From positions 1,350,501 through 1,414,500 of the forward strand of contig NZ_VISL01000001.1 in the NCBI RefSeq assembly GCF_007827465.1: 64,000 bases of DNA, written 5' to 3'. The notes under the pieces are model-generated. The model did no database searches. It was not told the origin of the DNA and saw only the letters and a list, made by a program, of their open reading frames with translations. Positions 1 to 64,000 of the stretch are shown one piece after another; the stretch's first letter is position 1, and each line of letters begins with the position of its first letter. The translations under genes were made by a program, and so were the position numbers. The DNA comes from Dokdonia sp. Hel_I_53 (GTDB lineage: Bacteria; Bacteroidota; Bacteroidia; Flavobacteriales; Flavobacteriaceae).

Positions 1-511
1 CCTTGATTTTGGAATAACCACCATAGCCTAACACAATCTCTTTCTGAGGTACAAACTGGGAAGCCATCAGTGCTAACCAATTCTTAGAGGCAGGAACACA
101 GTCTGCATCTATAAAAACTAAATGTTCATAAGTTGCTTTTTTAATTCCTAGTGTGAGTGCATATTTTTTATTTCCCCAAAACTTTTCATTGTAACGCACT
201 TGCAATTCTTTGACGCGAGCATCACTTAAAGCAAAGTCTTCTATAACTTCTCCTGTCTTATCTGTAGAAGCGTCGTTTATTAAGATAACTTCAAAGCAAG
301 GATACTCTTGTTCTAAAACTTTTGGAATGTTATTTTTTAGATTTCCTTCCTCATTTTTTGCGCAAACCAAAACTGAAATGGGAGGTGTGATTTTGTGTTT
401 TGATTTTTCCGCTTTCGCGAAAGCGAAACGACTATAAAAAAGATAAAAAGCCACATTAATAATTGTGGCTCCTAAAAAAATATAAAATAATAACGTGTTG
501 AGTTGTTCCAA
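1..511 (-). CDS. Family 2 glycosyltransferase, membrane-anchored (C-terminus cut by window edge)
   Basis: This is the N-terminal 170 residues of a GT-A fold glycosyltransferase; the rest lies beyond position 1. A membrane helix (about residues 7-27) is followed by the catalytic domain starting at PPISVLVCAKNEEGN, with the nucleotide-binding INDASTD motif and a DADC (DxD-type) metal-binding motif. An in-frame TAG at 518-520 lies just upstream and no ATG follows it before the domain, so TTG at 509-511 is the likely start. It begins 7 bases after the preceding gene's stop, suggesting co-transcription. Residues 30-34 (AFAKA) are encoded by a copy of the iterated palindrome, right after the membrane helix. 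The sugar donor and acceptor cannot be told. Confidence 0.85.
   Translation of the reverse strand, partial: MEQLNTLLFYIFLGATIINVAFYLFYSRFAFAKAEKSKHKITPPISVLVCAKNEEGNLKNNIPKVLEQEYPCFEVILINDASTDKTGEVIEDFALSDARVKELQVRYNEKFWGNKKYALTLGIKKATYEHLVFIDADCVPASKNWLALMASQFVPQKEIVLGYGGYSKIK
411..424. repeat. Iterated palindrome GCTTTCGCGAAAGC, copy 1
   Basis: Exact copy inside the glycosyltransferase gene, read as AFAKA just after its membrane helix. Confidence 0.95.
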
Positions 512-517
512 TAGATG

Positions 518-721
518 CTAGGCTTTTAGGTCCTGAGAACAATCTCCCATCTCTTCTGGCATCTTGCCGCACATACTACAAGCTTCTCCATCCTTATTTA
601 AAAATGGACTTTGACTAGCACAAGTACCTGCAAATTTACCGTCTTTTTTAGCCCAAATTTTAATAGCTATTCCTCCTACTGAAAGACCCAATAAAGCCAG
701 AGTAATAAATAATAATTCCAT
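518..721 (-). CDS. Small membrane protein with cysteine-rich tail
   Basis: Protein of 67 residues starting at MELLFITLALLGL. An ATG 33 bases further up is possible, but a TAnnTTTG promoter-like motif at 737-744 favours the inner start. One N-terminal membrane helix is followed by a polar tail with Cys at GTCASQ, ACSMCGKM and GDCSQD. The pattern resembles short Bacteroidota proteins usually annotated only as membrane or secreted protein. The CxxC could bind metal or form a disulfide, but no function is assigned. The glycosyltransferase starts 7 bases downstream. Confidence 0.6.
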   Translation of the reverse strand: MELLFITLALLGLSVGGIAIKIWAKKDGKFAGTCASQSPFLNKDGEACSMCGKMPEEMGDCSQDLKA

Positions 722-736
722 CTCAAAAATTTTAAA

Positions 737-744
737 CAAAGATA
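737..744 (-). promoter_or_regulatory. Bacteroidota -7 motif TATCTTTG
   Basis: TATCTTTG on the minus strand, 16 bases upstream of the ATG at 721. A TTTA near-match to the -33 TTTG element lies 19 bases further up (764-767). It probably drives the small membrane protein and the glycosyltransferase. Confidence 0.5.
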
Positions 745-768
745 CAAAAAGCACTGTCTATGCTAAAA

Positions 769-1557
769 CTATTGTGGATCTGGAATTTGATTCTCTCTGT
801 TAAAAATTATGGTAGCTACTTCATTTGCAGTGTTTGCGACTTTACTGCCTCCTTTAGGCTCAATAGTCACATTGATGCTTGCCATCCGTTCTTCGTAAGG
901 AATTTCAACTAGATTATCTTTTGTGAGCTTCAAGATATCTAATGGTACCAGTTTACCATCTACTTCTGCCCACATTTGATACACCTGCTCATCTGGCAGT
1001 TCTGGTAAACTTGCTACATGTATATAGGATCTTTTTTCTAATTGATTTACATAAGCTACCGCCTCTAGTTTACGCGCTTTTTTATTACCTGTTAAGATAT
1101 ACTTTTGAGTAGCAGCACTATTAAGAATCATAAACTGCTCCTCTACAGATTGTAACATTTGCCTATTAGACACAATATCGTCATTAAGGCTCTCTAATAA
1201 ATTTGAGGTAAATTGTCTATCTCTAAGTAATTCTTGATTTTGCTCATAAATCATAAAAGCAACAAGACTAAAAAGTATGGCTACCATACAAGCTGTAATT
1301 GCTAGTATAGGTAACGCCCTTTGAGGTTTAGATTTTGTCTGTTTAAGTATTGTTGCTCTAAGTTCCTTTGGGACTTTTACAGCATAGGAGGCTGCATAAT
1401 TTTCAAGATTTTCTTGCAGCTCCTCATAAGTGCTCTTTACCTCTGGAAACTTCTCAATAAAATACTCAGCTTCCTGAGATTCTATAGGAGATGTTGTACC
1501 CATAAGATATCGCTCTAACAAATCACTTTCCAAAAATTGTGATACTCTATCACTCAT
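769..1557 (-). CDS. Anti-sigma factor, RskA-like
   Basis: Membrane anti-sigma factor of 262 residues that would hold the co-encoded ECF sigma factor inactive at the inner membrane. A cytoplasmic N-terminal region (residues 1-80) precedes one membrane helix (about 82-105). The C-terminal periplasmic part has the anti-sigma K pattern (YIHVASLPELPDEQVYQMWAEVDGKLVPLD). It overlaps the sigma gene by 4 bases, implying translational coupling. There is no zinc-binding HxxxCxxC motif, as is usual for Bacteroidota RskA-type proteins. The inducing signal is unknown. Confidence 0.85.
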   Translation of the reverse strand: MSDRVSQFLESDLLERYLMGTTSPIESQEAEYFIEKFPEVKSTYEELQENLENYAASYAVKVPKELRATILKQTKSKPQRALPILAITACMVAILFSLVAFMIYEQNQELLRDRQFTSNLLESLNDDIVSNRQMLQSVEEQFMILNSAATQKYILTGNKKARKLEAVAYVNQLEKRSYIHVASLPELPDEQVYQMWAEVDGKLVPLDILKLTKDNLVEIPYEERMASINVTIEPKGGSKVANTANEVATIIFNRENQIPDPQ

Positions 1558-2108
1558 AATCCAATTATAATCAAAACAATTATTCCAAATAATTTACGCA
1601 ACTCCCGAAGCCCTATTTTTAACCGGGACTTTACCGTTCCTAAAGGTATATTTAATTCATCACTAGCTTCTTGTTGTGTCATGCCTTGAAAAAATAAGGC
1701 GTCTATCACAACTCTATATTTATCATCTAATCCATTAGTATGAGTCTGTATATCAATATGCTCTATAGCAAAAGAAGTTGCCTTTAATTGATATACGTTA
1801 GAATCTTCCGTTTGGATTTCCTTTGCTTGTTTTCTTTGTCTGCTACGTACTTTATCTATTGCAGTATTTTGCACTACTCTAAAAAGCCAAGTAAAAAGTC
1901 TTGCTTTGCTTGCATCATATTTGTGAGCATTTTTCCAAATTTTTATAAAAGACTCTTGCAGTACGTCTTGTGCGAGTTCTTCTTCGTGTGTGACTTTGAT
2001 GGCAACACCATACAAGGCATCTGCATAATGATCATATAATAATCCTATGGCTCTCTCGTCGCCAGCTTTAAGTAGCTCGACGATATGCTTTTCTACAAAT
2101 GTCTTCAA
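1554..2108 (-). CDS. ECF RNA polymerase sigma factor
   Basis: Sigma-70 family factor of 184 residues. Region 2 (about 20-85) includes LYDHYADALYGVA and the core-binding LAQDVLQESFIKIWKN segment. Region 4 (about 120-170) has the helix-turn-helix MTQQEASDELNIPLGTVKSRLKIGLRELR. The first gene of a two-gene operon with its anti-sigma factor. The last 11 residues after the normal region 4 end (FGIIVLIIIGL) are strongly hydrophobic, which is unusual for a soluble sigma factor and lies across the overlap with the next gene. Confidence 0.9.
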   Translation of the reverse strand: MKTFVEKHIVELLKAGDERAIGLLYDHYADALYGVAIKVTHEEELAQDVLQESFIKIWKNAHKYDASKARLFTWLFRVVQNTAIDKVRSRQRKQAKEIQTEDSNVYQLKATSFAIEHIDIQTHTNGLDDKYRVVIDALFFQGMTQQEASDELNIPLGTVKSRLKIGLRELRKLFGIIVLIIIGL

Positions 2109-2293
2109 AAAGGGTTGGTTTTTGAATTAATAATATGTTAGGGATATATTCTTAATTTGTCATCTAAAGTTAAGGCGTCGGGACAACATAACAAAAGATG
2201 TAGCTATAAACTCTTTAAAACATCTATTATTATAATACTAGATTATAATTTTTAATCTAAAATCTTAAACTTTCTACCTTTTAAAATAAGTAA

Positions 2294-3313
2294 TTAAATG
2301 ACATTGACCTCTGGCTCTATGGCAATTCCAAATTTGTCTTTCACACCATTTTTGACTTTCATTGCTACATCCCATATTTCATCTCCAGTGGCATTTCCAT
2401 AATTTACTAGTACTAGTGCTTGCTTATCATGTACTCCTGCATCACCATATCTCTTACCTTTGAATCCTGATTGTTCAATAAGCCACCCTGCAGGAACTTT
2501 TATAAGGTCATTACCTATTGGATAATACGGAATATCTTTATGTAGCTTTCTCAAAGCTGTAAATGCTTCTTGAGAGATTATGGGGTTTTTAAAAAAACTA
2601 CCACTATTTCCAATCTTATTAGGATCTGGTAACTTAGATTGACGTATCTCGATCACAGCTTGTGAGATTTCTTTGAGCGTGGGTGTGGTTATATTTTTTT
2701 CTTTAAGAGTGTCCCCTATCGCCCCGTAGTCTGTTTGAAGGATATGATCCTTTTTAGTTAATCTAAATGTGACTGAAGTAATTATATACTCATCCTTTAA
2801 GTCATTTTTAAACACAGAGTCTCTATACCCAAAATTGCATTCTTCTAAAGAAAAAATCTTTTCTTTAAACGTTTTCCTGTGAATTGCGGTACACTCAAAA
2901 AAAGTATCCTTTAATTCAACGCCATAAGCACCAATGTTCTGTATAGGTGATGTTCCTACATTCCCAGGTATTAAGGAAAGGTTTTCAACGCCTCCAAAAT
3001 TATTTCTAACGCAATACAACACAAATTCGTGCCAGTTTTCTCCTGCTGCAACTTTTAATAAAATTTCAGAATCTGAAAAATTATCATCCACCACTTCTAT
3101 ACCTTTATTATTAATATGGATCACGAGTTTATCAACATTTTCTGTGAGCAACATATTACTTCCACCACCTATAATAAATGGAGCTGTAAAGCGATCATCT
3201 CTTAAGAGAGACAAAAGATCATCAACAGTTGAGATGCTAGCAAAAAAACGAGCTTTTGCTGCAATTCCAAATGTATTATACTCTTTAAGTGAGGCGTTTT
3301 CTAGGACCAGCAT
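2294..3313 (-). CDS. murB: UDP-N-acetylenolpyruvoylglucosamine reductase
   Basis: FAD-dependent enzyme of peptidoglycan precursor synthesis that reduces enolpyruvyl-UDP-GlcNAc to UDP-MurNAc with NADPH. Its 339 residues match the E. coli-type (type I) length. The FAD-binding domain is seen at IIGGGSNMLLTE and NLSLIPGNVGTSPIQNIGAYGVE. The catalytic serine lies in GNSGSFFKNP, and the conserved Glu in the C-terminal EPEVNVI. The ATG overlaps the stop of the upstream aminotransferase gene (TAATG). Confidence 0.95.
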   Translation of the reverse strand: MLVLENASLKEYNTFGIAAKARFFASISTVDDLLSLLRDDRFTAPFIIGGGSNMLLTENVDKLVIHINNKGIEVVDDNFSDSEILLKVAAGENWHEFVLYCVRNNFGGVENLSLIPGNVGTSPIQNIGAYGVELKDTFFECTAIHRKTFKEKIFSLEECNFGYRDSVFKNDLKDEYIITSVTFRLTKKDHILQTDYGAIGDTLKEKNITTPTLKEISQAVIEIRQSKLPDPNKIGNSGSFFKNPIISQEAFTALRKLHKDIPYYPIGNDLIKVPAGWLIEQSGFKGKRYGDAGVHDKQALVLVNYGNATGDEIWDVAMKVKNGVKDKFGIAIEPEVNVI

Positions 3314-4503
3314 TAATCTTGATATTTCTCTAAAGCTACTTTTAGAATTTCTACTGCCTCTTTAAGATGTTTTTCTTCTAAAACGTAAGCGATACGTACT
3401 TGGTTTAAACCTACGCCTTCACTACTATAAAAACCGGCGGCTGGTGCTACCATTATAGTTTTACCGTTATAATCAAAAGACTCCAGTAACCATTGAGCAA
3501 ATGCATCTGCATTTTTAATAGGTAATTGCGCGATGCAATAAAAAGCACCCTTAGGTTTTGCAACTTTCACACCGGGTATTTTCTCTAGGCCCGTGACAAG
3601 TGTATTTCTACGAGAAACGTATTCCTCTATAACATCATCAAAATAACTTTGTGGAGTTTCTAATGCTGCTTCAGACGCTATTTGAGCAAACGTGGGTGGG
3701 CTTAAGCGCGCTTGGGCAAACTTCATAGCTGTGCTCATTAACTCTTTATTTCTACTCACAATACAACCTATACGAGCTCCACACATTGAAAAACGTTTAG
3801 AAACAGAGTCTATCATTATAGCATGGCTATCAATATCGCGTTGCTTCATCACACTATGATGCTTTAGTCCATCATATGCAAACTCACGATACACCTCGTC
3901 TGCTATTAAAAATAGGTCATGCTTTTTTACCAGCTCTGCAAGTTGCCTTATCTCATCTTCAGAATATAAGTAACCTGTAGGGTTGCCTGGATTGCATATG
4001 ACAATAGCTTTAGTTTTAGTTGAGATTAACTTTTCAAAGTCTGATATAGGTGGCAACGCAAACCCTTCTTCTAAAGTAGAAATCACAGGAACCACTTTTA
4101 CTCCACTAGCTGTTGCAAACCCATTGTAATTTGCATAAAAAGGTTCAGGAATAATAATCTCGTCTCCTGGATCTGTTACACTTCCCATTGCAAAAAGCAA
4201 TGCTTCTGAGCCTCCAGTAGAAATAATAATATCATCTGCACTTACTTGTATATCATGCTTTTGATAATACATTGCTAGTTTGTCCCTGTAAGATTGAAAA
4301 CCTGCGCTATGACTATAAGCAAGCACTTCCATATCTATATCCCTCACAGCGTCAAGTGCTACTTTGGGAGTTTTTATATCTGGCTGCCCAATATTGAGTT
4401 GATAAATGTCTATTCCGCGAGACCTCGCTGCTTCTGCATAAGGTACAAGTTTACGTATGGGTGACTGAGGCATATCTTGCCCCTTCTGAGATATTCTAGG
4501 CAT
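3313..4503 (-). CDS. PLP-dependent aminotransferase, class I/II
   Basis: Fold-type I aminotransferase of 396 residues. Visible are the N-terminal INIGQPD-type motif (QLNIGQPDIKTP), the substrate-binding NPGNPTGYLYS, the cofactor-contacting ADEVYREFAYDG, and the PLP lysine in SVSKRFSMCGARIG. The family includes aspartate, aromatic and methionine aminotransferases; the exact substrate cannot be read from the sequence. It is first in a two-gene unit with murB. Confidence 0.88.
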   Translation of the reverse strand: MPRISQKGQDMPQSPIRKLVPYAEAARSRGIDIYQLNIGQPDIKTPKVALDAVRDIDMEVLAYSHSAGFQSYRDKLAMYYQKHDIQVSADDIIISTGGSEALLFAMGSVTDPGDEIIIPEPFYANYNGFATASGVKVVPVISTLEEGFALPPISDFEKLISTKTKAIVICNPGNPTGYLYSEDEIRQLAELVKKHDLFLIADEVYREFAYDGLKHHSVMKQRDIDSHAIMIDSVSKRFSMCGARIGCIVSRNKELMSTAMKFAQARLSPPTFAQIASEAALETPQSYFDDVIEEYVSRRNTLVTGLEKIPGVKVAKPKGAFYCIAQLPIKNADAFAQWLLESFDYNGKTIMVAPAAGFYSSEGVGLNQVRIAYVLEEKHLKEAVEILKVALEKYQD

Positions 4504-4570
4504 CTGTAAATTTCTTTTTTACAAAGTTGAGGAAATATTTAAATATTGTAAAGAAAATATAAGGGTTTCC

Positions 4571-4582
4571 GCTTTCGCGAAA
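4571..4582. repeat. Partial iterated palindrome
   Basis: GCTTTCGCGAAA followed by CC instead of GC (12 of 14). It lies between the aminotransferase start and the DUF1573 terminator. Confidence 0.8.
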
Positions 4583-4596
4583 CCAAAATAATACAA

Positions 4597-4627
4597 TTAA
4601 AAAAGGCCGCCTTAAAAAAGCGGCCTT
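4597..4627 (-). terminator. Rho-independent terminator after the DUF1573 gene
   Basis: Arms AAGGCCGC (4603-4610) and GCGGCCTT (4620-4627) with a 9-base loop. On the minus strand they are followed by a T-run at 4602-4597. Confidence 0.85.
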
Positions 4628-4651
4628 CATATTATCTTTAGTCAGAAACTT

Positions 4652-5038
4652 TTACTTTCCACCATCTGGCAAAACTGTTCCTTTTATTTTTAAACTTTGT
4701 GGTACTTCTGACGCATTAGTATATACTGTGATAGTTTTTCTAATAGGCCCTTGACGTTTTGTGTCATACTTCACTTCAATCTCGCCTTTTTCACCAGGCT
4801 GTATTGGGTTTTCTGGTTTTTTAGGGATTGTACAACCACAAGTAGAATATACACGAGCCACAATAAGGACATCGTCTCCTGTGTTTGTAAATGTAAATTT
4901 ACGCACCCCATCAGACCCATATGGCACTTTACCATAATCAACCACGTCTGAGTCAAATGTAATTTCAGCTTTCTTTTCTTGAGCTTGCATGCTCACTGTT
5001 AGCAGTGTAGCTACAAATAAGATTACTAGTTTTTTCAT
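4652..5038 (-). CDS. DUF1573 domain secreted protein
   Basis: Exported protein of 128 residues. The signal peptide MKKLVILFVATLLTVSMQAQ sets the start at 5038; the longer reading frame adds 18 residues before it. The mature part is one DUF1573 domain, an Ig-like (MSP/ASH-type) beta-sandwich: FDYGKVPYGSDGVRKFTFTNTGDDVL, TCGCTIPKKPENPIQPGEKGEIEVKYDT, then ITVYTN. Proteins of this type are very common in Bacteroidota envelopes and of unknown function. Its own terminator follows. Confidence 0.85.
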   Translation of the reverse strand: MKKLVILFVATLLTVSMQAQEKKAEITFDSDVVDYGKVPYGSDGVRKFTFTNTGDDVLIVARVYSTCGCTIPKKPENPIQPGEKGEIEVKYDTKRQGPIRKTITVYTNASEVPQSLKIKGTVLPDGGK

Positions 5039-5218
5039 AATTTCTAATATTTGAGGATAATCAAAAATAGGTAGAATAAGCCCAAGTGCCAAAAATTAAA
5101 TCATCATTAAATTACAACGCCCTCCATTGAACGTTGTAAAATAAGCACTAGGGAATATTTAAATATCCTACTGTTATCCCTACTTTTGCCTTCTTTAAGA
5201 CAACAATCAGACCAAACT

Positions 5219-7852
5219 ATGAGTATTGCTTCAAATTATGATGCTTCTTCTGTAGAAGACAAATGGTACAGCTACTGGATGGAACACAATTATTTTCACT
5301 CCACACCAGACGACAGAGAACCATATACAATAGTGATCCCTCCTCCTAATGTTACAGGTGTATTACACATGGGACATATGCTTAACAACACAATTCAAGA
5401 TGTGTTGATACGCCGTGCTCGCTTACTAGGCAAAAACGCTTGCTGGGTGCCTGGCACAGACCACGCCTCCATTGCTACAGAAGCTAAGGTAGTCGCACGA
5501 CTCAAAGAACAGGGGATTAACAAGTCTGATCTTACACGTGAAGAATTTCTAGCTCACGCATGGAAATGGAAAGAAGAATACGGAGGTGTTATTTTAGATC
5601 AGCTTAAAAAACTAGGAGCTTCATGTGATTGGGAGCGCACAGCGTTTACTATGGATCCAGCAATGTCTGAGTCCGTGATAAAAACCTTTGTAGATTTACA
5701 TAAAAAAGGTCTTATTTATAGGGGATACCGAATGGTAAATTGGGACCCTGAAGCAAAAACAACACTTTCTGATGAAGAGGTTATACATGAAGAGCGTCAA
5801 GGGCTTCTTTATTATTTAAATTATAAAATAGAAGGATCTAAGGATACGTTGACTATCGCGACAACACGTCCGGAAACAATTTTTGGAGATACTGCTATTT
5901 GTATAAATCCTAATGACGAAAGATTTACACATCTTAAAGGAAAAAAAGCGATTGTCCCAATCTGCGGTCGTATCATACCTATTATTGAAGATGAGTATGT
6001 TGATTTAGAGTTTGGAACAGGATGTCTTAAAGTTACGCCTGCTCACGACGAAAATGATAAAATGCTTGGTGACAAACATAACCTTGAAGTAATTGACATC
6101 TTTAACGATGACGCCTCTCTTAATAGCTTTGGGCTGCATTATGAAGGTCAAGATCGTTTTGAGTGCCGTAAAAATATAAAGAAAGAACTCGAAGCATTAG
6201 AAGCTCTTGTAAAAACAGAAAATCATATAAATAAAGTAGGAACTTCTGAGCGTACAAAAGCAGTTATTGAGCCAAAGCTCTCTGACCAATGGTTCTTAAA
6301 AATGAGTGAACTGGTAAAGCCTGCTATAAAAGCTGTATTAGAAACAGGTGATGTAAAGCTCTTTCCTAAAAAGTTTGAAAATACCTACCGTCACTGGATG
6401 GAAAACTGTCGTGACTGGAATATATCACGTCAATTGTGGTGGGGTCAGCAAATTCCAGCCTACTTTTACGGGGATGGGAAAGAAGATTTTGTTGTTGCAG
6501 AAAATATAGAAGATGCTGTTACGCTTTCGCGAAAGCGTACAGGAGATCAAAGTCTTACTGCAGGCCACCTAAAACAGGATGAAGATAGCTTAGATACTTG
6601 GTTTAGTTCATGGTTATGGCCTATGAGCGTTTTTGACGGGATACGTAATCCCAAAAATGAAGAATTTAATTATTACTACCCTACAAATGATCTTGTTACA
6701 GGTCCAGATATTTTATTTTTCTGGGTAGCGCGCATGATCGTCGCGGGGTACGAATACACTGGAAAACGACCTTTTGAAAACGTATATCTTACTGGATTAG
6801 TACGTGACAAACAACGTCGTAAAATGTCTAAATCTTTAGGAAACTCTCCTGATGCTCTTGAGCTTATAAAAGAATACGGAGCAGATGGCGTACGTGTAGG
6901 TCTATTACTCAGTAGTGCTGCAGGAAATGACCTTATGTTTGACGAAGATTTACTTAAACAAGGAAAAGGATTTATAAAGAAAAATCTAAGTGCTTTTAGC
7001 TTAATACAAGGCTGGGAAATTGACGAAAATATTGCACAACCAAATCATAGTGAACAAGGATTAGAATGGTATACAAATCGCTTTAATGAGACACTCATTG
7101 AAATAGAAGACCATTACTCTAAGTATCGTATCTCAGATGCACTTATGGCAAGCTACAAACTTGTTTGGAATGACTTCTGTGGATGGCTTCTAGAAATTAT
7201 CAAGCCTGCTTACAAGCAACCTATTGACCGTAAGACGTATGATGGAATAATTGCAGCGTTTGAAAACAACTTACGCATATTACATCCATTTATTCCATTT
7301 GCTTCTGAAGAGATCTGGCAGACTATTGCAAATCGCACACCAGAAGATGCTTTAATCATTAACAAATGGCCTATCTCTGGAGCAATAAATAAAGAAATTA
7401 TTTCTGATTTTGACTATGCGACACAGGTAATATCAGGAATACGCACCATCCGGAAAAGTAAAAATATTGCATTTAAGGATGAGATTGAATTACATATCCT
7501 CAAAAACGAAAACACATCCTCTGCGTACGACACCATTATCTCAAAATTAGGTAATGTAAGCAAAATTGCCTTTACGAATGATGTTTTAGAAAACGCATTA
7601 TCGTTCAGAGTAAAGTCAAATGAATATTTTATTCCACTCGCTGGAGCTATTGATGTGGAAGCTGAAATCTCTAAAATTGAAGAGGAATTGAAATACACAA
7701 AAGGATTCTTAAAATCTGTACGTGGAAAACTGTCTAATGAACGATTTGTAAATAATGCACCAGAAAAAGTAGTTGCCATCGAAAAGCAAAAAATGACAGA
7801 TGCAGAAGCAAAAATAGAAGCTTTAGAAAAAAGGCTAGCTAGTTTAGCTTAA
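5219..7852 (+). CDS. valS: Valyl-tRNA synthetase
   Basis: Class I aminoacyl-tRNA synthetase charging tRNA-Val, 877 residues, a normal bacterial length. The start at 5219 (MSIASNYDAS) is preferred over an ATG 33 bases upstream because the first family-like residues begin there. The ATP-binding HMGH motif is at residues 50-53 after PPPNVTGVL, and KMSKS at 535-539. The editing domain includes ATTRPETIFGDTAI, and a C-terminal coiled coil is present (EAEISKIEEELKYTKGFL...). An iterated palindrome copy encodes TLSRKR near residue 435, in a variable loop after the WWGQQIPAYFYGDG segment. Confidence 0.97.
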   Translation: MSIASNYDASSVEDKWYSYWMEHNYFHSTPDDREPYTIVIPPPNVTGVLHMGHMLNNTIQDVLIRRARLLGKNACWVPGTDHASIATEAKVVARLKEQGINKSDLTREEFLAHAWKWKEEYGGVILDQLKKLGASCDWERTAFTMDPAMSESVIKTFVDLHKKGLIYRGYRMVNWDPEAKTTLSDEEVIHEERQGLLYYLNYKIEGSKDTLTIATTRPETIFGDTAICINPNDERFTHLKGKKAIVPICGRIIPIIEDEYVDLEFGTGCLKVTPAHDENDKMLGDKHNLEVIDIFNDDASLNSFGLHYEGQDRFECRKNIKKELEALEALVKTENHINKVGTSERTKAVIEPKLSDQWFLKMSELVKPAIKAVLETGDVKLFPKKFENTYRHWMENCRDWNISRQLWWGQQIPAYFYGDGKEDFVVAENIEDAVTLSRKRTGDQSLTAGHLKQDEDSLDTWFSSWLWPMSVFDGIRNPKNEEFNYYYPTNDLVTGPDILFFWVARMIVAGYEYTGKRPFENVYLTGLVRDKQRRKMSKSLGNSPDALELIKEYGADGVRVGLLLSSAAGNDLMFDEDLLKQGKGFIKKNLSAFSLIQGWEIDENIAQPNHSEQGLEWYTNRFNETLIEIEDHYSKYRISDALMASYKLVWNDFCGWLLEIIKPAYKQPIDRKTYDGIIAAFENNLRILHPFIPFASEEIWQTIANRTPEDALIINKWPISGAINKEIISDFDYATQVISGIRTIRKSKNIAFKDEIELHILKNENTSSAYDTIISKLGNVSKIAFTNDVLENALSFRVKSNEYFIPLAGAIDVEAEISKIEEELKYTKGFLKSVRGKLSNERFVNNAPEKVVAIEKQKMTDAEAKIEALEKRLASLA
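6523..6536. repeat. Iterated palindrome GCTTTCGCGAAAGC, copy 2
   Basis: Exact copy in valS with symmetrical flanks extending the palindrome to 20 bp (6520-6539). It is read as LSRKR. Confidence 0.95.
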
Positions 7853-7854
7853 TT

Positions 7855-7890
7855 AAAAAAGGCAGTGATTTAAAAATCACTGCCTTTTTT
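7855..7890. terminator. Bidirectional terminator between valS and the ACBP gene
   Basis: Arms 7861-7871 and 7874-7884 (GGCAGTGATTT / AAATCACTGCC), with an A-run on the left and a T-run on the right. It serves both converging genes. Confidence 0.9.
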
Positions 7891-8155
7891 AATTAATGAG
7901 ATATTTTTCTGCAATTTCAATATAAGTCTTCTTTGCCTCCTGTATAGATAGGTGCTTTACTTGCAATAATGCATTAAGCTTAAAAGCACTTACTAATTCG
8001 TGTTCACCTTCACTATTACTAAAGCTATTTTCTTGTGTAGCCTGTTTATAAAGCGCATAAAACTGTAAAAGCACATCTGGAGGGAAATCTTGTGTTGCCT
8101 CGCTCACCCTCTTAAAGGCCTCCTCAAACTTTGTATGGAGCACCTTTTTTTTCAT
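7889..8155 (-). CDS. Acyl-CoA-binding protein
   Basis: Single-domain ACBP of 88 residues, a four-helix bundle that binds long-chain acyl-CoA. The family signature appears at LLQFYALYKQAT and SAFKLNALL. It directly follows the psd gene (stop and start adjacent), so it probably belongs to the cdsA-psd phospholipid operon and may supply or buffer acyl-CoA. Bacterial ACBPs are uncommon overall but are found in Bacteroidota. Confidence 0.85.
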   Translation of the reverse strand: MKKKVLHTKFEEAFKRVSEATQDFPPDVLLQFYALYKQATQENSFSNSEGEHELVSAFKLNALLQVKHLSIQEAKKTYIEIAEKYLIN

Positions 8156-8806
8156 TTACACGGAAGCTATTATAGATTGCGCACCCACTACCTTATCTTC
8201 TAATTTAACATCAAGATTTGTGCCTATGGGTAAATATAAATCTACACGGGAACCAAAACGGATAAAACCACTATCGTCTCCCTGAGAAACCATTTGCCCT
8301 TCCTCAGCATAATTAATAATACGTTTTGCTAAAGCGCCAGCTATTTGCCGGTATAATATATCACCAAATTTTTGAGTATTTACAACAACAGTAGTTCTCT
8401 CGTTTTCAGTACTAGATTTAGGGTGCCATGCTACTAAATATTTACCTGGATGGTATTTACTAAAAACAACTTTACCTGCAATAGGGTACCTAGTAACATG
8501 TACATTTATAGGAGACATGAATATTGAAACCTGAAGACGTTTATCTTTAAAATATTCCTGTTCATACACCTCCTCAATTACCACCACTTTACCATCAACA
8601 GGTGATGTCACTACATTGGGATTAGCCAAACCAGTTCTTTCAGGGTTTCTAAAAAATTGTAAAACCATAATGAGCAAGAAGCCTAAAATAGCAGCAATTA
8701 AATAGAACAACCAATTTTTTTCAAGAAAATGATTAGCTACTAGTAACGAACCAGTTATTAATATTAATGTTATTACAATTATCTTATATCCTTCTTTATG
8801 GAACAT
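8156..8806 (-). CDS. psd: Phosphatidylserine decarboxylase family protein
   Basis: Makes phosphatidylethanolamine from phosphatidylserine at the inner membrane. At 216 residues it is the short archaeal/type II-like class. Two N-terminal membrane helices (about 10-50) precede the catalytic part with VTSPVDGKVV, MSPINVHVTRYPIAG and HPKSSTENERTTVVV. The autocatalytic Gly-Ser cleavage site that creates the pyruvoyl group is in IRFGSRVDLYLP. It overlaps the end of cdsA by 11 bases, indicating an operon. Confidence 0.93.
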   Translation of the reverse strand: MFHKEGYKIIVITLILITGSLLVANHFLEKNWLFYLIAAILGFLLIMVLQFFRNPERTGLANPNVVTSPVDGKVVVIEEVYEQEYFKDKRLQVSIFMSPINVHVTRYPIAGKVVFSKYHPGKYLVAWHPKSSTENERTTVVVNTQKFGDILYRQIAGALAKRIINYAEEGQMVSQGDDSGFIRFGSRVDLYLPIGTNLDVKLEDKVVGAQSIIASV

Positions 8807-9599
8807 AGTCGAGTACGATTAAAAATAAATACAAAAAAGGTGCTGCAAAAATTATACTGTCAAGTCTGTCAAACAATCCTCCGTGTCCAGGCATAATTCT
8901 ACCACTATCTTTTACTCCAGCCTGTCGCTTAAGTTGTGATTGAATAAGGTCGCCTAAAGTCCCAAAAACTGACGTAACAACAGCTACGGTAAGCCAAAGC
9001 TGAATGCTTAACAAATCTGTAAATGCACTAAATATGATACTTGCTATGCAGCAAAAAACAAGTCCTCCAACAAATCCTTCAATAGTTTTCTTTGGAGATA
9101 TACGCTCTAATAGTTTTCGCTTACCTATACTCTTACCAACAATAAAGGCAAACGTGTCATTTATCCAGATTAAAGCAAAGACACTTGCCACCAATAACGA
9201 TGTATATTCACCTTTATAAGATGGCAGAAGAATTGTAAACACAACACCTCCAATGATGTAAAAAATAGTATATGCGTATTTCTGTGAAACTGTTATATAG
9301 CGTTCAGAGGGTCTGATTAAATTTTTAATTAAATATAAATTAACTGTTATTGTCAATGCTAGAAATACAATAGTCACCATTCGCTCAAATTTGAAATAGC
9401 ATAGCCCTGCTATACAAACTAGCAGTAACAAATATGGCAATATAGATTTAATACCTATAAGTTTCAAAAACTCGTAGAGAACAGCAATACCGAGTACTGA
9501 AAATACAACTAAATACGTTGTTTCTAAAGAAAATATAGCAAGCAACAATAATGTTACGTACAATAATCCAGAAAGGGCTCTTATGACGACTTCGCGCAT
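8796..9599 (-). CDS. cdsA: Phosphatidate cytidylyltransferase
   Basis: Integral membrane enzyme converting phosphatidic acid and CTP to CDP-diacylglycerol, the precursor of PE and PG. It has 267 residues with about eight hydrophobic segments. The CDS signature is near the C-terminus (KDSGRIMPGHGGLFDRLDSIIFAAP), with RISPKKTIEGFVGG upstream. The order LUD protein, cdsA, psd, ACBP forms a tightly spaced minus-strand phospholipid operon. Confidence 0.95.
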   Translation of the reverse strand: MREVVIRALSGLLYVTLLLLAIFSLETTYLVVFSVLGIAVLYEFLKLIGIKSILPYLLLLVCIAGLCYFKFERMVTIVFLALTITVNLYLIKNLIRPSERYITVSQKYAYTIFYIIGGVVFTILLPSYKGEYTSLLVASVFALIWINDTFAFIVGKSIGKRKLLERISPKKTIEGFVGGLVFCCIASIIFSAFTDLLSIQLWLTVAVVTSVFGTLGDLIQSQLKRQAGVKDSGRIMPGHGGLFDRLDSIIFAAPFLYLFLIVLDYVP

Positions 9600-9600
9600 A

Positions 9601-10215
9601 TTATAGGTCTTCTAAAAGCAGTAAATAAAGGTTTTTTGTACTGCTTCCATAGGTCATAAAATCTTTCTCATCTTCCTTAGACTCAAAATTCTTTATGGTT
9701 GTGATATTGGTAGGGATACTCCCTGCATTATGGTTTTTTATAATACGGAGGCCTTCACCTATTGTATTAACAATTTGACTTGTCTTACCAAAAACAATAA
9801 CATCTTTAGGCAGATCATGTAATTTTAGCTCTTTAAGCTGTTTAGAACATACTAAAAGTGATCCGTCACTTGCCACTAGACTTTCACAAGTAGTGAGAAA
9901 AAACTCAGATTCTACATTGTGACCATAATTTAAATTATAGCCATCAAACATAGTCTTTAAATGATCATCTATACAAAAGGCTTCTTTTTCATACCAATCA
10001 TTTTCAAGAAGTATGTTATCAAAGTTCTCTTGCACTTCATCCATATTAAGGGCATAAAGAAATCGACCGCCATTTATTATAAAGTTCTTTGTGAAACGCT
10101 CGTCTGCCGGAGTATCTACTTCTGGCATATATTTACTACGTATTTCTTTTCCTCTATATTCTTGGGGGTCGTCTAATTTAGATGATGATTTAAATAATTT
10201 ACTAAATAGACTCAT
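9601..10215 (-). CDS. LUD domain protein (LutC/YkgG-like)
   Basis: Protein of 204 residues with a LUD-type Rossmann-like fold: FFLTTCESLVASDGSLLVCS, then LPKDVIVFGKTSQIVNTIGEGLRII, and a C-terminal KNLYLLLLEDL. The family includes LutC of lactate oxidation, but no lutA/lutB partners are here. In flavobacteria such a gene commonly sits between ftsH and cdsA. It ends two bases before cdsA starts. Role unknown. Confidence 0.75.
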   Translation of the reverse strand: MSLFSKLFKSSSKLDDPQEYRGKEIRSKYMPEVDTPADERFTKNFIINGGRFLYALNMDEVQENFDNILLENDWYEKEAFCIDDHLKTMFDGYNLNYGHNVESEFFLTTCESLVASDGSLLVCSKQLKELKLHDLPKDVIVFGKTSQIVNTIGEGLRIIKNHNAGSIPTNITTIKNFESKEDEKDFMTYGSSTKNLYLLLLEDL

Positions 10216-10251
10216 TTATACACTTTACTCAATGTAATTTATAATGTATTC

Positions 10252-10259
10252 CAAATATA
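10252..10259 (-). promoter_or_regulatory. Bacteroidota -7-like motif TATATTTG
   Basis: Matches TAnnTTTG on the minus strand, 37 bases upstream of the LUD gene start and downstream of the ftsH stop. A clear -33 TTTG at the ideal distance is not seen. Confidence 0.4.
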
Positions 10260-10328
10260 AAAAAACTTGATCGAACACTACATCCAATCAAGTTTTTTTA
10301 AACCATTATATCACAATTAAGTGAAAAA

Positions 10329-12284
10329 TTACGCTATATCTTCGATAGCTTCTTTTTTTCCAAAGGGTCTTTCTCCAAAAATTTCTTCTAGATTATCCTT
10401 AAAAATAACTTCTTTTTCTAGCAACAACTCTGCTAATTGAGTTAGCTTATCTTTTTCCTTTGTTAAAAGATCAATTGCACGTTGATATTGTTCCTCAATT
10501 ATAATTGAGATTTCCTTATCAATTAGCTCTGCAGTGCGTTCACTGTATGGCTTTGTAAAACTACTTTCAGATTGTCCTGTACTATCATAATAAGTAAGAT
10601 TCCCCACCTTATCATTAAGACCGTATACAGTCACCATCATTCGAGCTTGTTTTGTAACCTTTTCAAGATCACTTAAAGCTCCAGTAGAAATCTGATTAAA
10701 CATTACTTTCTCTGCGGCTCTTCCTCCCAATGCAGCACACATCTCATCTAACATTTGCTCAGGTCTAACAATCAACCGCTCTTCTGGGAGATACCATGCC
10801 GCACCTAAAGACTGTCCTCTCGGAACAATTGTTACTTTAACTAGTGGGGCAGCGTGCTCAAGCATCCAACTCACAGTCGCATGACCCGCCTCATGAAAAG
10901 CGATTGCTTTTTTCTCTTCTGGAGTAATAATCTTATTTTTCTTTTCTAGTCCTCCTACGATACGATCAACAGCATCAAGAAAATCCTGCTTTCCTACTGC
11001 TTTGTTACCTTTACGAGCAGCTATAAGCGCAGCCTCGTTACACATATTAGCAATATCTGCTCCAGAAAAACCAGGTGTCTGTTTTGCTAAAAACTCAATA
11101 TCAAGTTCATCATCTACTTTTTTTAGAGGCCTCAAATGTACTTCGAATATTTCCTTACGTTCTCTAACGTCAGGCAAATCAACATATATCTGTCTATCAA
11201 AACGACCGGCGCGCATCAACGCTTTATCCAACACATCTGCTCGGTTTGTTGCTGCAAGCACAATAACGTTTGTGTTTGTACCAAAACCATCCATTTCTGT
11301 GAGTAATTGATTGAGTGTATTCTCTCTTTCATCATTCCCGCCAGAAAAATTACTTTTACCTCTAGCCCTACCTATTGCATCAATCTCATCGATAAATATA
11401 ATTGCAGGTGATTTTTCTTTGGCTTGTTTAAATAAATCACGGACACGAGATGCACCCACCCCCACAAACATCTCCACAAAATCAGACCCTGATAGTGAGA
11501 AAAATGGAACTTTAGCTTCTCCAGCCACTGCCTTTGCCAGCAATGTCTTACCAGTTCCTGGCTGCCCAACTAACAAAGCGCCTTTTGGAATTTTTCCTCC
11601 AAGACTTGTATACTTCTCAGGATTTTTTAAGAAATCCACAATCTCTTGTATCTCTTCTTTTGCCCCTTCAAGACCAGCCACATCCTTAAATGTTGTTTTT
11701 ACGTCTGTTTTCTCATCAAAAAGCTTTGCCTTAGATTTACCTATATTAAATATTTGACCTCCTGGACCACCACCACCACCAGCAGACATACGTCTCATGA
11801 TAAATATCCAAAGACCAATAATTAGTATAAATGGAAGAAAACTAGCAACTAGACCCCACATATCACCCTCTGTTTCGTAGGTGAGTCGAGTATCCAAGTT
11901 ATTTTCATCTATGATTTGATTTACATCATTTTCAAAATTTTGCAAATCTCCAATTTCAAAACGATAATCTGGCGCTGCTGCAGATGGGGCTAAAAAACCC
12001 GTCCCTCTATTTTTATTATGAATCTCTTTAGACTCTGCCTCTTTTGTAAGATATACTTTTACAGCATTTTTATTAATGATCTCTACCCGATCTACATCAC
12101 CATTCTTTAGATATTCTTCAAATTGGTAAATAGATGTTTTTTTAGGCTCTCCTATACCACTACTGCCTGTAAGCATACTAATAGCAATAAAGATGATAAT
12201 AATAAGTCCGTAAATCCAGTAAGAGCTAAATTTAGGTTTATTTGGAGGTGTTGTAGATGTATTCTTTTTCTTTTCTGTAGACAT
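10329..12284 (-). CDS. ftsH: ATP-dependent zinc metalloprotease FtsH
   Basis: Membrane AAA+ protease that extracts and degrades misfolded or short-lived membrane and cytosolic proteins. Its 651 residues hold two membrane helices (about 22-41 and 146-164) flanking the periplasmic domain. Walker A (GQPGTGKT, about 239-246), Walker B (IIFIDEID) and the arginine-finger region ([15 protein letters not shown]) follow, then the zinc-binding HEAGH (about 463-467). A glycine-rich stretch follows the second helix. It sits 11 bases after rsfS, so they are likely co-transcribed. Confidence 0.97.
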
Positions 12285-12295
12285 TCAATTTCTTT

Positions 12296-12667
12296 TTAAT
12301 AATTTGTGGGAATAGAAGTGATTTTTGCATCTCCCCATAGGCTCTCAATATCATAAAATTCTCTAATATGTTTTTGAAAAACATGTACAACCACATTTAC
12401 ATAATCCATAAGAATCCATTCTGAATTTTCTAAACCTTCTACATGCCAAGGTTTTTCTTGAAGAGCTTTACTAGCGGTTTTTTGGATAGAATTTACTATA
12501 GCACCCACTTGTGTGTTTGAAGTTCCATCACAAATGATAAAATAATCACAAACCGTATTTTCTATCTCCCTAAGGTCCAATATATCAATATTCTGACCTT
12601 TCACATCTTCAATTCCTTCAACAATTTTAGCTATTAATTGATCTGTGTTCTTTTCCTTTTTTGCCAT
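12296..12667 (-). CDS. rsfS: Ribosomal silencing factor RsfS
   Basis: Protein of 123 residues binding L14 of the large subunit and blocking subunit joining when nutrients are short. The family motif set is clear: DVKGQNIDILDLREIENTVCDYFIICDGTSNTQV, then WILMDYVNVVVHVFQKHIREFYDIESLWGDA. Divergent from birA, a neighbourhood typical of Bacteroidota. Confidence 0.95.
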   Translation of the reverse strand: MAKKEKNTDQLIAKIVEGIEDVKGQNIDILDLREIENTVCDYFIICDGTSNTQVGAIVNSIQKTASKALQEKPWHVEGLENSEWILMDYVNVVVHVFQKHIREFYDIESLWGDAKITSIPTNY

Positions 12668-12751
12668 TAAATTCTTTTATTTACACAAAGTTATTACAAA
12701 TTTACATTACTCTGCGGTCTTTACATAAGTTTAGAGTCCCTAGTTTTACAT

Positions 12752-13483
12752 ATGCGCATAGACAAACTTCATACCATTGATTCTACAAACGATTACCTCA
12801 AACGTATTTCAAAAAAAGAAAATACCCAAGAAGATATGGTGGTATGGGCAAAAAACCAAACTGCAGGTCGCGGACAAATGGGTACCAAATGGATGACCCA
12901 GACTGATAAAAACCTGACATTCAGTGTTTACAGAAAAATACAACGTATCACTATAGACGAGCAATTCTTTGCACTAATGGCCGCTTCCCTTGCCATAAAA
13001 GATGTACTCACTAAACTCTTAATTAAAAACGTACGTGTTAAATGGCCTAACGACATATTGACAGATAACGACAAGATATGCGGAATTCTTATAGAAAGTG
13101 TCATTAAAAAGGGTAGGCTTGATGCAATGATTATAGGCGTGGGTCTAAACGTTAATCAAACAGAATGGAGCCACCTTCCTAGAGCCACCTCCATAAAAAA
13201 GCAAACTGGAATTCATTTCAAACTAGAGGAAATTCTTCAAATGCTGTTAGAGCAGTTTCGACATTATGTACAGCTACTTATTGATGGCAAGTTTGAAAAA
13301 ATCAAAAAAGATTATGAAAATTGCCTTTTTAAAAGAAATAAGCCCGCTACATTTTTGAAGCCAAATGGAGAAAAATTTGTTGGAATCATCAAAGGGACCA
13401 CTAATAGTGGCAAATTAATTTTACTCCAAGAAAATGATGTTCTTAAAGAGTATGATTTGAAAGAATTACAACTACTCTATTAA
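12752..13483 (+). CDS. birA: Biotin--[acetyl-CoA-carboxylase] ligase
   Basis: Transfers biotin to the carboxyl carrier protein of acetyl-CoA carboxylase. It has 243 residues with no N-terminal DNA-binding domain, so it is the catalytic-only type. The biotinyl-AMP-binding QTAGRGQMGTKW and the VKWPNDILTDNDKICGILIES segment are intact, followed by a small C-terminal SH3-like domain. It is transcribed away from rsfS with an 84-base gap between them. Confidence 0.95.
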   Translation: MRIDKLHTIDSTNDYLKRISKKENTQEDMVVWAKNQTAGRGQMGTKWMTQTDKNLTFSVYRKIQRITIDEQFFALMAASLAIKDVLTKLLIKNVRVKWPNDILTDNDKICGILIESVIKKGRLDAMIIGVGLNVNQTEWSHLPRATSIKKQTGIHFKLEEILQMLLEQFRHYVQLLIDGKFEKIKKDYENCLFKRNKPATFLKPNGEKFVGIIKGTTNSGKLILLQENDVLKEYDLKELQLLY

Positions 13484-13572
13484 TTTCTATAGTTCGAACA
13501 CCTATTGACATAATGTTAGAATTCGTCAAGGTGTCATATAAATAAGCTAGATTACTGTGTAAAAGCATTATC

Positions 13573-13586
13573 GCTTTCGCGAAAGC
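13573..13586. repeat. Iterated palindrome GCTTTCGCGAAAGC, copy 3
   Basis: Exact copy between birA and lipA, just upstream of the -33 position of the lipA promoter. Confidence 0.95.
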
Positions 13587-13589
13587 GTG

Positions 13590-13620
13590 TTCGCTACAAC
13601 TCTTAGAATTTGTATCTTTG
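13590..13620 (+). promoter_or_regulatory. Promoter of lipA
   Basis: TATCTTTG at 13613-13620 matches the Bacteroidota -7 consensus. TTCG at 13590-13593 is a one-base variant of the -33 TTTG, with the standard 19-base spacer. The start codon is 19 bases after the -7 motif. The iterated palindrome ends 4 bases upstream. Confidence 0.6.
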
Positions 13621-13639
13621 TAGCGCTTGAAAAAATGCT

Positions 13640-14515
13640 ATGCAAGAAGAACTTACAATTACTAAACCAGAGAGAGTACCTAAGCCTAAATGGCTTCGAG
13701 TAAAACTCCCCACTGGAAAAAAATATACAGATTTACGTACACTTGTAGACAAGTACAACTTAAATACGATCTGCACATCGGGAAGTTGCCCTAATATGGG
13801 AGAGTGTTGGAGTGAAGGAACTGCCACCTTTATGATATTAGGAAATGTCTGTACGAGATCGTGTGGTTTTTGCGGTGTAAAAACTGGAAGGCCAGAGCAA
13901 GTAGATTGGGAAGAACCTGAAAAAGTAGCTCGATCCATAAAATTGATGGATATTAAGCATGCAGTGATTACCTCTGTAGATCGTGACGATCTTAAAGACA
14001 TGGGAACCATTATTTGGGCAGAAACTGTTCAAGCCATACGACGTATGAACCCAAAAACCACCCTTGAAACCCTCATTCCAGATTTTCAAGGTAGAGAAGA
14101 TTTGCTAGACAGAATTGTTGCGGTACACCCAGAGGTGGTATCACATAATATGGAAACTGTAAAAAGGCTAACGAGAGAAGTGCGTATTCAAGCAAAATAT
14201 GAACGCAGTTTAGGAGTTTTAAAATATCTAAAAGAAGCGGGGATTACAAGAACTAAATCTGGAATAATGCTAGGCTTAGGGGAAACAGAAAGGGAAGTTA
14301 TAAAAACTCTAGAAGACCTTCGCGAGGTAAACCTTGATATTGTTACTATAGGGCAATACTTACAGCCTTCAAAAAAACATTTACCTGTAAAACAATTTAT
14401 CACTCCAGATCAATTTCAAAAATACGAAAAAATTGGGCTAGAGATGGGATTTCGCCATGTGGAAAGTGGGGCTTTAGTTAGGTCGTCTTACAAAGCTCAA
14501 AAGCATCTTACTTAA
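13640..14515 (+). CDS. lipA: Lipoyl synthase
   Basis: Radical SAM enzyme inserting two sulfurs into protein-bound octanoyl groups to make lipoate. Its 291 residues carry the auxiliary-cluster cysteines in [12 protein letters not shown], the radical [11 protein letters not shown] motif, and the C-terminal RSSYKA serine motif that ligates the auxiliary cluster. Catalytic elements such as [10 protein letters not shown] are intact. It is followed 6 bases later by gap. Confidence 0.96.
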
Positions 14516-14521
14516 AAATTA

Positions 14522-15523
14522 ATGAGCAAGATTAAAATTGCAATTAACGGTTTTGGCCGCATAGGACGCACTGTCTTTAGACTCATTGAAAATCATCCTC
14601 AACTTGAGGTGGTAGCCATTAATGATCTGGCAGACGCAAAAACTTTATCACATCTTCTTAAATACGATAGTATTCACGGAGTAAGCGCTAAGGAAATTAG
14701 CTTTCGCGAAAGCGTACTCATCGTCAACAAAAAAGAAATACCATTGTACAACTTTGAGGATATTGAGCTTATTCCATGGAAGAACTCGCAACCAGATATC
14801 GTTATTGAGAGCACTGGAAAGTTCAAAACAAAGAAAGAACTTGAAAAGCATATTGTAAGCGGGGCAAAAAAAGTGATTTTGAGCGTACCACCAGCAGACG
14901 AAGATATTCCTATGGTTGTTCTTGGAGTTAATAATGGCGATCTAGATGGTACAGAAACCATCATCTCAAACGCCTCTTGCACCACAAACAATGCAGCCCC
15001 TATGGTTCAAATCATAGACAAATTGTGTGGTATTGATCAAGCATATATTACCACAATACACTCCTACACCACAGACCAGACTCTTCACGATCAACCTCAT
15101 CGTGATTTACGTAGATCACGTGCAGCAAGCCAAAGCATTATTCCTACTACGACTGGAGCCGCAAAAGCACTTACTAAAATTTTTCCACACCTTGCTAGCG
15201 TTATTGGAGGCTGTGGCATTAGAGTCCCTGTACCCAATGGATCCCTTACAGACATAACTTTTAATGTAAAAAAAGATACCACCATAGAAGAGGTGAATAT
15301 GGCAATGAAGAAAGCTTCTCTAGGTAGGTATAAAGACATACTTGCTTTTACAGAAGATCCTATTGTATCTATTGATATTATAGGGAACCCTCACTCCTGT
15401 GTTTTTGATGCACAAATGACATCTGTAATAGGGAAAATGGTAAAAATCATAGGCTGGTATGATAATGAGATGGGATATTCTAGTAGAATAGTAGACTTAA
15501 TTTTACAGATCTCTACAAAATAA
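14522..15523 (+). CDS. gap: Type I glyceraldehyde-3-phosphate dehydrogenase
   Basis: Glycolytic NAD-dependent enzyme of 333 residues, the usual length. The NAD-binding INGFGRIGR and the catalytic cysteine in SNASCTTNN are present, followed by the catalytic His in TTIHSYT and the C-terminal WYDNEMGYSSR. A palindrome copy encodes SFRES at residues 60-64, in the variable segment of the NAD domain after YDSIHG. Co-directional with lipA, 6 bases downstream. Whether it is the main glycolytic copy or a second paralogue cannot be told here. Confidence 0.95.
   Translation: MSKIKIAINGFGRIGRTVFRLIENHPQLEVVAINDLADAKTLSHLLKYDSIHGVSAKEISFRESVLIVNKKEIPLYNFEDIELIPWKNSQPDIVIESTGKFKTKKELEKHIVSGAKKVILSVPPADEDIPMVVLGVNNGDLDGTETIISNASCTTNNAAPMVQIIDKLCGIDQAYITTIHSYTTDQTLHDQPHRDLRRSRAASQSIIPTTTGAAKALTKIFPHLASVIGGCGIRVPVPNGSLTDITFNVKKDTTIEEVNMAMKKASLGRYKDILAFTEDPIVSIDIIGNPHSCVFDAQMTSVIGKMVKIIGWYDNEMGYSSRIVDLILQISTK
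14700..14713. repeat. Iterated palindrome GCTTTCGCGAAAGC, copy 4
   Basis: Exact copy inside gap, read in a third frame as SFRES. Confidence 0.95.
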
Positions 15524-15552
15524 TCTATATTAGCTATTAGATACTGACACGT

Positions 15553-17775
15553 ATGAACGCAATATTAGTACGTTTTCTATTTGCGCTCCTCCTTGCTTAT
15601 CCACTAGTAAGTACCGCCCAAAAGAGAGAGAGCCCAGAAGAAACACTTACAAATGATAAAATTGACTCTCTACTTCAGAGAGCTCTTATTGCTGTTTCAG
15701 ATCTTAATTATGAAAAAGCAATAGATTTACTTACATATTCTCGTGATTTATCTTTAAGAATTAATCACACAAAACGTGTTGGTCTTGCCTCAGGGACTCT
15801 TGCAAAGCTTTATTTCCAACTTCATAACTATGAAAAAGCAGAAATAGAGAATAAAAGAGCTATCGAGGCTCAGTTAGAGGTGAATAGCATTGATTTATTA
15901 GGACAATCCTATCTTACAGCAGCGCAAATTGCTAATATCCGAAGTCAAGAAAAACAATTCCAAGAATATATTGCTCGAGGCTTATCCATTCTTGAAGATA
16001 GTGAAAGGCTTGATCTAAAGTCACAGCTTCTCATTCTCAAAGCCGATATTTTAAGAAAAGAGAATGATCATACGGAAGCTATACGAATTTACAATAAGGC
16101 TATCAATCTTGTTCAATTAGAAAACTACGCGTATTTAAGAGCAGAAGCAAAAGCTAAAAAATCCCTTAGCTTAAGTGCTGCTGGTAGACTAGAAGAAGCC
16201 GATGAAGAATTACTTGAAGTTGAAAGTTTTCTAGAAGGGGAAAATTATCCGAATCTAAAAAGATCGCTGTACTTAGCAAAAAATCTCATCGCCCAAGGAA
16301 GAGGAAATTATAGAGAAGCGTATGACAATTTAAAAAAATACTATTCTTTTTTACAAAACTACACAAGCGAAGATATCACCAGTACATCTTTACCCACTAA
16401 AAATAACAAACAGTTAGAGGAAATGGTCGCCTCTTTAGATAAAGATATAGTAAGAGAAGAAGATCGATCCTCAAAGGCAATGCGTCTCACATTGGTGCTT
16501 TCTATAGCACTTTGCTCAATACTCGCATTACTCACGCTTTCACTTTACAAGAACAATAATCTAAGAGCAAAGGCAAATGAACTTTTACAAGCCAAAAATG
16601 TTGAACTTATAATTGCTCGTGATAATGCAGAAAAGGCTTCTATGGTAAAGGCTCAATTCTTATCGACCATTACGCATGAATTGAGAACGCCTATGTATGC
16701 TGTTACTGGTCTTACGCATTTGTTACTTAGTGAGAACCCTACTCCAGAACAAAAAAAACATCTAGATTCATTAAAATTTTCTGGAGAATATCTTTTATCT
16801 CTTATTAACAATATACTTGACCTAAATAAGCTTGAGGCAAATAAAGTAGAGGTAGAAGAGACTCCCTTCAACATCAGAAAGCGTATTGAAGACGTACTCT
16901 TTGCGTTGGGTAAGTCTGCTAGAGATAAAGGAAATAAATTAAATCTAGAATTTGATCCAGATATCCCTGAGGAATTGTTAGGTGACCCTTTAATGATTTC
17001 TCAAATTCTTATTAACCTTGTTGGAAATGCAATAAAATTTACTAAAGATGGCGAGGTAACTATTCGAGTTCAAAAAGTAGCGCAAACTGAAGCGGACATA
17101 CGACTACATTTTGAAATCCAAGATAATGGAGAAGGAATATCTAAGAAAAAACAAAAAACAATTTTTCAAAATTTCACTCAGGGGTCTGTAGCCATTAATA
17201 GAAAGTTTGGAGGTACTGGATTAGGGCTTTCCATTGTCAAAAATTTACTAGACCTACTCAACAGTAAAATATCATTACAAAGTACTTTAGGTAAAGGCAC
17301 AACTTTTAAGTTTGACTTAAAGTATAATCTAATACAAAGCGGCCAGAATGAAAATACTCCTACTACCCTTTCATACGATATAGATTACAACTCCTTAGAG
17401 AATAGGCATATTCTTGTTGTAGAGGATAATAAAATTAATCAAATGATTACACGTAAGATTTTAGAGAAAAATAAGATGACGTGTGAGACAGCAGATAATG
17501 GGGAGATAGCAATTGAAAAGACAAAATCTTCTGATTTTGACTTAATTCTAATGGATATTCATATGCCTGGTATTGGTGGTATTGAAGCAACTAAACAAAT
17601 TCGAGAGTTTAATCCAAAAATTCCAATTCTAGCTTTAACAGCAGTCACTATTGATGAAAATATTGATGAATTTCATAAAGTAGGCTTTAATGATATTATT
17701 CCTAAGCCTTATAAAGTAGAAGAGTTTTTTCAAAAGATTCAAAACTCACTTAGAAATAGCAAGGTACTTTCTTAA
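15553..17775 (+). CDS. Hybrid sensor histidine kinase with TPR sensor region and receiver domain
   Basis: 740 residues. A signal peptide (ending near STAQ) is followed by TPR-like helical repeats (about 40-290), presumably periplasmic, and one membrane helix (about 314-334). Then come HisKA with the phospho-acceptor in STITHELRTPMYAV, HATPase_c with DNGEGI and GGTGLGLSIVKNLL, and a C-terminal receiver (ILVVEDNKINQ; phospho-acceptor Asp in LILMDIHMPG; Lys in IPKPYK). No DNA-binding output domain or response regulator gene is adjacent, so the output is likely a separate phosphorelay. Signal unknown. Confidence 0.93.
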   Translation: MNAILVRFLFALLLAYPLVSTAQKRESPEETLTNDKIDSLLQRALIAVSDLNYEKAIDLLTYSRDLSLRINHTKRVGLASGTLAKLYFQLHNYEKAEIENKRAIEAQLEVNSIDLLGQSYLTAAQIANIRSQEKQFQEYIARGLSILEDSERLDLKSQLLILKADILRKENDHTEAIRIYNKAINLVQLENYAYLRAEAKAKKSLSLSAAGRLEEADEELLEVESFLEGENYPNLKRSLYLAKNLIAQGRGNYREAYDNLKKYYSFLQNYTSEDITSTSLPTKNNKQLEEMVASLDKDIVREEDRSSKAMRLTLVLSIALCSILALLTLSLYKNNNLRAKANELLQAKNVELIIARDNAEKASMVKAQFLSTITHELRTPMYAVTGLTHLLLSENPTPEQKKHLDSLKFSGEYLLSLINNILDLNKLEANKVEVEETPFNIRKRIEDVLFALGKSARDKGNKLNLEFDPDIPEELLGDPLMISQILINLVGNAIKFTKDGEVTIRVQKVAQTEADIRLHFEIQDNGEGISKKKQKTIFQNFTQGSVAINRKFGGTGLGLSIVKNLLDLLNSKISLQSTLGKGTTFKFDLKYNLIQSGQNENTPTTLSYDIDYNSLENRHILVVEDNKINQMITRKILEKNKMTCETADNGEIAIEKTKSSDFDLILMDIHMPGIGGIEATKQIREFNPKIPILALTAVTIDENIDEFHKVGFNDIIPKPYKVEEFFQKIQNSLRNSKVLS

Positions 17776-17862
17776 TCCACTTACCTTGAATTTTCACATA
17801 TTTAAAGTATAATGGTTAATTACTTCAATCCTTACCTAATAAGTCTATAGATTTAAAAAGTG

Positions 17863-18882
17863 CTACCTTTTTTCCTCCCGTACACAGTTATAAATCATGG
17901 CATCAAATAAGGCAGCATCCTTAATCAATTCTATTTTTATTGGTAAATAAAAAAGCTTTACTTTTTTCAGCATTGGGCGTAACCTCACATAATCCTTTTC
18001 GGTGGTTAAGATACACTCTAACTCCTCTAGCTCTTCTAGTTCATTTTTAGAAAAATTATGATGATCTTTATATTGTTTATGTGTAAAAGAAACGCCTTGC
18101 AGAGCTATGTGCTGCACAAATAGGGAAGGATTTGCAATACCAGTTACAAGAGTCACTTTTTTTGTCTTTAAACTATTTAATTGCACCCCGCCTTTAGTAG
18201 AGAATACCTGAGCATCATATGTGATTTTTGAAAAAAATAATTTTTGACTTACACTTAAATCAAGTTTATTTTTAATTTCTCTCTCCTCATCAATAGTTAA
18301 TGTATCTGGGCATTTTGTAACTACTATGACCTGAGCCCTTTTAGCACCACTTTTAGGTTCTCTTAAATTTCCAGCAGGTAGGAGATAATCATCACAGTAC
18401 AAATCACCATAAGCTGTAAGTAATACGTTAAATCCAGCTTCTACTTTACGATGCTGAAAAGCATCATCCAGAAGTATTATATCTGGTTTATTTTCTTTTG
18501 TCAATAAAGTCTCAATCCCTAACTGCCGGTCTTCACATACTGCTACACTCAACTCCTTAAATTTTTGAGCAAATTGTAGAGGCTCATCTCCTACTTTTCT
18601 TACAGGATCGGATGGAGAGACATCCCTATATCCTTTAGTATGCCTTCCATATCCACGACTTAATGTAGCTACATTACTATCATTTACAAGTAGTCTTATA
18701 ATATACTCTGTCATTGGAGATTTACCAGTACCCCCAACGCTTAGATTTCCTACGCAAATTATAGGTAAATCATATTTTTTTGAGGATAAAATATCGCTAT
18801 TATATAGTCTATTTCGCAACAGCGTAACCACATAATAGATAATCGAAAATGGAAAAAGCAAAAGACGTAGTTTCCTCATCAA
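17863..18882 (-). CDS. lpxK: Tetraacyldisaccharide 4'-kinase
   Basis: Membrane-associated kinase phosphorylating the lipid A disaccharide precursor at the 4' position. Its 339 residues include an N-terminal hydrophobic helix, the P-loop CVGNLSVGGTGKSP, LSRGYGR and DDAFQHRKV motifs. Standing alone on the minus strand between plus-strand genes, it shows that the organism makes lipid A. The adjacent Met at 18879 is an equally possible start. Confidence 0.94.
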   Translation of the reverse strand: MMRKLRLLLFPFSIIYYVVTLLRNRLYNSDILSSKKYDLPIICVGNLSVGGTGKSPMTEYIIRLLVNDSNVATLSRGYGRHTKGYRDVSPSDPVRKVGDEPLQFAQKFKELSVAVCEDRQLGIETLLTKENKPDIILLDDAFQHRKVEAGFNVLLTAYGDLYCDDYLLPAGNLREPKSGAKRAQVIVVTKCPDTLTIDEEREIKNKLDLSVSQKLFFSKITYDAQVFSTKGGVQLNSLKTKKVTLVTGIANPSLFVQHIALQGVSFTHKQYKDHHNFSKNELEELEELECILTTEKDYVRLRPMLKKVKLFYLPIKIELIKDAALFDAMIYNCVREEKR

Positions 18883-19005
18883 ACGAAGGTATTAAAATAA
18901 AAAATTAATTCTCAAAAAAGACATACTATTAGCTTAGACAACAACTACTAGTAAAGGTGAGTGTCAAAATAAAGATCCACAATACAATTTGATTACCTTT
19001 ACTTC

Positions 19006-20100
19006 ATGAAAGTACATCAAGTTTCAGTTTTATTAAACGATTGGGCACCACTTGCCTATGCAGAAGACTTTGACAATGTGGGATTGCTCGTGGGGAATAC
19101 TCATCAAAAGGTCAGTAATATATTAGTATCACATGATGCCTTAGAAAATGTAGTGGACGAGGCTATACGTAAGGATTGTAATCTTATAGTATGTTTTCAC
19201 CCTATCATATTTTCTGGACTAAAAAGATTAGTGGGGCAAAATTACGTGCAGCGATCGGTGCAAAAAGCAATAAAAAATGATATCGCGATCTATGCAGTAC
19301 ACACCGGGTTAGATAATATGAGTAAAGGGGTAAATTTTGCAATGTGCAACGCACTAGATATTGATTTTCCAAAAATTTTAATCCCTAAGAAAAACCACAT
19401 TCTAAAATTAACTACCTATATACCTCATACCCATACGGAACAACTTCTTTCAGCTCTTTTTGACGCTGGAGCAGGAAGTATAGGTAATTACGATGAATGT
19501 AGTTTTACTACAAAAGGTAATGGAACATACCGTGGAAACGAGCTTTCCAATCCTGTCTTAGGCGAAAAAGGGAAACGCCACACAGAACCCGAAACCCAAA
19601 TAAGCATCAGTTTTGAAAAGCATTTACAATCTAAAATTTTAAACACACTCATCGCGACACATCCTTACGAAGAGGTTGCATATGAAGTTACGACGCTTCA
19701 AAATGCCTTGCAGACAGTTGGCATGGGGATGATAGGAGATTTAAAAGATAAAATGTCTGAAAAAGCTTTTCTCGCTTTCGCGAAAGCTAAATTTAAAACA
19801 GGCAACATCCGTCACTCACAATTAACAGGTAACTCCATACAAAAAGTTGCCGTTTTAGGAGGTAGTGGTGCTTTTGCTATTGAAGCTGCTATCTCACAGG
19901 GCGCTGACGCTCTTATTACAGCAGATTTGAAATATCACGATTTCTATAAAGCAGAAAATAAGATCATTTTGCTAGATGTAGGTCATTATGAAAGTGAACG
20001 TTTTACTAAAAACTTAATAGCCGGTTATCTTACAGAAAAAATTAGTACTTTTGCAATCATTTTATCAGAGGAAAATACCAATCCTATCAACTATTTTTAA
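19006..20100 (+). CDS. Nif3-like dinuclear metal center protein
   Basis: NIF3/YbgI/YqfO family protein of 364 residues, the long form with a PII-like domain inserted in the middle (about 125-235). The metal-binding signature is visible at NVGLLVG, CFHPIIF, AVHTGLDN, and near the C-terminus ALITADLKYHDFYKAE and DVGHYESER. The family is widely conserved; its substrate is unsettled. A palindrome copy encodes AFAKA at residues 257-261, after the inserted domain. Three bases separate it from the next gene, so they form an operon. Confidence 0.9.
   Translation: MKVHQVSVLLNDWAPLAYAEDFDNVGLLVGNTHQKVSNILVSHDALENVVDEAIRKDCNLIVCFHPIIFSGLKRLVGQNYVQRSVQKAIKNDIAIYAVHTGLDNMSKGVNFAMCNALDIDFPKILIPKKNHILKLTTYIPHTHTEQLLSALFDAGAGSIGNYDECSFTTKGNGTYRGNELSNPVLGEKGKRHTEPETQISISFEKHLQSKILNTLIATHPYEEVAYEVTTLQNALQTVGMGMIGDLKDKMSEKAFLAFAKAKFKTGNIRHSQLTGNSIQKVAVLGGSGAFAIEAAISQGADALITADLKYHDFYKAENKIILLDVGHYESERFTKNLIAGYLTEKISTFAIILSEENTNPINYF
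19774..19787. repeat. Iterated palindrome GCTTTCGCGAAAGC, copy 5
   Basis: Exact copy inside the Nif3-like gene, read as AFAKA. Confidence 0.95.
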
Positions 20101-20103
20101 CGT

Positions 20104-20883
20104 ATGGCAAAGAAGAAAGAAGCAACAGTAGAAGAAAAACTACGCGCGCTTTACGATTTACAACTTATAGATTCACGTGTAGATGAAATACGCAATGTAC
20201 GTGGAGAATTACCTCTTGAGGTAGAAGACCTTGAAGATGAAGTAGCAGGCCTTAATAAACGCATAGAAAAACTAGAGAATGATCTTACCTTGGTAGAAGA
20301 CTCTATTAAGGCTAAGAAAATTCAGATAGATGATTCTAAAGCTGCCATTAAAAAATATTCTGCTCAGCAAGAAAACGTACGTAACAACCGTGAGTTTAAT
20401 GCCTTAAGCAAGGAGGTTGAGTTTCAAGAATTAGAAATCCAACTTGCAGAGAAAAACATCCGTGAGTTTAAAGCACAAATTGAGCAAAAGGGAGAGGTTA
20501 TCACACAGACTAAAGAACGTCTAGCTGAGCGCGAAACTCACCTTAAGCATAAAAAAGGTGAATTAGATGCCATTCTCGCAGAAACAGAAAAAGAAGAAAA
20601 AGCATTACTTAAGAAAAGTGCTGACTACGAGAAAGAAATTGAAGATCGTCTTGTAAAAGCATATAAGCGCATTCGTGCAAGTGTGCGCAATGGCCTTGCT
20701 GTTGTACCTATTGAGCGTGGAGCATCTGGAGGCTCATACTTTACTATCCCACCACAAGTTCAGGTAGAGATAGCTGGTCGCAAAAAAATTATTACAGATG
20801 AGCATTCTGGTCGTATTCTAATTGATGGGGATCTCGCTGCAGAACAACAAGAAAAAATGGATCGTTTATTTAAAAAATTATAA
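20104..20883 (+). CDS. Coiled-coil protein of the C4-type zinc ribbon family, lacking the cysteines
   Basis: 259 residues. A long antiparallel coiled coil (about 25-185) is followed by a C-terminal region that aligns with the zinc ribbon of this family (usual pattern CxGC...IPPQ...CxxCGRIL). Here it reads IERGASGGSYFTIPPQ and ITDEHSGRILID, and the whole protein has no cysteine. The fold core is recognisable but zinc cannot be bound through Cys. It follows the Nif3-like gene by 3 bases, a pairing common in bacteria. The function of the family is not well established. Confidence 0.85.
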   Translation: MAKKKEATVEEKLRALYDLQLIDSRVDEIRNVRGELPLEVEDLEDEVAGLNKRIEKLENDLTLVEDSIKAKKIQIDDSKAAIKKYSAQQENVRNNREFNALSKEVEFQELEIQLAEKNIREFKAQIEQKGEVITQTKERLAERETHLKHKKGELDAILAETEKEEKALLKKSADYEKEIEDRLVKAYKRIRASVRNGLAVVPIERGASGGSYFTIPPQVQVEIAGRKKIITDEHSGRILIDGDLAAEQQEKMDRLFKKL

Positions 20884-20900
20884 GTAATCCTTCTCATATT

Positions 20901-20933
20901 AAAAAGCCTCTCATGCCTGAGAGGCTTTTTTTT
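20901..20933 (+). terminator. Terminator of the Nif3/zinc-ribbon operon
   Basis: AGCCTCTCA and TGAGAGGCT arms with a tight loop, flanked by an A-run and ending in eight or more T. Confidence 0.9.
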
Positions 20934-21055
20934 GCTTAAAACTTATCCGTATTATTTTGAAAACCCCTTATTTAGTAATTACACGATTAACACAACCTTA
21001 GCATCCTTGACGTAAGTATCTCCGTACATTTAACGACATAAGAAAAAAATACGCT

Positions 21056-21712
21056 ATGAAATTTGCAACCATAATTGCAGCCTTAACGATTCTTACAAGC
21101 TGCAATAACTTTACAACTACAATGACAGAACCTACAGCCTCTTTAGAGCCTGTAGAGGTAACTTCTCAAAACGGTATGAAAAAAGCATATTTTGCAAGTG
21201 GATGCTTTTGGTGCGTAGAATCCATTTTTGAAAGTGTAAAAGGGGTTGAAGAAGCGGTAAGCGGTTATAGTGGAGGAAAAGAAGATAACCCAACCTATAA
21301 GCAAGTAAGCTATGGTAGGACTACGCATGCAGAAGCAGTAGAAGTGCTCTATGATCCAGAGATCATATCATTTCAACAACTCGTAGATGTCTTCTTTGGT
21401 TCCCAAGATCCCACTACTGCAAATAGACAAGGTCCTGATGCTGGCATACAATATAGGTCAATAGCATTTTACCAAAATGACAGTGAAAAAAATATTATCG
21501 AGCAAACGATTGATCGCCTTAATAAGTCTACTTACAATGGAGCGATTGTAACTCAAGTACTTCCATTTCGAAAATTTTGGATCGCAGAAGATTATCATCA
21601 AGATTATGAAAAAAACAACCCTAATAATCCTTACATACAATCAGTTTCAATTCCTAGATACAAACGCTTTGCTAAGAAATTTCCAGAACTTCTAAAAGAA
21701 GGTGCTCATTAA
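21056..21712 (+). CDS. msrA: Peptide-methionine (S)-S-oxide reductase, lipoprotein
   Basis: Repairs oxidised methionine in proteins. 218 residues. The N-terminus is a lipoprotein signal with lipobox LTSC, so the enzyme should be anchored in the envelope and not in the cytosol. The catalytic GCFWCVE motif is followed by YSGGKEDNPTY and HAEAVEVLYDP, and the C-terminal FWIAEDYHQDY is intact. It converges with the methyltransferase gene and overlaps it by 4 bases. Confidence 0.95.
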   Translation: MKFATIIAALTILTSCNNFTTTMTEPTASLEPVEVTSQNGMKKAYFASGCFWCVESIFESVKGVEEAVSGYSGGKEDNPTYKQVSYGRTTHAEAVEVLYDPEIISFQQLVDVFFGSQDPTTANRQGPDAGIQYRSIAFYQNDSEKNIIEQTIDRLNKSTYNGAIVTQVLPFRKFWIAEDYHQDYEKNNPNNPYIQSVSIPRYKRFAKKFPELLKEGAH

Positions 21713-22512
21713 GGTTTTGTAACTTTCAATTCAAAAATTAAAGGGAATAAGCGGTCTTCTGTTGTATAGAGGCCGTTTTTCTGTTTTATGAGACCTGGAA
21801 AAATATTATAAGGACTTGCATCGTGCTCTTTGAGATACTTTAAGTGCAAGCCTGCATCTGTAAGCGCTGTGGCTATTTCTCCTAATCCATGATTCCAACC
21901 GTATTCTTTACTTATAATCTTTGACGATTCATCAGCATATGTCCCTTCATATTCATCATAAATAGCCTCCTTTTGATTGTACCCGTATTTCATTTTTTTA
22001 TTACCATTGGAATAATCAAACATCCAAGCGATAGGGTGGAAATCAACTATATAAAACACACCCCCAGACTTGAGACGTTCAAATATTACTTTTGCCCAAG
22101 GATTTAAATCAGGCAACCAGCCTATCGTTCCATAACTTGTAAAAACAATATCATATTGTTCATCTATAAATTGTGAAGTATCTAAAACATTACAACAAAT
22201 GAAGCGCGCATTAAGGTTCAAATCCTCGTTAAGCTTTTGTCCAAGCAGCACTGCATTCTCACTTATATCTACTCCTGTACACTTAGCGCCTAGGCGTGAC
22301 CAACTGAGTGTATCTTGACCAAAATGACATTGAAGGTGCAATAGCGTCTTCCCTTGAACATTTTTTAGCGCATCTAACTCATATACATTTAGTGAACTAT
22401 TTCCTGCGACAAATGATTTTATATCATAGAAATTACTTTTTGCGTGCACCGCTACTTTTGTGTTCCAAGTGTGTTTATTGGTTTCAAAATAGTGATTATT
22501 GTCTTCTGCCAT
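21709..22512 (-). CDS. Class I SAM-dependent methyltransferase
   Basis: 267 residues, starting at MAEDNNHYFETNKHTWN (22512) instead of the longer frame start. SAM-binding motif I reads LLHLQCHFGQDTLSWSRLGAKCTGVDIS, followed by FDIVFTSYGTIGWLPDL (motif IV region) and LKSGGVFYIVDFHPIAWM. The substrate is not identifiable; the overall pattern resembles small-molecule methyltransferases. Divergent from the flavin reductase with only 19 bases between starts, so the promoters must overlap. Confidence 0.85.
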   Translation of the reverse strand: MAEDNNHYFETNKHTWNTKVAVHAKSNFYDIKSFVAGNSSLNVYELDALKNVQGKTLLHLQCHFGQDTLSWSRLGAKCTGVDISENAVLLGQKLNEDLNLNARFICCNVLDTSQFIDEQYDIVFTSYGTIGWLPDLNPWAKVIFERLKSGGVFYIVDFHPIAWMFDYSNGNKKMKYGYNQKEAIYDEYEGTYADESSKIISKEYGWNHGLGEIATALTDAGLHLKYLKEHDASPYNIFPGLIKQKNGLYTTEDRLFPLIFELKVTKP

Positions 22513-22531
22513 AATTTGTATTTTTGAAAAG

Positions 22532-23185
22532 ATGGAAAAGATACTACATATTGACAAAAATAAAATAAGCGCTATGGATAAGCGCTATAGAGCAAATTTT
22601 ATTAATAGTGTAACTGGTTTCAAAAGCGCAAATTTACTAGGCTCTATTTCGACAGATAATATAGAAAACCTCGCTATTTTCAGTTCAATCACACACTTAG
22701 GCAGCGACCCTTCATTATTAGGGTTTATCACAAGACCCAACTCTGCGCCACGACACACGTATAAAAATATACGCGACACAGGTATATTTACTGTTAATCA
22801 CGTTAATGAAAATATTATAAAGGAAGCACACCAAACAGCTGCAAGATATGATGAGAGTATTTCAGAATTTAAAGCCGCCGGGCTTCATACCGAATATTTA
22901 CATAACTGGAAAGCCCCATTCTTAAAAGAGGCACAGATAAAAATAGCCTGTGAATACGTATCAGAATATCAAATTAAAGAAAACGACACTGTCTTAATAG
23001 TTGCTGCTATAAAAGGTGTTTATTTACCTGAGAAAGCTCTTAATGATGATGGATGGATTAATCTTGAAATTACAAGTGGAGTTTCTATTAATGGATTAGA
23101 TAGTTACTCAAAGCCTAAACTTATTGACAGGTTCTCTTATGCAAAACCAAACATGACACCATCATCTATACTTAAGAAGGATTAA
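22532..23185 (+). CDS. Flavin reductase family protein
   Basis: 217 residues, starting at MEKILHIDKN. The FMN-binding split-barrel pattern is seen at RANFINSVTGFKSANLLGSI, SSITHLGSDPSLLGFITRP and DTGIFTVNHVN. It may act as a flavin reductase or a flavin-dependent oxidoreductase; no partner monooxygenase is nearby. Divergent with the methyltransferase. Confidence 0.8.
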   Translation: MEKILHIDKNKISAMDKRYRANFINSVTGFKSANLLGSISTDNIENLAIFSSITHLGSDPSLLGFITRPNSAPRHTYKNIRDTGIFTVNHVNENIIKEAHQTAARYDESISEFKAAGLHTEYLHNWKAPFLKEAQIKIACEYVSEYQIKENDTVLIVAAIKGVYLPEKALNDDGWINLEITSGVSINGLDSYSKPKLIDRFSYAKPNMTPSSILKKD

Positions 23186-23203
23186 AAAATCTTAGTTAAA
23201 ATG

Positions 23204-23211
23204 TATCTTTG
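23204..23211 (+). promoter_or_regulatory. Bacteroidota -7 motif TATCTTTG upstream of kdsA
   Basis: Exact TAnnTTTG match 45 bases before the kdsA ATG. The iterated palindrome would lie in the 5' untranslated region. A good -33 TTTG at 19 bases is not obvious. Confidence 0.5.
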
Positions 23212-23218
23212 TGGCTTA

Positions 23219-23240
23219 TTCCGCTTTCGCGAAAGCGGAA
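23219..23240. repeat. Iterated palindrome copy 6, extended to 22 bp
   Basis: The GCTTTCGCGAAAGC core at 23223-23236 has fully symmetrical flanks (TTCC / GGAA), the longest perfect palindrome of the set. It lies between the kdsA promoter motif and its start codon and could form a hairpin in the leader RNA. Confidence 0.95.
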
Positions 23241-23256
23241 TATTAAAATTTCCCTT

Positions 23257-24078
23257 ATGAGCTTAAATAACATCCCAAAAATCAAACATACAACATCAAA
23301 TAATTTTTTCTTGCTTTGTGGTCCTTGTGCTATTGAAGGTGAAGATATGGCTATGCGCATTGCAGAAAATGTGCTATCAATTACTGATAAGCTAAAAATT
23401 CCATACATATTTAAAGGTAGTTTTAGAAAAGCTAACCGTAGTCGCGTTGATAGTTTTACAGGCATAGGTGACGAAAAAGCACTTGAAATACTCGCAAAAG
23501 TTTCAGAAAATTTTGATATTCCTACAGTTACAGATATCCATGAATCTTCTGACGCCTCACTGGCTGCACAGTATGTTGATGTATTACAAATACCAGCCTT
23601 TCTCGTTAGACAAACGTCACTAGTAGTGGCTGCTGCAAAAACAGGTAAAATTGTTAATCTTAAAAAAGGACAATTTATGTCTCCAGAATCAATGCAACAC
23701 GCTGTAAAAAAGGTTCACGACTCTGGAAATCAAAATGCTTGGATTACAGATCGAGGAACTATGTTTGGATACCAAGATATGATTGTTGATTATAGAGGTA
23801 TTCCTACCATGAGGAAGTTTGCACCTACAGTATTAGACGTGACGCACTCTCTACAGCAACCTAACCAATCTAGTGGTGTAACAGGAGGTAGGCCAGATAT
23901 GATTGAGACAATTGCTCGCGCTGGAATTGTAAATAATGTGGACGGCCTATTTATAGAGACTCACTTTGATCCAGCAAATGCAAAGAGTGATGGCGCAAAT
24001 ATGCTAGACTTAGCTCATCTTGAAAGACTCTTGTCTAACCTCGTTTCGATTAGAGAAACTGTTAATAAGCTTTCATAA
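23257..24078 (+). CDS. kdsA: 3-deoxy-8-phosphooctulonate synthase
   Basis: Condenses PEP and arabinose-5-phosphate to KDO-8-phosphate for LPS inner core. 273 residues, starting at MSLNNIPKIKHT; the longer frame would translate the palindrome. Family motifs: GPCAIEGEDMA, FKGSFRKANRSRVDSFTGIG, QIPAFLVRQTSLVVAAAKTGKIVNLKKGQFMSPESM, and C-terminal THFDPANAKSDGANML. The cysteine in GPCAIE (residue 24) is the residue that marks the metal-dependent class; the E. coli-type enzyme has Asn there. Confidence 0.95.
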   Translation: MSLNNIPKIKHTTSNNFFLLCGPCAIEGEDMAMRIAENVLSITDKLKIPYIFKGSFRKANRSRVDSFTGIGDEKALEILAKVSENFDIPTVTDIHESSDASLAAQYVDVLQIPAFLVRQTSLVVAAAKTGKIVNLKKGQFMSPESMQHAVKKVHDSGNQNAWITDRGTMFGYQDMIVDYRGIPTMRKFAPTVLDVTHSLQQPNQSSGVTGGRPDMIETIARAGIVNNVDGLFIETHFDPANAKSDGANMLDLAHLERLLSNLVSIRETVNKLS

Positions 24079-24175
24079 AAGTCATTAGGTTTTTATTTTT
24101 TTTTCTGCCCTCAGTATATTGAATCAATATAATTCGATTTTTGGCACCATACTTCCTCAATAATATAATTTACCT

Positions 24176-24199
24176 AAGCCTGAGCTACATCAGGCTTTT
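24176..24199 (+). terminator. Probable terminator of kdsA
   Basis: AAGCCTGA (24176-24183) pairs with TCAGGCTT (24190-24197), followed by a short T-rich tract. It lies about 100 bases after the kdsA stop. Confidence 0.6.
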
Positions 24200-24274
24200 C
24201 TCTTGATAAAGTTATATATCTGCTTAACAAAAATTAAGTATTTCATCTGTTGCTTTTTTGTAACTTCGTTTACT

Positions 24275-25720
24275 ATGTTAAAACAACAACTTAATTTTAA
24301 ACTTTCACAGAAGCTTTCGCCACAGCAAATCCAGCTGATGAAGCTTATACAATTGCCTACACAGGCCTTTGAACAAAAGGTCAAACAGGAGCTTGAAGAA
24401 AACCCAGCTTTAGACAGCGGCAAAGATGAAGTAAAGGATGAGTTTGATGAATTTAATAATACAGATGACTACGATGAGGCACCTGAGTCTGAAATTAATG
24501 TAGATGAGTACTTAAGTGACGATGAAGTGCCTGACTATAGATTAAGTGCAAACAATTACAGTGCAGATGACGAGGACAAACAAGTTCCCTATGCATCTGG
24601 AACCTCTTTTAATCAATATCTAAAAACACAGCTCAACACAGTTCGCATACCTGAAGAACACCGACAGATTGCAGAATTCATCATAGGCTCCCTTGACGAG
24701 GCAGGATACCTTCGTAGAACCCTGATAGACCTTATGGACGACCTAGCTTTTACTCAAAATATCTATACTTCAGAGGAAGTTATAGAGGGAATGCTTTTTA
24801 AGGTGCAAGATCTAGATCCCGCAGGCGTTGGAGCACGTAACTTACAAGAATGCCTGATCTTACAATTAGATAGAAAGACTAGCACAAAGTCTGTTTCCTT
24901 AGCAATGGATATTCTAGAAAATTCATTTGACCATTTTTCTAAAAAACATTATAAAAAATTAATGGCAAAGTTTCACATCACTGAAACTGAATTAAAAGAG
25001 GCTATAAATGAAATAGAACACCTCAATCCAAGACCAGGCGGGTCATACTCAAGCAATACAAAAATAGTGGAACACGTGGTGCCCGACTTCACCATAAGAA
25101 TTGTTGATGGAGAATTAGAGTTGAGCCTAAATGGCCGTAATGCTCCTGAGCTCAAAATATCTCGCGATTACAGCAATATGCTTAAGGGGTATAAGGAATC
25201 TAAAGAACGTACAAAAGCGCAGAAAGATGCAGTTATGTTTATAAAGCAAAAACTAGATGCTGCAAAATGGTTTATAGAAGCTATTATACAAAGACAGCAA
25301 ACTCTATTCGTGACAATGAGTTCTATAATGAACTATCAAAAAGAATATTTTCTAACGGGTGATGAGCGCAATTTACGACCTATGATTCTAAAAGATATTG
25401 CAAGTGAGATAGGGATGGATGTATCTACCGTGTCAAGGGTCGCAAATAGCAAATATGTAGATACCCCTTATGGCACTAAGCTGATCAAAGTATTTTTCTC
25501 TGAGAGCATGACAAATGATCAGGGAGAAGAGGTTTCTACTAGAGAAATAAAAAAAATACTGGAGACAGTAATTAAAGAGGAAAATAAAAGAAAACCACTT
25601 ACAGACGATAAATTAGCAAAAATTCTAAAAGAAAAAGGCTATCCTATTGCACGTAGAACAGTAGCTAAATATAGGGAGCAACTTGATTTACCGGTTGCTA
25701 GATTACGTAAAGAGATCTAA
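24275..25720 (+). CDS. rpoN: RNA polymerase sigma-54 factor
   Basis: 481 residues. The start MLKQQLNFKLSQKLSPQQIQLMKL is the conserved glutamine-rich region I that contacts activator ATPases; the longer frame adds 24 unrelated residues. An acidic region II (about 45-95) follows, then the core-binding region and the DNA-binding part with the RpoN box ARRTVAKYRE near the C-terminus. Sigma-54 needs an enhancer-binding activator; none is encoded in this window. Its stop overlaps the next ATG (TAATG). Confidence 0.96.
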   Translation: MLKQQLNFKLSQKLSPQQIQLMKLIQLPTQAFEQKVKQELEENPALDSGKDEVKDEFDEFNNTDDYDEAPESEINVDEYLSDDEVPDYRLSANNYSADDEDKQVPYASGTSFNQYLKTQLNTVRIPEEHRQIAEFIIGSLDEAGYLRRTLIDLMDDLAFTQNIYTSEEVIEGMLFKVQDLDPAGVGARNLQECLILQLDRKTSTKSVSLAMDILENSFDHFSKKHYKKLMAKFHITETELKEAINEIEHLNPRPGGSYSSNTKIVEHVVPDFTIRIVDGELELSLNGRNAPELKISRDYSNMLKGYKESKERTKAQKDAVMFIKQKLDAAKWFIEAIIQRQQTLFVTMSSIMNYQKEYFLTGDERNLRPMILKDIASEIGMDVSTVSRVANSKYVDTPYGTKLIKVFFSESMTNDQGEEVSTREIKKILETVIKEENKRKPLTDDKLAKILKEKGYPIARRTVAKYREQLDLPVARLRKEI

Positions 25721-26325
25721 TGAAAATTCTTATACGAAGTTTTTCCTATATATTCCATCCACTCTTTATGCCACTAGCTGGCGTACTTATTTATTTTTAT
25801 ATATCACCTAGGTTTTTTAATGCGGAATTTGTGTATTCAAAACTTTTTGCAACTATTATCATGACCGTGATAATTCCCATTTTAAGCTTCTATATGCTAA
25901 AAAATTTGCGTTTAGTTCAATCAATACACTTAAAAGAAGTTCGTGAACGTAAATGGCCATTATTATTGTCCTCAATGTTTACATTGCTCCTAATTAAAAT
26001 GATTTTTGATGGATACGATGTACTTGAGATTTATTATTTTTTTGTGGGTATATTAGGAGCGACCGTTGCGGCACTACTGTTAGTATTCTTTAAATTTAAA
26101 GCCAGCCTGCATATGATGGGTTTATCTGGCATTACTGTTTTCATAATTGGTCTAAGCCTTCATTTCGGAGTAAATCTATTGCTTTGGATAGCTTTTTTCA
26201 TCTTTGCTTGTGGAGCAACAGCTACCTCAAGATTAGTTGCAAAAGCACATACCCCTATAGAATTAATCTTTGGCTTCTTTCTAGGAGCTACATCACAGTT
26301 TCTTGTCTTTACCTATTGGATTTGA
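25720..26325 (+). CDS. Multi-spanning membrane protein, PAP2-like
   Basis: 201 residues with about six hydrophobic helices. HMMGLSGITVF and SRLVAKAHTPIELIFGFFLGA loosely resemble phosphatase motifs of the PAP2 superfamily, but the full motif set is not convincing. Translationally coupled to rpoN by TAATG. Such a gene next to rpoN and a PorT-like gene recurs in flavobacteria. Treat the enzymatic role as a guess. Confidence 0.6.
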   Translation: MKILIRSFSYIFHPLFMPLAGVLIYFYISPRFFNAEFVYSKLFATIIMTVIIPILSFYMLKNLRLVQSIHLKEVRERKWPLLLSSMFTLLLIKMIFDGYDVLEIYYFFVGILGATVAALLLVFFKFKASLHMMGLSGITVFIIGLSLHFGVNLLLWIAFFIFACGATATSRLVAKAHTPIELIFGFFLGATSQFLVFTYWI

Positions 26326-26334
26326 AACACACAC

Positions 26335-26348
26335 GCTTTCGCGAAAGC
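26335..26348. repeat. Iterated palindrome GCTTTCGCGAAAGC, copy 7
   Basis: Exact copy in the 34-base gap between two converging genes, 9 bases after the upstream stop codon. Confidence 0.95.
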
Positions 26349-26359
26349 TTAAAAACAAA

Positions 26360-27061
26360 TTATAAGAAATAGAAAATTAGTCCAAGCTTAATAGCTTGTA
26401 AATTGACGTCCTCATTATTAATACTAGTACCAGAAGCAAAAAGTGAATTTAATCCGTAATACCCCTGAAAATTAAAAGCCCCGTACCCAAATGCAAACGT
26501 AGGTCCGTATTGAAGTTTATTGATATCTGAACGTGTACTAACTTTAATTCTACCGTTAGCATCTTTGTAAGAAGATTGAAAATTAAATACATATCCTATT
26601 TTAAAGCCAGTATGAATTCGCCAAAATGAATAGGTCGTAGCAGTAGAAGTTCTCCATCTATATTCAATAGGAACCTCTAGCGTATACATGGAAAATCTAT
26701 TAAAGTCTTCCCCTGCATTATCATCAACAATGCTATACGTAATTCCAGTCCCTTCAACTCTATCAATAAGCAAATTTTGATTATAAGTATCTAAAGCAAA
26801 GCCCAGTCCTATTCCTATAGATTTATTACGACGCTTATTAAAAGGGAAGTCTCTTACAAAGCCGGCTTGCAAACCAGCACTAAGACCATTTTGTGTAAAT
26901 CCAGACGGCTTACTTGTTAAAAGATTAAATGTGACTCCCACATACACTTGATCTTCCCTATACAGTGAGTCAACCAAAACTACATTATCATCAAAATCGG
27001 TTTCTTGAGAGAAAACCGAAAAAAGAGGCAACAAAATTAGTAAAGTAGATATCCTTTTCAA
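26360..27061 (-). CDS. porT: PorT-like outer membrane beta-barrel protein
   Basis: 233 residues. Signal peptide (to FSVFSQ), then alternating beta strands ending in an aromatic C-terminus (LKLGLIFYFL type). The overall pattern (QVYVGVTFNLLTSKPSGFTQNGLSAGLQAGFVRDFPFNKRRNKSIGIGLGF ... TLEVPIEYRWRTS) matches PorT/SprT-like barrels linked to type IX secretion. The neighbourhood with ExbD/ExbB genes and rpoN supports this. Other PorT-family porins look similar, so the T9SS role is probable, not proven. Confidence 0.75.
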   Translation of the reverse strand: MKRISTLLILLPLFSVFSQETDFDDNVVLVDSLYREDQVYVGVTFNLLTSKPSGFTQNGLSAGLQAGFVRDFPFNKRRNKSIGIGLGFALDTYNQNLLIDRVEGTGITYSIVDDNAGEDFNRFSMYTLEVPIEYRWRTSTATTYSFWRIHTGFKIGYVFNFQSSYKDANGRIKVSTRSDINKLQYGPTFAFGYGAFNFQGYYGLNSLFASGTSINNEDVNLQAIKLGLIFYFL

Positions 27062-27076
27062 CTAAAATATTTTAAA

Positions 27077-27084
27077 CAAATATA
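27077..27084 (-). promoter_or_regulatory. Bacteroidota -7-like motif TATATTTG
   Basis: TAnnTTTG match on the minus strand, 15 bases upstream of the PorT-like start and downstream of the ExbD terminator, giving that gene its own promoter. Confidence 0.45.
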
Positions 27085-27107
27085 CAGTTTAAGCTTTTGA
27101 CTAATTG

Positions 27108-27147
27108 ACAAAAAAAAGCCTTGAAATAATTTTCAAGGCTTTTTTTA
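27108..27147. terminator. Terminator after the ExbD genes
   Basis: AAAAAAAGCCTTGAAA and TTTCAAGGCTTTTTTT arms (27111-27126, 27131-27147). It ends the ExbB-ExbD operon before the PorT-like gene. Confidence 0.88.
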
Positions 27148-27164
27148 TTAATATATAGAAGTTG

Positions 27165-27635
27165 TTATTGTACCGCATCTTCTGTTTGGGTAGTGATGTA
27201 TATAACCTTAAGAAGATTTGCTTGACGCAATTCTTGTTTAACATCATATACGAGACCAGAATTAGTTTCCTTATCAACTTTAAAGGCAACCATTACATAG
27301 TCTTTAAGCTCATCTCTAAGCTTTTCACGCTCTTCTAGAATTGCAGGCTGTACTTCATTTACATCCACAAATTTATCTCCTATTTGAATTTTACCTTCTG
27401 TACCAAGGTTTTTATACCCCTCTCCAGGTTTTCCTGCAAAGATATAAACACTTCGATCCTTTTTAAGCTTTTCAGTTTGATCTGCCGAAGGTAGAATTTG
27501 TGCTACTTTCACATCATTTTTACGCAAAACAGTAGCAACCATAAAGAAGAATAATAGCATAAATACAATATCCGGTAAGGATGCCGTACTGATGGCTGGT
27601 AATTCTTTCCCTCCACCTTTTCTAAATTTTGACAT
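27165..27635 (-). CDS. ExbD/TolR family biopolymer transport protein
   Basis: 156 residues. Cytoplasmic N-terminus, one membrane helix with the critical acidic residue (ISTASLPDIVFMLLFFFMVATVLR), then a periplasmic domain. Together with the ExbB/TolQ-like channel upstream it would use the proton gradient to energise an outer-membrane process. It lies 21 bases after a second ExbD gene. Confidence 0.9.
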   Translation of the reverse strand: MSKFRKGGGKELPAISTASLPDIVFMLLFFFMVATVLRKNDVKVAQILPSADQTEKLKKDRSVYIFAGKPGEGYKNLGTEGKIQIGDKFVDVNEVQPAILEEREKLRDELKDYVMVAFKVDKETNSGLVYDVKQELRQANLLKVIYITTQTEDAVQ

Positions 27636-27656
27636 ATTCTTTTAATTTAATTCTAA

Positions 27657-28271
27657 TTACTGTTTTGGGTCTATTTCAGAGAGCTTTTGTGGATACATAT
27701 TTTTAATTATATCCAATTTCTCTTTAGTAGCCTCTTCGTTTCCTTTATACACCCCTTCGTCAATCTGAGCACTAACATCGGTATATTTCCAGCCGTATAA
27801 GCGTTCTGATTCTCTATCACGCAAGAAATTATAAGCACCTACGAGCTCATTTTGCACTGTTATAAAAGATTCGTAAGATGACTCACGTAAACTTTTTACA
27901 GTAATAATAGCTTTATCAGGGTAATCTGAAGAACTAAGGCTTCTTTTACCTTGACAGTAGTCGCAATATCCTTCTTGCCCTCTAGGAGTACCTCCGTTAT
28001 CTAGAAACTCAATAGCCGCTTCTTGAAGATCTTTCATCTCCATAGGCTCGTTTTCTACTAAAAGTTCTCCATCGTTATTTACAATAACAACAAAAAGATT
28101 TTTTTCTTTAATGATAGGAGGTGTCAATTCCGTAGGTGTATCTGGTGGAAGTGCGCGCACTAGACCTCGATCTTTCTCAATAGTAGTTGTTACCAAAAAG
28201 AAAATCAAAAGTAAGAACGCGATATCTGCCATAGAACCTGCGTTAATTTCTGGTGCTGTTCTCCTAGCCAT
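27657..28271 (-). CDS. ExbD/TolR family protein with CxxC insertion
   Basis: 204 residues. The membrane helix carries the conserved Asp (GSMADIAFLLLIFFLVTTTIE). The periplasmic domain is longer than usual, with an inserted segment containing CDYCQG, a CxxC that may form a disulfide or bind metal. Part of the ExbB - membrane protein - ExbD - ExbD operon; two different ExbD partners for one channel is common in Bacteroidota. Confidence 0.9.
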   Translation of the reverse strand: MARRTAPEINAGSMADIAFLLLIFFLVTTTIEKDRGLVRALPPDTPTELTPPIIKEKNLFVVIVNNDGELLVENEPMEMKDLQEAAIEFLDNGGTPRGQEGYCDYCQGKRSLSSSDYPDKAIITVKSLRESSYESFITVQNELVGAYNFLRDRESERLYGWKYTDVSAQIDEGVYKGNEEATKEKLDIIKNMYPQKLSEIDPKQ

Positions 28272-28274
28272 AAT

Positions 28275-28712
28275 TTAACTTTTTACTAGTTTCTTAACAC
28301 CAGAAACAACCATTAAAAGGACTGCTATTGATGCTAATATAAAAAATGCATTAATACCTGCACTCACCCATTGTGATCCACTTGCAGAAAGCATTTCACC
28401 ATCTTTTAATGGCATAGGATCAGCCGATCCACTAGCTGCAAAGTAAGATATTGCAATGATGAGTAAAAATGCCCCTAAAGCGATAAGAGTATTTTTTGCA
28501 TTACCAGTAAATAAACCTCGTAGTACAAAAATTATTACCAGAACTAGTGCGATTGCTACAACGATCCACGTGAGTAGCATCATAGTATCTACCAGTCCCT
28601 GGGAATCTCCTGCTTTAATGGCTTCGTCGTTTGCCCATACCATACCTGCTATTACCAGTGCGGCAATACCTATGATAGCGACAATTATTTTTAAAATTTT
28701 ATGTAAGGCCAT
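28275..28712 (-). CDS. Small membrane protein in the ExbB-ExbD operon
   Basis: 145 residues with four hydrophobic helices and short loops (MALHKILKIIVAIIGIAALVIAGMVW start). It lies 3 bases before the ExbD gene. I do not recognise a named family. Its constant position in the operon suggests an accessory part of the proton-channel complex. Confidence 0.7.
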   Translation of the reverse strand: MALHKILKIIVAIIGIAALVIAGMVWANDEAIKAGDSQGLVDTMMLLTWIVVAIALVLVIIFVLRGLFTGNAKNTLIALGAFLLIIAISYFAASGSADPMPLKDGEMLSASGSQWVSAGINAFFILASIAVLLMVVSGVKKLVKS

Positions 28713-28743
28713 ATTAATTTTGTGTCTTAGTTAATAACTACTC

Positions 28744-29538
28744 TTATCTCTTGTAACGTACAATTAAGTCCATCAAAGTGATAGACGCATCTTCCATATC
28801 GTTTACGATGCTGTCAATTTTTGAGATAATGTAGTTATAAAAAATCTGTAGTATAATAGCTACTATAAGTCCAAATACCGTTGTAAGAAGTGCTACTTTA
28901 ATACCTCCTGCAACAAGTGCTGGGTTCATATCTCCTGCAGCCTCAATTCTATCGAAAGCTTGAATCATACCTATTACAGTACCCATAAATCCAAGCATAG
29001 GCGCTAGTGCAATAAATAATGATAACCAAGATACATTCTTTTCAAGTTGTCCCATTTGAACACCACCGTAAGCCACAACAGCTTTCTCTGCAGCATCTAC
29101 ACCTTCATCCACACGGTCAAGACCTTGATAGTATATTGAAGCTACTGGACCTTTTGTATTTCTGCATACTTCCTTTGCTGCTTCTACACCTCCACTATTA
29201 AGTGCGTCTTCAACGTTTTGAGCAAGCTTTTTAGTATTTGTTGTTGCTAAATTTAAGTAGATGATACGTTCTATAGCAATTGCAAGACCTAAGATCAAAC
29301 ACAAAAGAACGATCCCCATGAATCCAGGACCTCCTTCAATAAATCGTTTTTTCAAATCTTGTGTAAATGAAAGCTCTTCTTCTTCCATATCATCTTGGAA
29401 AGATGTGCCTGCATCTACATTTGCAACTATTTGTTGTATCTGTACTGGAGGAGTTGTTTGTGCGTTAGTGGCGTTAGCTGTAAACGTGCTTAGCACTACA
29501 ACAGCGGCAATTGCCATAATAGAGAATAATTTTTTCAT
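28744..29538 (-). CDS. MotA/TolQ/ExbB proton channel family protein
   Basis: 264 residues. An N-terminal signal-like hydrophobic stretch and an acidic linker (DDMEEEELSF) precede the channel domain with three helices: GFMGIVLLCLILGLAIAIERI, SLFIALAPMLGFMGTVIGMIQAF and GIKVALLTTVFGLIVAIILQIFYN. First gene of the cluster; with the two ExbD proteins it forms a motor of the same class as GldL-GldM and TonB-ExbBD. Confidence 0.92.
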   Translation of the reverse strand: MKKLFSIMAIAAVVVLSTFTANATNAQTTPPVQIQQIVANVDAGTSFQDDMEEEELSFTQDLKKRFIEGGPGFMGIVLLCLILGLAIAIERIIYLNLATTNTKKLAQNVEDALNSGGVEAAKEVCRNTKGPVASIYYQGLDRVDEGVDAAEKAVVAYGGVQMGQLEKNVSWLSLFIALAPMLGFMGTVIGMIQAFDRIEAAGDMNPALVAGGIKVALLTTVFGLIVAIILQIFYNYIISKIDSIVNDMEDASITLMDLIVRYKR

Positions 29539-29605
29539 TGCTCTTGGTCTTAAAAGTTTAAATTAGTAAAGGGTTAAATATAGTAATTAATTAGATTAAC
29601 TGTAA

Positions 29606-29613
29606 CAAATATA
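29606..29613 (-). promoter_or_regulatory. Bacteroidota -7-like motif TATATTTG
   Basis: TAnnTTTG match on the minus strand, 67 bases upstream of the ExbB-like gene. No clear -33 element at 19 bases. Confidence 0.4.
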
Positions 29614-29842
29614 GGCATCAACCGTCCTATATTAATTGTTTTTATTTTAGTATGTAGAGCACAAAAAAAGTAAAATTTATGCACATTGCCTACAAAAAGC
29701 GCAAAGATTTAATGATAAATTAATTTTGGACGCTATAAAAACGACCTGTTTCTCACTTTATTTTTAAGGTTTTAAAAAAAATATTAATAGCATAAACACT
29801 GCCACTAAGCACAAAGCATTCATTATGTTCTGTTGATTTTTA

Positions 29843-29856
29843 GCTTTCGCGAAAGC
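29843..29856. repeat. Iterated palindrome GCTTTCGCGAAAGC, copy 8
   Basis: Exact copy in the long intergenic region, about 150 bases upstream of the stress protein gene. Confidence 0.95.
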
Positions 29857-30003
29857 GGAATTAATTTTTAGATTGCATCCTCATATTTTGAAAAATTAAA
29901 AACATTTAAATCTAAAATTATAAATCTGTTGACACTATATTAACGCTCTATTGTGATCCCTGCTAGTAATATGTCCATAATTTTATTAAAAATTAATAGT
30001 GTT

Positions 30004-30507
30004 ATGAGTAGAAAAGACTTACAAAAAGAAGAAGCAATTGCAAAGCTTCAAGAACTAGCAGAAAAAATAGATTTTACAATGATGGCTACAGATCTTAGTA
30101 GACCCCCATTTCACGTAATTCCAATGAGTACAAAAAAAGTGGATGATGAGGGAAGCATTTGGTTTTTGAGTGATGCAACCAGCGACCATAATAAATATAT
30201 TAGAGAAGAAGAGCGTGCGCTACTCACCTATAGTAATCCTGGAGATTTTGAATTTTTAAGTGTCTATGGTCAAGCTATTATCCATAGCGACAGATCTATA
30301 ACTGATGAGCTCTACAGTAGTTCTGATGATATGTGGTTTGAAGGAAAGGAAGATCCTAATCTAACAGCCATCCAAGTGAAACCAAGTGAAGTGCGTTATT
30401 GGGATAGCAAAGACAACAAAATTGTATCTGCCATAAAATTTGGTCTCGGAACCATCACTGGAAATCAACCCAACTTATCAGAAAGCGGTGAGCTAAACAT
30501 TAACTAA
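30004..30507 (+). CDS. Pyridoxamine 5'-phosphate oxidase-like (general stress protein 26 type)
   Basis: 167 residues, starting at MSRKDLQKEEAIAKL. Split-barrel flavin-binding fold: IDFTMMATDLSRPPFHVIPMSTKKVDDEGSIWFLSDATSDHNKYIREEERALLTYSNPGDFEFLSVYGQA. Members bind FMN or related cofactors; most are not true PNPOx and are stress-associated. Monocistronic, with a terminator following. Confidence 0.85.
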   Translation: MSRKDLQKEEAIAKLQELAEKIDFTMMATDLSRPPFHVIPMSTKKVDDEGSIWFLSDATSDHNKYIREEERALLTYSNPGDFEFLSVYGQAIIHSDRSITDELYSSSDDMWFEGKEDPNLTAIQVKPSEVRYWDSKDNKIVSAIKFGLGTITGNQPNLSESGELNIN

Positions 30508-30582
30508 CAGCTTAATGCACTAAGGCCTTTGTTAGTTAAGGGTCATTGATATGGTGTTTTACTCTTAAGGTTTTCAACACAA

Positions 30583-30619
30583 TAAAAAAAATGACTCATA
30601 TAGGAAGTCATTTTTTTTT
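30583..30619 (+). terminator. Terminator of the stress protein gene
   Basis: AAAATGACT (to 30596) and AGTCATTTT (from 30606) arms with a 9-base loop and a T-run to 30619. Confidence 0.8.
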
Positions 30620-30665
30620 GATTTCGATTTCATTTTGTATCATTGTCCTCCTCAAATCTATACTT

Positions 30666-31208
30666 ATGAAAATCTTTACACTACAAAGAAAAGCTCTTAG
30701 TTTTTCTAAAATTTCGCTACTAATTCTCTCTATGTTCTTGTTACAGGGCTGCCCTTATGAATCTACATTCCCACTTACAGGAAAAGACATTGTATTTCCA
30801 TCAGAGTACTTAGGTACTTGGTATGAAAAAGATGGCAATGAAGGTGTATTGGATTATAAAAAATATATATTCAGAGAACTTGACGATATGAGTATTTACT
30901 TAGATGAGATGGAACTCAATGATAATGATGAATGGGAAACCACTACCTATGAATGTCATATTTCTTATGTAGGTGAAAGTCGTTTTGTAAACGTTAAAAC
31001 AACAGACAAAACAAGTGATGGTGTTTATTATCTTTATAATGTAGAGATGGAAGACGATCAAATGAATGTCCGTGGGATTACAACGAACATTACAAAAGAA
31101 TTTGAAAATGCAGATTCTTTATATCAATATGTTGAAAAATACAAACATCTTGATTTCTTTTACAGTGCAGAAGATGCTAAAATATTAACACAGTGGGGAG
31201 ATCATTAG
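30666..31208 (+). CDS. Uncharacterised lipoprotein
   Basis: 180 residues, starting at MKIFTLQRKALSFSK; the signal sequence ends in lipobox LLQGC, so it is anchored in the envelope. The acidic mature part contains a lipocalin-like opening phrase (FPSEYLGTWYEKDGNEGVLDYKKY) and many Asp/Glu. I do not recognise a family. Confidence 0.65.
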   Translation: MKIFTLQRKALSFSKISLLILSMFLLQGCPYESTFPLTGKDIVFPSEYLGTWYEKDGNEGVLDYKKYIFRELDDMSIYLDEMELNDNDEWETTTYECHISYVGESRFVNVKTTDKTSDGVYYLYNVEMEDDQMNVRGITTNITKEFENADSLYQYVEKYKHLDFFYSAEDAKILTQWGDH

Positions 31209-31284
31209 ATAGCCTCTAAAGTAGAATGATTCAATTATGTATTTGAGCTAAAGTCTCTGTGCAGATCAAATTCATTCAAACTTT

Positions 31285-31322
31285 AAAAAATCCCTTTGTA
31301 TAGCATATACAAAGGGATTTTT
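31285..31322. terminator. Bidirectional terminator
   Basis: TCCCTTTGTATA (31291-31302) and TATACAAAGGGA (31306-31317) arms with an A-run before and a T-run after. It separates the lipoprotein gene (+) from tRNA-Ser (-). Confidence 0.88.
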
Positions 31323-31330
31323 AATATAAG

Positions 31331-31415
31331 CAGAGAGGAAGGGATTCGAACCCTCGAAACGTTGCCGTTTACACACTTTCCAGGCGTGCGCCATCGACCA
31401 CTCGGCCACCTCTCT
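31331..31415 (-). tRNA. tRNA-Ser (anticodon GGA)
   Basis: An 85-base type II tRNA: acceptor stem AGAGAGG/CCTCTCT, D arm GGCCGAGTGG, anticodon loop CTGGAAA with GGA, long variable arm, T loop GGTTCGAATCC. The discriminator is G and CCA is not encoded. It reads UCC and UCU serine codons. Confidence 0.95.
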
Positions 31416-31448
31416 AAAAAGAATTCATCAAAATTAAGCCCATTGTAA

Positions 31449-31462
31449 AATTTCGCGAAAGC
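31449..31462. repeat. Partial iterated palindrome
   Basis: TTTCGCGAAAGC with the first two bases changed (12 of 14), between tRNA-Ser and the asparaginase stop. Confidence 0.75.
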
Positions 31463-31536
31463 GATTTCTTCGACTATTTATTTGAAAGGAGTGCGAAATA
31501 ACAAAAAAAACCCTTCTTATAAAAGATATTTTATCT

Positions 31537-32559
31537 TTAAGTGAGCTCTCCTCTCAAAGAGGTTTCAAAAGCTGTTTTAAATACTTTTGAACTCACCTCT
31601 TGACCTAACACATACATCATTTTTGTAATAGCTGCCTCTGTAGTCATATCACCACCATTTATCACACCCATTTTTTTGAGCGCGATGCTTGTTTCATAAT
31701 TACCCATATGCACGCTTCCAGAGGTGCATTGAGTAACGTTTACAATTGGAATTCCACGCTTAATGGTCTCTTTTAAAATCTCTACAAACCAGCCTTGAGT
31801 AGTTGTGTTTCCAGCACCAAATGTTTCTAAAACTACACCCTTTACGCAATTAGAACGTAACATAGATTCTACTAAACACTGTGAGATACCTGGATATAAT
31901 TTCAATAATAGAATGTCTGTGACTAATTGCTTATGTACTTTTAGAGATTTTCTATTAGGTTTCCAAAGATCTTCTTCATTGATAGTAAGATGTACACCAG
32001 AGATTAGTAATTCTGGGTAATTAGGAGAAGCAAAAGCCCTGAAATTTTCTGCACTGATTTTTGTTGTTCTATTTGCTCTATACAGTTTATATTCAAAATA
32101 TAGGCATACCTCTGTTATGAGTGCCTTATTACGTTTTTGGAGTGCTGCAACCTGAACTGCGGTAATTAAATTTTCTTTAGCATCTGTCCGTAAATCACCT
32201 ATAGGTAATTGACTGCCAGTAAAAATTACAGGTTTAGATAGATTCTCAAGCATAAAACTTAAAGCACTAGCACTGTAACTCATGGTATCACTCCCGTGTA
32301 ATACTACAAACCCATCATATTGATCATACCCCTCTTCTATAATGCCACACAACTCTCCCCAATATGTAGGATTCATATTAGATGAATCGATAGGTATAGT
32401 AAATGAAGTCGTCTCTATATCACAATCTAGTAGTTTTAATTCTGGTATTTTATCTAAAAGCTCATCAAAATCGAAAGCTACCAGAGCTCCTGTATCATAG
32501 TCTTTTATCATTCCTATAGTACCGCCAGTATATATCAATAAAATACGTGCCTTTTTCAT
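31537..32559 (-). CDS. ansA: Type I L-asparaginase
   Basis: Hydrolyses asparagine to aspartate and ammonia; cytosolic, since no signal peptide is present. 340 residues. The first active-site Thr is in LLIYTGGTIGM and the second in FVVLHGSDTMSYSASALSFML; SGSVHMGNYETS is in the C-terminal domain. The gene begins within the end of the acyltransferase gene (ATGA overlap), so the two are coupled. Confidence 0.93.
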   Translation of the reverse strand: MKKARILLIYTGGTIGMIKDYDTGALVAFDFDELLDKIPELKLLDCDIETTSFTIPIDSSNMNPTYWGELCGIIEEGYDQYDGFVVLHGSDTMSYSASALSFMLENLSKPVIFTGSQLPIGDLRTDAKENLITAVQVAALQKRNKALITEVCLYFEYKLYRANRTTKISAENFRAFASPNYPELLISGVHLTINEEDLWKPNRKSLKVHKQLVTDILLLKLYPGISQCLVESMLRSNCVKGVVLETFGAGNTTTQGWFVEILKETIKRGIPIVNVTQCTSGSVHMGNYETSIALKKMGVINGGDMTTEAAITKMMYVLGQEVSSKVFKTAFETSLRGELT

Positions 32560-33677
32560 ATATTCTCTGCTTGAATTACAGGATTTGCATACATTAATAA
32601 GAAACTCTCTACTTCATTTTTATTTTCAATATTAACACGCACTTCAAGTCTACGCTCAAAATGACGTAGTTCTTTCTCATCGTACTCATTTCTGTATTTA
32701 TCACTTTTATGATAGATGTCATAGGCAATGTAATTAGTAGGCCATAACTTGTAATTTTCCCAAATCACTTTATCTAGTGCAGTCGCAAATGCCTGTAATT
32801 GATCATTATCACTTGCCCGGCTATTTTCAATATCTTCATAGACTCTATCTGGAATTGATGTAGCTGCAATGTGAATATTACGTTTATTCCCCAAAGCTCC
32901 TTTTAGGATACTATTAAAATCCTCATTTTCAGTCTTTATATAGGGATGATTTTCTTGTTTTGCGATTAATTCAGGTACTTTTAAGATGTCTGTAGGGTCA
33001 TACTCATAGGAAATAGCGACTGGAATAATATTCAACTCTTTTAGGTATTGCATTAATGGCATTTTACCTCTAGCCATTGTTATCATCTTAAGAACGCCTT
33101 GCTGTGTTTTATCAAGGCCGTCCTTTGTTCTACCTTCGCGTTGTGCGACCCAAACAGATCTTTCTGAGACTAATAAATGTTTAATATATTGAGATAAAAG
33201 CCTAGAACTCATTAATAACTCCCTAGGTGATTGATCACGCAATACTAAAAAATTCCTATTAAGGCGGGACAACTCCATTAAGAAATCTCTTTGAACTAAA
33301 TTATCGCCTATAGCAGACGCCGTTGTAATGAGATTATTATCTATAAGAGTCATATTGAGTAGTGAAGTATCCAACACTATGTCTCTGTGGTTTGAAAGGT
33401 AAAGGTAAGATCGCTCTTGCGAAAGCGTATCAAAACCACTACTGGTAAACTCCTCGGCACTTTTCTCTAACAGATTAGCAACTGATTTGTAAATCACCTT
33501 TTCTTGAAAATCTGCAATGGAGTGACACGTTTTGAGTATTTCTATAATTTCCTCAGCACTTTTATCTGGAAAAGTAAATTGCAATAACACCTTAAACATA
33601 GGGTGTCTTGCCGCTCGCAAGAGGGCTTCGTTAACTTCCGTATCATAATACGGTCTTATGTGGTCATATGTATCCAA
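32556..33677 (-). CDS. Acyltransferase (PlsC-like)
   Basis: 373 residues. The acyltransferase motif I is SNHRDIVLDTSLL (HxxxxD type) near residue 113; VWVAQREGRTKDGLDKTQQG resembles motif III and IIPVAISYEYDP motif IV. Probably a 1-acylglycerol-3-phosphate acyltransferase or glycerophosphate acyltransferase relative, making or remodelling phospholipids. Near copy of the palindrome at 33412-33427 has two mismatches. It shares a 4-base overlap with the asparaginase gene. Confidence 0.82.
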   Translation of the reverse strand: MDTYDHIRPYYDTEVNEALLRAARHPMFKVLLQFTFPDKSAEEIIEILKTCHSIADFQEKVIYKSVANLLEKSAEEFTSSGFDTLSQERSYLYLSNHRDIVLDTSLLNMTLIDNNLITTASAIGDNLVQRDFLMELSRLNRNFLVLRDQSPRELLMSSRLLSQYIKHLLVSERSVWVAQREGRTKDGLDKTQQGVLKMITMARGKMPLMQYLKELNIIPVAISYEYDPTDILKVPELIAKQENHPYIKTENEDFNSILKGALGNKRNIHIAATSIPDRVYEDIENSRASDNDQLQAFATALDKVIWENYKLWPTNYIAYDIYHKSDKYRNEYDEKELRHFERRLEVRVNIENKNEVESFLLMYANPVIQAENI

Positions 33678-33746
33678 TGTGAATCTTCTTATATCTCACA
33701 AAAGAACAAAATTTTATGGTCTGTTTCAGCTTTATTTGCGAAGTTA

Positions 33747-34523
33747 TTACGCAGGTCTTTTGAAAAAGACCTCATCTGCATTTTTAGAAGTAACTCTAGC
33801 GATAACATCTAATGGCTTTTGATAAATTGTTGCAAGTTTTTCTGCGACCAGAACTAGATAACTACTCTCATTTCGCTTTCCGCGAAAAGGGACAGGGCTT
33901 AAATAAGGAGAATCAGTCTCTAAGACTATATGGTTAAGATCTATCTCATTTAAAAACTGATCTATTTTTCCATTTTTAAACGTAGCAACACCTCCTATCC
34001 CGAGCTTCATATTATAACTTATAGCTTGCTGAGCTTGCTCTTTAGAACCTGTAAAACAATGAAAAATACCATATAGGTCTTCTCCTTTTTCACTTTCTAA
34101 CACTTCAAAAACTTCATCAAATGCTTCTCGACAATGAATAACAATTGGCTTCTTGTATTCTTTTGCAAGTTTAATTTGCCTTTTAAATGCATCTTGCTGT
34201 ATTGATAATGAACTTTTATCCCAGTACAAATCAATTCCTATCTCTCCCACCGCATAAAAATCTCGTGTTGCAAATTGTTGTGCTACATGGGAAAGTTCCT
34301 CTTCATAATTCTCCTTTACATGAGTGGGGTGCAACCCAGCCATTAAATATATTTTCTCTGGGTATGCTTTTTCTAGTGCGTACATACGCCCTGTATAAGT
34401 AGAGTCTATTGCAGGTATAAAGAAGCGATTAACTCCAGCATCTGTAGCGCGTTGAATCATTTCTGATTGATCTTCATCAAAAGATTCACTGTATAGATGA
34501 GTATGTGTGTCTGTAAATTTCAT
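33747..34523 (-). CDS. tatD: TatD family metal-dependent deoxyribonuclease
   Basis: 258 residues, starting at MKFTDTHTHLYSE. Metal ligands are in DTHTHL, the AVGEIGIDLYW glutamate, KKPIVIHCREAFDE, GIFHCFTG and ETDSPYLSPVPFRGKRNES. A TIM-barrel hydrolase implicated in DNA repair or RNA processing in other bacteria. Complete and typical. Confidence 0.94.
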   Translation of the reverse strand: MKFTDTHTHLYSESFDEDQSEMIQRATDAGVNRFFIPAIDSTYTGRMYALEKAYPEKIYLMAGLHPTHVKENYEEELSHVAQQFATRDFYAVGEIGIDLYWDKSSLSIQQDAFKRQIKLAKEYKKPIVIHCREAFDEVFEVLESEKGEDLYGIFHCFTGSKEQAQQAISYNMKLGIGGVATFKNGKIDQFLNEIDLNHIVLETDSPYLSPVPFRGKRNESSYLVLVAEKLATIYQKPLDVIARVTSKNADEVFFKRPA

Positions 34524-34564
34524 AGATCGCAAAAATACTTGCTTCTATAGAAAGGTATTCTTTT

Positions 34565-34747
34565 TTATGCACCTAATTTTTGAGATAGTTGTTGTGCCTT
34601 CTCATGCACTTCTGCCTCAAACGGGATTTTCTCAAGTAGCTTAATAGTTTCTACCGTATTCTCTTGCTTGAGAAAAATGAGCGCCTGATAAAACTGAGCT
34701 TTATACTTAAAGACTGAGGATCCATTAATTAGTTTTTGAAACTTATT
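34565..34747 (-). pseudogene. C-terminal remnant of a TPR-like protein
   Basis: An open frame of about 60 codons with no start codon, bounded upstream by an in-frame stop at 34748-34750. It reads FKYKAQFYQALIFLKQENTV and then ETIKLLEKIPFEAEVHEKAQ, a helical repeat ending typical of tetratricopeptide proteins. It points away from the CHAT gene. It probably marks an old deletion or inversion at a locus that once held a TPR gene; the parent cannot be named. Confidence 0.5.
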
Positions 34748-34875
34748 TTAAAAGAATAAACACTTGTAAGTTATTTTGTTGGCAAAAATTTCAGCTATCA
34801 GTTTATTGTAAACAGAAAAGGTATTTCTTTTAATCGATTAACAAATAGTAGTATCGAGCAAACACATTACTGAAA

Positions 34876-35868
34876 ATGTGCAAGGATTTTAATTCATACT
34901 TCAAGAATTCAAATCAAATTTTAAATAATCCAAAAGGGTACTCAAAAATAGCATCAAACCTATATCGTTTTTTAAAAGTTCCAAAAACCACAAAGCTTAT
35001 TATAAGTCCAGAAAGTATTTTAAACTTTATTCCTTTTTCCGCACTCCTTACTTCTAATGATGAGTCTGTGCAGTTAAGAAAAAAACCTTACTTAATCAAA
35101 GAGTCTAAAGTCACTTATATACAATCTACCCATTTGTATCTAACGGAAGATAACCACCTAAAAAGAGATTTATCTGTATTAGGCATTTTCCCAGTATTTG
35201 AAAATACAGACAGAGCACTAACTCACTCTATAAAAGAAGCCAATAAAATTGATACGCACACAAACCTTACAACTCTCATGAATAGTCAGGCTACAAGAGC
35301 CGCATTTTTGCTGGAAGCTGAAAAATTTGATATCCTCCACTTATCTACGCATGCAAATTCAGGAAATTTTAGCATCCCAGCGTCACTTTCGTTTTATGAT
35401 CAAGACATCACTGTCAGTCACATTTACGGAGAACAATGGTCACCAGACCTTGTGGTGCTTAGTGCATGTGAGACAGGTGTAGGAAAACTAATTTATGGAG
35501 AAGGCAGCCAGAGTTTAGCTCGAGCGTTTCACTATGCTGGAGCTAAGAATATTTTATTCTCGCAATGGAAAGTAAATGACCTTTCTACTTCAGTACTGAT
35601 GGGAGATTATTACAAAAACCTAATTAAAACAAAATCACGAGATATAAGCTTACAAAAAGCACAACTATCATACCTCTCAAACACATCTATTAGTGACTCT
35701 CGTATGTCTCCATATTACTGGGCAAGTTTTGTGTATTATGGAACCACAGATACACCAAAACATTTAGAAAATAATTGGTGGCTATGGGGTGCTATTTTTA
35801 TTATACTATTTTTACTTTTTATTATAATAAAAAAATATGCCTTCACTTCGCGAGTTTCTTCTATCTAA
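34876..35868 (+). CDS. CHAT domain peptidase, lacking the usual TPR half
   Basis: 330 residues, covering the caspase-like CHAT domain (about 20-305) and one C-terminal membrane helix (about 308-330). The catalytic dyad is intact: His159 in ILHLSTHA and Cys198 in VLSACETGVGK. Related flavobacterial proteins usually carry several hundred residues of TPR repeats before CHAT; here an in-frame TAG lies about 27 bases upstream of the ATG, so the gene is either a stand-alone CHAT protease or a truncated remnant. The retropepsin-like gene overlaps its end by 32 bases. Confidence 0.8.
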   Translation: MCKDFNSYFKNSNQILNNPKGYSKIASNLYRFLKVPKTTKLIISPESILNFIPFSALLTSNDESVQLRKKPYLIKESKVTYIQSTHLYLTEDNHLKRDLSVLGIFPVFENTDRALTHSIKEANKIDTHTNLTTLMNSQATRAAFLLEAEKFDILHLSTHANSGNFSIPASLSFYDQDITVSHIYGEQWSPDLVVLSACETGVGKLIYGEGSQSLARAFHYAGAKNILFSQWKVNDLSTSVLMGDYYKNLIKTKSRDISLQKAQLSYLSNTSISDSRMSPYYWASFVYYGTTDTPKHLENNWWLWGAIFIILFLLFIIIKKYAFTSRVSSI

Positions 35869-36274
35869 AGATTATTGCCGTATTAGACTTTTTCCTACAG
35901 TCACAAATCATTTAGAGATGAAGGCAAAAATAAATGGTGTTGAAGGTTCCTTTATTTTAGATACTGGTGCTTCTAGTTCTTGTATTGATTTTAGTTATGC
36001 AGAGAAATTTAATCTGCGTTCTGAAGATAGTGAAGTCCTTGCTGCTGGAGCTGGAGCTACAGATATGATCACTAAGCTTTCGCGAAAAAATAGTATCCAA
36101 ATACAAAAATGGAAATATCATAGACTAGACATTGTCCTCTTTGATCTCACACATGTAAATACAGCCCTAGAAAATCATAATGTAGCACAGGTACATGGTA
36201 TCTTAGGAGCAGACTTACTTAATCAAGGTAAAGGTATTATTGATTATCAATACAACTGCTTGTATCTTAAATAA
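35837..36274 (+). CDS. Retropepsin-like aspartic protease (clan AA)
   Basis: 145 residues, one retropepsin-fold unit. The active-site motif is FILDTGASSSCIDFSYA, and VHGILGADLLNQGKGIIDY is the matching flap/C-terminal pattern. Such proteins act as homodimers. The start inside the CHAT gene suggests coupled translation and a joint function in regulated proteolysis. KLSRKN at residues 80-85 derives from a partial palindrome copy. Confidence 0.85.
   Translation: MPSLREFLLSKDYCRIRLFPTVTNHLEMKAKINGVEGSFILDTGASSSCIDFSYAEKFNLRSEDSEVLAAGAGATDMITKLSRKNSIQIQKWKYHRLDIVLFDLTHVNTALENHNVAQVHGILGADLLNQGKGIIDYQYNCLYLK
36076..36089. repeat. Partial iterated palindrome
   Basis: GCTTTCGCGAAA followed by AA (12 of 14), inside the retropepsin-like gene. 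Confidence 0.8.
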
Positions 36275-36522
36275 GTTTTATTTTAACTGGTGACGCTAAT
36301 CTCACAAGATTGTTATTTTTCATAAATACAGCTTAGACTACTGCAAAACAGCTATTTAAAAATTTAACACTTATAAAAAAGTCCAATATCAAGTTTCAAA
36401 CGTTTAATTAATTAAGAATACATTAGTCAGTAAAAACTGACTTCTTATATTTTTTCAAAACAACATTTGCGGCCGCATTGGTTTTGAATTAGCCTTAATT
36501 TAATAAAAAATTAAACTTGATT

Positions 36523-37683
36523 ATGAAATATTTTCAAATTCTAGCAACAACCCTACTCTCTACTGTCTTACTAACTTCTTGTTCTGACGATTTCACTGAA
36601 GTGACTACAGAACCTGTCGAAATCGAAGTATCAAATGATATAACAGGCGCCGAAGAAGCTTTCCCTGGACAAACCGGGCGTATAGAATCCATGTATGATG
36701 GACTTAACCAAATAAAACTAACAAGTATAAATGACACCTACGTTTTTGAAGGTGATATCTTATTTAAAAAAGACCAGCTTAAACACGATTTAGGTGACTC
36801 ACAACAACGTAGTACAGGGCGCACAAGTGGCCGATGGGCAAATAATACAGTGTATTATGCTATTGACCCTGCATTACCTAATCAAACAAGAGTGTATGAT
36901 GCTATAGCAAATTGGGAAGCAAATACGTCCGTACGATTTGTGCAACGTACATCAGAAAACGACTATGTATATTTTACTCCTGGAGGAGGTTGTTCCTCTT
37001 ACGTAGGCCGCATAGGCGGACGTCAAGAAATATCTCTTGCTAGTGGTTGTACAACAGGAAGCACTATCCATGAGATAGGACATGCTGTAGGTTTGTGGCA
37101 TGAGCAAAGTCGCGTTGATCGTGATGAGTATATCACAATAAATTTTGACAATATACAAGCTGGTGTTGAGTATAATTTCTTAACCTACGTAGCTCAAGGA
37201 CAAGATGGTACAGAGTTTACAGACGCATTAGACTTTAACTCTGTAATGCTATATAGCTCGTATGCTTTTAGTGGAAATGGTCAGCCTACGATTACAAAAC
37301 TTGACGGATCTACATATAGCACTAACCGTAGCGGACTTTCATCTGGAGATATTGCTGGTATTAATCAGATGTATCCTGGAGATGGAGGAAACGGTGGCGA
37401 TGGTGGCAGCTCAGATGTGTGTGATGGAATCGCAGCATACAACGGCAGCATAAGTTATAACATTGGAGATCGCGTTACTTATCAAGGCGGAGCTTACGAA
37501 AGAGTCTCTGGAGGATGGAATTATCTAGGAGAATGTACCGTCACAGAACCTGCAGATATTTGTGAGGGAGTTGCTCCATATCAAGGTGGTGTCTCTTACA
37601 GCGTAGGTGATCTTGTTACTTACCAAGGCTACCTGTATGAACGTAGAACTTATAACTGGTCGCGTATAGGTCAGTGCGGATAA
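36523..37683 (+). CDS. Astacin-family (M12A) zinc metallopeptidase lipoprotein with two C-terminal carbohydrate-binding-like repeats
   Basis: 386 residues, starting at MKYFQILATTLL. Lipobox LLTSC gives lipid-anchored Cys20. A propeptide-like region (to about 95) precedes the astacin domain: zinc site HEIGHAVGLWHE (His183, 187, 193) and Met-turn SVMLYSSYAF. A Gly/Asp-rich linker leads to two 43-residue repeats (about 301-343 and 345-386), each C-G-A-Y-x-YxxGDxVTYQGxxYER-W-GxC, resembling chitin-binding type 3 (CBM5/12) modules. Likely a surface protease that docks on glycan-rich substrates. Confidence 0.88.
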   Translation: MKYFQILATTLLSTVLLTSCSDDFTEVTTEPVEIEVSNDITGAEEAFPGQTGRIESMYDGLNQIKLTSINDTYVFEGDILFKKDQLKHDLGDSQQRSTGRTSGRWANNTVYYAIDPALPNQTRVYDAIANWEANTSVRFVQRTSENDYVYFTPGGGCSSYVGRIGGRQEISLASGCTTGSTIHEIGHAVGLWHEQSRVDRDEYITINFDNIQAGVEYNFLTYVAQGQDGTEFTDALDFNSVMLYSSYAFSGNGQPTITKLDGSTYSTNRSGLSSGDIAGINQMYPGDGGNGGDGGSSDVCDGIAAYNGSISYNIGDRVTYQGGAYERVSGGWNYLGECTVTEPADICEGVAPYQGGVSYSVGDLVTYQGYLYERRTYNWSRIGQCG

Positions 37684-37713
37684 ACTCAACCCCCTATACT
37701 TTTTAATTAGTAA

Positions 37714-37747
37714 GAAAGCCACTTTTCAAAAAAGTGGCTTTTTTTTC
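37714..37747 (+). terminator. Terminator of the astacin gene
   Basis: AAGCCACTTTT and AAAAGTGGCTT arms followed by a T-run. Confidence 0.88.
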
Positions 37748-37862
37748 ATTTGAATATGTGCTCTCATAAATCTTCCTTAATACTGGGTTAATTTTGCTAT
37801 AAACCCACCGATTAATTAGAATGATTAGGACATATTTGTACATACCAATCTAAATAAATATT

Positions 37863-39386
37863 ATGGCCATTCTAGGTACCCTTATAAAAAGCGCAATTGA
37901 CTTAAAGGACTCACTCACAAGTGATGCAAATCCTATTGAAGAGCAACAAAATGTTCTAAAAAATCTTCTTGATACCGCAAAAGATACCGCATTCGGTAAG
38001 TATTACGGATTTACTCAACTACTAGAAGAAGAGGATTTGAATTCCGCTTTCGCGAAAGCGATTCCCTATCACGACTATACTCAAATGAATGAAAAATGGT
38101 GGGAACGTATTAAAGAGGGAGTAGAGGATATTACATGGCCAGGAAAACCAAATTACTTTGCGTTAAGCAGTGGTACAACTGGTAAGAAAAGTAAAAGAAT
38201 ACCAGTAACAGATGATATGGTTGCAGCTATTAGAAGTACGAGCCTTGCACAAGTATCTGCACTAGCTCATTATGACCTACCAGCAGACTTTTTTGACAAA
38301 GAGGTAATGGCGCTAGGAAGCTCTACAGATCTAAGTGAGCACGATGAGTTTCTAGAAGGTGAGATAAGTGGTATTACAGCAAGTAACATTCCCTTTTGGT
38401 TTAAGGGCTTTTACAAACCTGGAGAAGATATCGCAAAAATTGACAACTGGGATGAACGGGTAAAAACAATAGCAGAGCGTGCAAAAACTTGGGATATAGG
38501 AGCTTTAAGTGGCATTCCTTCATGGATGGAGCTTATGCTTAAGGAAGTAATAGCATACCACAAAGTTGATACTATACATGATATCTGGCCCAATCTTGAA
38601 GTATTTACAAGTGGAGGTGTAGCATTTCAACCTTATGAAAAGAGTTTTAGACAATTACTTAATCGTGACATCACGATTATAGATACTTACCTAGCTTCAG
38701 AAGGTTTCATGGCGTACCAAAGCAGACCAGAAACAACTGCAATGAAACTTTCTACAGATGCAGGTATTTATTTTGAGTTTGTACCTTTTAAGCCAGAATA
38801 CATTAACGATGATGGGTCATTATCTCAAGATGCTCCTGCATTATCACTTAAGGATGTAAAAAAAGACGTTGATTATGTACTTATTATAAGTACAGTCTCT
38901 GGAACCTGGAGATATCTCATAGGTGATACGATTGCTTTTACTGATGTAGACCGCGCTGAAATTAAAATAACTGGACGTACAAAATTCTTTTTAAATGTTG
39001 TTGGGTCACAACTCTCTGTAAATAAAATGGAGGATGCCTTGAGAGATTTAGAAAAATCATTTGATATTGAGATTCCTGAATTCACACTAAGTGCAAAAAA
39101 GATTGATGGAGAATTTTATCACTGCTGGTATCTAGGAACGACTACTTCTGTAAGTGAAAATGAACTTGCAGAGGCTTTAGACAAGTCTTTGAAAGAAGCA
39201 AATAAAAATTATGGCGTGGCTAGAGGGAAATCTTTAAAAGGTGTCAAAGTAACAGTTATCAATCCTGAGGTATTTCACGAATGGAGCGGGGCCAATAAGA
39301 AAAAAGGAGGGCAAGTTAAAATGGAGAAAGTCATGGGAGAAGAAAAATTTGCCGAATTCGAAGATTTTGTAAAAAAGCAATTATAA
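37863..39386 (+). CDS. GH3 auxin-responsive promoter family protein
   Basis: 507 residues of the ANL adenylate-forming superfamily. The ATP-binding motif is YFALSSGTTGKKSKRIPVT, followed by VFTSGGVAFQPYEKSF, IDTYLASEGFMAYQ and WRYLIGDTIAFTDVDRAEIKITGRTKFFLNVVG. Plant GH3 enzymes join amino acids to acyl acids; bacterial homologues are uncharacterised acyl-adenylating or amidating enzymes. A palindrome copy encodes AFAKA at residues 62-66. Confidence 0.9.
   Translation: MAILGTLIKSAIDLKDSLTSDANPIEEQQNVLKNLLDTAKDTAFGKYYGFTQLLEEEDLNSAFAKAIPYHDYTQMNEKWWERIKEGVEDITWPGKPNYFALSSGTTGKKSKRIPVTDDMVAAIRSTSLAQVSALAHYDLPADFFDKEVMALGSSTDLSEHDEFLEGEISGITASNIPFWFKGFYKPGEDIAKIDNWDERVKTIAERAKTWDIGALSGIPSWMELMLKEVIAYHKVDTIHDIWPNLEVFTSGGVAFQPYEKSFRQLLNRDITIIDTYLASEGFMAYQSRPETTAMKLSTDAGIYFEFVPFKPEYINDDGSLSQDAPALSLKDVKKDVDYVLIISTVSGTWRYLIGDTIAFTDVDRAEIKITGRTKFFLNVVGSQLSVNKMEDALRDLEKSFDIEIPEFTLSAKKIDGEFYHCWYLGTTTSVSENELAEALDKSLKEANKNYGVARGKSLKGVKVTVINPEVFHEWSGANKKKGGQVKMEKVMGEEKFAEFEDFVKKQL
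38046..38059. repeat. Iterated palindrome GCTTTCGCGAAAGC, copy 9
   Basis: Exact copy in the GH3-family gene, read as AFAKA. Confidence 0.95.
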
Positions 39387-39404
39387 TACCTAAAAGAGGT
39401 ACAT

Positions 39405-39446
39405 AAGAAAAGCGTTATAGATTAATATCTATAACGCTTTTCTTTT
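39405..39446. terminator. Bidirectional terminator
   Basis: Long perfect hairpin: AAGAAAAGCGTTATAGAT and its complement around a TAAT loop, between the converging GH3 and metallopeptidase genes. Confidence 0.92.
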
Positions 39447-39463
39447 ACAAATTAATTTGAATC

Positions 39464-40144
39464 TTAATTATGTTCGTGTTCTAACATATGCATCACTTCC
39501 TCTGGAGACATGTAAAGACTACGTAGACGTTCTTTATAAAGTTCTGATATGTTAGCATGTTCTAAAATAAAGTTCTTTGTTTTTAAAATATAAGTACCCA
39601 TACCGTGTGTGATAGCATAGACATCTGCCGTACGCTCTACTTCTCTTATATGAGCACCAGAATAAAGATATTTTATACCAAAGATTAACATCCCAAAACT
39701 AGAACGCTCTCTATAATCCATAACATGTCCTAGCTCGTGACCAAGCCACCCAGTCACAACATCATTAGGTACATCAGAAAATTTGAGCTCATCTTGATCA
39801 ATTAAAATATTTCTTGATATTAATATTATGTAACTGCGCTTTTTTCTAGATTTGAAAAAACTAGCCCAAGTGGGTTGGGCTTGCATAGTTGACTTTTTTA
39901 TATTTTCCTTAAATTGAAATGTAATTTCCGTGTCCCACAACTCAGGATAATGATTAAGCGCTAAGATGGCTTCATCATAAATTTCTTCTGGAATTGTTTT
40001 ATTTTCCAAGTTAAGTGTACTGTCTTCTATCTCCACGATTTCTTTTTCATCCATAGATTCAAAATAGGGTTTATCAACATCTTGCGCTGTTAATGCGATA
40101 CTAAAATTAGTTATTAAAATGAAAAATCTAGTGCGTATCTTCAT
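39464..40144 (-). CDS. Secreted M48-like zinc metallopeptidase
   Basis: 226 residues with a signal peptide ending near ALTAQ. The zinc site is GHELGHVMDYRE (HExxH), and the third ligand is likely the Glu of REVERTADVYAITHG, a gluzincin pattern as in M48 peptidases. There is no membrane anchor. Specific substrate unknown. Its start is 15 bases from the divergent DUF6503-like gene, so the promoters overlap. Confidence 0.8.
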   Translation of the reverse strand: MKIRTRFFILITNFSIALTAQDVDKPYFESMDEKEIVEIEDSTLNLENKTIPEEIYDEAILALNHYPELWDTEITFQFKENIKKSTMQAQPTWASFFKSRKKRSYIILISRNILIDQDELKFSDVPNDVVTGWLGHELGHVMDYRERSSFGMLIFGIKYLYSGAHIREVERTADVYAITHGMGTYILKTKNFILEHANISELYKERLRSLYMSPEEVMHMLEHEHN

Positions 40145-40159
40145 AGTTAAAACATAGGT

Positions 40160-40882
40160 ATGAAAAAAATGTTGATTTTGGAACTGATATGCTGTTTAGC
40201 TTTCGCGAAAGCGGTTACCGCTCAACAACCAAACTCTGTTTCTCAAATAACAGGCCAAGAGTTACTAAACAAAGTTATTGCTTTTCATGACCCAGCAAAT
40301 AAATGGCCTTCCTTTAAAGGAACTTTTACAATTCTCTTAGAAAGCCCAAAGATGCAACCACGAAAAAGCACCGTAACTCTTAATTTACCAGAGGAGTATT
40401 TTAAGCTTGTTGAAAATAGAAATGGTAAGATTTCTACAAAAGAAGTTTCTGAAGAATGTTGTATTCTCTCTGATAAAGATATGCCTCCCACTAAAACAGC
40501 TCTAGATGATGATGTTTGTAAGCGAGCGCTTATGCTCAAAAATTATTATACTTACCTCTATGGACTTCCTATGAAACTAAGAGATCCAGGCACCATAATA
40601 AATCCTATAGTGTTGATTAAAAATTTTAAAGGAAAAGAATACCTTACTCTCCGTGTAACTTATAACGAGGAAGTAGGCAGTGATAACTGGGAGTTTTATT
40701 TTAATCCAAAAACTTACGCTATGGAGGCTTATCGTTTTTTTAAAGGGGATGATAGATCTACTGGAGAATACATACTTTTGACAGGATTAAAGGTTATTAA
40801 CGGAATTAAAATGCCAGAAAATCGAGCTTGGTATTACAATAAAGATAACGGCTACCTTGGAACAGATAAACTCATTCATTAA
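40160..40882 (+). CDS. Exported DUF6503-like protein
   Basis: 240 residues. The signal peptide MKKMLILELICCLAFAKAVTAQQ contains AFAKA (residues 14-18) encoded by a palindrome copy; its A-K-A can serve as a signal peptidase site, or cleavage may fall after TA. The mature protein has a LolA/outer-membrane lipoprotein-sorting style beta pattern (YLTLRVTYNEEVGSDNWEFYFNPKTYAMEAYRFFKGD). The family name is from memory of similar flavobacterial proteins; role unknown. Confidence 0.7.
   Translation: MKKMLILELICCLAFAKAVTAQQPNSVSQITGQELLNKVIAFHDPANKWPSFKGTFTILLESPKMQPRKSTVTLNLPEEYFKLVENRNGKISTKEVSEECCILSDKDMPPTKTALDDDVCKRALMLKNYYTYLYGLPMKLRDPGTIINPIVLIKNFKGKEYLTLRVTYNEEVGSDNWEFYFNPKTYAMEAYRFFKGDDRSTGEYILLTGLKVINGIKMPENRAWYYNKDNGYLGTDKLIH
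40199..40212. repeat. Iterated palindrome GCTTTCGCGAAAGC, copy 10
   Basis: Exact copy in the signal peptide region of the exported protein gene, read as AFAKA. Confidence 0.95.
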
Positions 40883-40918
40883 AATTATAACCCCTAGAAC
40901 TAATAAACTTCTGTCAAC

Positions 40919-41467
40919 TTACTTATTGGAAGCTTGTAAGATAGTTTGATTATAGTTAGAAGTGCGGTAATATTCATCTTTTAGACTCTCTGCAAATTCT
41001 TTTACTTCTTTATAATGGCTATAGCTTGGATTAAGTCCATCTTGAAAGTTTTCTGCCGTTATTAGTAATATCACATACCACCTATTCCACTCACTACTAT
41101 AGATGTCTCTTAAAACAGCCTCATTCCCATTTGATTCTCGTTTTGCGTCAATAAGTATAGGGATAAGGTTAATGGTTTGTGTTTTTTTATCTGTCTCATA
41201 AAAAGATATATAAAACTGCTTTTCGTTAATAATTACAGGCACATTAGATTGCACATACTGATAATTTAGATTGTATTTTGTGTTGATATAGTGATAGAAT
41301 TCGTCTGCTTTTTTTGAGTCTGTAAAAATATAAGCATATCTGTTAGGTAGTTTACGCTTAAACTTTTTTGCTCTAATTATTTTACCATTCTCTAAATCTG
41401 GAGCTATAGCTGTGGGAATACAAGATGTTACTATTAAAAAAAGTACTAAAAGTAACGTTGCTTTCAT
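40919..41467 (-). CDS. Uncharacterised lipoprotein
   Basis: 182 residues, starting at MKATLLLVLFLIVTSC; lipobox IVTSC. The longer frame starts 29 residues earlier without a reason. The basic segment RAKKFKRKLPNR follows, then a mixed alpha/beta domain with many aromatic residues. I do not recognise a family. Confidence 0.65.
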   Translation of the reverse strand: MKATLLLVLFLIVTSCIPTAIAPDLENGKIIRAKKFKRKLPNRYAYIFTDSKKADEFYHYINTKYNLNYQYVQSNVPVIINEKQFYISFYETDKKTQTINLIPILIDAKRESNGNEAVLRDIYSSEWNRWYVILLITAENFQDGLNPSYSHYKEVKEFAESLKDEYYRTSNYNQTILQASNK

Positions 41468-41555
41468 ATGGTAAGTGATTTCTTTATGAGCAACAATAAC
41501 AATGCCTAAAATAAACAGCTTACTCTCAAAAAATGATGGTATATGTTTAAGCATA

Positions 41556-41587
41556 AAAAGTCCTTGCTATTTACAGCAAGGACTTTT
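41556..41587 (-). terminator. Terminator of the rplU-rpmA operon
   Basis: AAAAGTCCTTGCT and AGCAAGGACTTTT arms, 27 bases after the rpmA stop. Confidence 0.85.
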
Positions 41588-41613
41588 AAATGAGTAAGAT
41601 ATCATCTTAACTA

Positions 41614-41874
41614 CTATGCCTCAAAAGGCACAATAGAAACATAAGATTTATTATCTTTTTTCTTCTGGAATTTTACCACACCATCCACTCTAGCGTGAAG
41701 TGTATGATCTTTTCCTCCGTACACATTTTCACCTGGGTGATGTGTATTACCTCTTTGACGTACGATGATGTTTCCTGCGATAGCAGCCTGTCCTCCAAAA
41801 ATCTTTACACCTAAGCGTTTTGATTCTGATTCACGACCGTTCTTAGAACTACCAACTCCTTTTTTGTGAGCCAT
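41614..41874 (-). CDS. rpmA: Large-subunit ribosomal protein L27
   Basis: 86 residues. The start [24 protein letters not shown] and [16 protein letters not shown] are diagnostic. The N-terminal tail reaches the peptidyl transferase centre. No N-terminal cleavage extension, unlike Firmicutes. Second gene of the rplU-rpmA operon. Confidence 0.97.
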
Positions 41875-41931
41875 CTTTTTTCGGTTTTAGGATCCTGAGT
41901 TACTCAGGATGTATTATACTTTGGGGAAAGA

Positions 41932-42591
41932 TTATTTTCTTCCTCCGTCTAAATTGTCTTGTAATTCTTTAAGCTCGTCCCACTTACCTTCTGCAGCTAA
42001 TGCAGCTTGCTCTGGCCAAGTGTTTGCTACTAAAGACGCAAGTCTTGAGCTTGCTTCTGCTAAAGCAGCCTCAATCTCCTCTGGTTTTGCTTTTGCTACT
42101 TTTGCAAAAGTATCCATCCCTGCATTTACCATAGCTTCAGCAGCCTTTGGCCCTACACCTTCAATTTTTTTCAAATCGTCAGCTTTGCTAGCTTTTTTAG
42201 AAGCAGCAGCCTTCTTAGGAGCGGCAGCTTTTTCGTCAGCTTTTTTAGTTTCTTTCTTAGGAGCAGCTTTTTTCTTTCCAGAAGTAGCAATACTCTCAAT
42301 TACGATTTCAGTAAGAGACTGACGGTGACCATTTTTAACACGGTATCCTTTACGTCTTTTCTTTTTGAAAACGATTACTTTGTCACCTTTAAGGTGTCTT
42401 AAGACTTTAGCTCCTACTAGAGCTCCGTCTATAGCTGGGGCGCCTAAAGTGATGCTATCTCCATCACCTACTAAAAGAACTTTGTCGAAATCGACTTTTT
42501 TTCCTTCTTCAGTTGATAGGCGATTAACAAAGACTTTTTGGTCTTTTGCAACTTTAAATTGCTGCCCTGCTATCTCTACAATTGCGTACAT
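41932..42591 (-). CDS. rplU: Large-subunit ribosomal protein L21 with a C-terminal helix-hairpin-helix extension
   Basis: 219 residues, about twice the usual 103. Residues 1-103 are a normal L21 (MYAIVEIAGQQFKV, FKKKRRKGYRVKNGHRQSLTEI). A Lys/Ala-rich linker (about 105-140) follows, then a domain beginning ADDLKKIEGVGPKAAEAMVNAGMDTF, a helix-hairpin-helix pattern like those of DNA repair proteins. The tail is known in Bacteroidota L21; its role is unknown, perhaps RNA or DNA contact outside the ribosome. Confidence 0.92.
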   Translation of the reverse strand: MYAIVEIAGQQFKVAKDQKVFVNRLSTEEGKKVDFDKVLLVGDGDSITLGAPAIDGALVGAKVLRHLKGDKVIVFKKKRRKGYRVKNGHRQSLTEIVIESIATSGKKKAAPKKETKKADEKAAAPKKAAASKKASKADDLKKIEGVGPKAAEAMVNAGMDTFAKVAKAKPEEIEAALAEASSRLASLVANTWPEQAALAAEGKWDELKELQDNLDGGRK

Positions 42592-42653
42592 AGCGATTAA
42601 TTAAATATGTTGTTACACTAATAATAACTCAAATCATATGATTTAAGCGGGTG

Positions 42654-42661
42654 CAAATATA
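42654..42661 (-). promoter_or_regulatory. Promoter of rplU-rpmA (-7 motif TATATTTG)
   Basis: TAnnTTTG match on the minus strand 62 bases upstream of rplU. ATTG, one base off the -33 TTTG, lies 19 bases further (42681-42684). Confidence 0.55.
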
Positions 42662-42835
42662 CTTCTAATCTTTTAATTTACAATACTTGTATGGTAATTT
42701 TTAAAGACAATTATAATAAAACCATCATTTACATTAAAGCATAATTGATATTTAAATTTTGGTTTTTCTTAACAATTAGCTTGCGGTTTATCGTATTTAA
42801 CAATAGTTTTGACGAATAAACACAAAATTTAAATA

Positions 42836-43420
42836 ATGAAAACTATTAAATTGAGCATCTCTTTGTTTCTAGCGGCAATTACTTTTGCATCTTGTTCATC
42901 TGATGATGATAATTCTTTTAACATTGATGAGAGTCTTATTGTAGGAGAATGGACAATTACTGATTTTGATTATGATGTTGACACTACAACAAGCTTTGAA
43001 GGTCAATCTATAACTGCATCTGCAACTGCCGTAGGATCAAATTTTGATTATAATATAATTTTCAATAAAGACAATACATTGGTTGCAGATGGATCTTACG
43101 ATGTAACGCTTGAAACAACAGTCGCTGGACAATCAGTAGGTACAGAAACAACAACCGTAAGTAATATTGAAACTTCAGGTGAGTGGAGTATAGATGGAGA
43201 CCAATTAACTTTTTCTGGGTTTACAACAGGAGATATGAATAACAATGGTTTTGGAGATGATGTAAGTAAATCTACGTCCACTATTACTATCTTAAACGAA
43301 AACACGCTTCAAATTGTTAGTGACTTTGAAGATTTAGAGGGCTCAGGTTCAGATTTACCTGATGGAGCTGAACTTTCTGTTACAGGATCAGCTGTTATGA
43401 CTTTGAGTAGAGTTAATTAA
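42836..43420 (+). CDS. Lipocalin-like lipoprotein
   Basis: 194 residues. Signal sequence with lipobox FASC followed by an acidic SSDDD export/surface-like stretch. Then LIVGEWTITDFDYD and FNKDNTLVADGSYDV, the start pattern of lipocalin-like domains of Bacteroidota. Asp residues after the Cys often direct surface exposure in this phylum. Ligand unknown. Confidence 0.75.
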   Translation: MKTIKLSISLFLAAITFASCSSDDDNSFNIDESLIVGEWTITDFDYDVDTTTSFEGQSITASATAVGSNFDYNIIFNKDNTLVADGSYDVTLETTVAGQSVGTETTTVSNIETSGEWSIDGDQLTFSGFTTGDMNNNGFGDDVSKSTSTITILNENTLQIVSDFEDLEGSGSDLPDGAELSVTGSAVMTLSRVN

Positions 43421-43457
43421 TCATAACAATTATTTAAAACAGTCTACTTTTTATCCT

Positions 43458-43492
43458 AAAAGCCACACATATATAATGAGTGGCTTTTTTTT
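43458..43492 (+). terminator. Terminator of the lipocalin-like gene
   Basis: AAAAGCCAC and GTGGCTTTT arms with a 13-base loop and a T-run. Confidence 0.8.
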
Positions 43493-43507
43493 GATACACC
43501 GTAGTAA

Positions 43508-43996
43508 TTATCCGCGTATGGAATCACCCCTGTCCTTTAGTATTTTATTTGTCCCCTGTGTGTTCCAACTGGGTTTGAATAATTGCATAAAACATAGAGC
43601 TAAGCATATTGCAGATGCAAAACCACAAATGGCTACTGTAAAGATTACCGCACCTATGCTCGTGTTATAGGTTTTTTGCCAAGGACCTATCATTCCGTCT
43701 AAAAATTCTGGATTAATATTCCCTGCGTAAAGAGCAAAAAATCCTGTAAATAATAGTGTCGCTATAAACCCAGAGACAACCCCATTAACTAGCCCGTCTG
43801 AATATGAAAAAGACGCACCTTTACGGATCTTGGTGTATTTAATCACTTCAAAAATTCCAAAGCCTACAATAACCCCATTAAACAAGGAAAAGAGTACTTG
43901 GGTATGTAAGTCAAAAAGAGATAGTATTAAAAAGTATGCTATAAGTCCCGCAGCCATTGCTATGGCAAATCTAATAGGCATTGTAAATCTTGACAT
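43508..43996 (-). CDS. DUF4199-like membrane protein
   Basis: 162 residues with four hydrophobic helices (about 10-30, 32-50, 70-93, 110-140). The pattern GASFSYSDGLVNGVVSGFIATLLFTGFFALYAGNINPEFLD resembles DUF4199 proteins of Bacteroidota. No functional residues are evident. Confidence 0.65.
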   Translation of the reverse strand: MSRFTMPIRFAIAMAAGLIAYFLILSLFDLHTQVLFSLFNGVIVGFGIFEVIKYTKIRKGASFSYSDGLVNGVVSGFIATLLFTGFFALYAGNINPEFLDGMIGPWQKTYNTSIGAVIFTVAICGFASAICLALCFMQLFKPSWNTQGTNKILKDRGDSIRG

Positions 43997-44086
43997 AATG
44001 TTTATTTTTATTTACATAAAGATAAACAAAATCAAAATTCAATTATGCCAAGTAGCTGTTAAATAGTAGGGTATAAAAAATCAAAC

Positions 44087-44620
44087 TTAAAGTAATTTAC
44101 TATATAGATCCCAAACCACCACACCACAGGAAACAGAAATATTAAGTGAATGCTTGGTCCCAACTTGTGGGATTTCTATCACTGCATTTGACAAAGACAC
44201 GATCTCTTGTTGAACTCCTTTCACTTCATTCCCAAACACTACTGCATATTTTTTATGTGAAGATGGCTCAAACTCGTTAAGCATGATTGCATCCTCTGCT
44301 TGCTCCACAGCACAGATTTGAACCCCTTCATTTTGTAACTTTCGCGTAAGCGTAACCACATCTTCTACATACTCCCAAGAAACGGAATCTGTAGCTCCTA
44401 AGGCGGTTTTTTGAATATCCCGATGCGGTGGAGAGGCTGTAATACCACAGAGATAGATTTTTTCAATAAGAAAAGCATCTGCTGTACGAAAAACAGAGCC
44501 CACATTATTGAGACTTCTTATATTATCTAAAATAATGATAATAGGAGTTTTTACAGCTTCCTTAAAATCTGTAATAGATTTACGAGTGAGCTCGCTATTT
44601 TTCAGCTTTCGGTTATTCAT
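44087..44620 (-). CDS. SPOUT-family RNA methyltransferase (TrmH/SpoU)
   Basis: 177 residues. The three SPOUT motifs are visible: NVGSVFRTADAF, YAVVFGNEVKGV and IPQVGTKHSLNISVSCGVVVWDL. It should be a 2'-O-ribose methyltransferase acting on tRNA or rRNA; without an N-terminal substrate domain the target is open. Co-directional with era, 27 bases downstream. A near copy of the palindrome (12 of 14) is at 44338-44351. Confidence 0.9.
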   Translation of the reverse strand: MNNRKLKNSELTRKSITDFKEAVKTPIIIILDNIRSLNNVGSVFRTADAFLIEKIYLCGITASPPHRDIQKTALGATDSVSWEYVEDVVTLTRKLQNEGVQICAVEQAEDAIMLNEFEPSSHKKYAVVFGNEVKGVQQEIVSLSNAVIEIPQVGTKHSLNISVSCGVVVWDLYSKLL

Positions 44621-44647
44621 AATTACAGCAGGAACATCCTTTTAATT

Positions 44648-45532
44648 TTATTTCTGATTGTAACCAAAACGTTTGAGCTGGCGTTCACTGCTTCTCCAGT
44701 TTTTATTCACTTTTACATATAATTCAAGATGAACTTGTTTTCCAAAAAACTTTTCGAGATCTTTTCTTGCCTCTACTCCCACTCTTTTGAGAGCACTTCC
44801 TTTATGACCAATAATAATCCCTTTTTGACTCTCGCGCTCTACCATGATAACGGCGCGCATACGGATAATTTCTTCCTCTTCAAAAAATTCTTCGGTATCA
44901 ATCTCTACAGCATAAGGTATTTCCTTCTTATAGTGAAGTAAGATTTTTTCTCTTATAATCTCATTTACAAAAAAGCGCTCAGGCTTATCAGTAAGCTGAT
45001 CTTTAGGATAAAAAGCTGGTGACTCTGGTAATAGTTCAATAATTCTATTGAAAACTTGTGGAACCCCAAAGTTTTCTAATGCAGAAATTGCAAATACCTC
45101 AGCATTAGGCACTTTTTCTGTCCATAATGTAAGCGCTTCATTAAGTAACGTTTCATCACCTTTATCAATCTTGTTTATGAGTAATAACACAGGGATTTTT
45201 GCGGAGCGTATCTTATTAAAAAAAGCCTCGTCCTTAAGCTCCTTTTCTCCTAGTTCTACGATATACAATAGCACATCTGCATCTTCAAAGGCACTTTTTA
45301 CAAAATCCATCATAGAGGCTTGCAACTCATATGCTGGTTTTATAATACCAGGCGTATCACTTAATATCATTTGGAAATCCTCACCATTTACAATCCCTAA
45401 GATACGGTGACGTGTCGTTTGAGCTTTAGAAGTAATAATACTCAAACGCTCCCCTACAAAAGCATTCATAAGTGTACTTTTCCCAACATTTGGGTTTCCT
45501 ATAATATTTACAAATCCTGCTTTATGAGCCAT
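44648..45532 (-). CDS. era: GTPase Era
   Basis: 294 residues from MAHKAGFVNIIGNPNVGKS (an ATG 9 bases upstream is possible). G1 GNPNVGKS, G3 SDTPGI, G4 INKID and the C-terminal KH domain (RVGVEARKDLEKFFGKQVHLELYVKV) are intact. It binds the 3' end of 16S rRNA and assists small-subunit maturation. Flanked by two SPOUT methyltransferase genes. Confidence 0.97.
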   Translation of the reverse strand: MAHKAGFVNIIGNPNVGKSTLMNAFVGERLSIITSKAQTTRHRILGIVNGEDFQMILSDTPGIIKPAYELQASMMDFVKSAFEDADVLLYIVELGEKELKDEAFFNKIRSAKIPVLLLINKIDKGDETLLNEALTLWTEKVPNAEVFAISALENFGVPQVFNRIIELLPESPAFYPKDQLTDKPERFFVNEIIREKILLHYKKEIPYAVEIDTEEFFEEEEIIRMRAVIMVERESQKGIIIGHKGSALKRVGVEARKDLEKFFGKQVHLELYVKVNKNWRSSERQLKRFGYNQK

Positions 45533-45634
45533 AACTAACATCTTTTACGCAAAGATACTTTAATGAAAGCATTTTGAGGCAGCCATGAGGTCAAGAAACT
45601 GACTCAAAGCAGTAGATCTCAGGTAATATTACAG

Positions 45635-45654
45635 TACGCTTTCGCGAAAGCGTA
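45635..45654. repeat. Iterated palindrome copy 11, extended to 20 bp
   Basis: The core at 45638-45651 with symmetrical TAC/GTA flanks. It ends 3 bases before the stop codon of the next minus-strand gene. Confidence 0.95.
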
Positions 45655-45657
45655 AAA

Positions 45658-46119
45658 TCAAGATCTTGATTTCTGGCGCGTTCTGTCATACATAACAATA
45701 CTGCCCGCTACAGCAACATTAAGACTAAATGTTGAAGAAAATTGAACTAAAAAATGAGACTCTTTGATAGCATCCTTAGAGAGTCCGTGGTCTTCAGCAC
45801 CTAGTAGGTAAACACATCTTCTGGGATGCTCAAATGTTTCTAAGGAAGCAGCGTTTTCATCCAGCTCGACACCTACAATACGCACGCCTTTAGGTAAATG
45901 GGTTTTAAAATCTTGAAAATTATCGTAGTGATAATAAGGCATTGAATGCACTGCGTTGTGAGTATCACTAGCTTGCTTTGCATACCGTTTACCTATTGTA
46001 AAAATAAAGCTTGCCCCTAAGTTTTGTGCAGACCTCCATAAAACCCCTAAGTTTTCTGGGGTTTTTCCATTTTGAATCCCTATCCCAAAGAATTCATTTT
46101 TAAAATTATCTGGCTGCAT
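45658..46119 (-). CDS. SPOUT-family RNA methyltransferase
   Basis: 153 residues, starting at MQPDNFKNEFFGIGIQNG. SPOUT motifs: NLGVLWRSAQNLGA, CVYLLGAEDHGLS and FSLNVAVAGSIVMYDR. TrmH/SpoU type; substrate unknown. A minimal catalytic domain with no extra RNA-binding part. It is upstream of era on the same strand. Confidence 0.88.
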   Translation of the reverse strand: MQPDNFKNEFFGIGIQNGKTPENLGVLWRSAQNLGASFIFTIGKRYAKQASDTHNAVHSMPYYHYDNFQDFKTHLPKGVRIVGVELDENAASLETFEHPRRCVYLLGAEDHGLSKDAIKESHFLVQFSSTFSLNVAVAGSIVMYDRTRQKSRS

Positions 46120-46155
46120 CGTAGTATATATAATAGTAAAGAAAATAAAGATCAT

Positions 46156-46190
46156 AAAAAAGAGACCGTCTTGTGGAGGTCTCTTTTTTA
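46156..46190 (-). terminator. Terminator after the 85-residue protein gene
   Basis: AAAAAAGAGACC (46156-46167) and GGTCTCTTTTTT (46178-46189) arms with a 10-base loop. Confidence 0.88.
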
Positions 46191-46448
46191 TTACATACTA
46201 TCAGGTCTTCCCTTTAAGCGTTTTTCAATTTTCTTTTTCTTTTCAGTGAGACGTTTCATAGCATCCATAATCTCTGGATCTTTGGTCTCTTTAAAAATCT
46301 CATTCAGTGCAAGAATGAGACGCTTTGCTTCTCTTGAAGCTGCAACGCGATCACTGGTGGACATATTGCTCATAGAAGCATTTTCAAACTCCACCGCTTC
46401 TTCCATTAATTTCATACAGTATTTCAAATTTTGGCGAATGTAAGACAA
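46191..46448 (-). CDS. Small conserved helical protein
   Basis: 85 residues, mostly helical and charged (MSYIRQNLKYCMKLMEEAVEFEN, then SREAKRLILALNEIFKETKDPEIMDAMKRLTEKKKKIEKRLKG). A strong terminator follows. No family recognised; the composition suggests a small bundle or coiled coil. Confidence 0.7.
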   Translation of the reverse strand: MSYIRQNLKYCMKLMEEAVEFENASMSNMSTSDRVAASREAKRLILALNEIFKETKDPEIMDAMKRLTEKKKKIEKRLKGRPDSM

Positions 46449-46562
46449 CGCACTCTAATTTCCAAAGATTGATCAAAAAATATGCCCTAAATGCTACTCA
46501 AAAAATTGAAAATCAGCGATTAAGAACCGTTTTGACGCTGTACTATCATCAGTTATTAGAAA

Positions 46563-48011
46563 CTACCCAGCCACCTTCATCCTATCACTAACACGCTTCC
46601 AAAGAATATCTGCAGCAACAGAAGTATTTTTTAAGCTATCTAACATTTCATTTACATTAATGTGCTCAAATAATTGAGGATCATCTTGTGACCTCAAATC
46701 TCCACCTCCTGATACGGTAGCGAGATGCCAACCTTCAAATGTGCGTCCTACAGTAAAACCTTTCCATATAATTTCGACATTTGTATGACGATCATCAGAT
46801 TTTATGCTATTGTACAACTCCAATACGTCTTTTTTAGAGCCTTCTATCATTTGAAAAAAAGTAGCTTCATGATGTACTAAACACCCAGAAATATTATGTC
46901 GCATATTATTACTTCTAGAATTAGACACCATTTTATCAATATCGCTTTGTGTTAAAGATTTTTTTGCCTTTGACCTGTAACTGAGTTCAAATATTACTTC
47001 TTTATCACATACCTTTTTTCTAAAATCACTAGGCAGTAAGCCGTAAACCTCCTTATATTTTTTTGAAAAATAACTTCTGCTTGACAATCCTATTGAGTAC
47101 ACAATCTCAGAGATTGTATTATTTGTATTGAGTAAAAGTTCCCGAGCTCGCTCCATTTTTAAGCGAATAATTAGACTGTTTACTGTTTCTCCAAAAATAT
47201 GTTGCACCCCACTCTGAAGTTTTGCTGGTCCCATAGCTGCAGTACGAGAGAGTTCTTTTACAGACAGTTTGCTCCCTATATTTGATTTAATATAATCTCC
47301 TAAATCAATTATTTTACGTAACTCATCATCGCGTAAACCATGTGTTGTATTAGTATTAGCATCAGACTTTTGGTAAGAATCTATCTGTTCTGAGATAGTT
47401 TTAAGCACTGCACTTTCTGCCAATAGCCTACCTATAACATCTGTTCTGGTGTTTTTTACTAACAATGTTGTGTGCTCTGCAATCCTAGGAGAGATTTCTC
47501 CAAAATACTGAAAAGCGGTATCCTGCCCATCTACTTCAAAAAGTTCAAATACATCTTTCCATAATCCTTCTCTACTATGATACACGTCCTCAGTCATATT
47601 TTCTTTCATCGCTAGGATGGCAGTCATAGATATTTGAACATTTGCAGGTAGAATAATTGTGTTTTGCTCATCTGTAGCACTTGACAGAATTACATTCTGT
47701 AAATGACCAATTTTATTTACCTTATCTGTATTTTCAAATTTGTGATAGAAATAACCTTCTATACAATAAAGAAAATATAAAGGATTCATTTGGCTTTCAT
47801 CCTTTGTAAAAATAAATTCCTCTGATAACTTGATGTTATAGGTCCTTACCACAAGACCTGAGAAGATGACATGGTTTGTAATCACGCCCTTACCGTTATC
47901 ATTATCCAGCACAAGCTTAGATGCCCCAAGACTCTCACTGAAATCTGCCTCTAGAAATACAGCGAGCTTGCGAAGTTGGTCTGCAGGGGTTAACTCACTA
48001 ATGTTTAACAT
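46563..48011 (-). CDS. AraC-family transcription regulator fused to a C-terminal BLUF blue-light sensor domain
   Basis: 482 residues. Residues 1-220 form an AraC-type N-terminal part without clear sequence matches. Residues about 228-333 are the AraC DNA-binding domain with two helix-turn-helices (LSVKELSRTAAMGPAKLQSGVQ; TISEIVYSIGLSSRSYFSKKYKEVYGLLPSDFR). Residues about 338-432 are a BLUF flavin domain: Tyr345 in ELSYRSKA, Asn368/369 in SRSNN, Gln387 in TFFQMIEG, DDRH and RTFEGW428HL. The Tyr, Asn and Gln of the BLUF photocycle are all present; the semi-conserved Met after the Trp is Leu430. Predicted light-dependent regulator; targets unknown. Confidence 0.88.
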   Translation of the reverse strand: MLNISELTPADQLRKLAVFLEADFSESLGASKLVLDNDNGKGVITNHVIFSGLVVRTYNIKLSEEFIFTKDESQMNPLYFLYCIEGYFYHKFENTDKVNKIGHLQNVILSSATDEQNTIILPANVQISMTAILAMKENMTEDVYHSREGLWKDVFELFEVDGQDTAFQYFGEISPRIAEHTTLLVKNTRTDVIGRLLAESAVLKTISEQIDSYQKSDANTNTTHGLRDDELRKIIDLGDYIKSNIGSKLSVKELSRTAAMGPAKLQSGVQHIFGETVNSLIIRLKMERARELLLNTNNTISEIVYSIGLSSRSYFSKKYKEVYGLLPSDFRKKVCDKEVIFELSYRSKAKKSLTQSDIDKMVSNSRSNNMRHNISGCLVHHEATFFQMIEGSKKDVLELYNSIKSDDRHTNVEIIWKGFTVGRTFEGWHLATVSGGGDLRSQDDPQLFEHINVNEMLDSLKNTSVAADILWKRVSDRMKVAG

Positions 48012-48158
48012 TTTTGATAAAACTTAAAACACAAAACTAAGTACTCTAATACTCTCTCATTGACGCAATTGAAAAAAATATGAATGCTGTTTGCTGGATT
48101 TGGTGCTATAAAATTAATAAAAAACCTACAATTAAAAGACCTCTAGGGTACTTTTGGT

Positions 48159-48374
48159 CTATTTCTTAATAAACAGATAATACCCATTTACTAATAATAT
48201 GGCAACATTTGTAATAATAATAGGGATGCTGCCTAGCAGTACTCCATAAGCTACAAAGAGGGCGCATCCTACAGAGTTCACAATACGCAGCTTACGTAGA
48301 TCTTTATTAAAAAATGACAGTAACACAAATAGACTTGCTAGATACCCAATGATTTCTGTTGGATTTATTTCCAT
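48159..48374 (-). CDS. Three-helix membrane protein, PQ-loop-like
   Basis: 71 residues, three membrane helices. IGYLASLFVLLSFFNKDLRKLRIVNSVGCALFVAYGVLLGSIPIIITNVAILLVNGYYLF follows the half-repeat pattern of PQ-loop/SemiSWEET and YgjV-type proteins, though the PQ motif itself is not clear. Such proteins dimerise and some carry sugars. Preceded by a terminator and tRNA-fMet. Confidence 0.6.
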   Translation of the reverse strand: MEINPTEIIGYLASLFVLLSFFNKDLRKLRIVNSVGCALFVAYGVLLGSIPIIITNVAILLVNGYYLFIKK

Positions 48375-48392
48375 AAATTTCTAATTAAGATA

Positions 48393-48427
48393 TAAAAAAA
48401 GTCCCAACCTTTACGGTTGGGACTTTT
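48393..48427 (-). terminator. Terminator downstream of tRNA-fMet
   Basis: AGTCCCAACC and GGTTGGGACT arms around a TTTAC loop, with an A-run on the plus-strand left side (T-run on the minus strand). Confidence 0.85.
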
Positions 48428-48433
48428 ACTTAG

Positions 48434-48506
48434 TAGCGGGAACTGGACTCGAACCAGTGACCTTCGGGTTATGAGCCCGACGAGCTGCCTACTGCTCTAT
48501 CCCGCG
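48434..48506 (-). tRNA. Initiator tRNA-fMet (anticodon CAT)
   Basis: 73 bases: acceptor CGCGGGA/TCCCGCT, D stem GAGC/GCTC, anticodon stem TCGGG/CCCGA with loop CTCATAA, T loop TTCGAGT, discriminator A, no encoded CCA. Two initiator marks are seen: an unpaired first position (C1 with T72) and three consecutive G-C pairs at the foot of the anticodon stem. Confidence 0.95.
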
Positions 48507-48517
48507 CTATTGGATGG

Positions 48518-48525
48518 CAAATATA
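48518..48525 (-). promoter_or_regulatory. Bacteroidota -7-like motif TATATTTG
   Basis: TAnnTTTG match on the minus strand, 12 bases upstream of the mature tRNA-fMet 5' end. No clear -33 element. Confidence 0.45.
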
Positions 48526-48630
48526 CAACCATTTTAAGGCTAAAACCTAATATGAAAGCTTAAAATATTTGTAAAAATTTTTATTTCTATTTATTTCACT
48601 GGAAATAAACTAATTGTGAGTAGAGAAATA

Positions 48631-49014
48631 TTATGTCTTTTTTGAAACCCTCAAGTTTGATGACTGGATTATCCATGAAAGTGCATCAACACGCTCCCCT
48701 AAAGTGAACGTTTTAAGTTCTGAATCCATTAATACACCTTTAAATGTCGACAAGTTTCGTATCCAGTCTCTGTCTGTTACAACTGCAACTCTTTCAAATC
48801 TGTTACTATGGTTGATGTTAAAAAGCATTTCTTCCATCAATGCCTTAAGATTTACATCTTCAGTATCATCTTCTTCCAAATATAGATTTATAGATTCGTA
48901 CTTCTCCAGCTTTTCAAGAATAGATTCCTTGATCTCATCCACACCTTCTTGGTCAAGTTTTTTTTCAAATACAAACCCTATAACTCTCTCAGAAATATTT
49001 AGTGTAACTACCAT
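48631..49014 (-). CDS. SpoIIAA-like (STAS-related) protein
   Basis: 127 residues, starting at MVVTLNISERVIGFVFEKKL. The pattern (LDQEGVDEIKESILEKLEKYESINLYLEEDD ... FERVAVVTDRDWIRNLSTF) matches SpoIIAA-like proteins, an alpha/beta STAS-like fold with lipid-binding or scaffolding suggestions in relatives. No partner kinase is nearby. Confidence 0.75.
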   Translation of the reverse strand: MVVTLNISERVIGFVFEKKLDQEGVDEIKESILEKLEKYESINLYLEEDDTEDVNLKALMEEMLFNINHSNRFERVAVVTDRDWIRNLSTFKGVLMDSELKTFTLGERVDALSWIIQSSNLRVSKKT

Positions 49015-49052
49015 AGCTTGCTTATTACACAAAAGGTACGGCTTTTAAAGAT

Positions 49053-49232
49053 TCACTGTTCAATATTTGATGCCGTAAATTCTGACAATTCACCTTCTTG
49101 AAATACTGTTCGGATTTCTATAGGGTTACAACATACTTCACAATCCTCCACATATATAGAATTTGCAGAAGGATCTAGAAGCATAGATATTGTTTCCCAA
49201 CAGTATGGACATTGAAAAAAATGCTCGTACAT
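49053..49232 (-). CDS. CPXCG-type cysteine-rich small protein
   Basis: 59 residues. Begins MYEHFFQCPYCWETISMLLD and carries the second cysteine pair in VEDCEVCCNPIEI. This is the two-Cys-pair pattern of the CPXCG family, a probable zinc ribbon with CPYC and CEVC as ligands. Lies between the STAS-like gene and the TolC-like gene. Confidence 0.85.
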   Translation of the reverse strand: MYEHFFQCPYCWETISMLLDPSANSIYVEDCEVCCNPIEIRTVFQEGELSEFTASNIEQ

Positions 49233-49255
49233 AATGTAGGTTTTGTGTCAAGTTT

Positions 49256-49269
49256 GCTTTCGCGAAAGC
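49256..49269. repeat. Iterated palindrome GCTTTCGCGAAAGC, copy 12
   Basis: Exact copy between the CPXCG gene and the TolC-like gene, 6 bases from the TolC stop. Confidence 0.95.
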
Positions 49270-49275
49270 GTAAAA

Positions 49276-50643
49276 CTAAAAATCGACGTTAAGTAACTGT
49301 CCCGTCAACTGCAACAGTGTAAGTTCAGCTAGCTTAGCTGTGTATTTTGCAGCGTTCTTACTCGTTTGAGTATTGAGCAAATTAAGCTGCGCCTGCCGAA
49401 ATTCTATACTTGTGATCTGTCCAAGTTTTAATCTTTCCTGTGAACGTTCAAAATTTGCAATACTAGTTGCTACGTTATCTTCTTGAAGATGGTAGATCGC
49501 TAGTGCATTAATATAATTTCCGCGAGCATTTGCAATATCTCTTTTTACAGATTGTTCTAGCTGCGCCTTTAAAATTTCTTGACTATCTAGAGCTATTTTT
49601 GCATTTTTTAGTCCTACAATAGAGCGCCCTCCGTCAAAAAGATTCCACCGTAAACTAGCTCCTGCCACTAATGAAGTAGATGTTCTTGTTGTGCTAGGAA
49701 AAAATGCAGAGGCAGGATTATTTGCTAGATTCCATCCATAGCTTCCAGTAAGACCTATGGTAGGTAAAAACAGACCTTTTGCTTTTTTTATCTCATAATC
49801 ATTAATGAGTATGTCTTGTTCAATTTGCAACAAACTCACGTTGTTTAAAGTGGCATTTTCAAGATAGCTATCCATAAGAAGAGGGCTTACAAATGTAACA
49901 GTAGTATCTGCCGTTTTTAAATCTTGTATATCACTGGCCAAGACGACATTTAAATCTCGTTGTGCGTTACGCAGTTGTTGAGATGCATTTAATAAATTAA
50001 TACTATCCGTTACAATATCCACCTGAGCATTGAGTATTTGAAGTCTATTTACCTGTCCATAGTCAAATTGATACTGAGCACGAGTTTCTCGCTGTTTTGA
50101 GATTTCTAAAGCCGACTCTAGTACTGATATATTTTCTTCAATTCTAGCAACTTCATAGTATACAGAAAAAAGTTGAAGCATTACATTTTCTATAGTTTCT
50201 CTCGCTTCTAACTGAGATAAATTATATCGTTCTTTGAGTTGCTTGTAATTGTAAAATCTTCCCAAGCCGTCAAATAATGTATAACTGGCATTTATGGATG
50301 CATCATAACGAGTTGTCTCTGCATCGTCAATGATTATATCAGGACGGGGATTGCCCTGTTGATCTAATGCACCTCCAAAATCATTAGTACTACTTGTTCT
50401 ATCAAAGTTTGCGCCTGCAAGTCCAAAAACTGTAGGCAAATAATTTGAATTGAGAATACTCGTATTATTTTCAGCAATGGCGACTTGGTTTGTCGCTAGT
50501 AGAACCCCAAAGTTGTTCTCTAGCATTTGTTGTACAGCATCCTCTTTGGATAATAATTGTGCCGTTTGCTGTGGGTACGCTTTCGCGAAAGCAAAAAAAC
50601 AAATAATACATCCAATATGTTTAACTAATCTTGATGGAATCAT
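49276..50643 (-). CDS. TolC-family outer membrane efflux channel
   Basis: 455 residues. Two outer-membrane-efflux repeats of long helices with barrel strands are visible (LQLFSVYYEVARIEENISVLESALEIS; LFLPTIGLTGSYGWNLANNP). The signal peptide ends in AFAKAYPQQ, where AFAKA (residues 18-22) comes from a palindrome copy and A-K-A is a plausible cleavage site. Last gene of the RND operon, overlapping the previous one by 4 bases. Confidence 0.93.
   Translation of the reverse strand: MIPSRLVKHIGCIICFFAFAKAYPQQTAQLLSKEDAVQQMLENNFGVLLATNQVAIAENNTSILNSNYLPTVFGLAGANFDRTSSTNDFGGALDQQGNPRPDIIIDDAETTRYDASINASYTLFDGLGRFYNYKQLKERYNLSQLEARETIENVMLQLFSVYYEVARIEENISVLESALEISKQRETRAQYQFDYGQVNRLQILNAQVDIVTDSINLLNASQQLRNAQRDLNVVLASDIQDLKTADTTVTFVSPLLMDSYLENATLNNVSLLQIEQDILINDYEIKKAKGLFLPTIGLTGSYGWNLANNPASAFFPSTTRTSTSLVAGASLRWNLFDGGRSIVGLKNAKIALDSQEILKAQLEQSVKRDIANARGNYINALAIYHLQEDNVATSIANFERSQERLKLGQITSIEFRQAQLNLLNTQTSKNAAKYTAKLAELTLLQLTGQLLNVDF
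50579..50592. repeat. Iterated palindrome GCTTTCGCGAAAGC, copy 13
   Basis: Exact copy in the signal peptide region of the TolC-like gene, read as AFAKA. Confidence 0.95.
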
Positions 50644-51308
50644 CCTATATTTTTAATTTTACGTACCAGCTCCTCAAGTGTCATTTTTTGTTTCAAATTA
50701 TAAGCACTTGCATATATTATTTCATTATCTCCAAGTTTAAAAATGAGCTCCTCATCTTGAGTCTCTAGAGACGCATCCTGCGGCACATATTTTAAATCAT
50801 CTCCTCCTTTGTGTACTTCTAAAGAATCTCGCTTTTGCTCTAAGCTAAAAGATCTATAATCTAAAAATCGATGCACACCTTTAAGCATTTTAAAACCTAC
50901 ACCTCCAGCAAGTATCATCAGTGCATACGTAATTAATTTTGTAAGTGTGAATTCATTATCACCAAAGAACATCGCTATAAGAAGCCAGAAGTGTATTAAT
51001 CCTATCAATGCTAACATAAAACCTATTACGATAGCTACGATATCCATTAACTGCGCACTGCTATCTCTTTTTACAATAAGGCTATCATCATCAAACTGAG
51101 CCTTGAAACCCAAGTCTTTTAGTACATCGAGGTTTCTTATTGCAGTTTCTGTCTCTGAAATTAGTAATTGAAGTGTTGAAGTATCTTGTGTGATTTTTCT
51201 TTTATTAAACTCCCTTAATAAATTAAGTTGCGCCTCGTAAGTGAGTTTATTCACGTTATCAAGTACAGTTATCAATTCTCTATCGGTATGATTTTTATAC
51301 AAATTCAT
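50640..51308 (-). CDS. Membrane protein inside the RND efflux operon
   Basis: 222 residues. A helical N-terminal half (YKNHTDRELITVLDNVNKLTYEAQLNLLREFNKRK) precedes two membrane helices (about 90-115 and 125-142) and a C-terminal cytosolic part. It overlaps both neighbours by 4 bases, so it is made with the pump. I do not recognise a family; it might assist or regulate the transporter. Confidence 0.7.
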   Translation of the reverse strand: MNLYKNHTDRELITVLDNVNKLTYEAQLNLLREFNKRKITQDTSTLQLLISETETAIRNLDVLKDLGFKAQFDDDSLIVKRDSSAQLMDIVAIVIGFMLALIGLIHFWLLIAMFFGDNEFTLTKLITYALMILAGGVGFKMLKGVHRFLDYRSFSLEQKRDSLEVHKGGDDLKYVPQDASLETQDEELIFKLGDNEIIYASAYNLKQKMTLEELVRKIKNIG

Positions 51309-54300
51309 GAGGCAATCTCCGTGTTTGAATTATACGCTACTTGTTGACCTTCTTCATTTGCTGCTTCTTCTTCCATTTCTTTTACCGCACGCTCTGAACT
51401 TTCTCTAGGTACTTTTCTACCCACTATTAATTTTTCTGTAGTTGTTTTCATCCAATTACTAAAAGACAAGAAAATAGGTAACATCACTAGGGTAAGAATT
51501 GTAGCAAAACCAATCCCATAAGCTATACTTATTGCCATAGGAATTAAAAATTGAGCCTGTCTACTCTCTTCAAAAATAAGTGGAGCAAGTCCAGCAATTG
51601 TAGTTATAGAGGTTAAGAAAATAGCTCTAAATCGAGAACGACCAGCATCAAAAATGGCTTCATCAAAGGTCATTCCTTCCCTGAGATTACTATTAAATTT
51701 ACCTATAAGAACAAGCCCATCATTTACCATTATCCCAATAAGCGCAATAATACCTAACATTGACAAAATATTTACTGGAAAATCGTGTATCCAATGCCCC
51801 CAAGCTACCGCGGGCAAGCTCAATGGAATTAATAACAGCAACATTAATGGCTGACTATAGCTACGGAATGTAAAAGCTATCACAATATAAATAAGTAGAA
51901 GTACCGTCAAGCCTACTGGCTTTAGAGATCCAGTAAGTTTACCTGCCTCTCTATTTTGACCTTCATACGATGGTGTCACCGTTGGGTACTTTGATAAGAT
52001 CTCTGGCATCACATTATTTTGCAGTTCTGCCATCACATCTGTTGCACTTACTTCCTTTGGATTTTCAAGATCTGCAGATATTTGAATTTCACGTCTACCT
52101 TCTAGATGATTTATAGCTACATCTCCACGATCAATAGTGTACGTTGCTATTTCATTAAGTGGCACTTTTGCTCCGCTAGGTGTTGCGATGCGCATCTCAT
52201 CAAGATCTGTTATTGATGTTCTATTTTCTTTGTCGTAACGTACCCAGACGCGTATCTCATCTTGGCCTCTTTGAAAACGCTGTGCCTGAGTTCCAAAAAA
52301 TCCAGATCTGACTTGAGCCATCACACTTTGGAGATTGAGCCCTAATGCGTAAGCACTTTCATTTAGCTCAAGCCGTATTTCTTTTATTCCTGCGGGGTCA
52401 TTGTCAGTAACGTCTTTAATCTCTGGATTGGACTCTAGATATTCCTTGAGCTCCTCTTTAACCGCTTTTAATTCTGCAATGTTATTTCCCAATAAGGATA
52501 CAGAAACTGGGCTACCACCAAAGTTTCCTCCACTTCCATATACTAAGCTCTCTACACCTACAACCTGCCCTACCTTTTTGCGTAAACGATTTGTGACCAA
52601 TGCGCTTGTAATCTCATTAGGTCGCTCCTCTCCCGGCAATAAATTTAAAGATAGTGAGGCTTGAGAACCTCCAGGACCCACAGTTTTAATTAGATTTTCA
52701 AAAAGCTCAGTATTCGTTCCATTTAGATATTCTGAAGTAAGTTCTTGATTAACTTCGTTTGCCTTGTCTTCAATAAAGGATATAATACTATCAGTAACTT
52801 TTTCATTTGTTCCGTTAGGCATATTGAGTGTTACACGTACGTTATCACTTGCTATTTGTGGAAAGAACGCTCCTCTTATAATCCCTGCTTGAAAACTTCC
52901 TAGCGTTAATATTACAAACACAATAAAAAAGGAAAACATGAGAAACTTGTAATCTAGCGCAAATCTCAAGACAGGACTATATACGTTATCTCGTAACCAC
53001 TGCATAATACGATCACCAAACTCGTTAATGTACCTCAATTTTGAGAATATTTTTGCTATTCCTTTTTTTGGTGCATTACTCTCTGTTCTCAATGCTTTTG
53101 AATGAGCAAGGTGGGCTGGAAGAATAATTAAGGCTTCTACCAAAGAAACTAATAATGTTAGCATCACAATTACAGATACTTCTCCGAAAAATTCACCTAT
53201 ACGACCATCTAAAAACAGAAAAATCCCAAAGGCTAGTATGGTTGTTGTAATGGCACTTAAAATTGGAGGCAATACCTCCATGGTTCCATCTACGGCTGCT
53301 TGTATTGGAGTTTTACCTCGCTCATAATGCTGATAAATATTTTCTGCAATTACAATTCCATCATCTACGAGAATACCAATAACAATGATCATCCCAAACA
53401 GAGATAAAACATTGATCGTGACATTGAAGTATCCAGCTAGCATAAACATCCCTAAAAAAGCAACTGGTAATCCAAACGCTACCCAAAAGGCTAACCTTGT
53501 ATTAAGGAACACAGACAGAAAAATTAAAACTAACAGCATCCCTACAATAGCATTTTCAGTAAGTAATTTTGTACGCTGTACTAAGGTTATTGACAAGTCA
53601 TTTACAACAGCAAGTTGTACGTTATTATATTTTTGATTAAAATTTTCAATGTACTCCTTAGTAGCCTCTGCCGCTCCTATCAGGTCTTCTGTATTAGTAG
53701 AAGTGATCGTTACATTTACTGCTAGATTACCGTTGTAATAATTTGCATTAGGTGTTTCCGAAAAACGGTCTCTAACTTGTGCAACGTCTTTAAGTCTAAT
53801 CGTGCGACCATTTGCGTCAGATCTTACGACCACATTTGACAGCTCATCCCCGTAATAAGATCTATTATTTGCCCTTATTAGATACTCCTCTGCATCTGTT
53901 TTTATTGTACCTCCTGTGGTGAGTATATTAGATCTGCTCACTGCTTGAGAAACCTCCGCAAATGTTAGATTATACGCGAGTAAGCTGTTTTCATTTACCG
54001 CAATCTCAATCTCTTCTGCAGGATATCCAGATACATTTATTTGAGAAATACCATCAATACCACGCAGGTCGTTTTCTACCTGACGGCCTATTTGCTTAAG
54101 TGTTGCTAATTCTACATTGTCACCACTTATAGCAAAAGATATAGTCTGTCGAATGGCTTCTTGTTTGGCAACCACAAGTGGCTCCATACCTGATGGAAAA
54201 GACGGAACACGGTCTACCGCATTCTTTATCTCCAAAAGCATAAAATCTATATCCTTTCCCTTCTCGATTTCTACATTAATGTTTCCACTATTCTCACGAG

Positions 54301-54553
54301 AAGTAGATACGACACGTTCTACACCATCTAATCCTTTTAAATTATCCTCAATTTTAAGTACGATCCCTTCTTCTATCTCTTGAGGAGATGCTCCAGGGTA
54401 AACGACACTTATATTAATATTTTTTGAATCTACTAGCGGAAAAAAAGAAGATTTAAGTGATAAAGCTCCTACAATACCAAAAACAAAAAACATCAATACG
54501 ATCACATTTACTGCGACGTGATATTTTATAAAATACTCTATAATTTTGCGCAT
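51305..54553 (-). CDS. RND efflux transporter permease (AcrB/CusA type)
   Basis: 1082 residues, twelve membrane helices in two halves with large periplasmic loops. Recognisable: the N-terminal helix RKIIEYFIKYHVAVNV, porter motifs, GIIVLVDDG-type ILVDDGIVIAENIYQHYERGKTPIQAA with the proton-relay Asp pair, and the second-half GIMVNDGLVLI. Drives proton-coupled export of hydrophobic compounds or metals; the substrate is not readable. Confidence 0.93.
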   Translation of the reverse strand: MRKIIEYFIKYHVAVNVIVLMFFVFGIVGALSLKSSFFPLVDSKNINISVVYPGASPQEIEEGIVLKIEDNLKGLDGVERVVSTSRENSGNINVEIEKGKDIDFMLLEIKNAVDRVPSFPSGMEPLVVAKQEAIRQTISFAISGDNVELATLKQIGRQVENDLRGIDGISQINVSGYPAEEIEIAVNENSLLAYNLTFAEVSQAVSRSNILTTGGTIKTDAEEYLIRANNRSYYGDELSNVVVRSDANGRTIRLKDVAQVRDRFSETPNANYYNGNLAVNVTITSTNTEDLIGAAEATKEYIENFNQKYNNVQLAVVNDLSITLVQRTKLLTENAIVGMLLVLIFLSVFLNTRLAFWVAFGLPVAFLGMFMLAGYFNVTINVLSLFGMIIVIGILVDDGIVIAENIYQHYERGKTPIQAAVDGTMEVLPPILSAITTTILAFGIFLFLDGRIGEFFGEVSVIVMLTLLVSLVEALIILPAHLAHSKALRTESNAPKKGIAKIFSKLRYINEFGDRIMQWLRDNVYSPVLRFALDYKFLMFSFFIVFVILTLGSFQAGIIRGAFFPQIASDNVRVTLNMPNGTNEKVTDSIISFIEDKANEVNQELTSEYLNGTNTELFENLIKTVGPGGSQASLSLNLLPGEERPNEITSALVTNRLRKKVGQVVGVESLVYGSGGNFGGSPVSVSLLGNNIAELKAVKEELKEYLESNPEIKDVTDNDPAGIKEIRLELNESAYALGLNLQSVMAQVRSGFFGTQAQRFQRGQDEIRVWVRYDKENRTSITDLDEMRIATPSGAKVPLNEIATYTIDRGDVAINHLEGRREIQISADLENPKEVSATDVMAELQNNVMPEILSKYPTVTPSYEGQNREAGKLTGSLKPVGLTVLLLIYIVIAFTFRSYSQPLMLLLLIPLSLPAVAWGHWIHDFPVNILSMLGIIALIGIMVNDGLVLIGKFNSNLREGMTFDEAIFDAGRSRFRAIFLTSITTIAGLAPLIFEESRQAQFLIPMAISIAYGIGFATILTLVMLPIFLSFSNWMKTTTEKLIVGRKVPRESSERAVKEMEEEAANEEGQQVAYNSNTEIAS

Positions 54554-54554
54554 A

Positions 54555-55691
54555 CTACTCTGCTTGTGTTTGGGTATCCTTTCCTTCTTGATACATCTTA
54601 ACTAGCATACCAGCATAAGCGCCAGGAACTGGTTTACTAACAATACGCGTTCCATCAGGAACTCCTTTTACAACTACTTCTTTTTCGGAAAAATATACAG
54701 GTTGCACATTTATCATTTCTAGTATAGAATCCCGCACGGTAAAAAGTTGATTTTCTGGCTGTAGTAAGCCTCTAGGTATTGATATAGCGTCTGCCTCTTC
54801 TTTTGCCTCTAATACAGCTTCGAGATATACTCCCTCTTTTAAATCTGACCCCTTCACCTCTATGTATGCATTTATAGTTTGCGAAGCTTGATCTATATTT
54901 CCATTGACACGACTTACTTTACCTATGTATTCTCGCTCCCCATTAATAGTTGTAAGCATCACTTGGCTCCCAATTTTCAATAAATCTGCGTAAGATTTGC
55001 TAATGGCCACCTCAAGTTCATACACACTTGTATCGATAAACTCTCCTAATTTTTGTCCTGGACGAACAAGGGTTCCTTCTGTAACTAGTGTTTCTGTCAA
55101 TATTCCAGAAAATGGAGCAGCAATTCTATACTTGCTTAATCGTTGTTCGAGGTTTTTTACATTGTAATAGGATGTAAGTATATTACGGCCTGAGATAAAA
55201 TACTTTTCCTTTTCTGATGTCATTTCTGGAAGCTCAGGTGTGTTCTTATTTACATCAAATGTATTGAGGTAGGCATTCCACTTTTGAAAAGAATCTGGGT
55301 AATCTAAACGCAGGTCTGGCATAATCGCTGTAATCTGATCATATAGTGCACTTTTCTGAGCTTTAACTTGGGCGTAATATTCTGCGCTATTTAGGCTTAA
55401 TAACGTTTCTCCTTTACGATAGGTTTGTCCTGGTTTAAACAATTTACTACCTCGTTGTAAAACACCTTGAACTTCTGAGAAAAGCTCTAGTCTACGTTGA
55501 GAAACAAGATTTCCATTAGCAGAAATATTAATAGGAACAATTCCATTGTTTACGGTATCTACGAAAACAGTTTTAATAACTTTCTTAGGCTTAGGACGTT
55601 CTTTTTGATTGCTGGCAATTATGGCCTGTGATGCAAAATAGGCTCCTATAATTAATATGAGTCCTACAACTGAAAGTATAACTTTACGCAT
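54555..55691 (-). CDS. RND efflux periplasmic adaptor subunit
   Basis: 378 residues. A signal anchor helix (KVILSVVGLILIIGAYFAS) is followed by lipoyl-type and hairpin segments (LFSEVQGVLQRGSKLFKPGQTYRKGETLLSL; FSGILTETLVTEGTLVRPGQKLGEF) and a beta-barrel region. Bridges the RND pump and TolC. First gene of the four-gene operon; one base separates it from the permease gene. Confidence 0.92.
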   Translation of the reverse strand: MRKVILSVVGLILIIGAYFASQAIIASNQKERPKPKKVIKTVFVDTVNNGIVPINISANGNLVSQRRLELFSEVQGVLQRGSKLFKPGQTYRKGETLLSLNSAEYYAQVKAQKSALYDQITAIMPDLRLDYPDSFQKWNAYLNTFDVNKNTPELPEMTSEKEKYFISGRNILTSYYNVKNLEQRLSKYRIAAPFSGILTETLVTEGTLVRPGQKLGEFIDTSVYELEVAISKSYADLLKIGSQVMLTTINGEREYIGKVSRVNGNIDQASQTINAYIEVKGSDLKEGVYLEAVLEAKEEADAISIPRGLLQPENQLFTVRDSILEMINVQPVYFSEKEVVVKGVPDGTRIVSKPVPGAYAGMLVKMYQEGKDTQTQAE

Positions 55692-55967
55692 TTAGAGTAG
55701 TTTAAATATATATCCTTAGAGACAAGCAGTCAAAGGATTGGAATTTACAAAGCTACCTATGTAAAACAGTCGCAGTTGTTAAGAAGTTCTTAAATAAAAT
55801 GTTATAAAAGTTATTATTACAAGGTATTAAGTTATAAGCATGAGAGGGTAATAACTAAGTTACCTTTCCATGTATACCCTAGTACTTCTATATTAAAAAA
55901 AACTGATCGATATACCGAGGAGCACTCTTTATGTAGAACCTCTTTGAGTTAGGGAATTTGCAGAAAT
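55692..55967. other. Leader region of the RND operon
   Basis: About 275 bases between the adaptor start and the palindrome next to the ABC-F stop. Minus-strand TAGCTTTG (55748-55755) fits TAnnTTTG, but no good -33 element is seen. No reading frame or RNA gene is evident. Confidence 0.4.
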
Positions 55968-55969
55968 AC

Positions 55970-55983
55970 GCTTTCGCGAAAGC
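55970..55983. repeat. Iterated palindrome GCTTTCGCGAAAGC, copy 14
   Basis: Exact copy with symmetrical AC/GT flanks (18 bp), ending 6 bases before the stop codon of the ABC-F gene. It is the last exact copy in the window. Confidence 0.95.
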
Positions 55984-55991
55984 GTGAAAAT

Positions 55992-57905
55992 TCAACTCAA
56001 CGCGTCTAGCTCTTCAGTGATAGCCTCCCATTCTTCCATTAGGATGTCTAACTTTTTTTTCTTTTTATTGTAGATGTCAAAAAAATCTGCCTTTGCGATG
56101 GTTTCCTCATAATTTACAGCCAGCTCTACATCTAAAGCTTTAACTTCTCGCTCTAGCTTATTAATATTTGCTTCGGCCTTGCTTAATCTATTGTTTAAAG
56201 ATTTGAGTTTCTTCTGATCTTCAAACGATTTTTTACTTTCCTTAGGTTTTTCATCTGTTTTTTTAACAACATCTCGTTTCTCTATATCCCTTAGATTAGA
56301 TACATCACGCTGTTCTAGATAATAATCTATATCACCTAGATATTCTTTTATACGCTTATCCTTAAATTCATACACGCGATCTGTAAGGCCTTGTAAAAAA
56401 TCTCTATCGTGAGAAACTACAATAAGTGTACCCTCAAATTGATTAAGACTATCTTTCAAGACGTTTTTAGACTTTATATCTAAATGGTTTGTAGGCTCAT
56501 CCATTACAAGCACGTTAAATGGTTGTAACATCAATTTTGCTAAGGCTAACCTATTACGTTCCCCTCCAGAAAGCACCCTTACATATTTATCTACCTCCTC
56601 ACCTCGAAAGAGAAAAGAACCTAAAATATTACGCACATTGGGCCGCGTTTTTTCATCTGCTGCATCAATCATTGTTTCTTCAACAGTTTTTGATCCATCT
56701 AGATATTCAGCTTGATTTTGAGCAAAGTATCCTATCTGGACATTGTGTCCTAGCTTTACATTTCCTTTATGAGATAACTCTCCCACAATGATTTTTGCAA
56801 GCGTAGATTTTCCTTGACCATTTTGTCCTACAAAGGCCGTTTTTGTATCACGTTCTATGAGTAAGTCTATGTTTTGAAGTACATTTTTATCTTCGTAGCT
56901 TTTTTCAACTCCTTCTGCTTCTACAACGACTTTTCCAGGGGTTACAGATACGGGAAATTTCAGAGTCATCACACTATTATCATCCTCATCTACTTCAATA
57001 CGATCTATTTTATCTAACTTTTTTATGAGAGATTGTGCCATTGTAGCTTTAGAAGCTTTGGCGCGGAATTTTTCAATAAGCTTTTCTGTTTGTTCAATTT
57101 GCTTCTGTTGGTTCTTTTGAGATGCAAGCTGCTGCTCTCTTAGCTCTTTACGCAACACAAGATATTCTGAGTATGGCTTTGGGTAATCATAAATACGACC
57201 TAGCGATATTTCAATGGTTCTATTAGTAACGTTATCTAAAAACATCTTATCGTGAGAAACAATAACTACTGCTCCTGTGTATCCCTTTAAAAATGTTTCT
57301 AACCATATTATAGACTCAATATCTAAGTGATTAGTAGGTTCATCAAGCAATAAGATATCATGATTTTGCAATAGTAATTTTGCCAGTTCAATACGCATGC
57401 GCCACCCTCCAGAAAATGTGTCAGTAAGCTTGTCAAAATCATCACGTTTAAAACCTAAACCTTGCAATATACGTTCTGTTTCACCTTTGTAATTATAACC
57501 TCCATGCACTTCATATTGCTCTTGAACTTCATTTACATCAATCATTAATTGATGATAGCCCTCACTTTCGTAATCTGTACGAGTTGCTAGCTGATTGTTT
57601 ATATCATCTAACTGAGCTTCTAGTTTTTTTATTTTGGCGAAAGCCTCATAAGATTCTTCAAGAACTGTGCGCCCTTCTACAAAATCTATATCCTGCTTTA
57701 AGAATCCAATACTTACCTCTTTCTCTATAGCAATAGAACCTGTATCGTATTGCTGCTCACCAGAAATAATTCGTAGCATTGTAGATTTACCTGCTCCATT
57801 TTTACCTACAAGCCCTACCCGATCTCCGTCCCCTAGACGAAATGTTATTTCTTCAAATAAGTATTCGCCTTGAAAAGACACTGAAAGATTATGAATATTA
57901 AGCAT
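55992..57905 (-). CDS. ABC-F family ATPase
   Basis: 637 residues, two ABC domains without membrane helices. Walker A GKNGAGKS and GQNGQGKS, signatures TFSGGWRMR and LSGGERNR, Walker B ILLLDEPTNHLD and VLVMDEPTNHLD, the linker between the two domains, and a C-terminal coiled coil (KSLNNRLSKAEANINKLEREVKALD). Soluble ABC-F proteins act on the ribosome, as translation factors or antibiotic resistance factors; the subfamily cannot be fixed here. Confidence 0.93.
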   Translation of the reverse strand: MLNIHNLSVSFQGEYLFEEITFRLGDGDRVGLVGKNGAGKSTMLRIISGEQQYDTGSIAIEKEVSIGFLKQDIDFVEGRTVLEESYEAFAKIKKLEAQLDDINNQLATRTDYESEGYHQLMIDVNEVQEQYEVHGGYNYKGETERILQGLGFKRDDFDKLTDTFSGGWRMRIELAKLLLQNHDILLLDEPTNHLDIESIIWLETFLKGYTGAVVIVSHDKMFLDNVTNRTIEISLGRIYDYPKPYSEYLVLRKELREQQLASQKNQQKQIEQTEKLIEKFRAKASKATMAQSLIKKLDKIDRIEVDEDDNSVMTLKFPVSVTPGKVVVEAEGVEKSYEDKNVLQNIDLLIERDTKTAFVGQNGQGKSTLAKIIVGELSHKGNVKLGHNVQIGYFAQNQAEYLDGSKTVEETMIDAADEKTRPNVRNILGSFLFRGEEVDKYVRVLSGGERNRLALAKLMLQPFNVLVMDEPTNHLDIKSKNVLKDSLNQFEGTLIVVSHDRDFLQGLTDRVYEFKDKRIKEYLGDIDYYLEQRDVSNLRDIEKRDVVKKTDEKPKESKKSFEDQKKLKSLNNRLSKAEANINKLEREVKALDVELAVNYEETIAKADFFDIYNKKKKKLDILMEEWEAITEELDALS

Positions 57906-57986
57906 ATCTGGATAAGTAAAAATTATAAACCCTTTGTTTTAAGGAGTGCAAAAATGCTTAAATTTGTACTCTAAACCAATGAGATT

Positions 57987-58376
57987 ATGGGATTTCTAAA
58001 AGGATCAAAACTATACAGCATCTTCACAGGCACTTGCCCTGTATGTCAAAATGAATCCATGTATAGAACTCAAAACCCCTATAAGCTTTCTCAAACCCTC
58101 AAAATGCATGAACGCTGCTCTCATTGCGACACAAAATATAAAATAGAACCTTCTTTTTTTTATGGAGCAATGTATGTAAGCTACCCAGTAGGGATCGCAT
58201 TTGCAACCGCAGCTTTTGTAATTACTTATTTGTTATTTGAAGCTACACTCACTAATACTTTTATTGCGATAATAGGCACAATGATCGTTTTTATGCCAGT
58301 GATAATGAGGATTTCGCGTAATATATGGATTAATTTTTTTATGAAATATGACCCTTCAAAAAGCAAAATTACTTAA
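57987..58376 (+). CDS. DUF983 family protein
   Basis: 129 residues. N-terminal zinc-ribbon-like cysteines (TGTCPVCQNESM and ERCSHCDTKYKIE) are followed by two membrane helices (about 60-80 and 90-112). This matches DUF983, a family often near respiratory genes. Divergent from the ABC-F gene. Confidence 0.85.
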   Translation: MGFLKGSKLYSIFTGTCPVCQNESMYRTQNPYKLSQTLKMHERCSHCDTKYKIEPSFFYGAMYVSYPVGIAFATAAFVITYLLFEATLTNTFIAIIGTMIVFMPVIMRISRNIWINFFMKYDPSKSKIT

Positions 58377-58421
58377 ATACCAACTTTAACTGCAGCTTTA
58401 AATAAAGAGCATATTGATCTA

Positions 58422-59471
58422 TTATTTGTTTGTAAATCTCACACAGTTGAGTTCTTCAGGTATAGACATCCCGTTTTCAATTGCATCATATAAATATTGA
58501 GCTAGCATAGGTCCTGCCATTACCCCCCTTGTCCCTAACCCGTTTATGATTGCAAGTTGTTTGTGCTTAGGATGGACCCCAAGAATAGGTCTTCTATCTC
58601 CAGTTGTGGGTCTTACTCCCGCTTCTTGATCTATAACTTCATAAGATACATTGATAACTAACTCTAACTTTGCGATTAATTCTTCCCTTGCCGAAAGTGT
58701 AGGCTTCCAGTCTTTATCAATCCAATTGTAAGTAGCACCAACTTTGTAAACGTCATTTCCTATAGGAATAATAAAGATAGATGATTTTATGGCTTCAGAA
58801 ATTTTTAAACCTGGCGCTTTTATAAGTAAATACTCACCTTTATTTCCAACAATAGGTAATGAATTAAAATACGGATTATTTTTTACCCCAAAACCTTCGG
58901 CAAAAACTATATACTTCGCCCTATAATTTCCATAAATAGCGTAATCATCTTTAAAGACTATAGTATTATGGGAAAATAACGCTTTCGAGAAACTGCTATT
59001 CTTCTCCAGATAATTGATATAGCTTTTTTGTAAATCTCTAATAGCTAATCTTCCTGTTTCTTGCACCTTCCCGTAATCAAATGGTACATTAACTGCTTTG
59101 TTTGAGTTTCTAATCACAGAAGGGCTCAAGAATCTTTTTAACCCATCTTTATCGCTAGCGGCAAACCAATTGTTTTGATCCTCTATAGAATGAAATACTT
59201 TACGCACGGACAGATCATTCATGAAAGAAACACCGAGCTTGTTTTCTAAACTTTTAAAAAATAATAATGCATTATCAAACTGTTCTACTGCTTTGTAAGG
59301 TAATGTATAGCGCTTTAATATGACTGGATTATATAGTCCCGCTGCGACCTTGCTAGCACTCTCAATACCTTGATCTATCACTAAAAAAGACTTCCCTTCA
59401 CGCTCACAAATATCTGCTAAGCAAATACCCGCAAGACCAAAGCCCACTATAATATAATCTAGATCCTTCAT
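58422..59471 (-). CDS. FAD-dependent oxidoreductase (DAO-type)
   Basis: 349 residues. The N-terminal dinucleotide motif is DYIIVGFGLAGICLADI, and the C-terminal GVRPTTGDRRPILGVHPKHKQLAIINGLGTRGVMAGPMLAQYL is the second FAD-binding region of the D-amino acid oxidase fold. AAGLYNP near residue 44 is a further conserved DAO-like element. Substrate unknown. A degenerate palindrome is at 58981-58994. Confidence 0.85.
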   Translation of the reverse strand: MKDLDYIIVGFGLAGICLADICEREGKSFLVIDQGIESASKVAAGLYNPVILKRYTLPYKAVEQFDNALLFFKSLENKLGVSFMNDLSVRKVFHSIEDQNNWFAASDKDGLKRFLSPSVIRNSNKAVNVPFDYGKVQETGRLAIRDLQKSYINYLEKNSSFSKALFSHNTIVFKDDYAIYGNYRAKYIVFAEGFGVKNNPYFNSLPIVGNKGEYLLIKAPGLKISEAIKSSIFIIPIGNDVYKVGATYNWIDKDWKPTLSAREELIAKLELVINVSYEVIDQEAGVRPTTGDRRPILGVHPKHKQLAIINGLGTRGVMAGPMLAQYLYDAIENGMSIPEELNCVRFTNK

Positions 59472-59528
59472 CCCACAAAAGTACCTTTTTAGATTAAGTA
59501 TCTAAACAAACAAAATAAACGCTATAAA

Positions 59529-59563
59529 AAAACCACCTAAACAAATAATGCTTAGGTGGTTTT
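59529..59563 (-). terminator. Terminator downstream of gldN
   Basis: AAAACCACCTAA (59529-59540) and TTAGGTGGTTTT (59552-59563) arms. It ends the gldKLMN operon before the FAD oxidoreductase gene. Confidence 0.88.
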
Positions 59564-59582
59564 GAATCCATGAATATAGTTT

Positions 59583-60476
59583 CTAATAATTCCAGAGATC
59601 TTGTTCAATATCCCTGATAGTCTCTTTGATACGTTGAGATTCTAATAACTGCATCATTGCATTATCACTAATATAATCTTTAACTCTTCGATCACCTTGT
59701 ACATTGTCCTCTCTGTAAATTGTAGCGTCAAAACGGCGACTATTTAACAAATGATCAAATGAAATAGGCATAGAAGTGTTCTTTCTATTAAATGCTTTTG
59801 CCTTGTGAAGTACATCTCTTGCTCCAGGGAACCAAACCCAAAATAATTCAATATCTGCTGCAGAGGCATCATCTAAAAAGTTTACATCTCCAGAAACCGG
59901 AGCAAGCCCTAGTAAACGATACTTTAACTCACCTTGACGCTTATCAATATACCAATATCCACGAATGTGATATGCGTTAATATTGTAAGCTGTAATTTCT
60001 GTACGCTCAATATTATAGTCTGAGATAGGCTCACCAGCATTTAACTGATCATACCCTGCGTCTGAGGTATCAACTTTTACCATTGCCGCACCAAGATCTT
60101 CTAATAATATTTTTTCAGTAAAATACGAGTCTCTGTAAATCGCATCAATCTTCCCATTTTTAATATTCTTAATAAGAACATCAAAAAGTGAGCGACGGTC
60201 AGATCCCATGTTTACCGTATCAATAGGATAATACAATGGAAAATTCACACGTTCATCGAGATCAATAACCTCCCACGTATTTTTTGACCATAGTACGTCT
60301 CGTTTCTCTACATAACCATATGGTAATGGCTCGTCATTGTCTTGTGCTTTTTGATCTTCAGTTATCTCAAACATCTCATCTGGCGTTTTTGCATTAAGGA
60401 TGTTACCTTGTGCAAAAACAGAAGGGACTGTTACTAATAAACCGAGTACGACAAAAAATGATTTCTTAAGACTCAT
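59583..60476 (-). CDS. gldN: Gliding motility / type IX secretion protein GldN
   Basis: 297 residues with a signal peptide ending near VFAQ. GldN (PorN) is a periplasmic/outer-membrane partner of GldK and GldM in the T9SS core. Signature-like segments: VLWSKNTWEVIDLDERVNFPLYYPID, RSLFDVLIKNIKNGKIDAIY and LLGLAPV. Last gene of gldKLMN. Confidence 0.95.
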   Translation of the reverse strand: MSLKKSFFVVLGLLVTVPSVFAQGNILNAKTPDEMFEITEDQKAQDNDEPLPYGYVEKRDVLWSKNTWEVIDLDERVNFPLYYPIDTVNMGSDRRSLFDVLIKNIKNGKIDAIYRDSYFTEKILLEDLGAAMVKVDTSDAGYDQLNAGEPISDYNIERTEITAYNINAYHIRGYWYIDKRQGELKYRLLGLAPVSGDVNFLDDASAADIELFWVWFPGARDVLHKAKAFNRKNTSMPISFDHLLNSRRFDATIYREDNVQGDRRVKDYISDNAMMQLLESQRIKETIRDIEQDLWNY

Positions 60477-60489
60477 AATTAATTTTATT

Positions 60490-62043
60490 TTAGTTTGCTA
60501 ACTCGATAAGTATTGGAGAAACTGTCTTCAATCTGTATCCTGAGTTACCTTTTATACTTGCTTTGATATCAAAAATCTGTACTGTAGATCCTCTCTTAGC
60601 TCTTTTTAAAGCAGATTTAGCTTGAGCATTAAGTCTATCACCTCTTACAGATACCGTCGCTGCTTCACCAGCACGAAATTTAAAACTATTTACTTTTAGA
60701 TTTAAATTAAAATCAAAATCTGGAAGGACAGCACCAATAGGAGCTTTTTCAATAGTTCCTCTAGGTTTTTTTAACGAACCACTGTCGTCTCCACCAAGAG
60801 CTCCCACAGGACGTGGTATATCTTTAATACGGAAAACAGCTTTATCCGAAACAGTACCTCCACCGTCTGGTAGTTTTGCATTAACATTTATAGTTACTTC
60901 ACGACCCTTTCCAGGTTTCATAATATAACTACTTCCTGATCTTTTACTTAAACCAGTACCAGATGCAGTGACTGCATTGTCAGATACACCAGCAAAAGAT
61001 ATCGTCATTGGATTTGCAACTCCACGATATACAACGTTCATTTTGTCTGCAGCTATTGTTGCAGAATTAGGTTTATTAATAGTTGTAAATGCCTGTGTAA
61101 CTGCCACTTCAATTTCCTTACCATCTTGTGGGTAAAACAAAGATCCTGTTATTTCATGTGTTCCAACTCCTCCAGTGTTTACGCCAAGAACCAGCTTACC
61201 ACCATCATAAGAAATTTTATCCTCTGGTATTGCTCTACCATCTAATTTTAACTCAACTCTTGAAGGCTTTGTAGACTCATCTACACGACCTAAAGAAAGT
61301 ACACCATCAAATTTGGATCCTGTATAATAAGCTCCTTTAGAGGTAGTCATTACTGTCTCATAGTTATCTAAAGAGGCCAACTCTTTTAAATTTCCTGAGA
61401 GTAATTTAGTCAATAGCTCATTCTCTACAACCTTAATGTCATTTTGTAATTGAGATAATTTTGTTAGAGATGAAACTGACGGAAACCCTACATAATTATA
61501 AGAAATATAGTCCTTTTCTACACCTTCACTATCAACAATATCTGCTGTACTAAAATCTGCATTGATTTGAGAAGATAAAGCTTCATTATCACCGGCTAAT
61601 TCTAACATCCCTTCTCTATACGTAGTCATTTGGTTTAAAAACTCTTGACCTTTAGGTGATATTTTTCCTCCAGCATAATAACGCTCATCTATAAAGTTAG
61701 ACTTATCCATAGACTCGTAATCTTTAGGATCTTCTACCTCTGCTAAAAGTGCATCTTTCTCTGCTGCTAGATATGCAAAATATGCATCACCAAGATCCTT
61801 GGCTGATTTTGCCGTTGCAGCAGCAGCCTTAAACTCCTCGTTCTCATTAGCTTTCTTTGAAAGATCTGCAAGTGCAAGTTCATTTTTAGCTTCAAAAGTT
61901 GTGTTTGATCTATCAAACTTTTCATTAATTGATCCAAAGGCTGATAGTACTTCCTTAGACATATTAAGTGCTAGCATCGCTATAAACACTAGATACATCA
62001 AGTTAATCATTTTCTGCCTTGGGCTTTGTTTTCCTCCTGCCAT
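60490..62043 (-). CDS. gldM: Gliding motility / type IX secretion motor protein GldM
   Basis: 517 residues. An N-terminal membrane helix (MINLMYLVFIAMLALNMSKEVLSAFG) that inserts into the GldL ring is followed by a long helical then beta-domain periplasmic part ending in PILIELAN. GldL and GldM form the proton-driven rotary motor that powers secretion and gliding. Thirteen bases from gldN. Confidence 0.95.
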   Translation of the reverse strand: MAGGKQSPRQKMINLMYLVFIAMLALNMSKEVLSAFGSINEKFDRSNTTFEAKNELALADLSKKANENEEFKAAAATAKSAKDLGDAYFAYLAAEKDALLAEVEDPKDYESMDKSNFIDERYYAGGKISPKGQEFLNQMTTYREGMLELAGDNEALSSQINADFSTADIVDSEGVEKDYISYNYVGFPSVSSLTKLSQLQNDIKVVENELLTKLLSGNLKELASLDNYETVMTTSKGAYYTGSKFDGVLSLGRVDESTKPSRVELKLDGRAIPEDKISYDGGKLVLGVNTGGVGTHEITGSLFYPQDGKEIEVAVTQAFTTINKPNSATIAADKMNVVYRGVANPMTISFAGVSDNAVTASGTGLSKRSGSSYIMKPGKGREVTINVNAKLPDGGGTVSDKAVFRIKDIPRPVGALGGDDSGSLKKPRGTIEKAPIGAVLPDFDFNLNLKVNSFKFRAGEAATVSVRGDRLNAQAKSALKRAKRGSTVQIFDIKASIKGNSGYRLKTVSPILIELAN

Positions 62044-62092
62044 TATCTTAAACTTTTAGTTGTTAATTAATTAATTGCGTTAACAACTAAGA

Positions 62093-62725
62093 TTAGTTCT
62101 TAGACATTGCAGAAAGCATTCCACCATACACACCATTCAATGAAGATAGATTTGTTGCTAGGCTTTCCATTTGTTCTTTGAGCTTACCAGCATTTGTAGC
62201 TACTTGCTCATTGATTTCAGCTTGACGACTTGAAGACTCAACTTGTACTTTGTAAAGACTATTTAAAGATTCCATTTGAGCAGCAGCAAGTGCCATTTCT
62301 TCAGAATACTTTTTAGTAGAAGCCATGGCATCAGTAGTAGGAGCAATCCCTTTTGCAGCACCTTCAAAATTACGGATACTGTCTCCTAAGCTACTCATTA
62401 ACTCTCCATCAATTTTTGCTTCTTTCAACATTACGTCTAATTTCTTAGAAAGTTGTGCTTCTGCATCTACAGGTGCTACCTTATTCTTACCATTAGTGTT
62501 TGATCCTGCTAATTCTGGATAAACCAATGACCAATCAAGTTCATCATCAACTGGCTCAAATGCAGAAATTGCAAAAACAACAGCCTCCGTAATAAGACCG
62601 ATTATAAGCATTAAGTTTCCAAAAGGCCAGTGCATAATTTTAAATAATGCTCCGATAATTACAACTGCAGCTCCAAGTCCGTAGACCATGTTCATAAGCT
62701 TCTTTCCTGTGTTAGATTTTGCCAT
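62093..62725 (-). CDS. gldL: Gliding motility / type IX secretion motor protein GldL
   Basis: 210 residues. Two membrane helices (about 13-31 and 36-56) and a coiled-coil cytosolic tail. Glu47 in the second helix (IIGLITEAVVF) corresponds to the glutamate used for proton conduction in GldL/PorL. Forms the stator-like ring around GldM. Confidence 0.95.
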   Translation of the reverse strand: MAKSNTGKKLMNMVYGLGAAVVIIGALFKIMHWPFGNLMLIIGLITEAVVFAISAFEPVDDELDWSLVYPELAGSNTNGKNKVAPVDAEAQLSKKLDVMLKEAKIDGELMSSLGDSIRNFEGAAKGIAPTTDAMASTKKYSEEMALAAAQMESLNSLYKVQVESSSRQAEINEQVATNAGKLKEQMESLATNLSSLNGVYGGMLSAMSKN

Positions 62726-62800
62726 AATAGTTTTTTTTAGTTAAGTAAGTTAATTTAGTTAAGTAATTGAAAAAGTATAATTTGGGATAATTAAAAGGTA

Positions 62801-64000
62801 TTATCTTGATTTTCTTAGGTTAATTTTATCATCAACACCCATAAAATCTTGTACGGTTCTGAAACCAATATAACTACGAGCACTATCTTGATACTCATAA
62901 TCTCTAGAACTTACCTGTAGGAAGTAAGCAACGTCTTTCCAGGAACCTCCACGAATCACTTTACGGCGATTGTCCATATCGTTCACATTAGGGTTAATCG
63001 TAGACATATACTCATATGAGTTAGGATCGTAAGAAGAAGAAACCCATTCTGAGACATTACCAGCCATATTATAAAGATTATAATCATTAGGCTCATAGGC
63101 ATCTGCCTCAACAGTATACAAAGCTTGATCTGCTCCGTAATCACCACGTAATGGCTTAAAGTTTGCTAGAAAACAACCGCGGTCATTCTTTGCATATGGA
63201 CCTCCCCAAGGATAATCTCCACTTTCTAATCCGCCACGAGCAGCATACTCCCACTCTGCTTCACCTGGAAGTCTAAAACGATTAACAAACTGTCTATTTC
63301 TAGACTTCTGATAAGAGTTTTTATACATTGTTCGCCACTCACAAAATGCTTTTGCTTGCATCCAAGTAACACCTACTACTGGATATTCTCCATAAGCATC
63401 ATGCCAGAAATAGTCATTGTGCATAGGTTCGTTGTAAGAATATGCAAAATCCTTAATCCAAACTGTAGTATCTGGATAAATTTTAATGGTTTCGGTTTTG
63501 ATATGATCTTTTCTACTACCCTTACCTTTCTTTGCTGCTTCTTGAATATCTAAGTAAGTATAGCGAAATTCAAGCTTATCGACATCAATTGTACGCTGAC
63601 CGTTGTACGCTTCATCCAAAGGAATGTACATAGTATCCATTACTTCAACATAGTATTCATCTGGATACTCTGCAGTATCCCAGATAAGATCAACATCCTT
63701 ATTTAACTTTCGACCTTCAAATTCGTTATCACTTAAACCATAATAGTTATCTGCCATATATTGATCATATGGAGTCATATTTTCAGGATCTGCATCGCTA
63801 AATGCAAATTCACCTATACCACCAGTTCCTGGGGTTTCTCCAAGCTCGTCTGCTAAAATTGCAAGTTTAGTACGAATGGTTGAATCTTTTACCCACTCTA
63901 CAAACTGACGATATTCTTCATTTGTGATTTCAGTTTCGTCCATGTAAAATGAACGCACTGTAACGGTTTTAGTTGGAGCATCATTAACCGCAGCAAAATC
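62801..64000 (-). CDS. gldK: Gliding motility lipoprotein GldK (start beyond window edge)
   Basis: 399 residues visible, running out at position 64000 with the frame still open, so the signal peptide and start are missing. FGE-sulfatase fold: SFYMDETEITNEEYRQFVEWV, YPVVGVTWMQAKAFCEWR, RLPGEAEWEYAARGG, and GNVSEWVSSSYD...RVIRGGSWKD. GldK/PorK is an outer-membrane-associated ring component of T9SS, paired with GldN. It heads the gldKLMN operon in this window. Confidence 0.95.
   Translation of the reverse strand, partial: DFAAVNDAPTKTVTVRSFYMDETEITNEEYRQFVEWVKDSTIRTKLAILADELGETPGTGGIGEFAFSDADPENMTPYDQYMADNYYGLSDNEFEGRKLNKDVDLIWDTAEYPDEYYVEVMDTMYIPLDEAYNGQRTIDVDKLEFRYTYLDIQEAAKKGKGSRKDHIKTETIKIYPDTTVWIKDFAYSYNEPMHNDYFWHDAYGEYPVVGVTWMQAKAFCEWRTMYKNSYQKSRNRQFVNRFRLPGEAEWEYAARGGLESGDYPWGGPYAKNDRGCFLANFKPLRGDYGADQALYTVEADAYEPNDYNLYNMAGNVSEWVSSSYDPNSYEYMSTINPNVNDMDNRRKVIRGGSWKDVAYFLQVSSRDYEYQDSARSYIGFRTVQDFMGVDDKINLRKSR

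Follow-up and report, generated by a model that had tools for sequence, protein, structure and literature searches.

The palindrome in the window and its surroundings

The window, as we call the whole 64-kb stretch of DNA from Dokdonia sp. Hel_I_53 that was analysed, contains 14 exact copies of the 14-mer GCTTTCGCGAAAGC, whereas 100 dinucleotide-preserving shuffles contain none. With up to three mismatches allowed, 23 sites are found against a shuffle mean of 1.99 and a maximum of 7. The copies have no strand, and their perfect dyad symmetry extends over 14 to 26 bp. All coordinates that the initial annotation had given for the exact copies were confirmed, and so was its statement that half of them lie between genes, as judged from the ORF lists.

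Seven exact copies are situated inside open reading frames. The copy at 411..424 lies in a minus-strand ORF running off the window start, where it reads AFAKAEKSK, and the one at 6523..6536 (symmetric over 20 bp) lies within the plus-strand gene 5186-7852, which we take to be the valyl-tRNA synthetase gene valS. Further copies are found at 14700..14713 within the plus-strand gene 14522-15523, presumably encoding a glyceraldehyde-3-phosphate dehydrogenase-like protein, and at 19774..19787 and 38046..38059 within the plus-strand genes 19006-20100 and 37863-39386, respectively. The copies at 40199..40212 and 50579..50592 both fall into an N-terminal signal-peptide-like region with the reading AFAKA, in gene 40160-40882 on the plus strand and gene 49276-50643 on the minus strand.

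The seven intergenic copies show different gene contexts. The copy at 13573..13586 is flanked by genes that we assume to be birA-like and lipA-like, while 26335..26348 and 29843..29856 separate a convergent and a divergent gene pair. The copy with the most extended symmetry (23223..23236, 26 bp) is located immediately 5' of the likely true start of the plus-strand gene 23209-24078 and is intergenic only if this gene starts at the downstream ATG. Three copies closely follow minus-strand genes: 45638..45651 (symmetric over 20 bp) and 49256..49269 lie 6 nt past the stops of genes 45658-46155 and 49276-50643, and 55970..55983 (symmetric over 18 bp) lies 8 nt past the stop of gene 55992-57905.

For the imperfect copies the earlier description had to be corrected in part. 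Three sites had been listed as 12-of-14 matches, and two of them, the one-sided copies at 31449..31462 (core TTTCGCGAAA, left GC lost) and 36076..36089 (right GC lost), indeed have two mismatches; the third at 4571..4584 has only one (13/14). Of the two copies called degenerate, 44338..44351 carries two mismatches and 58981..58994 three, the latter on its own being within the chance number, and two further two-mismatch sites, at 33413..33426 (GCTCTTGCGAAAGC) and starting at 24313, had been overlooked. Symmetry, proposed to span 18-22 bp in some copies, was measured over the wider range mentioned above, up to the 26 bp at 23223.

Genome-wide abundance, lineage range and architecture

In the whole 2.93-Mb genome we counted 700 exact copies of the 14-mer against 0 for the reversed pattern used as control, and 917 sites against 18 with up to two mismatches. 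All 17 genomes of the same genus that were searched hold 369-905 copies, and in a survey of 299 genomes of the family, five genomes from three genera contain hundreds of copies and the remaining 294 contain 0-19. The carrier genera, which include Dokdonia and Nonlabens, are split in the ValS tree, with Dokdonia and one more genus being apart from Nonlabens. The claim of a genome-wide, lineage-specific and highly iterated palindrome was therefore borne out; the count is neither close to a Markov expectation, nor are the copies confined to the window and absent in relatives. The exact 14-mer string has no match among the 5.39 million papers of the PMC library, and in the titles and abstract openings listed from there no repeated palindrome is mentioned for Dokdonia or Nonlabens, subscription papers and preprints being outside this scope. 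For non-carriers 20 loci were chosen and 19 scanned, 16 of them with usable sequence, and among these no other palindromic dialect of at least 12 bp recurs three times; the only recurrent palindromes are 8-mers and the A/T 10-mers AATTATAATT and AAAATATTTT. This is a weak test, a 20-kb stretch from a carrier (L349) being negative as well.

The initial annotation had described the palindrome only and overlooked the architecture around it. The 14-mer is the centre of the 20-bp palindrome TACGCTTTCGCGAAAGCGTA, which is accompanied by an arm on each side reaching approximately 18 bp beyond the 14-mer, resulting in an element of about 50 bp with a constraint reaching approximately 25 bp from the dyad. 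The core is strict and the flanks are long and of low information; beyond position 3 they agree in composition only. On the outward strand the arms are G-poor, in intergenic and coding copies alike; the left arms are G/T-rich on each strand, and the 3' arms are rich in A and C and possess no T-tract. A weak rhythm of A at positions +4, +7, +10 and +13 was also observed, which is present in intergenic arms too (0.49 vs 0.37-0.40).

Two ideas about the arms were rejected. If the element were built from half-modules, one-sided copies should keep one arm, but in 69 such copies both arms are G-poor (0.098 and 0.114) and the idea was dropped. A function as cruciform arms failed as well, since left and right complementarity beyond position 3 is no higher than in shuffled pairs (242 copies).

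Spacing, turnover and copies in foreign DNA

The copies are over-dispersed along the genome. Within 400 kb of the Dokdonia genome G016 only 2 of 112 gaps are shorter than 1 kb compared to 28.4 expected, and to 32.7 expected if the coding/intergenic split is kept (minimum 20 in 1000 simulations). A second count in G016 resulted in 2 of 66 gaps against 16.3 expected, and the 100 copies listed first for genome G000 gave 2 of 99 against 20.0 under uniform placement. There is thus an exclusion zone of approximately 1 kb, a kilobase usually containing no more than one copy. Twenty stretches of 20 kb were sampled; 19 of them carry two to eight copies, the one without any copy being an island, and together with three stretches of the window these 19 give a mean of 4.8 copies and a variance of 2.7. 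Regarding gene context, 55 of 112 copies are intergenic compared to 13.2 expected from the ORF coverage, the other 57, and thus about half, being located within ORFs.

Comparison with 15 related genomes showed that related species have coding copies in common at aligned positions and that the turnover of these copies proceeds by substitution and not by insertion. For the copy at 6523 in the valyl-tRNA synthetase gene, 13 of the 15 relatives carry the exact 14-mer at the aligned site, with G015 differing and G002 having no sequence there. For the copy at 14700 the aligned site is exact in seven relatives and shows other sequence without a gap in six; in G009 the site also has other sequence, here with an alignment gap of one base, and G012 has no sequence. 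The copy at 19774 is exact in three relatives, replaced by other sequence in ten (one with a one-base gap) and without sequence in two, while the site at 4571, with its one mismatch in the window, is exact at the aligned position in five. No gap of the size of the element was detected among the relatives at the aligned coding sites. The substitution result rests on coding sites, namely the three compared and a further one at 7568, as intergenic sites aligned poorly: in the interval around 13573 eight of the 15 relatives have a copy, two at the aligned site and six shifted.

Some phage contigs also carry the element, as do islands in other genera, the latter probably being derived from a carrier lineage. 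Among 43 copies in viral loci of low G+C content, which were selected by matching the element, 19 have two or fewer avoided bases among the 30 arm bases, compared to a background share of approximately 7%. Of two such loci that were inspected, one has genes for portal and head proteins and the second has genes for an integrase and a tape-measure protein.

A possible DNA uptake signal and its alternatives

Judged from sequence, the element appears to be a genome-wide palindromic tag of self-DNA, and its most likely role, to which we assign a probability of roughly 45%, would be that of a DNA uptake signal for natural transformation in flavobacteria. Among the roles listed by the initial annotation (site of a dimeric protein, chromosome organisation, DNA uptake, methylation), the evidence leans, short of proof, towards DNA uptake or another self-DNA mark, given the approximately 1-kb exclusion, the strict core with long flanks, the gain by substitution, the copies in some phage contigs and the fact that the genome has a locus of the uptake type. 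A dimeric receptor at the surface or in the outer membrane might bind the palindrome in either orientation, tagged DNA would preferentially be taken up and enter the chromosome by recombination, and this biased uptake would let alleles matching the tag spread. Such a mechanism would account for the strict core and for the accumulation of copies through point substitution wherever coding or intergenic sequence tolerates it, as well as for usually not more than one copy per kilobase and for the presence of the element in chromosome-resident DNA like prophages.

The genome of the window possesses adjacent genes for a CarboxypepD_reg outer-membrane protein and a DUF5689 protein beside Exo_endo_phos_3 nuclease genes, all identified as gene homologues only, and this arrangement resembles Riemerella anatipestifer, in which the genes for a DUF5689 protein and a CarboxypepD_reg outer-membrane protein are described as essential for transformation (PMC8459023). 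The passages on this subject name no uptake tag for Riemerella. DUF5689 is present in nine of nine carriers but also in 24 of 27 non-carriers, and thus in tag-free genera, and ComEC was found in all 22 genomes including all 13 non-carriers. In the DUF5689 tree (32 rows) the carriers are not grouped, with three changes needed and two of them forced by starred branches; in the barrel tree (10 rows) they are not grouped either, but of the three changes needed only one is forced, and two rows are long branches. A co-varying receptor was not found among the DUF5689 and barrel proteins. Riemerella columbina, named as belonging to the same family, is described to prefer the uptake of its own DNA, and the top k-mers published for this genus (three for each length from 7 to 10 bp) are rich in A and include no such tag, as far as Table 3 of that source goes (PMC7965970).

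The element shares with DUS of Neisseria and USS of Pasteurellaceae the hundreds to thousands of near-identical copies in coding and intergenic DNA, the intergenic excess, the even spacing, the lineage dialects and the accumulation by point substitution (partly after PMC1939737). In contrast to these, it is perfectly palindromic, its two skewed arms are symmetric, and it occurs in Bacteroidota. According to PMC1939737, known uptake signals are significantly evenly spaced (Karlin et al., cited therein), yet non-palindromic and less even than would be required of a compaction signal. A dimer that organises the chromosome would therefore explain the even spacing and the dyad symmetry no less well.

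Such a protein is the alternative to be taken most seriously, even if we regard it as unlikely: a dimeric nucleoid-associated or segregation protein, similar to Noc, MatP or SlmA with many more sites, would bind the element about every 4 kb and need a spacing above 1 kb, for example for loop formation. The perfect dyad with symmetric arms, the over-dispersed copies and the conservation of coding sites at aligned positions are all in line with this model, and the sites of Noc/ParB, MatP and SlmA are likewise palindromes of 12-16 bp spread over the chromosome and bound by dimeric proteins. They differ in being about tenfold fewer, and the copies with G-poor arms in some phage contigs speak against the model, even though these loci were picked for matching. 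Moreover, the arms constrain the base composition of one strand over approximately 18 bp and not a half-site sequence, and no co-varying DNA-binding protein was found, with ParB_N as the sole DNA-binding family tested. ParB_N has one match per genome in nine of nine carriers, so that a Noc-type ParB paralogue, which would require a second chromosomal ParB-family protein, was rejected.

Less probable still is a methylation palindrome as discussed for HIP1, in which an orphan methyltransferase would modify TCGCGA or CGCG and repair or conversion would drive the over-representation. Both motifs are indeed present in the core, and a highly iterated palindrome in coding and intergenic DNA that is tied to certain lineages is reminiscent of HIP1 in cyanobacteria. 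However, the constraint up to approximately 25 bp from the dyad goes far past a methylase site, and TCGCGA is not enriched outside the core: in 464 kb it occurs 26 times outside and 128 times inside TTTCGCGAAA, with approximately 32 expected from dinucleotides. The likeness to HIP1 put forward by the initial annotation did not hold in sequence, length or internal methylase sites, as HIP1 is the 8-bp GCGATCGC, described together with GATC and CGATCG methylases (PMC4390886), and our element comprises 20 bp of other sequence with long flanking constraint and neither GATC nor CGATCG in its core.

We consider a Chi-like recombination or anti-degradation signal to be equally improbable. Being palindromic it would act in both directions, and tagged DNA including that of phages would be spared or recombined. 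One copy per approximately 4 kb is close to the density of Chi in E. coli, and the G/T-rich left arms as well as the G-poor-armed phage copies are in line with this idea. Known Chi sites, which act on RecBCD or AddAB, are short (5-8 nt), asymmetric and oriented, whereas the element is symmetric and spans 20 bp plus arms; the exclusion below 1 kb would also be unexpected for a signal working better when dense.

Very improbable are bidirectional transcription terminators, although the strong intergenic excess and a distance of 6-12 nt between stop and element in 20 of 56 cases point in this direction: an intrinsic terminator fails on the missing T-tract and on the 57 of 112 copies within ORFs, among them the conserved valS site, and in coding copies the arms follow the same trend. 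A mobile palindromic repeat of the REP, REPIN or MITE type inserted throughout the genome, as its high copy number and its presence in islands of other genera might suggest, can practically be dismissed, as coding copies align to element-free relatives without an element-sized gap and the flanks share no more than their composition beyond position 3.

Short words of self-DNA whose role in uptake is proven are established for Neisseriaceae and Pasteurellaceae, besides a methylated site known from Campylobacter, and to our knowledge there is so far no explanation for HIP1 of cyanobacteria. The word described here is independent of these, palindromic and found in common marine Flavobacteriia; as its arms, spacing and dialects have been measured, it would allow a direct test of what drives copy number, and the element could readily be used as a substrate in assays of the unusual uptake machinery of flavobacteria. 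Returning to the uptake reading, it is conceivable, though on the whole somewhat doubtful, that the element is the first DNA self-recognition tag in Bacteroidota, a palindromic two-armed tag of approximately 50 bp that would be read bidirectionally by a non-pilus, barrel-type uptake machine and be common to hosts, some phages and the genera split in the ValS tree, with flank dialects recording the source lineage of islands. The element could also serve as a marker for DNA moved to other genera. Such a lineage dialect is visible at position +2, which is T (0.59) in the Dokdonia genome G016, while the Nonlabens set has G (0.39) or A (0.33) there.

Copy number, architecture and spacing of the palindrome

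All 14 exact copies of the 14-bp palindrome reported in the initial annotation were recovered at their positions in the window, and none occurred in 100 dinucleotide-preserving shuffles; allowing up to three mismatches, we found 23 sites versus 1.99 expected. The accompanying list of imperfect copies was mostly correct, except that the copy at 4571 has only one mismatch and that two two-mismatch sites (24313 and 33413) had been omitted. Some copies are indeed symmetrical beyond the core as claimed, with the perfect symmetry spanning 14 to 26 bp instead of reaching 18–22 bp. As had been supposed, the palindrome is iterated genome-wide, with 700 exact copies on the single 2.93-Mb contig of the Dokdonia sp. 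Hel_I_53 genome, from which the reversed pattern used as control is absent; with up to two mismatches the numbers are 917 versus 18. The element does not have the sequence that defines HIP1, to whose class a likeness had been suggested. Searching a literature library with the exact 14-mer string returned no paper.

Alignment of the copies gave the 20-bp consensus TACGCTTTCGCGAAAGCGTA with G-poor arms on both sides. In copies from the own genome the frequency of G on the outward strand is 0.05–0.09 at positions +4 to +18 outward of the core, 0.14 at +19–24 and 0.15–0.18 beyond, and single positions of the pooled set range from 0.04 to 0.16. The arms are clear in intergenic copies, and a preference for A at each third base (+4, +7, +10, +13) is seen outside genes too. 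In coding copies the G depletion is superimposed on the codon rhythm, G being lower at +4–18 than at +19–30 in 17 of 18 frame/side/phase comparisons; one bin of a smaller coding sample (frame 0, right, +10–18) is at background (0.18). Similar arms were seen in a Nonlabens set of 66 copies (G 0.044 and 0.069; stretches of genus g11 plus records whose titles name Nonlabens or Flavobacteria bacterium BBFL7), in genome G016 (114 copies; 0.050 and 0.075) and in genus g210 (13 copies; 0.135 and 0.175 versus 0.28–0.30 further out). As complementarity between the arms beyond position 3 is no higher than in shuffled pairs, they were rejected as cruciform stems. Across 498 kb of the own genome, in which two of the stretches share 7.6 kb, all 134 occurrences of TTTCGCGAAA are flanked by GC, 112 of them on both sides and 22 on a single side, and none occurs in 323 kb of non-carrier loci, a part of which were partly masked. 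One-sided forms with A or T adjoining the core number 89 in the own genome versus 1 in the control, and the 69 analyzed have G-poor arms on both sides.

Copies avoid each other: among the first 100 listed from the own genome, two of 99 gaps are shorter than 1 kb (20.0 expected), and the same holds for two of 112 gaps in 400 kb of G016 (28.4 expected, or 32.7 with the coding/intergenic split preserved, with a minimum of 20 across 1000 simulations). Among 112 copies analyzed from the own genome, 55 are situated between ORFs (13.2 expected), and the distance from stop codon to element is 6–12 nt in 20 of 56 cases. Coding copies are read as AFAKA, FRES or LSRK, some of the AFAKA copies being close to N-termini within signal-peptide-like sequence.

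Distribution, gain and loss

The palindrome is not confined to this strain, since 17 other genomes of the genus contain 369–905 copies each. Only five of 299 family genomes (own included) are high-copy carriers with 408–857 copies, belonging to Dokdonia, Nonlabens and g210, and the remaining 294 have 0–19; among 395 genomes sampled from the phylum, none except the own exceeds 6. A ValS tree covering 30 of 32 genomes searched (G281 and G039 yielded no locus) unites Dokdonia and g210 in a supported clade (99/98) and places the sole Nonlabens sequence separately on a long branch. On this tree carrier status must change twice, with one change sufficing in 1% of bootstrap trees; the starred branches taken alone are compatible with a single origin. 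Genus g147 has 1–4 scattered copies in 8 of 23 genomes of the phylum sample, above chance level, and two Flavobacterium species share an intergenic copy downstream of the same dehydrogenase-like gene (L048:3030 and L096:84).

About 20 kb of conserved synteny was compared with 15 Dokdonia genomes (aligned pieces 64–79% identical). The copy in valS is exact in 13 of the 15 relatives, that in a gapA-like gene in 7 (another 7 differ at the site, one of them across a one-base alignment gap, and one has no sequence there) and that at 19774 in 3; site 7568, without a copy in the window, is exact in 12, and the interval around 13573 has a copy in 8, shifted in 6 of these. Because no element-sized indel accompanies presence or absence in coding sequence among these 15 genomes, coding copies are gained and lost through substitution.

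Copies in clusters and viral contigs

Copies outside carriers are frequently clustered, as in G116 (16 of 16 on contig C3), G326 (19 over three contigs, including C4 and C5) and G091 (17 over three, including C6 and C98), where the density inside clusters is about that of carriers; G184 (9 copies on six contigs) and G082 (6 on four) are counterexamples. The fetched clusters (L262, L263, L265, L266, L269, L272–L274), from many Flavobacteriaceae genera, contain genes which by sequence type we take to be of the metal-efflux type. Two copies with a spacing of exactly 933 bp are found again in seven genera, within one 405-aa gene where read. At +2, G predominates in 48 non-carrier copies (0.43), which resembles Nonlabens (G 0.39, A 0.33) but differs from Dokdonia (T 0.59), and this flank dialect points to a Nonlabens-like donor. 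A copy-free 20-kb stretch of the own genome is island-like, with helicase-like genes.

Of the 133 copies among the viral matches listed, 43 come from loci below 42% G+C. G-poor arms, with no more than 2 avoided bases out of 30, were found in 19 of these 43 versus 2 of the 90 others. Such copies occur in L227, L176, L223, L248, L251 and L254, of which L227 encodes portal and head proteins and L176 an integrase and a tape-measure protein, both loci having been picked because they match. The arms of three copies in viral L193 are not clearly G-poor.

A proposed self tag and uptake-type genes

The combined evidence, namely the strict core with long weak flanks, the exclusion over about 1 kb, the substitution at coding sites, the dialects and the phage copies, is best fitted by a putative self tag driven by DNA uptake. 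A serious rival is that the element is the site of a chromosome-organising dimer. Direct tests spoke against reading the copies as terminators, as inserted repeats or as sites of a Noc paralogue.

Work on Riemerella names ComEC, DprA, ComF, RecA and others as required for transformation, together with an outer-membrane CarboxypepD_reg protein and a neighbouring DUF5689 protein (PMC8459023), and R. columbina is reported to prefer its own DNA (PMC7965970). The own genome has this pair of genes in an uptake-type operon with one Exo_endo_phos_3 nuclease gene on each side (L428:4866–11378, about 1704865–1711377 of contig C1). A gene similar in sequence to Exo_endo_phos_3 also adjoins the operon in non-carrier L434, and the nucleases may help to process DNA as it is taken up. 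DUF5689 occurs in all 9 carriers tested, as it does in 24 of 27 non-carriers, and ComEC in 22 of 22 genomes. Carriers are ungrouped in the trees of both DUF5689 and the CarboxypepD_reg protein, the latter tree having weak force, and thus neither was identified as the specificity factor.

Other genes of the window encode a CHAT-domain protein (34876–35868, +) and, near it, an astacin-like protease with a CBM_5_12 module (36517–37683, +), a ribosomal protein L21 with a C-terminal helix-hairpin-helix extension (41932–42591, −) and a single protein combining an AraC-type helix-turn-helix with a BLUF blue-light sensor domain (46563–48011, −).
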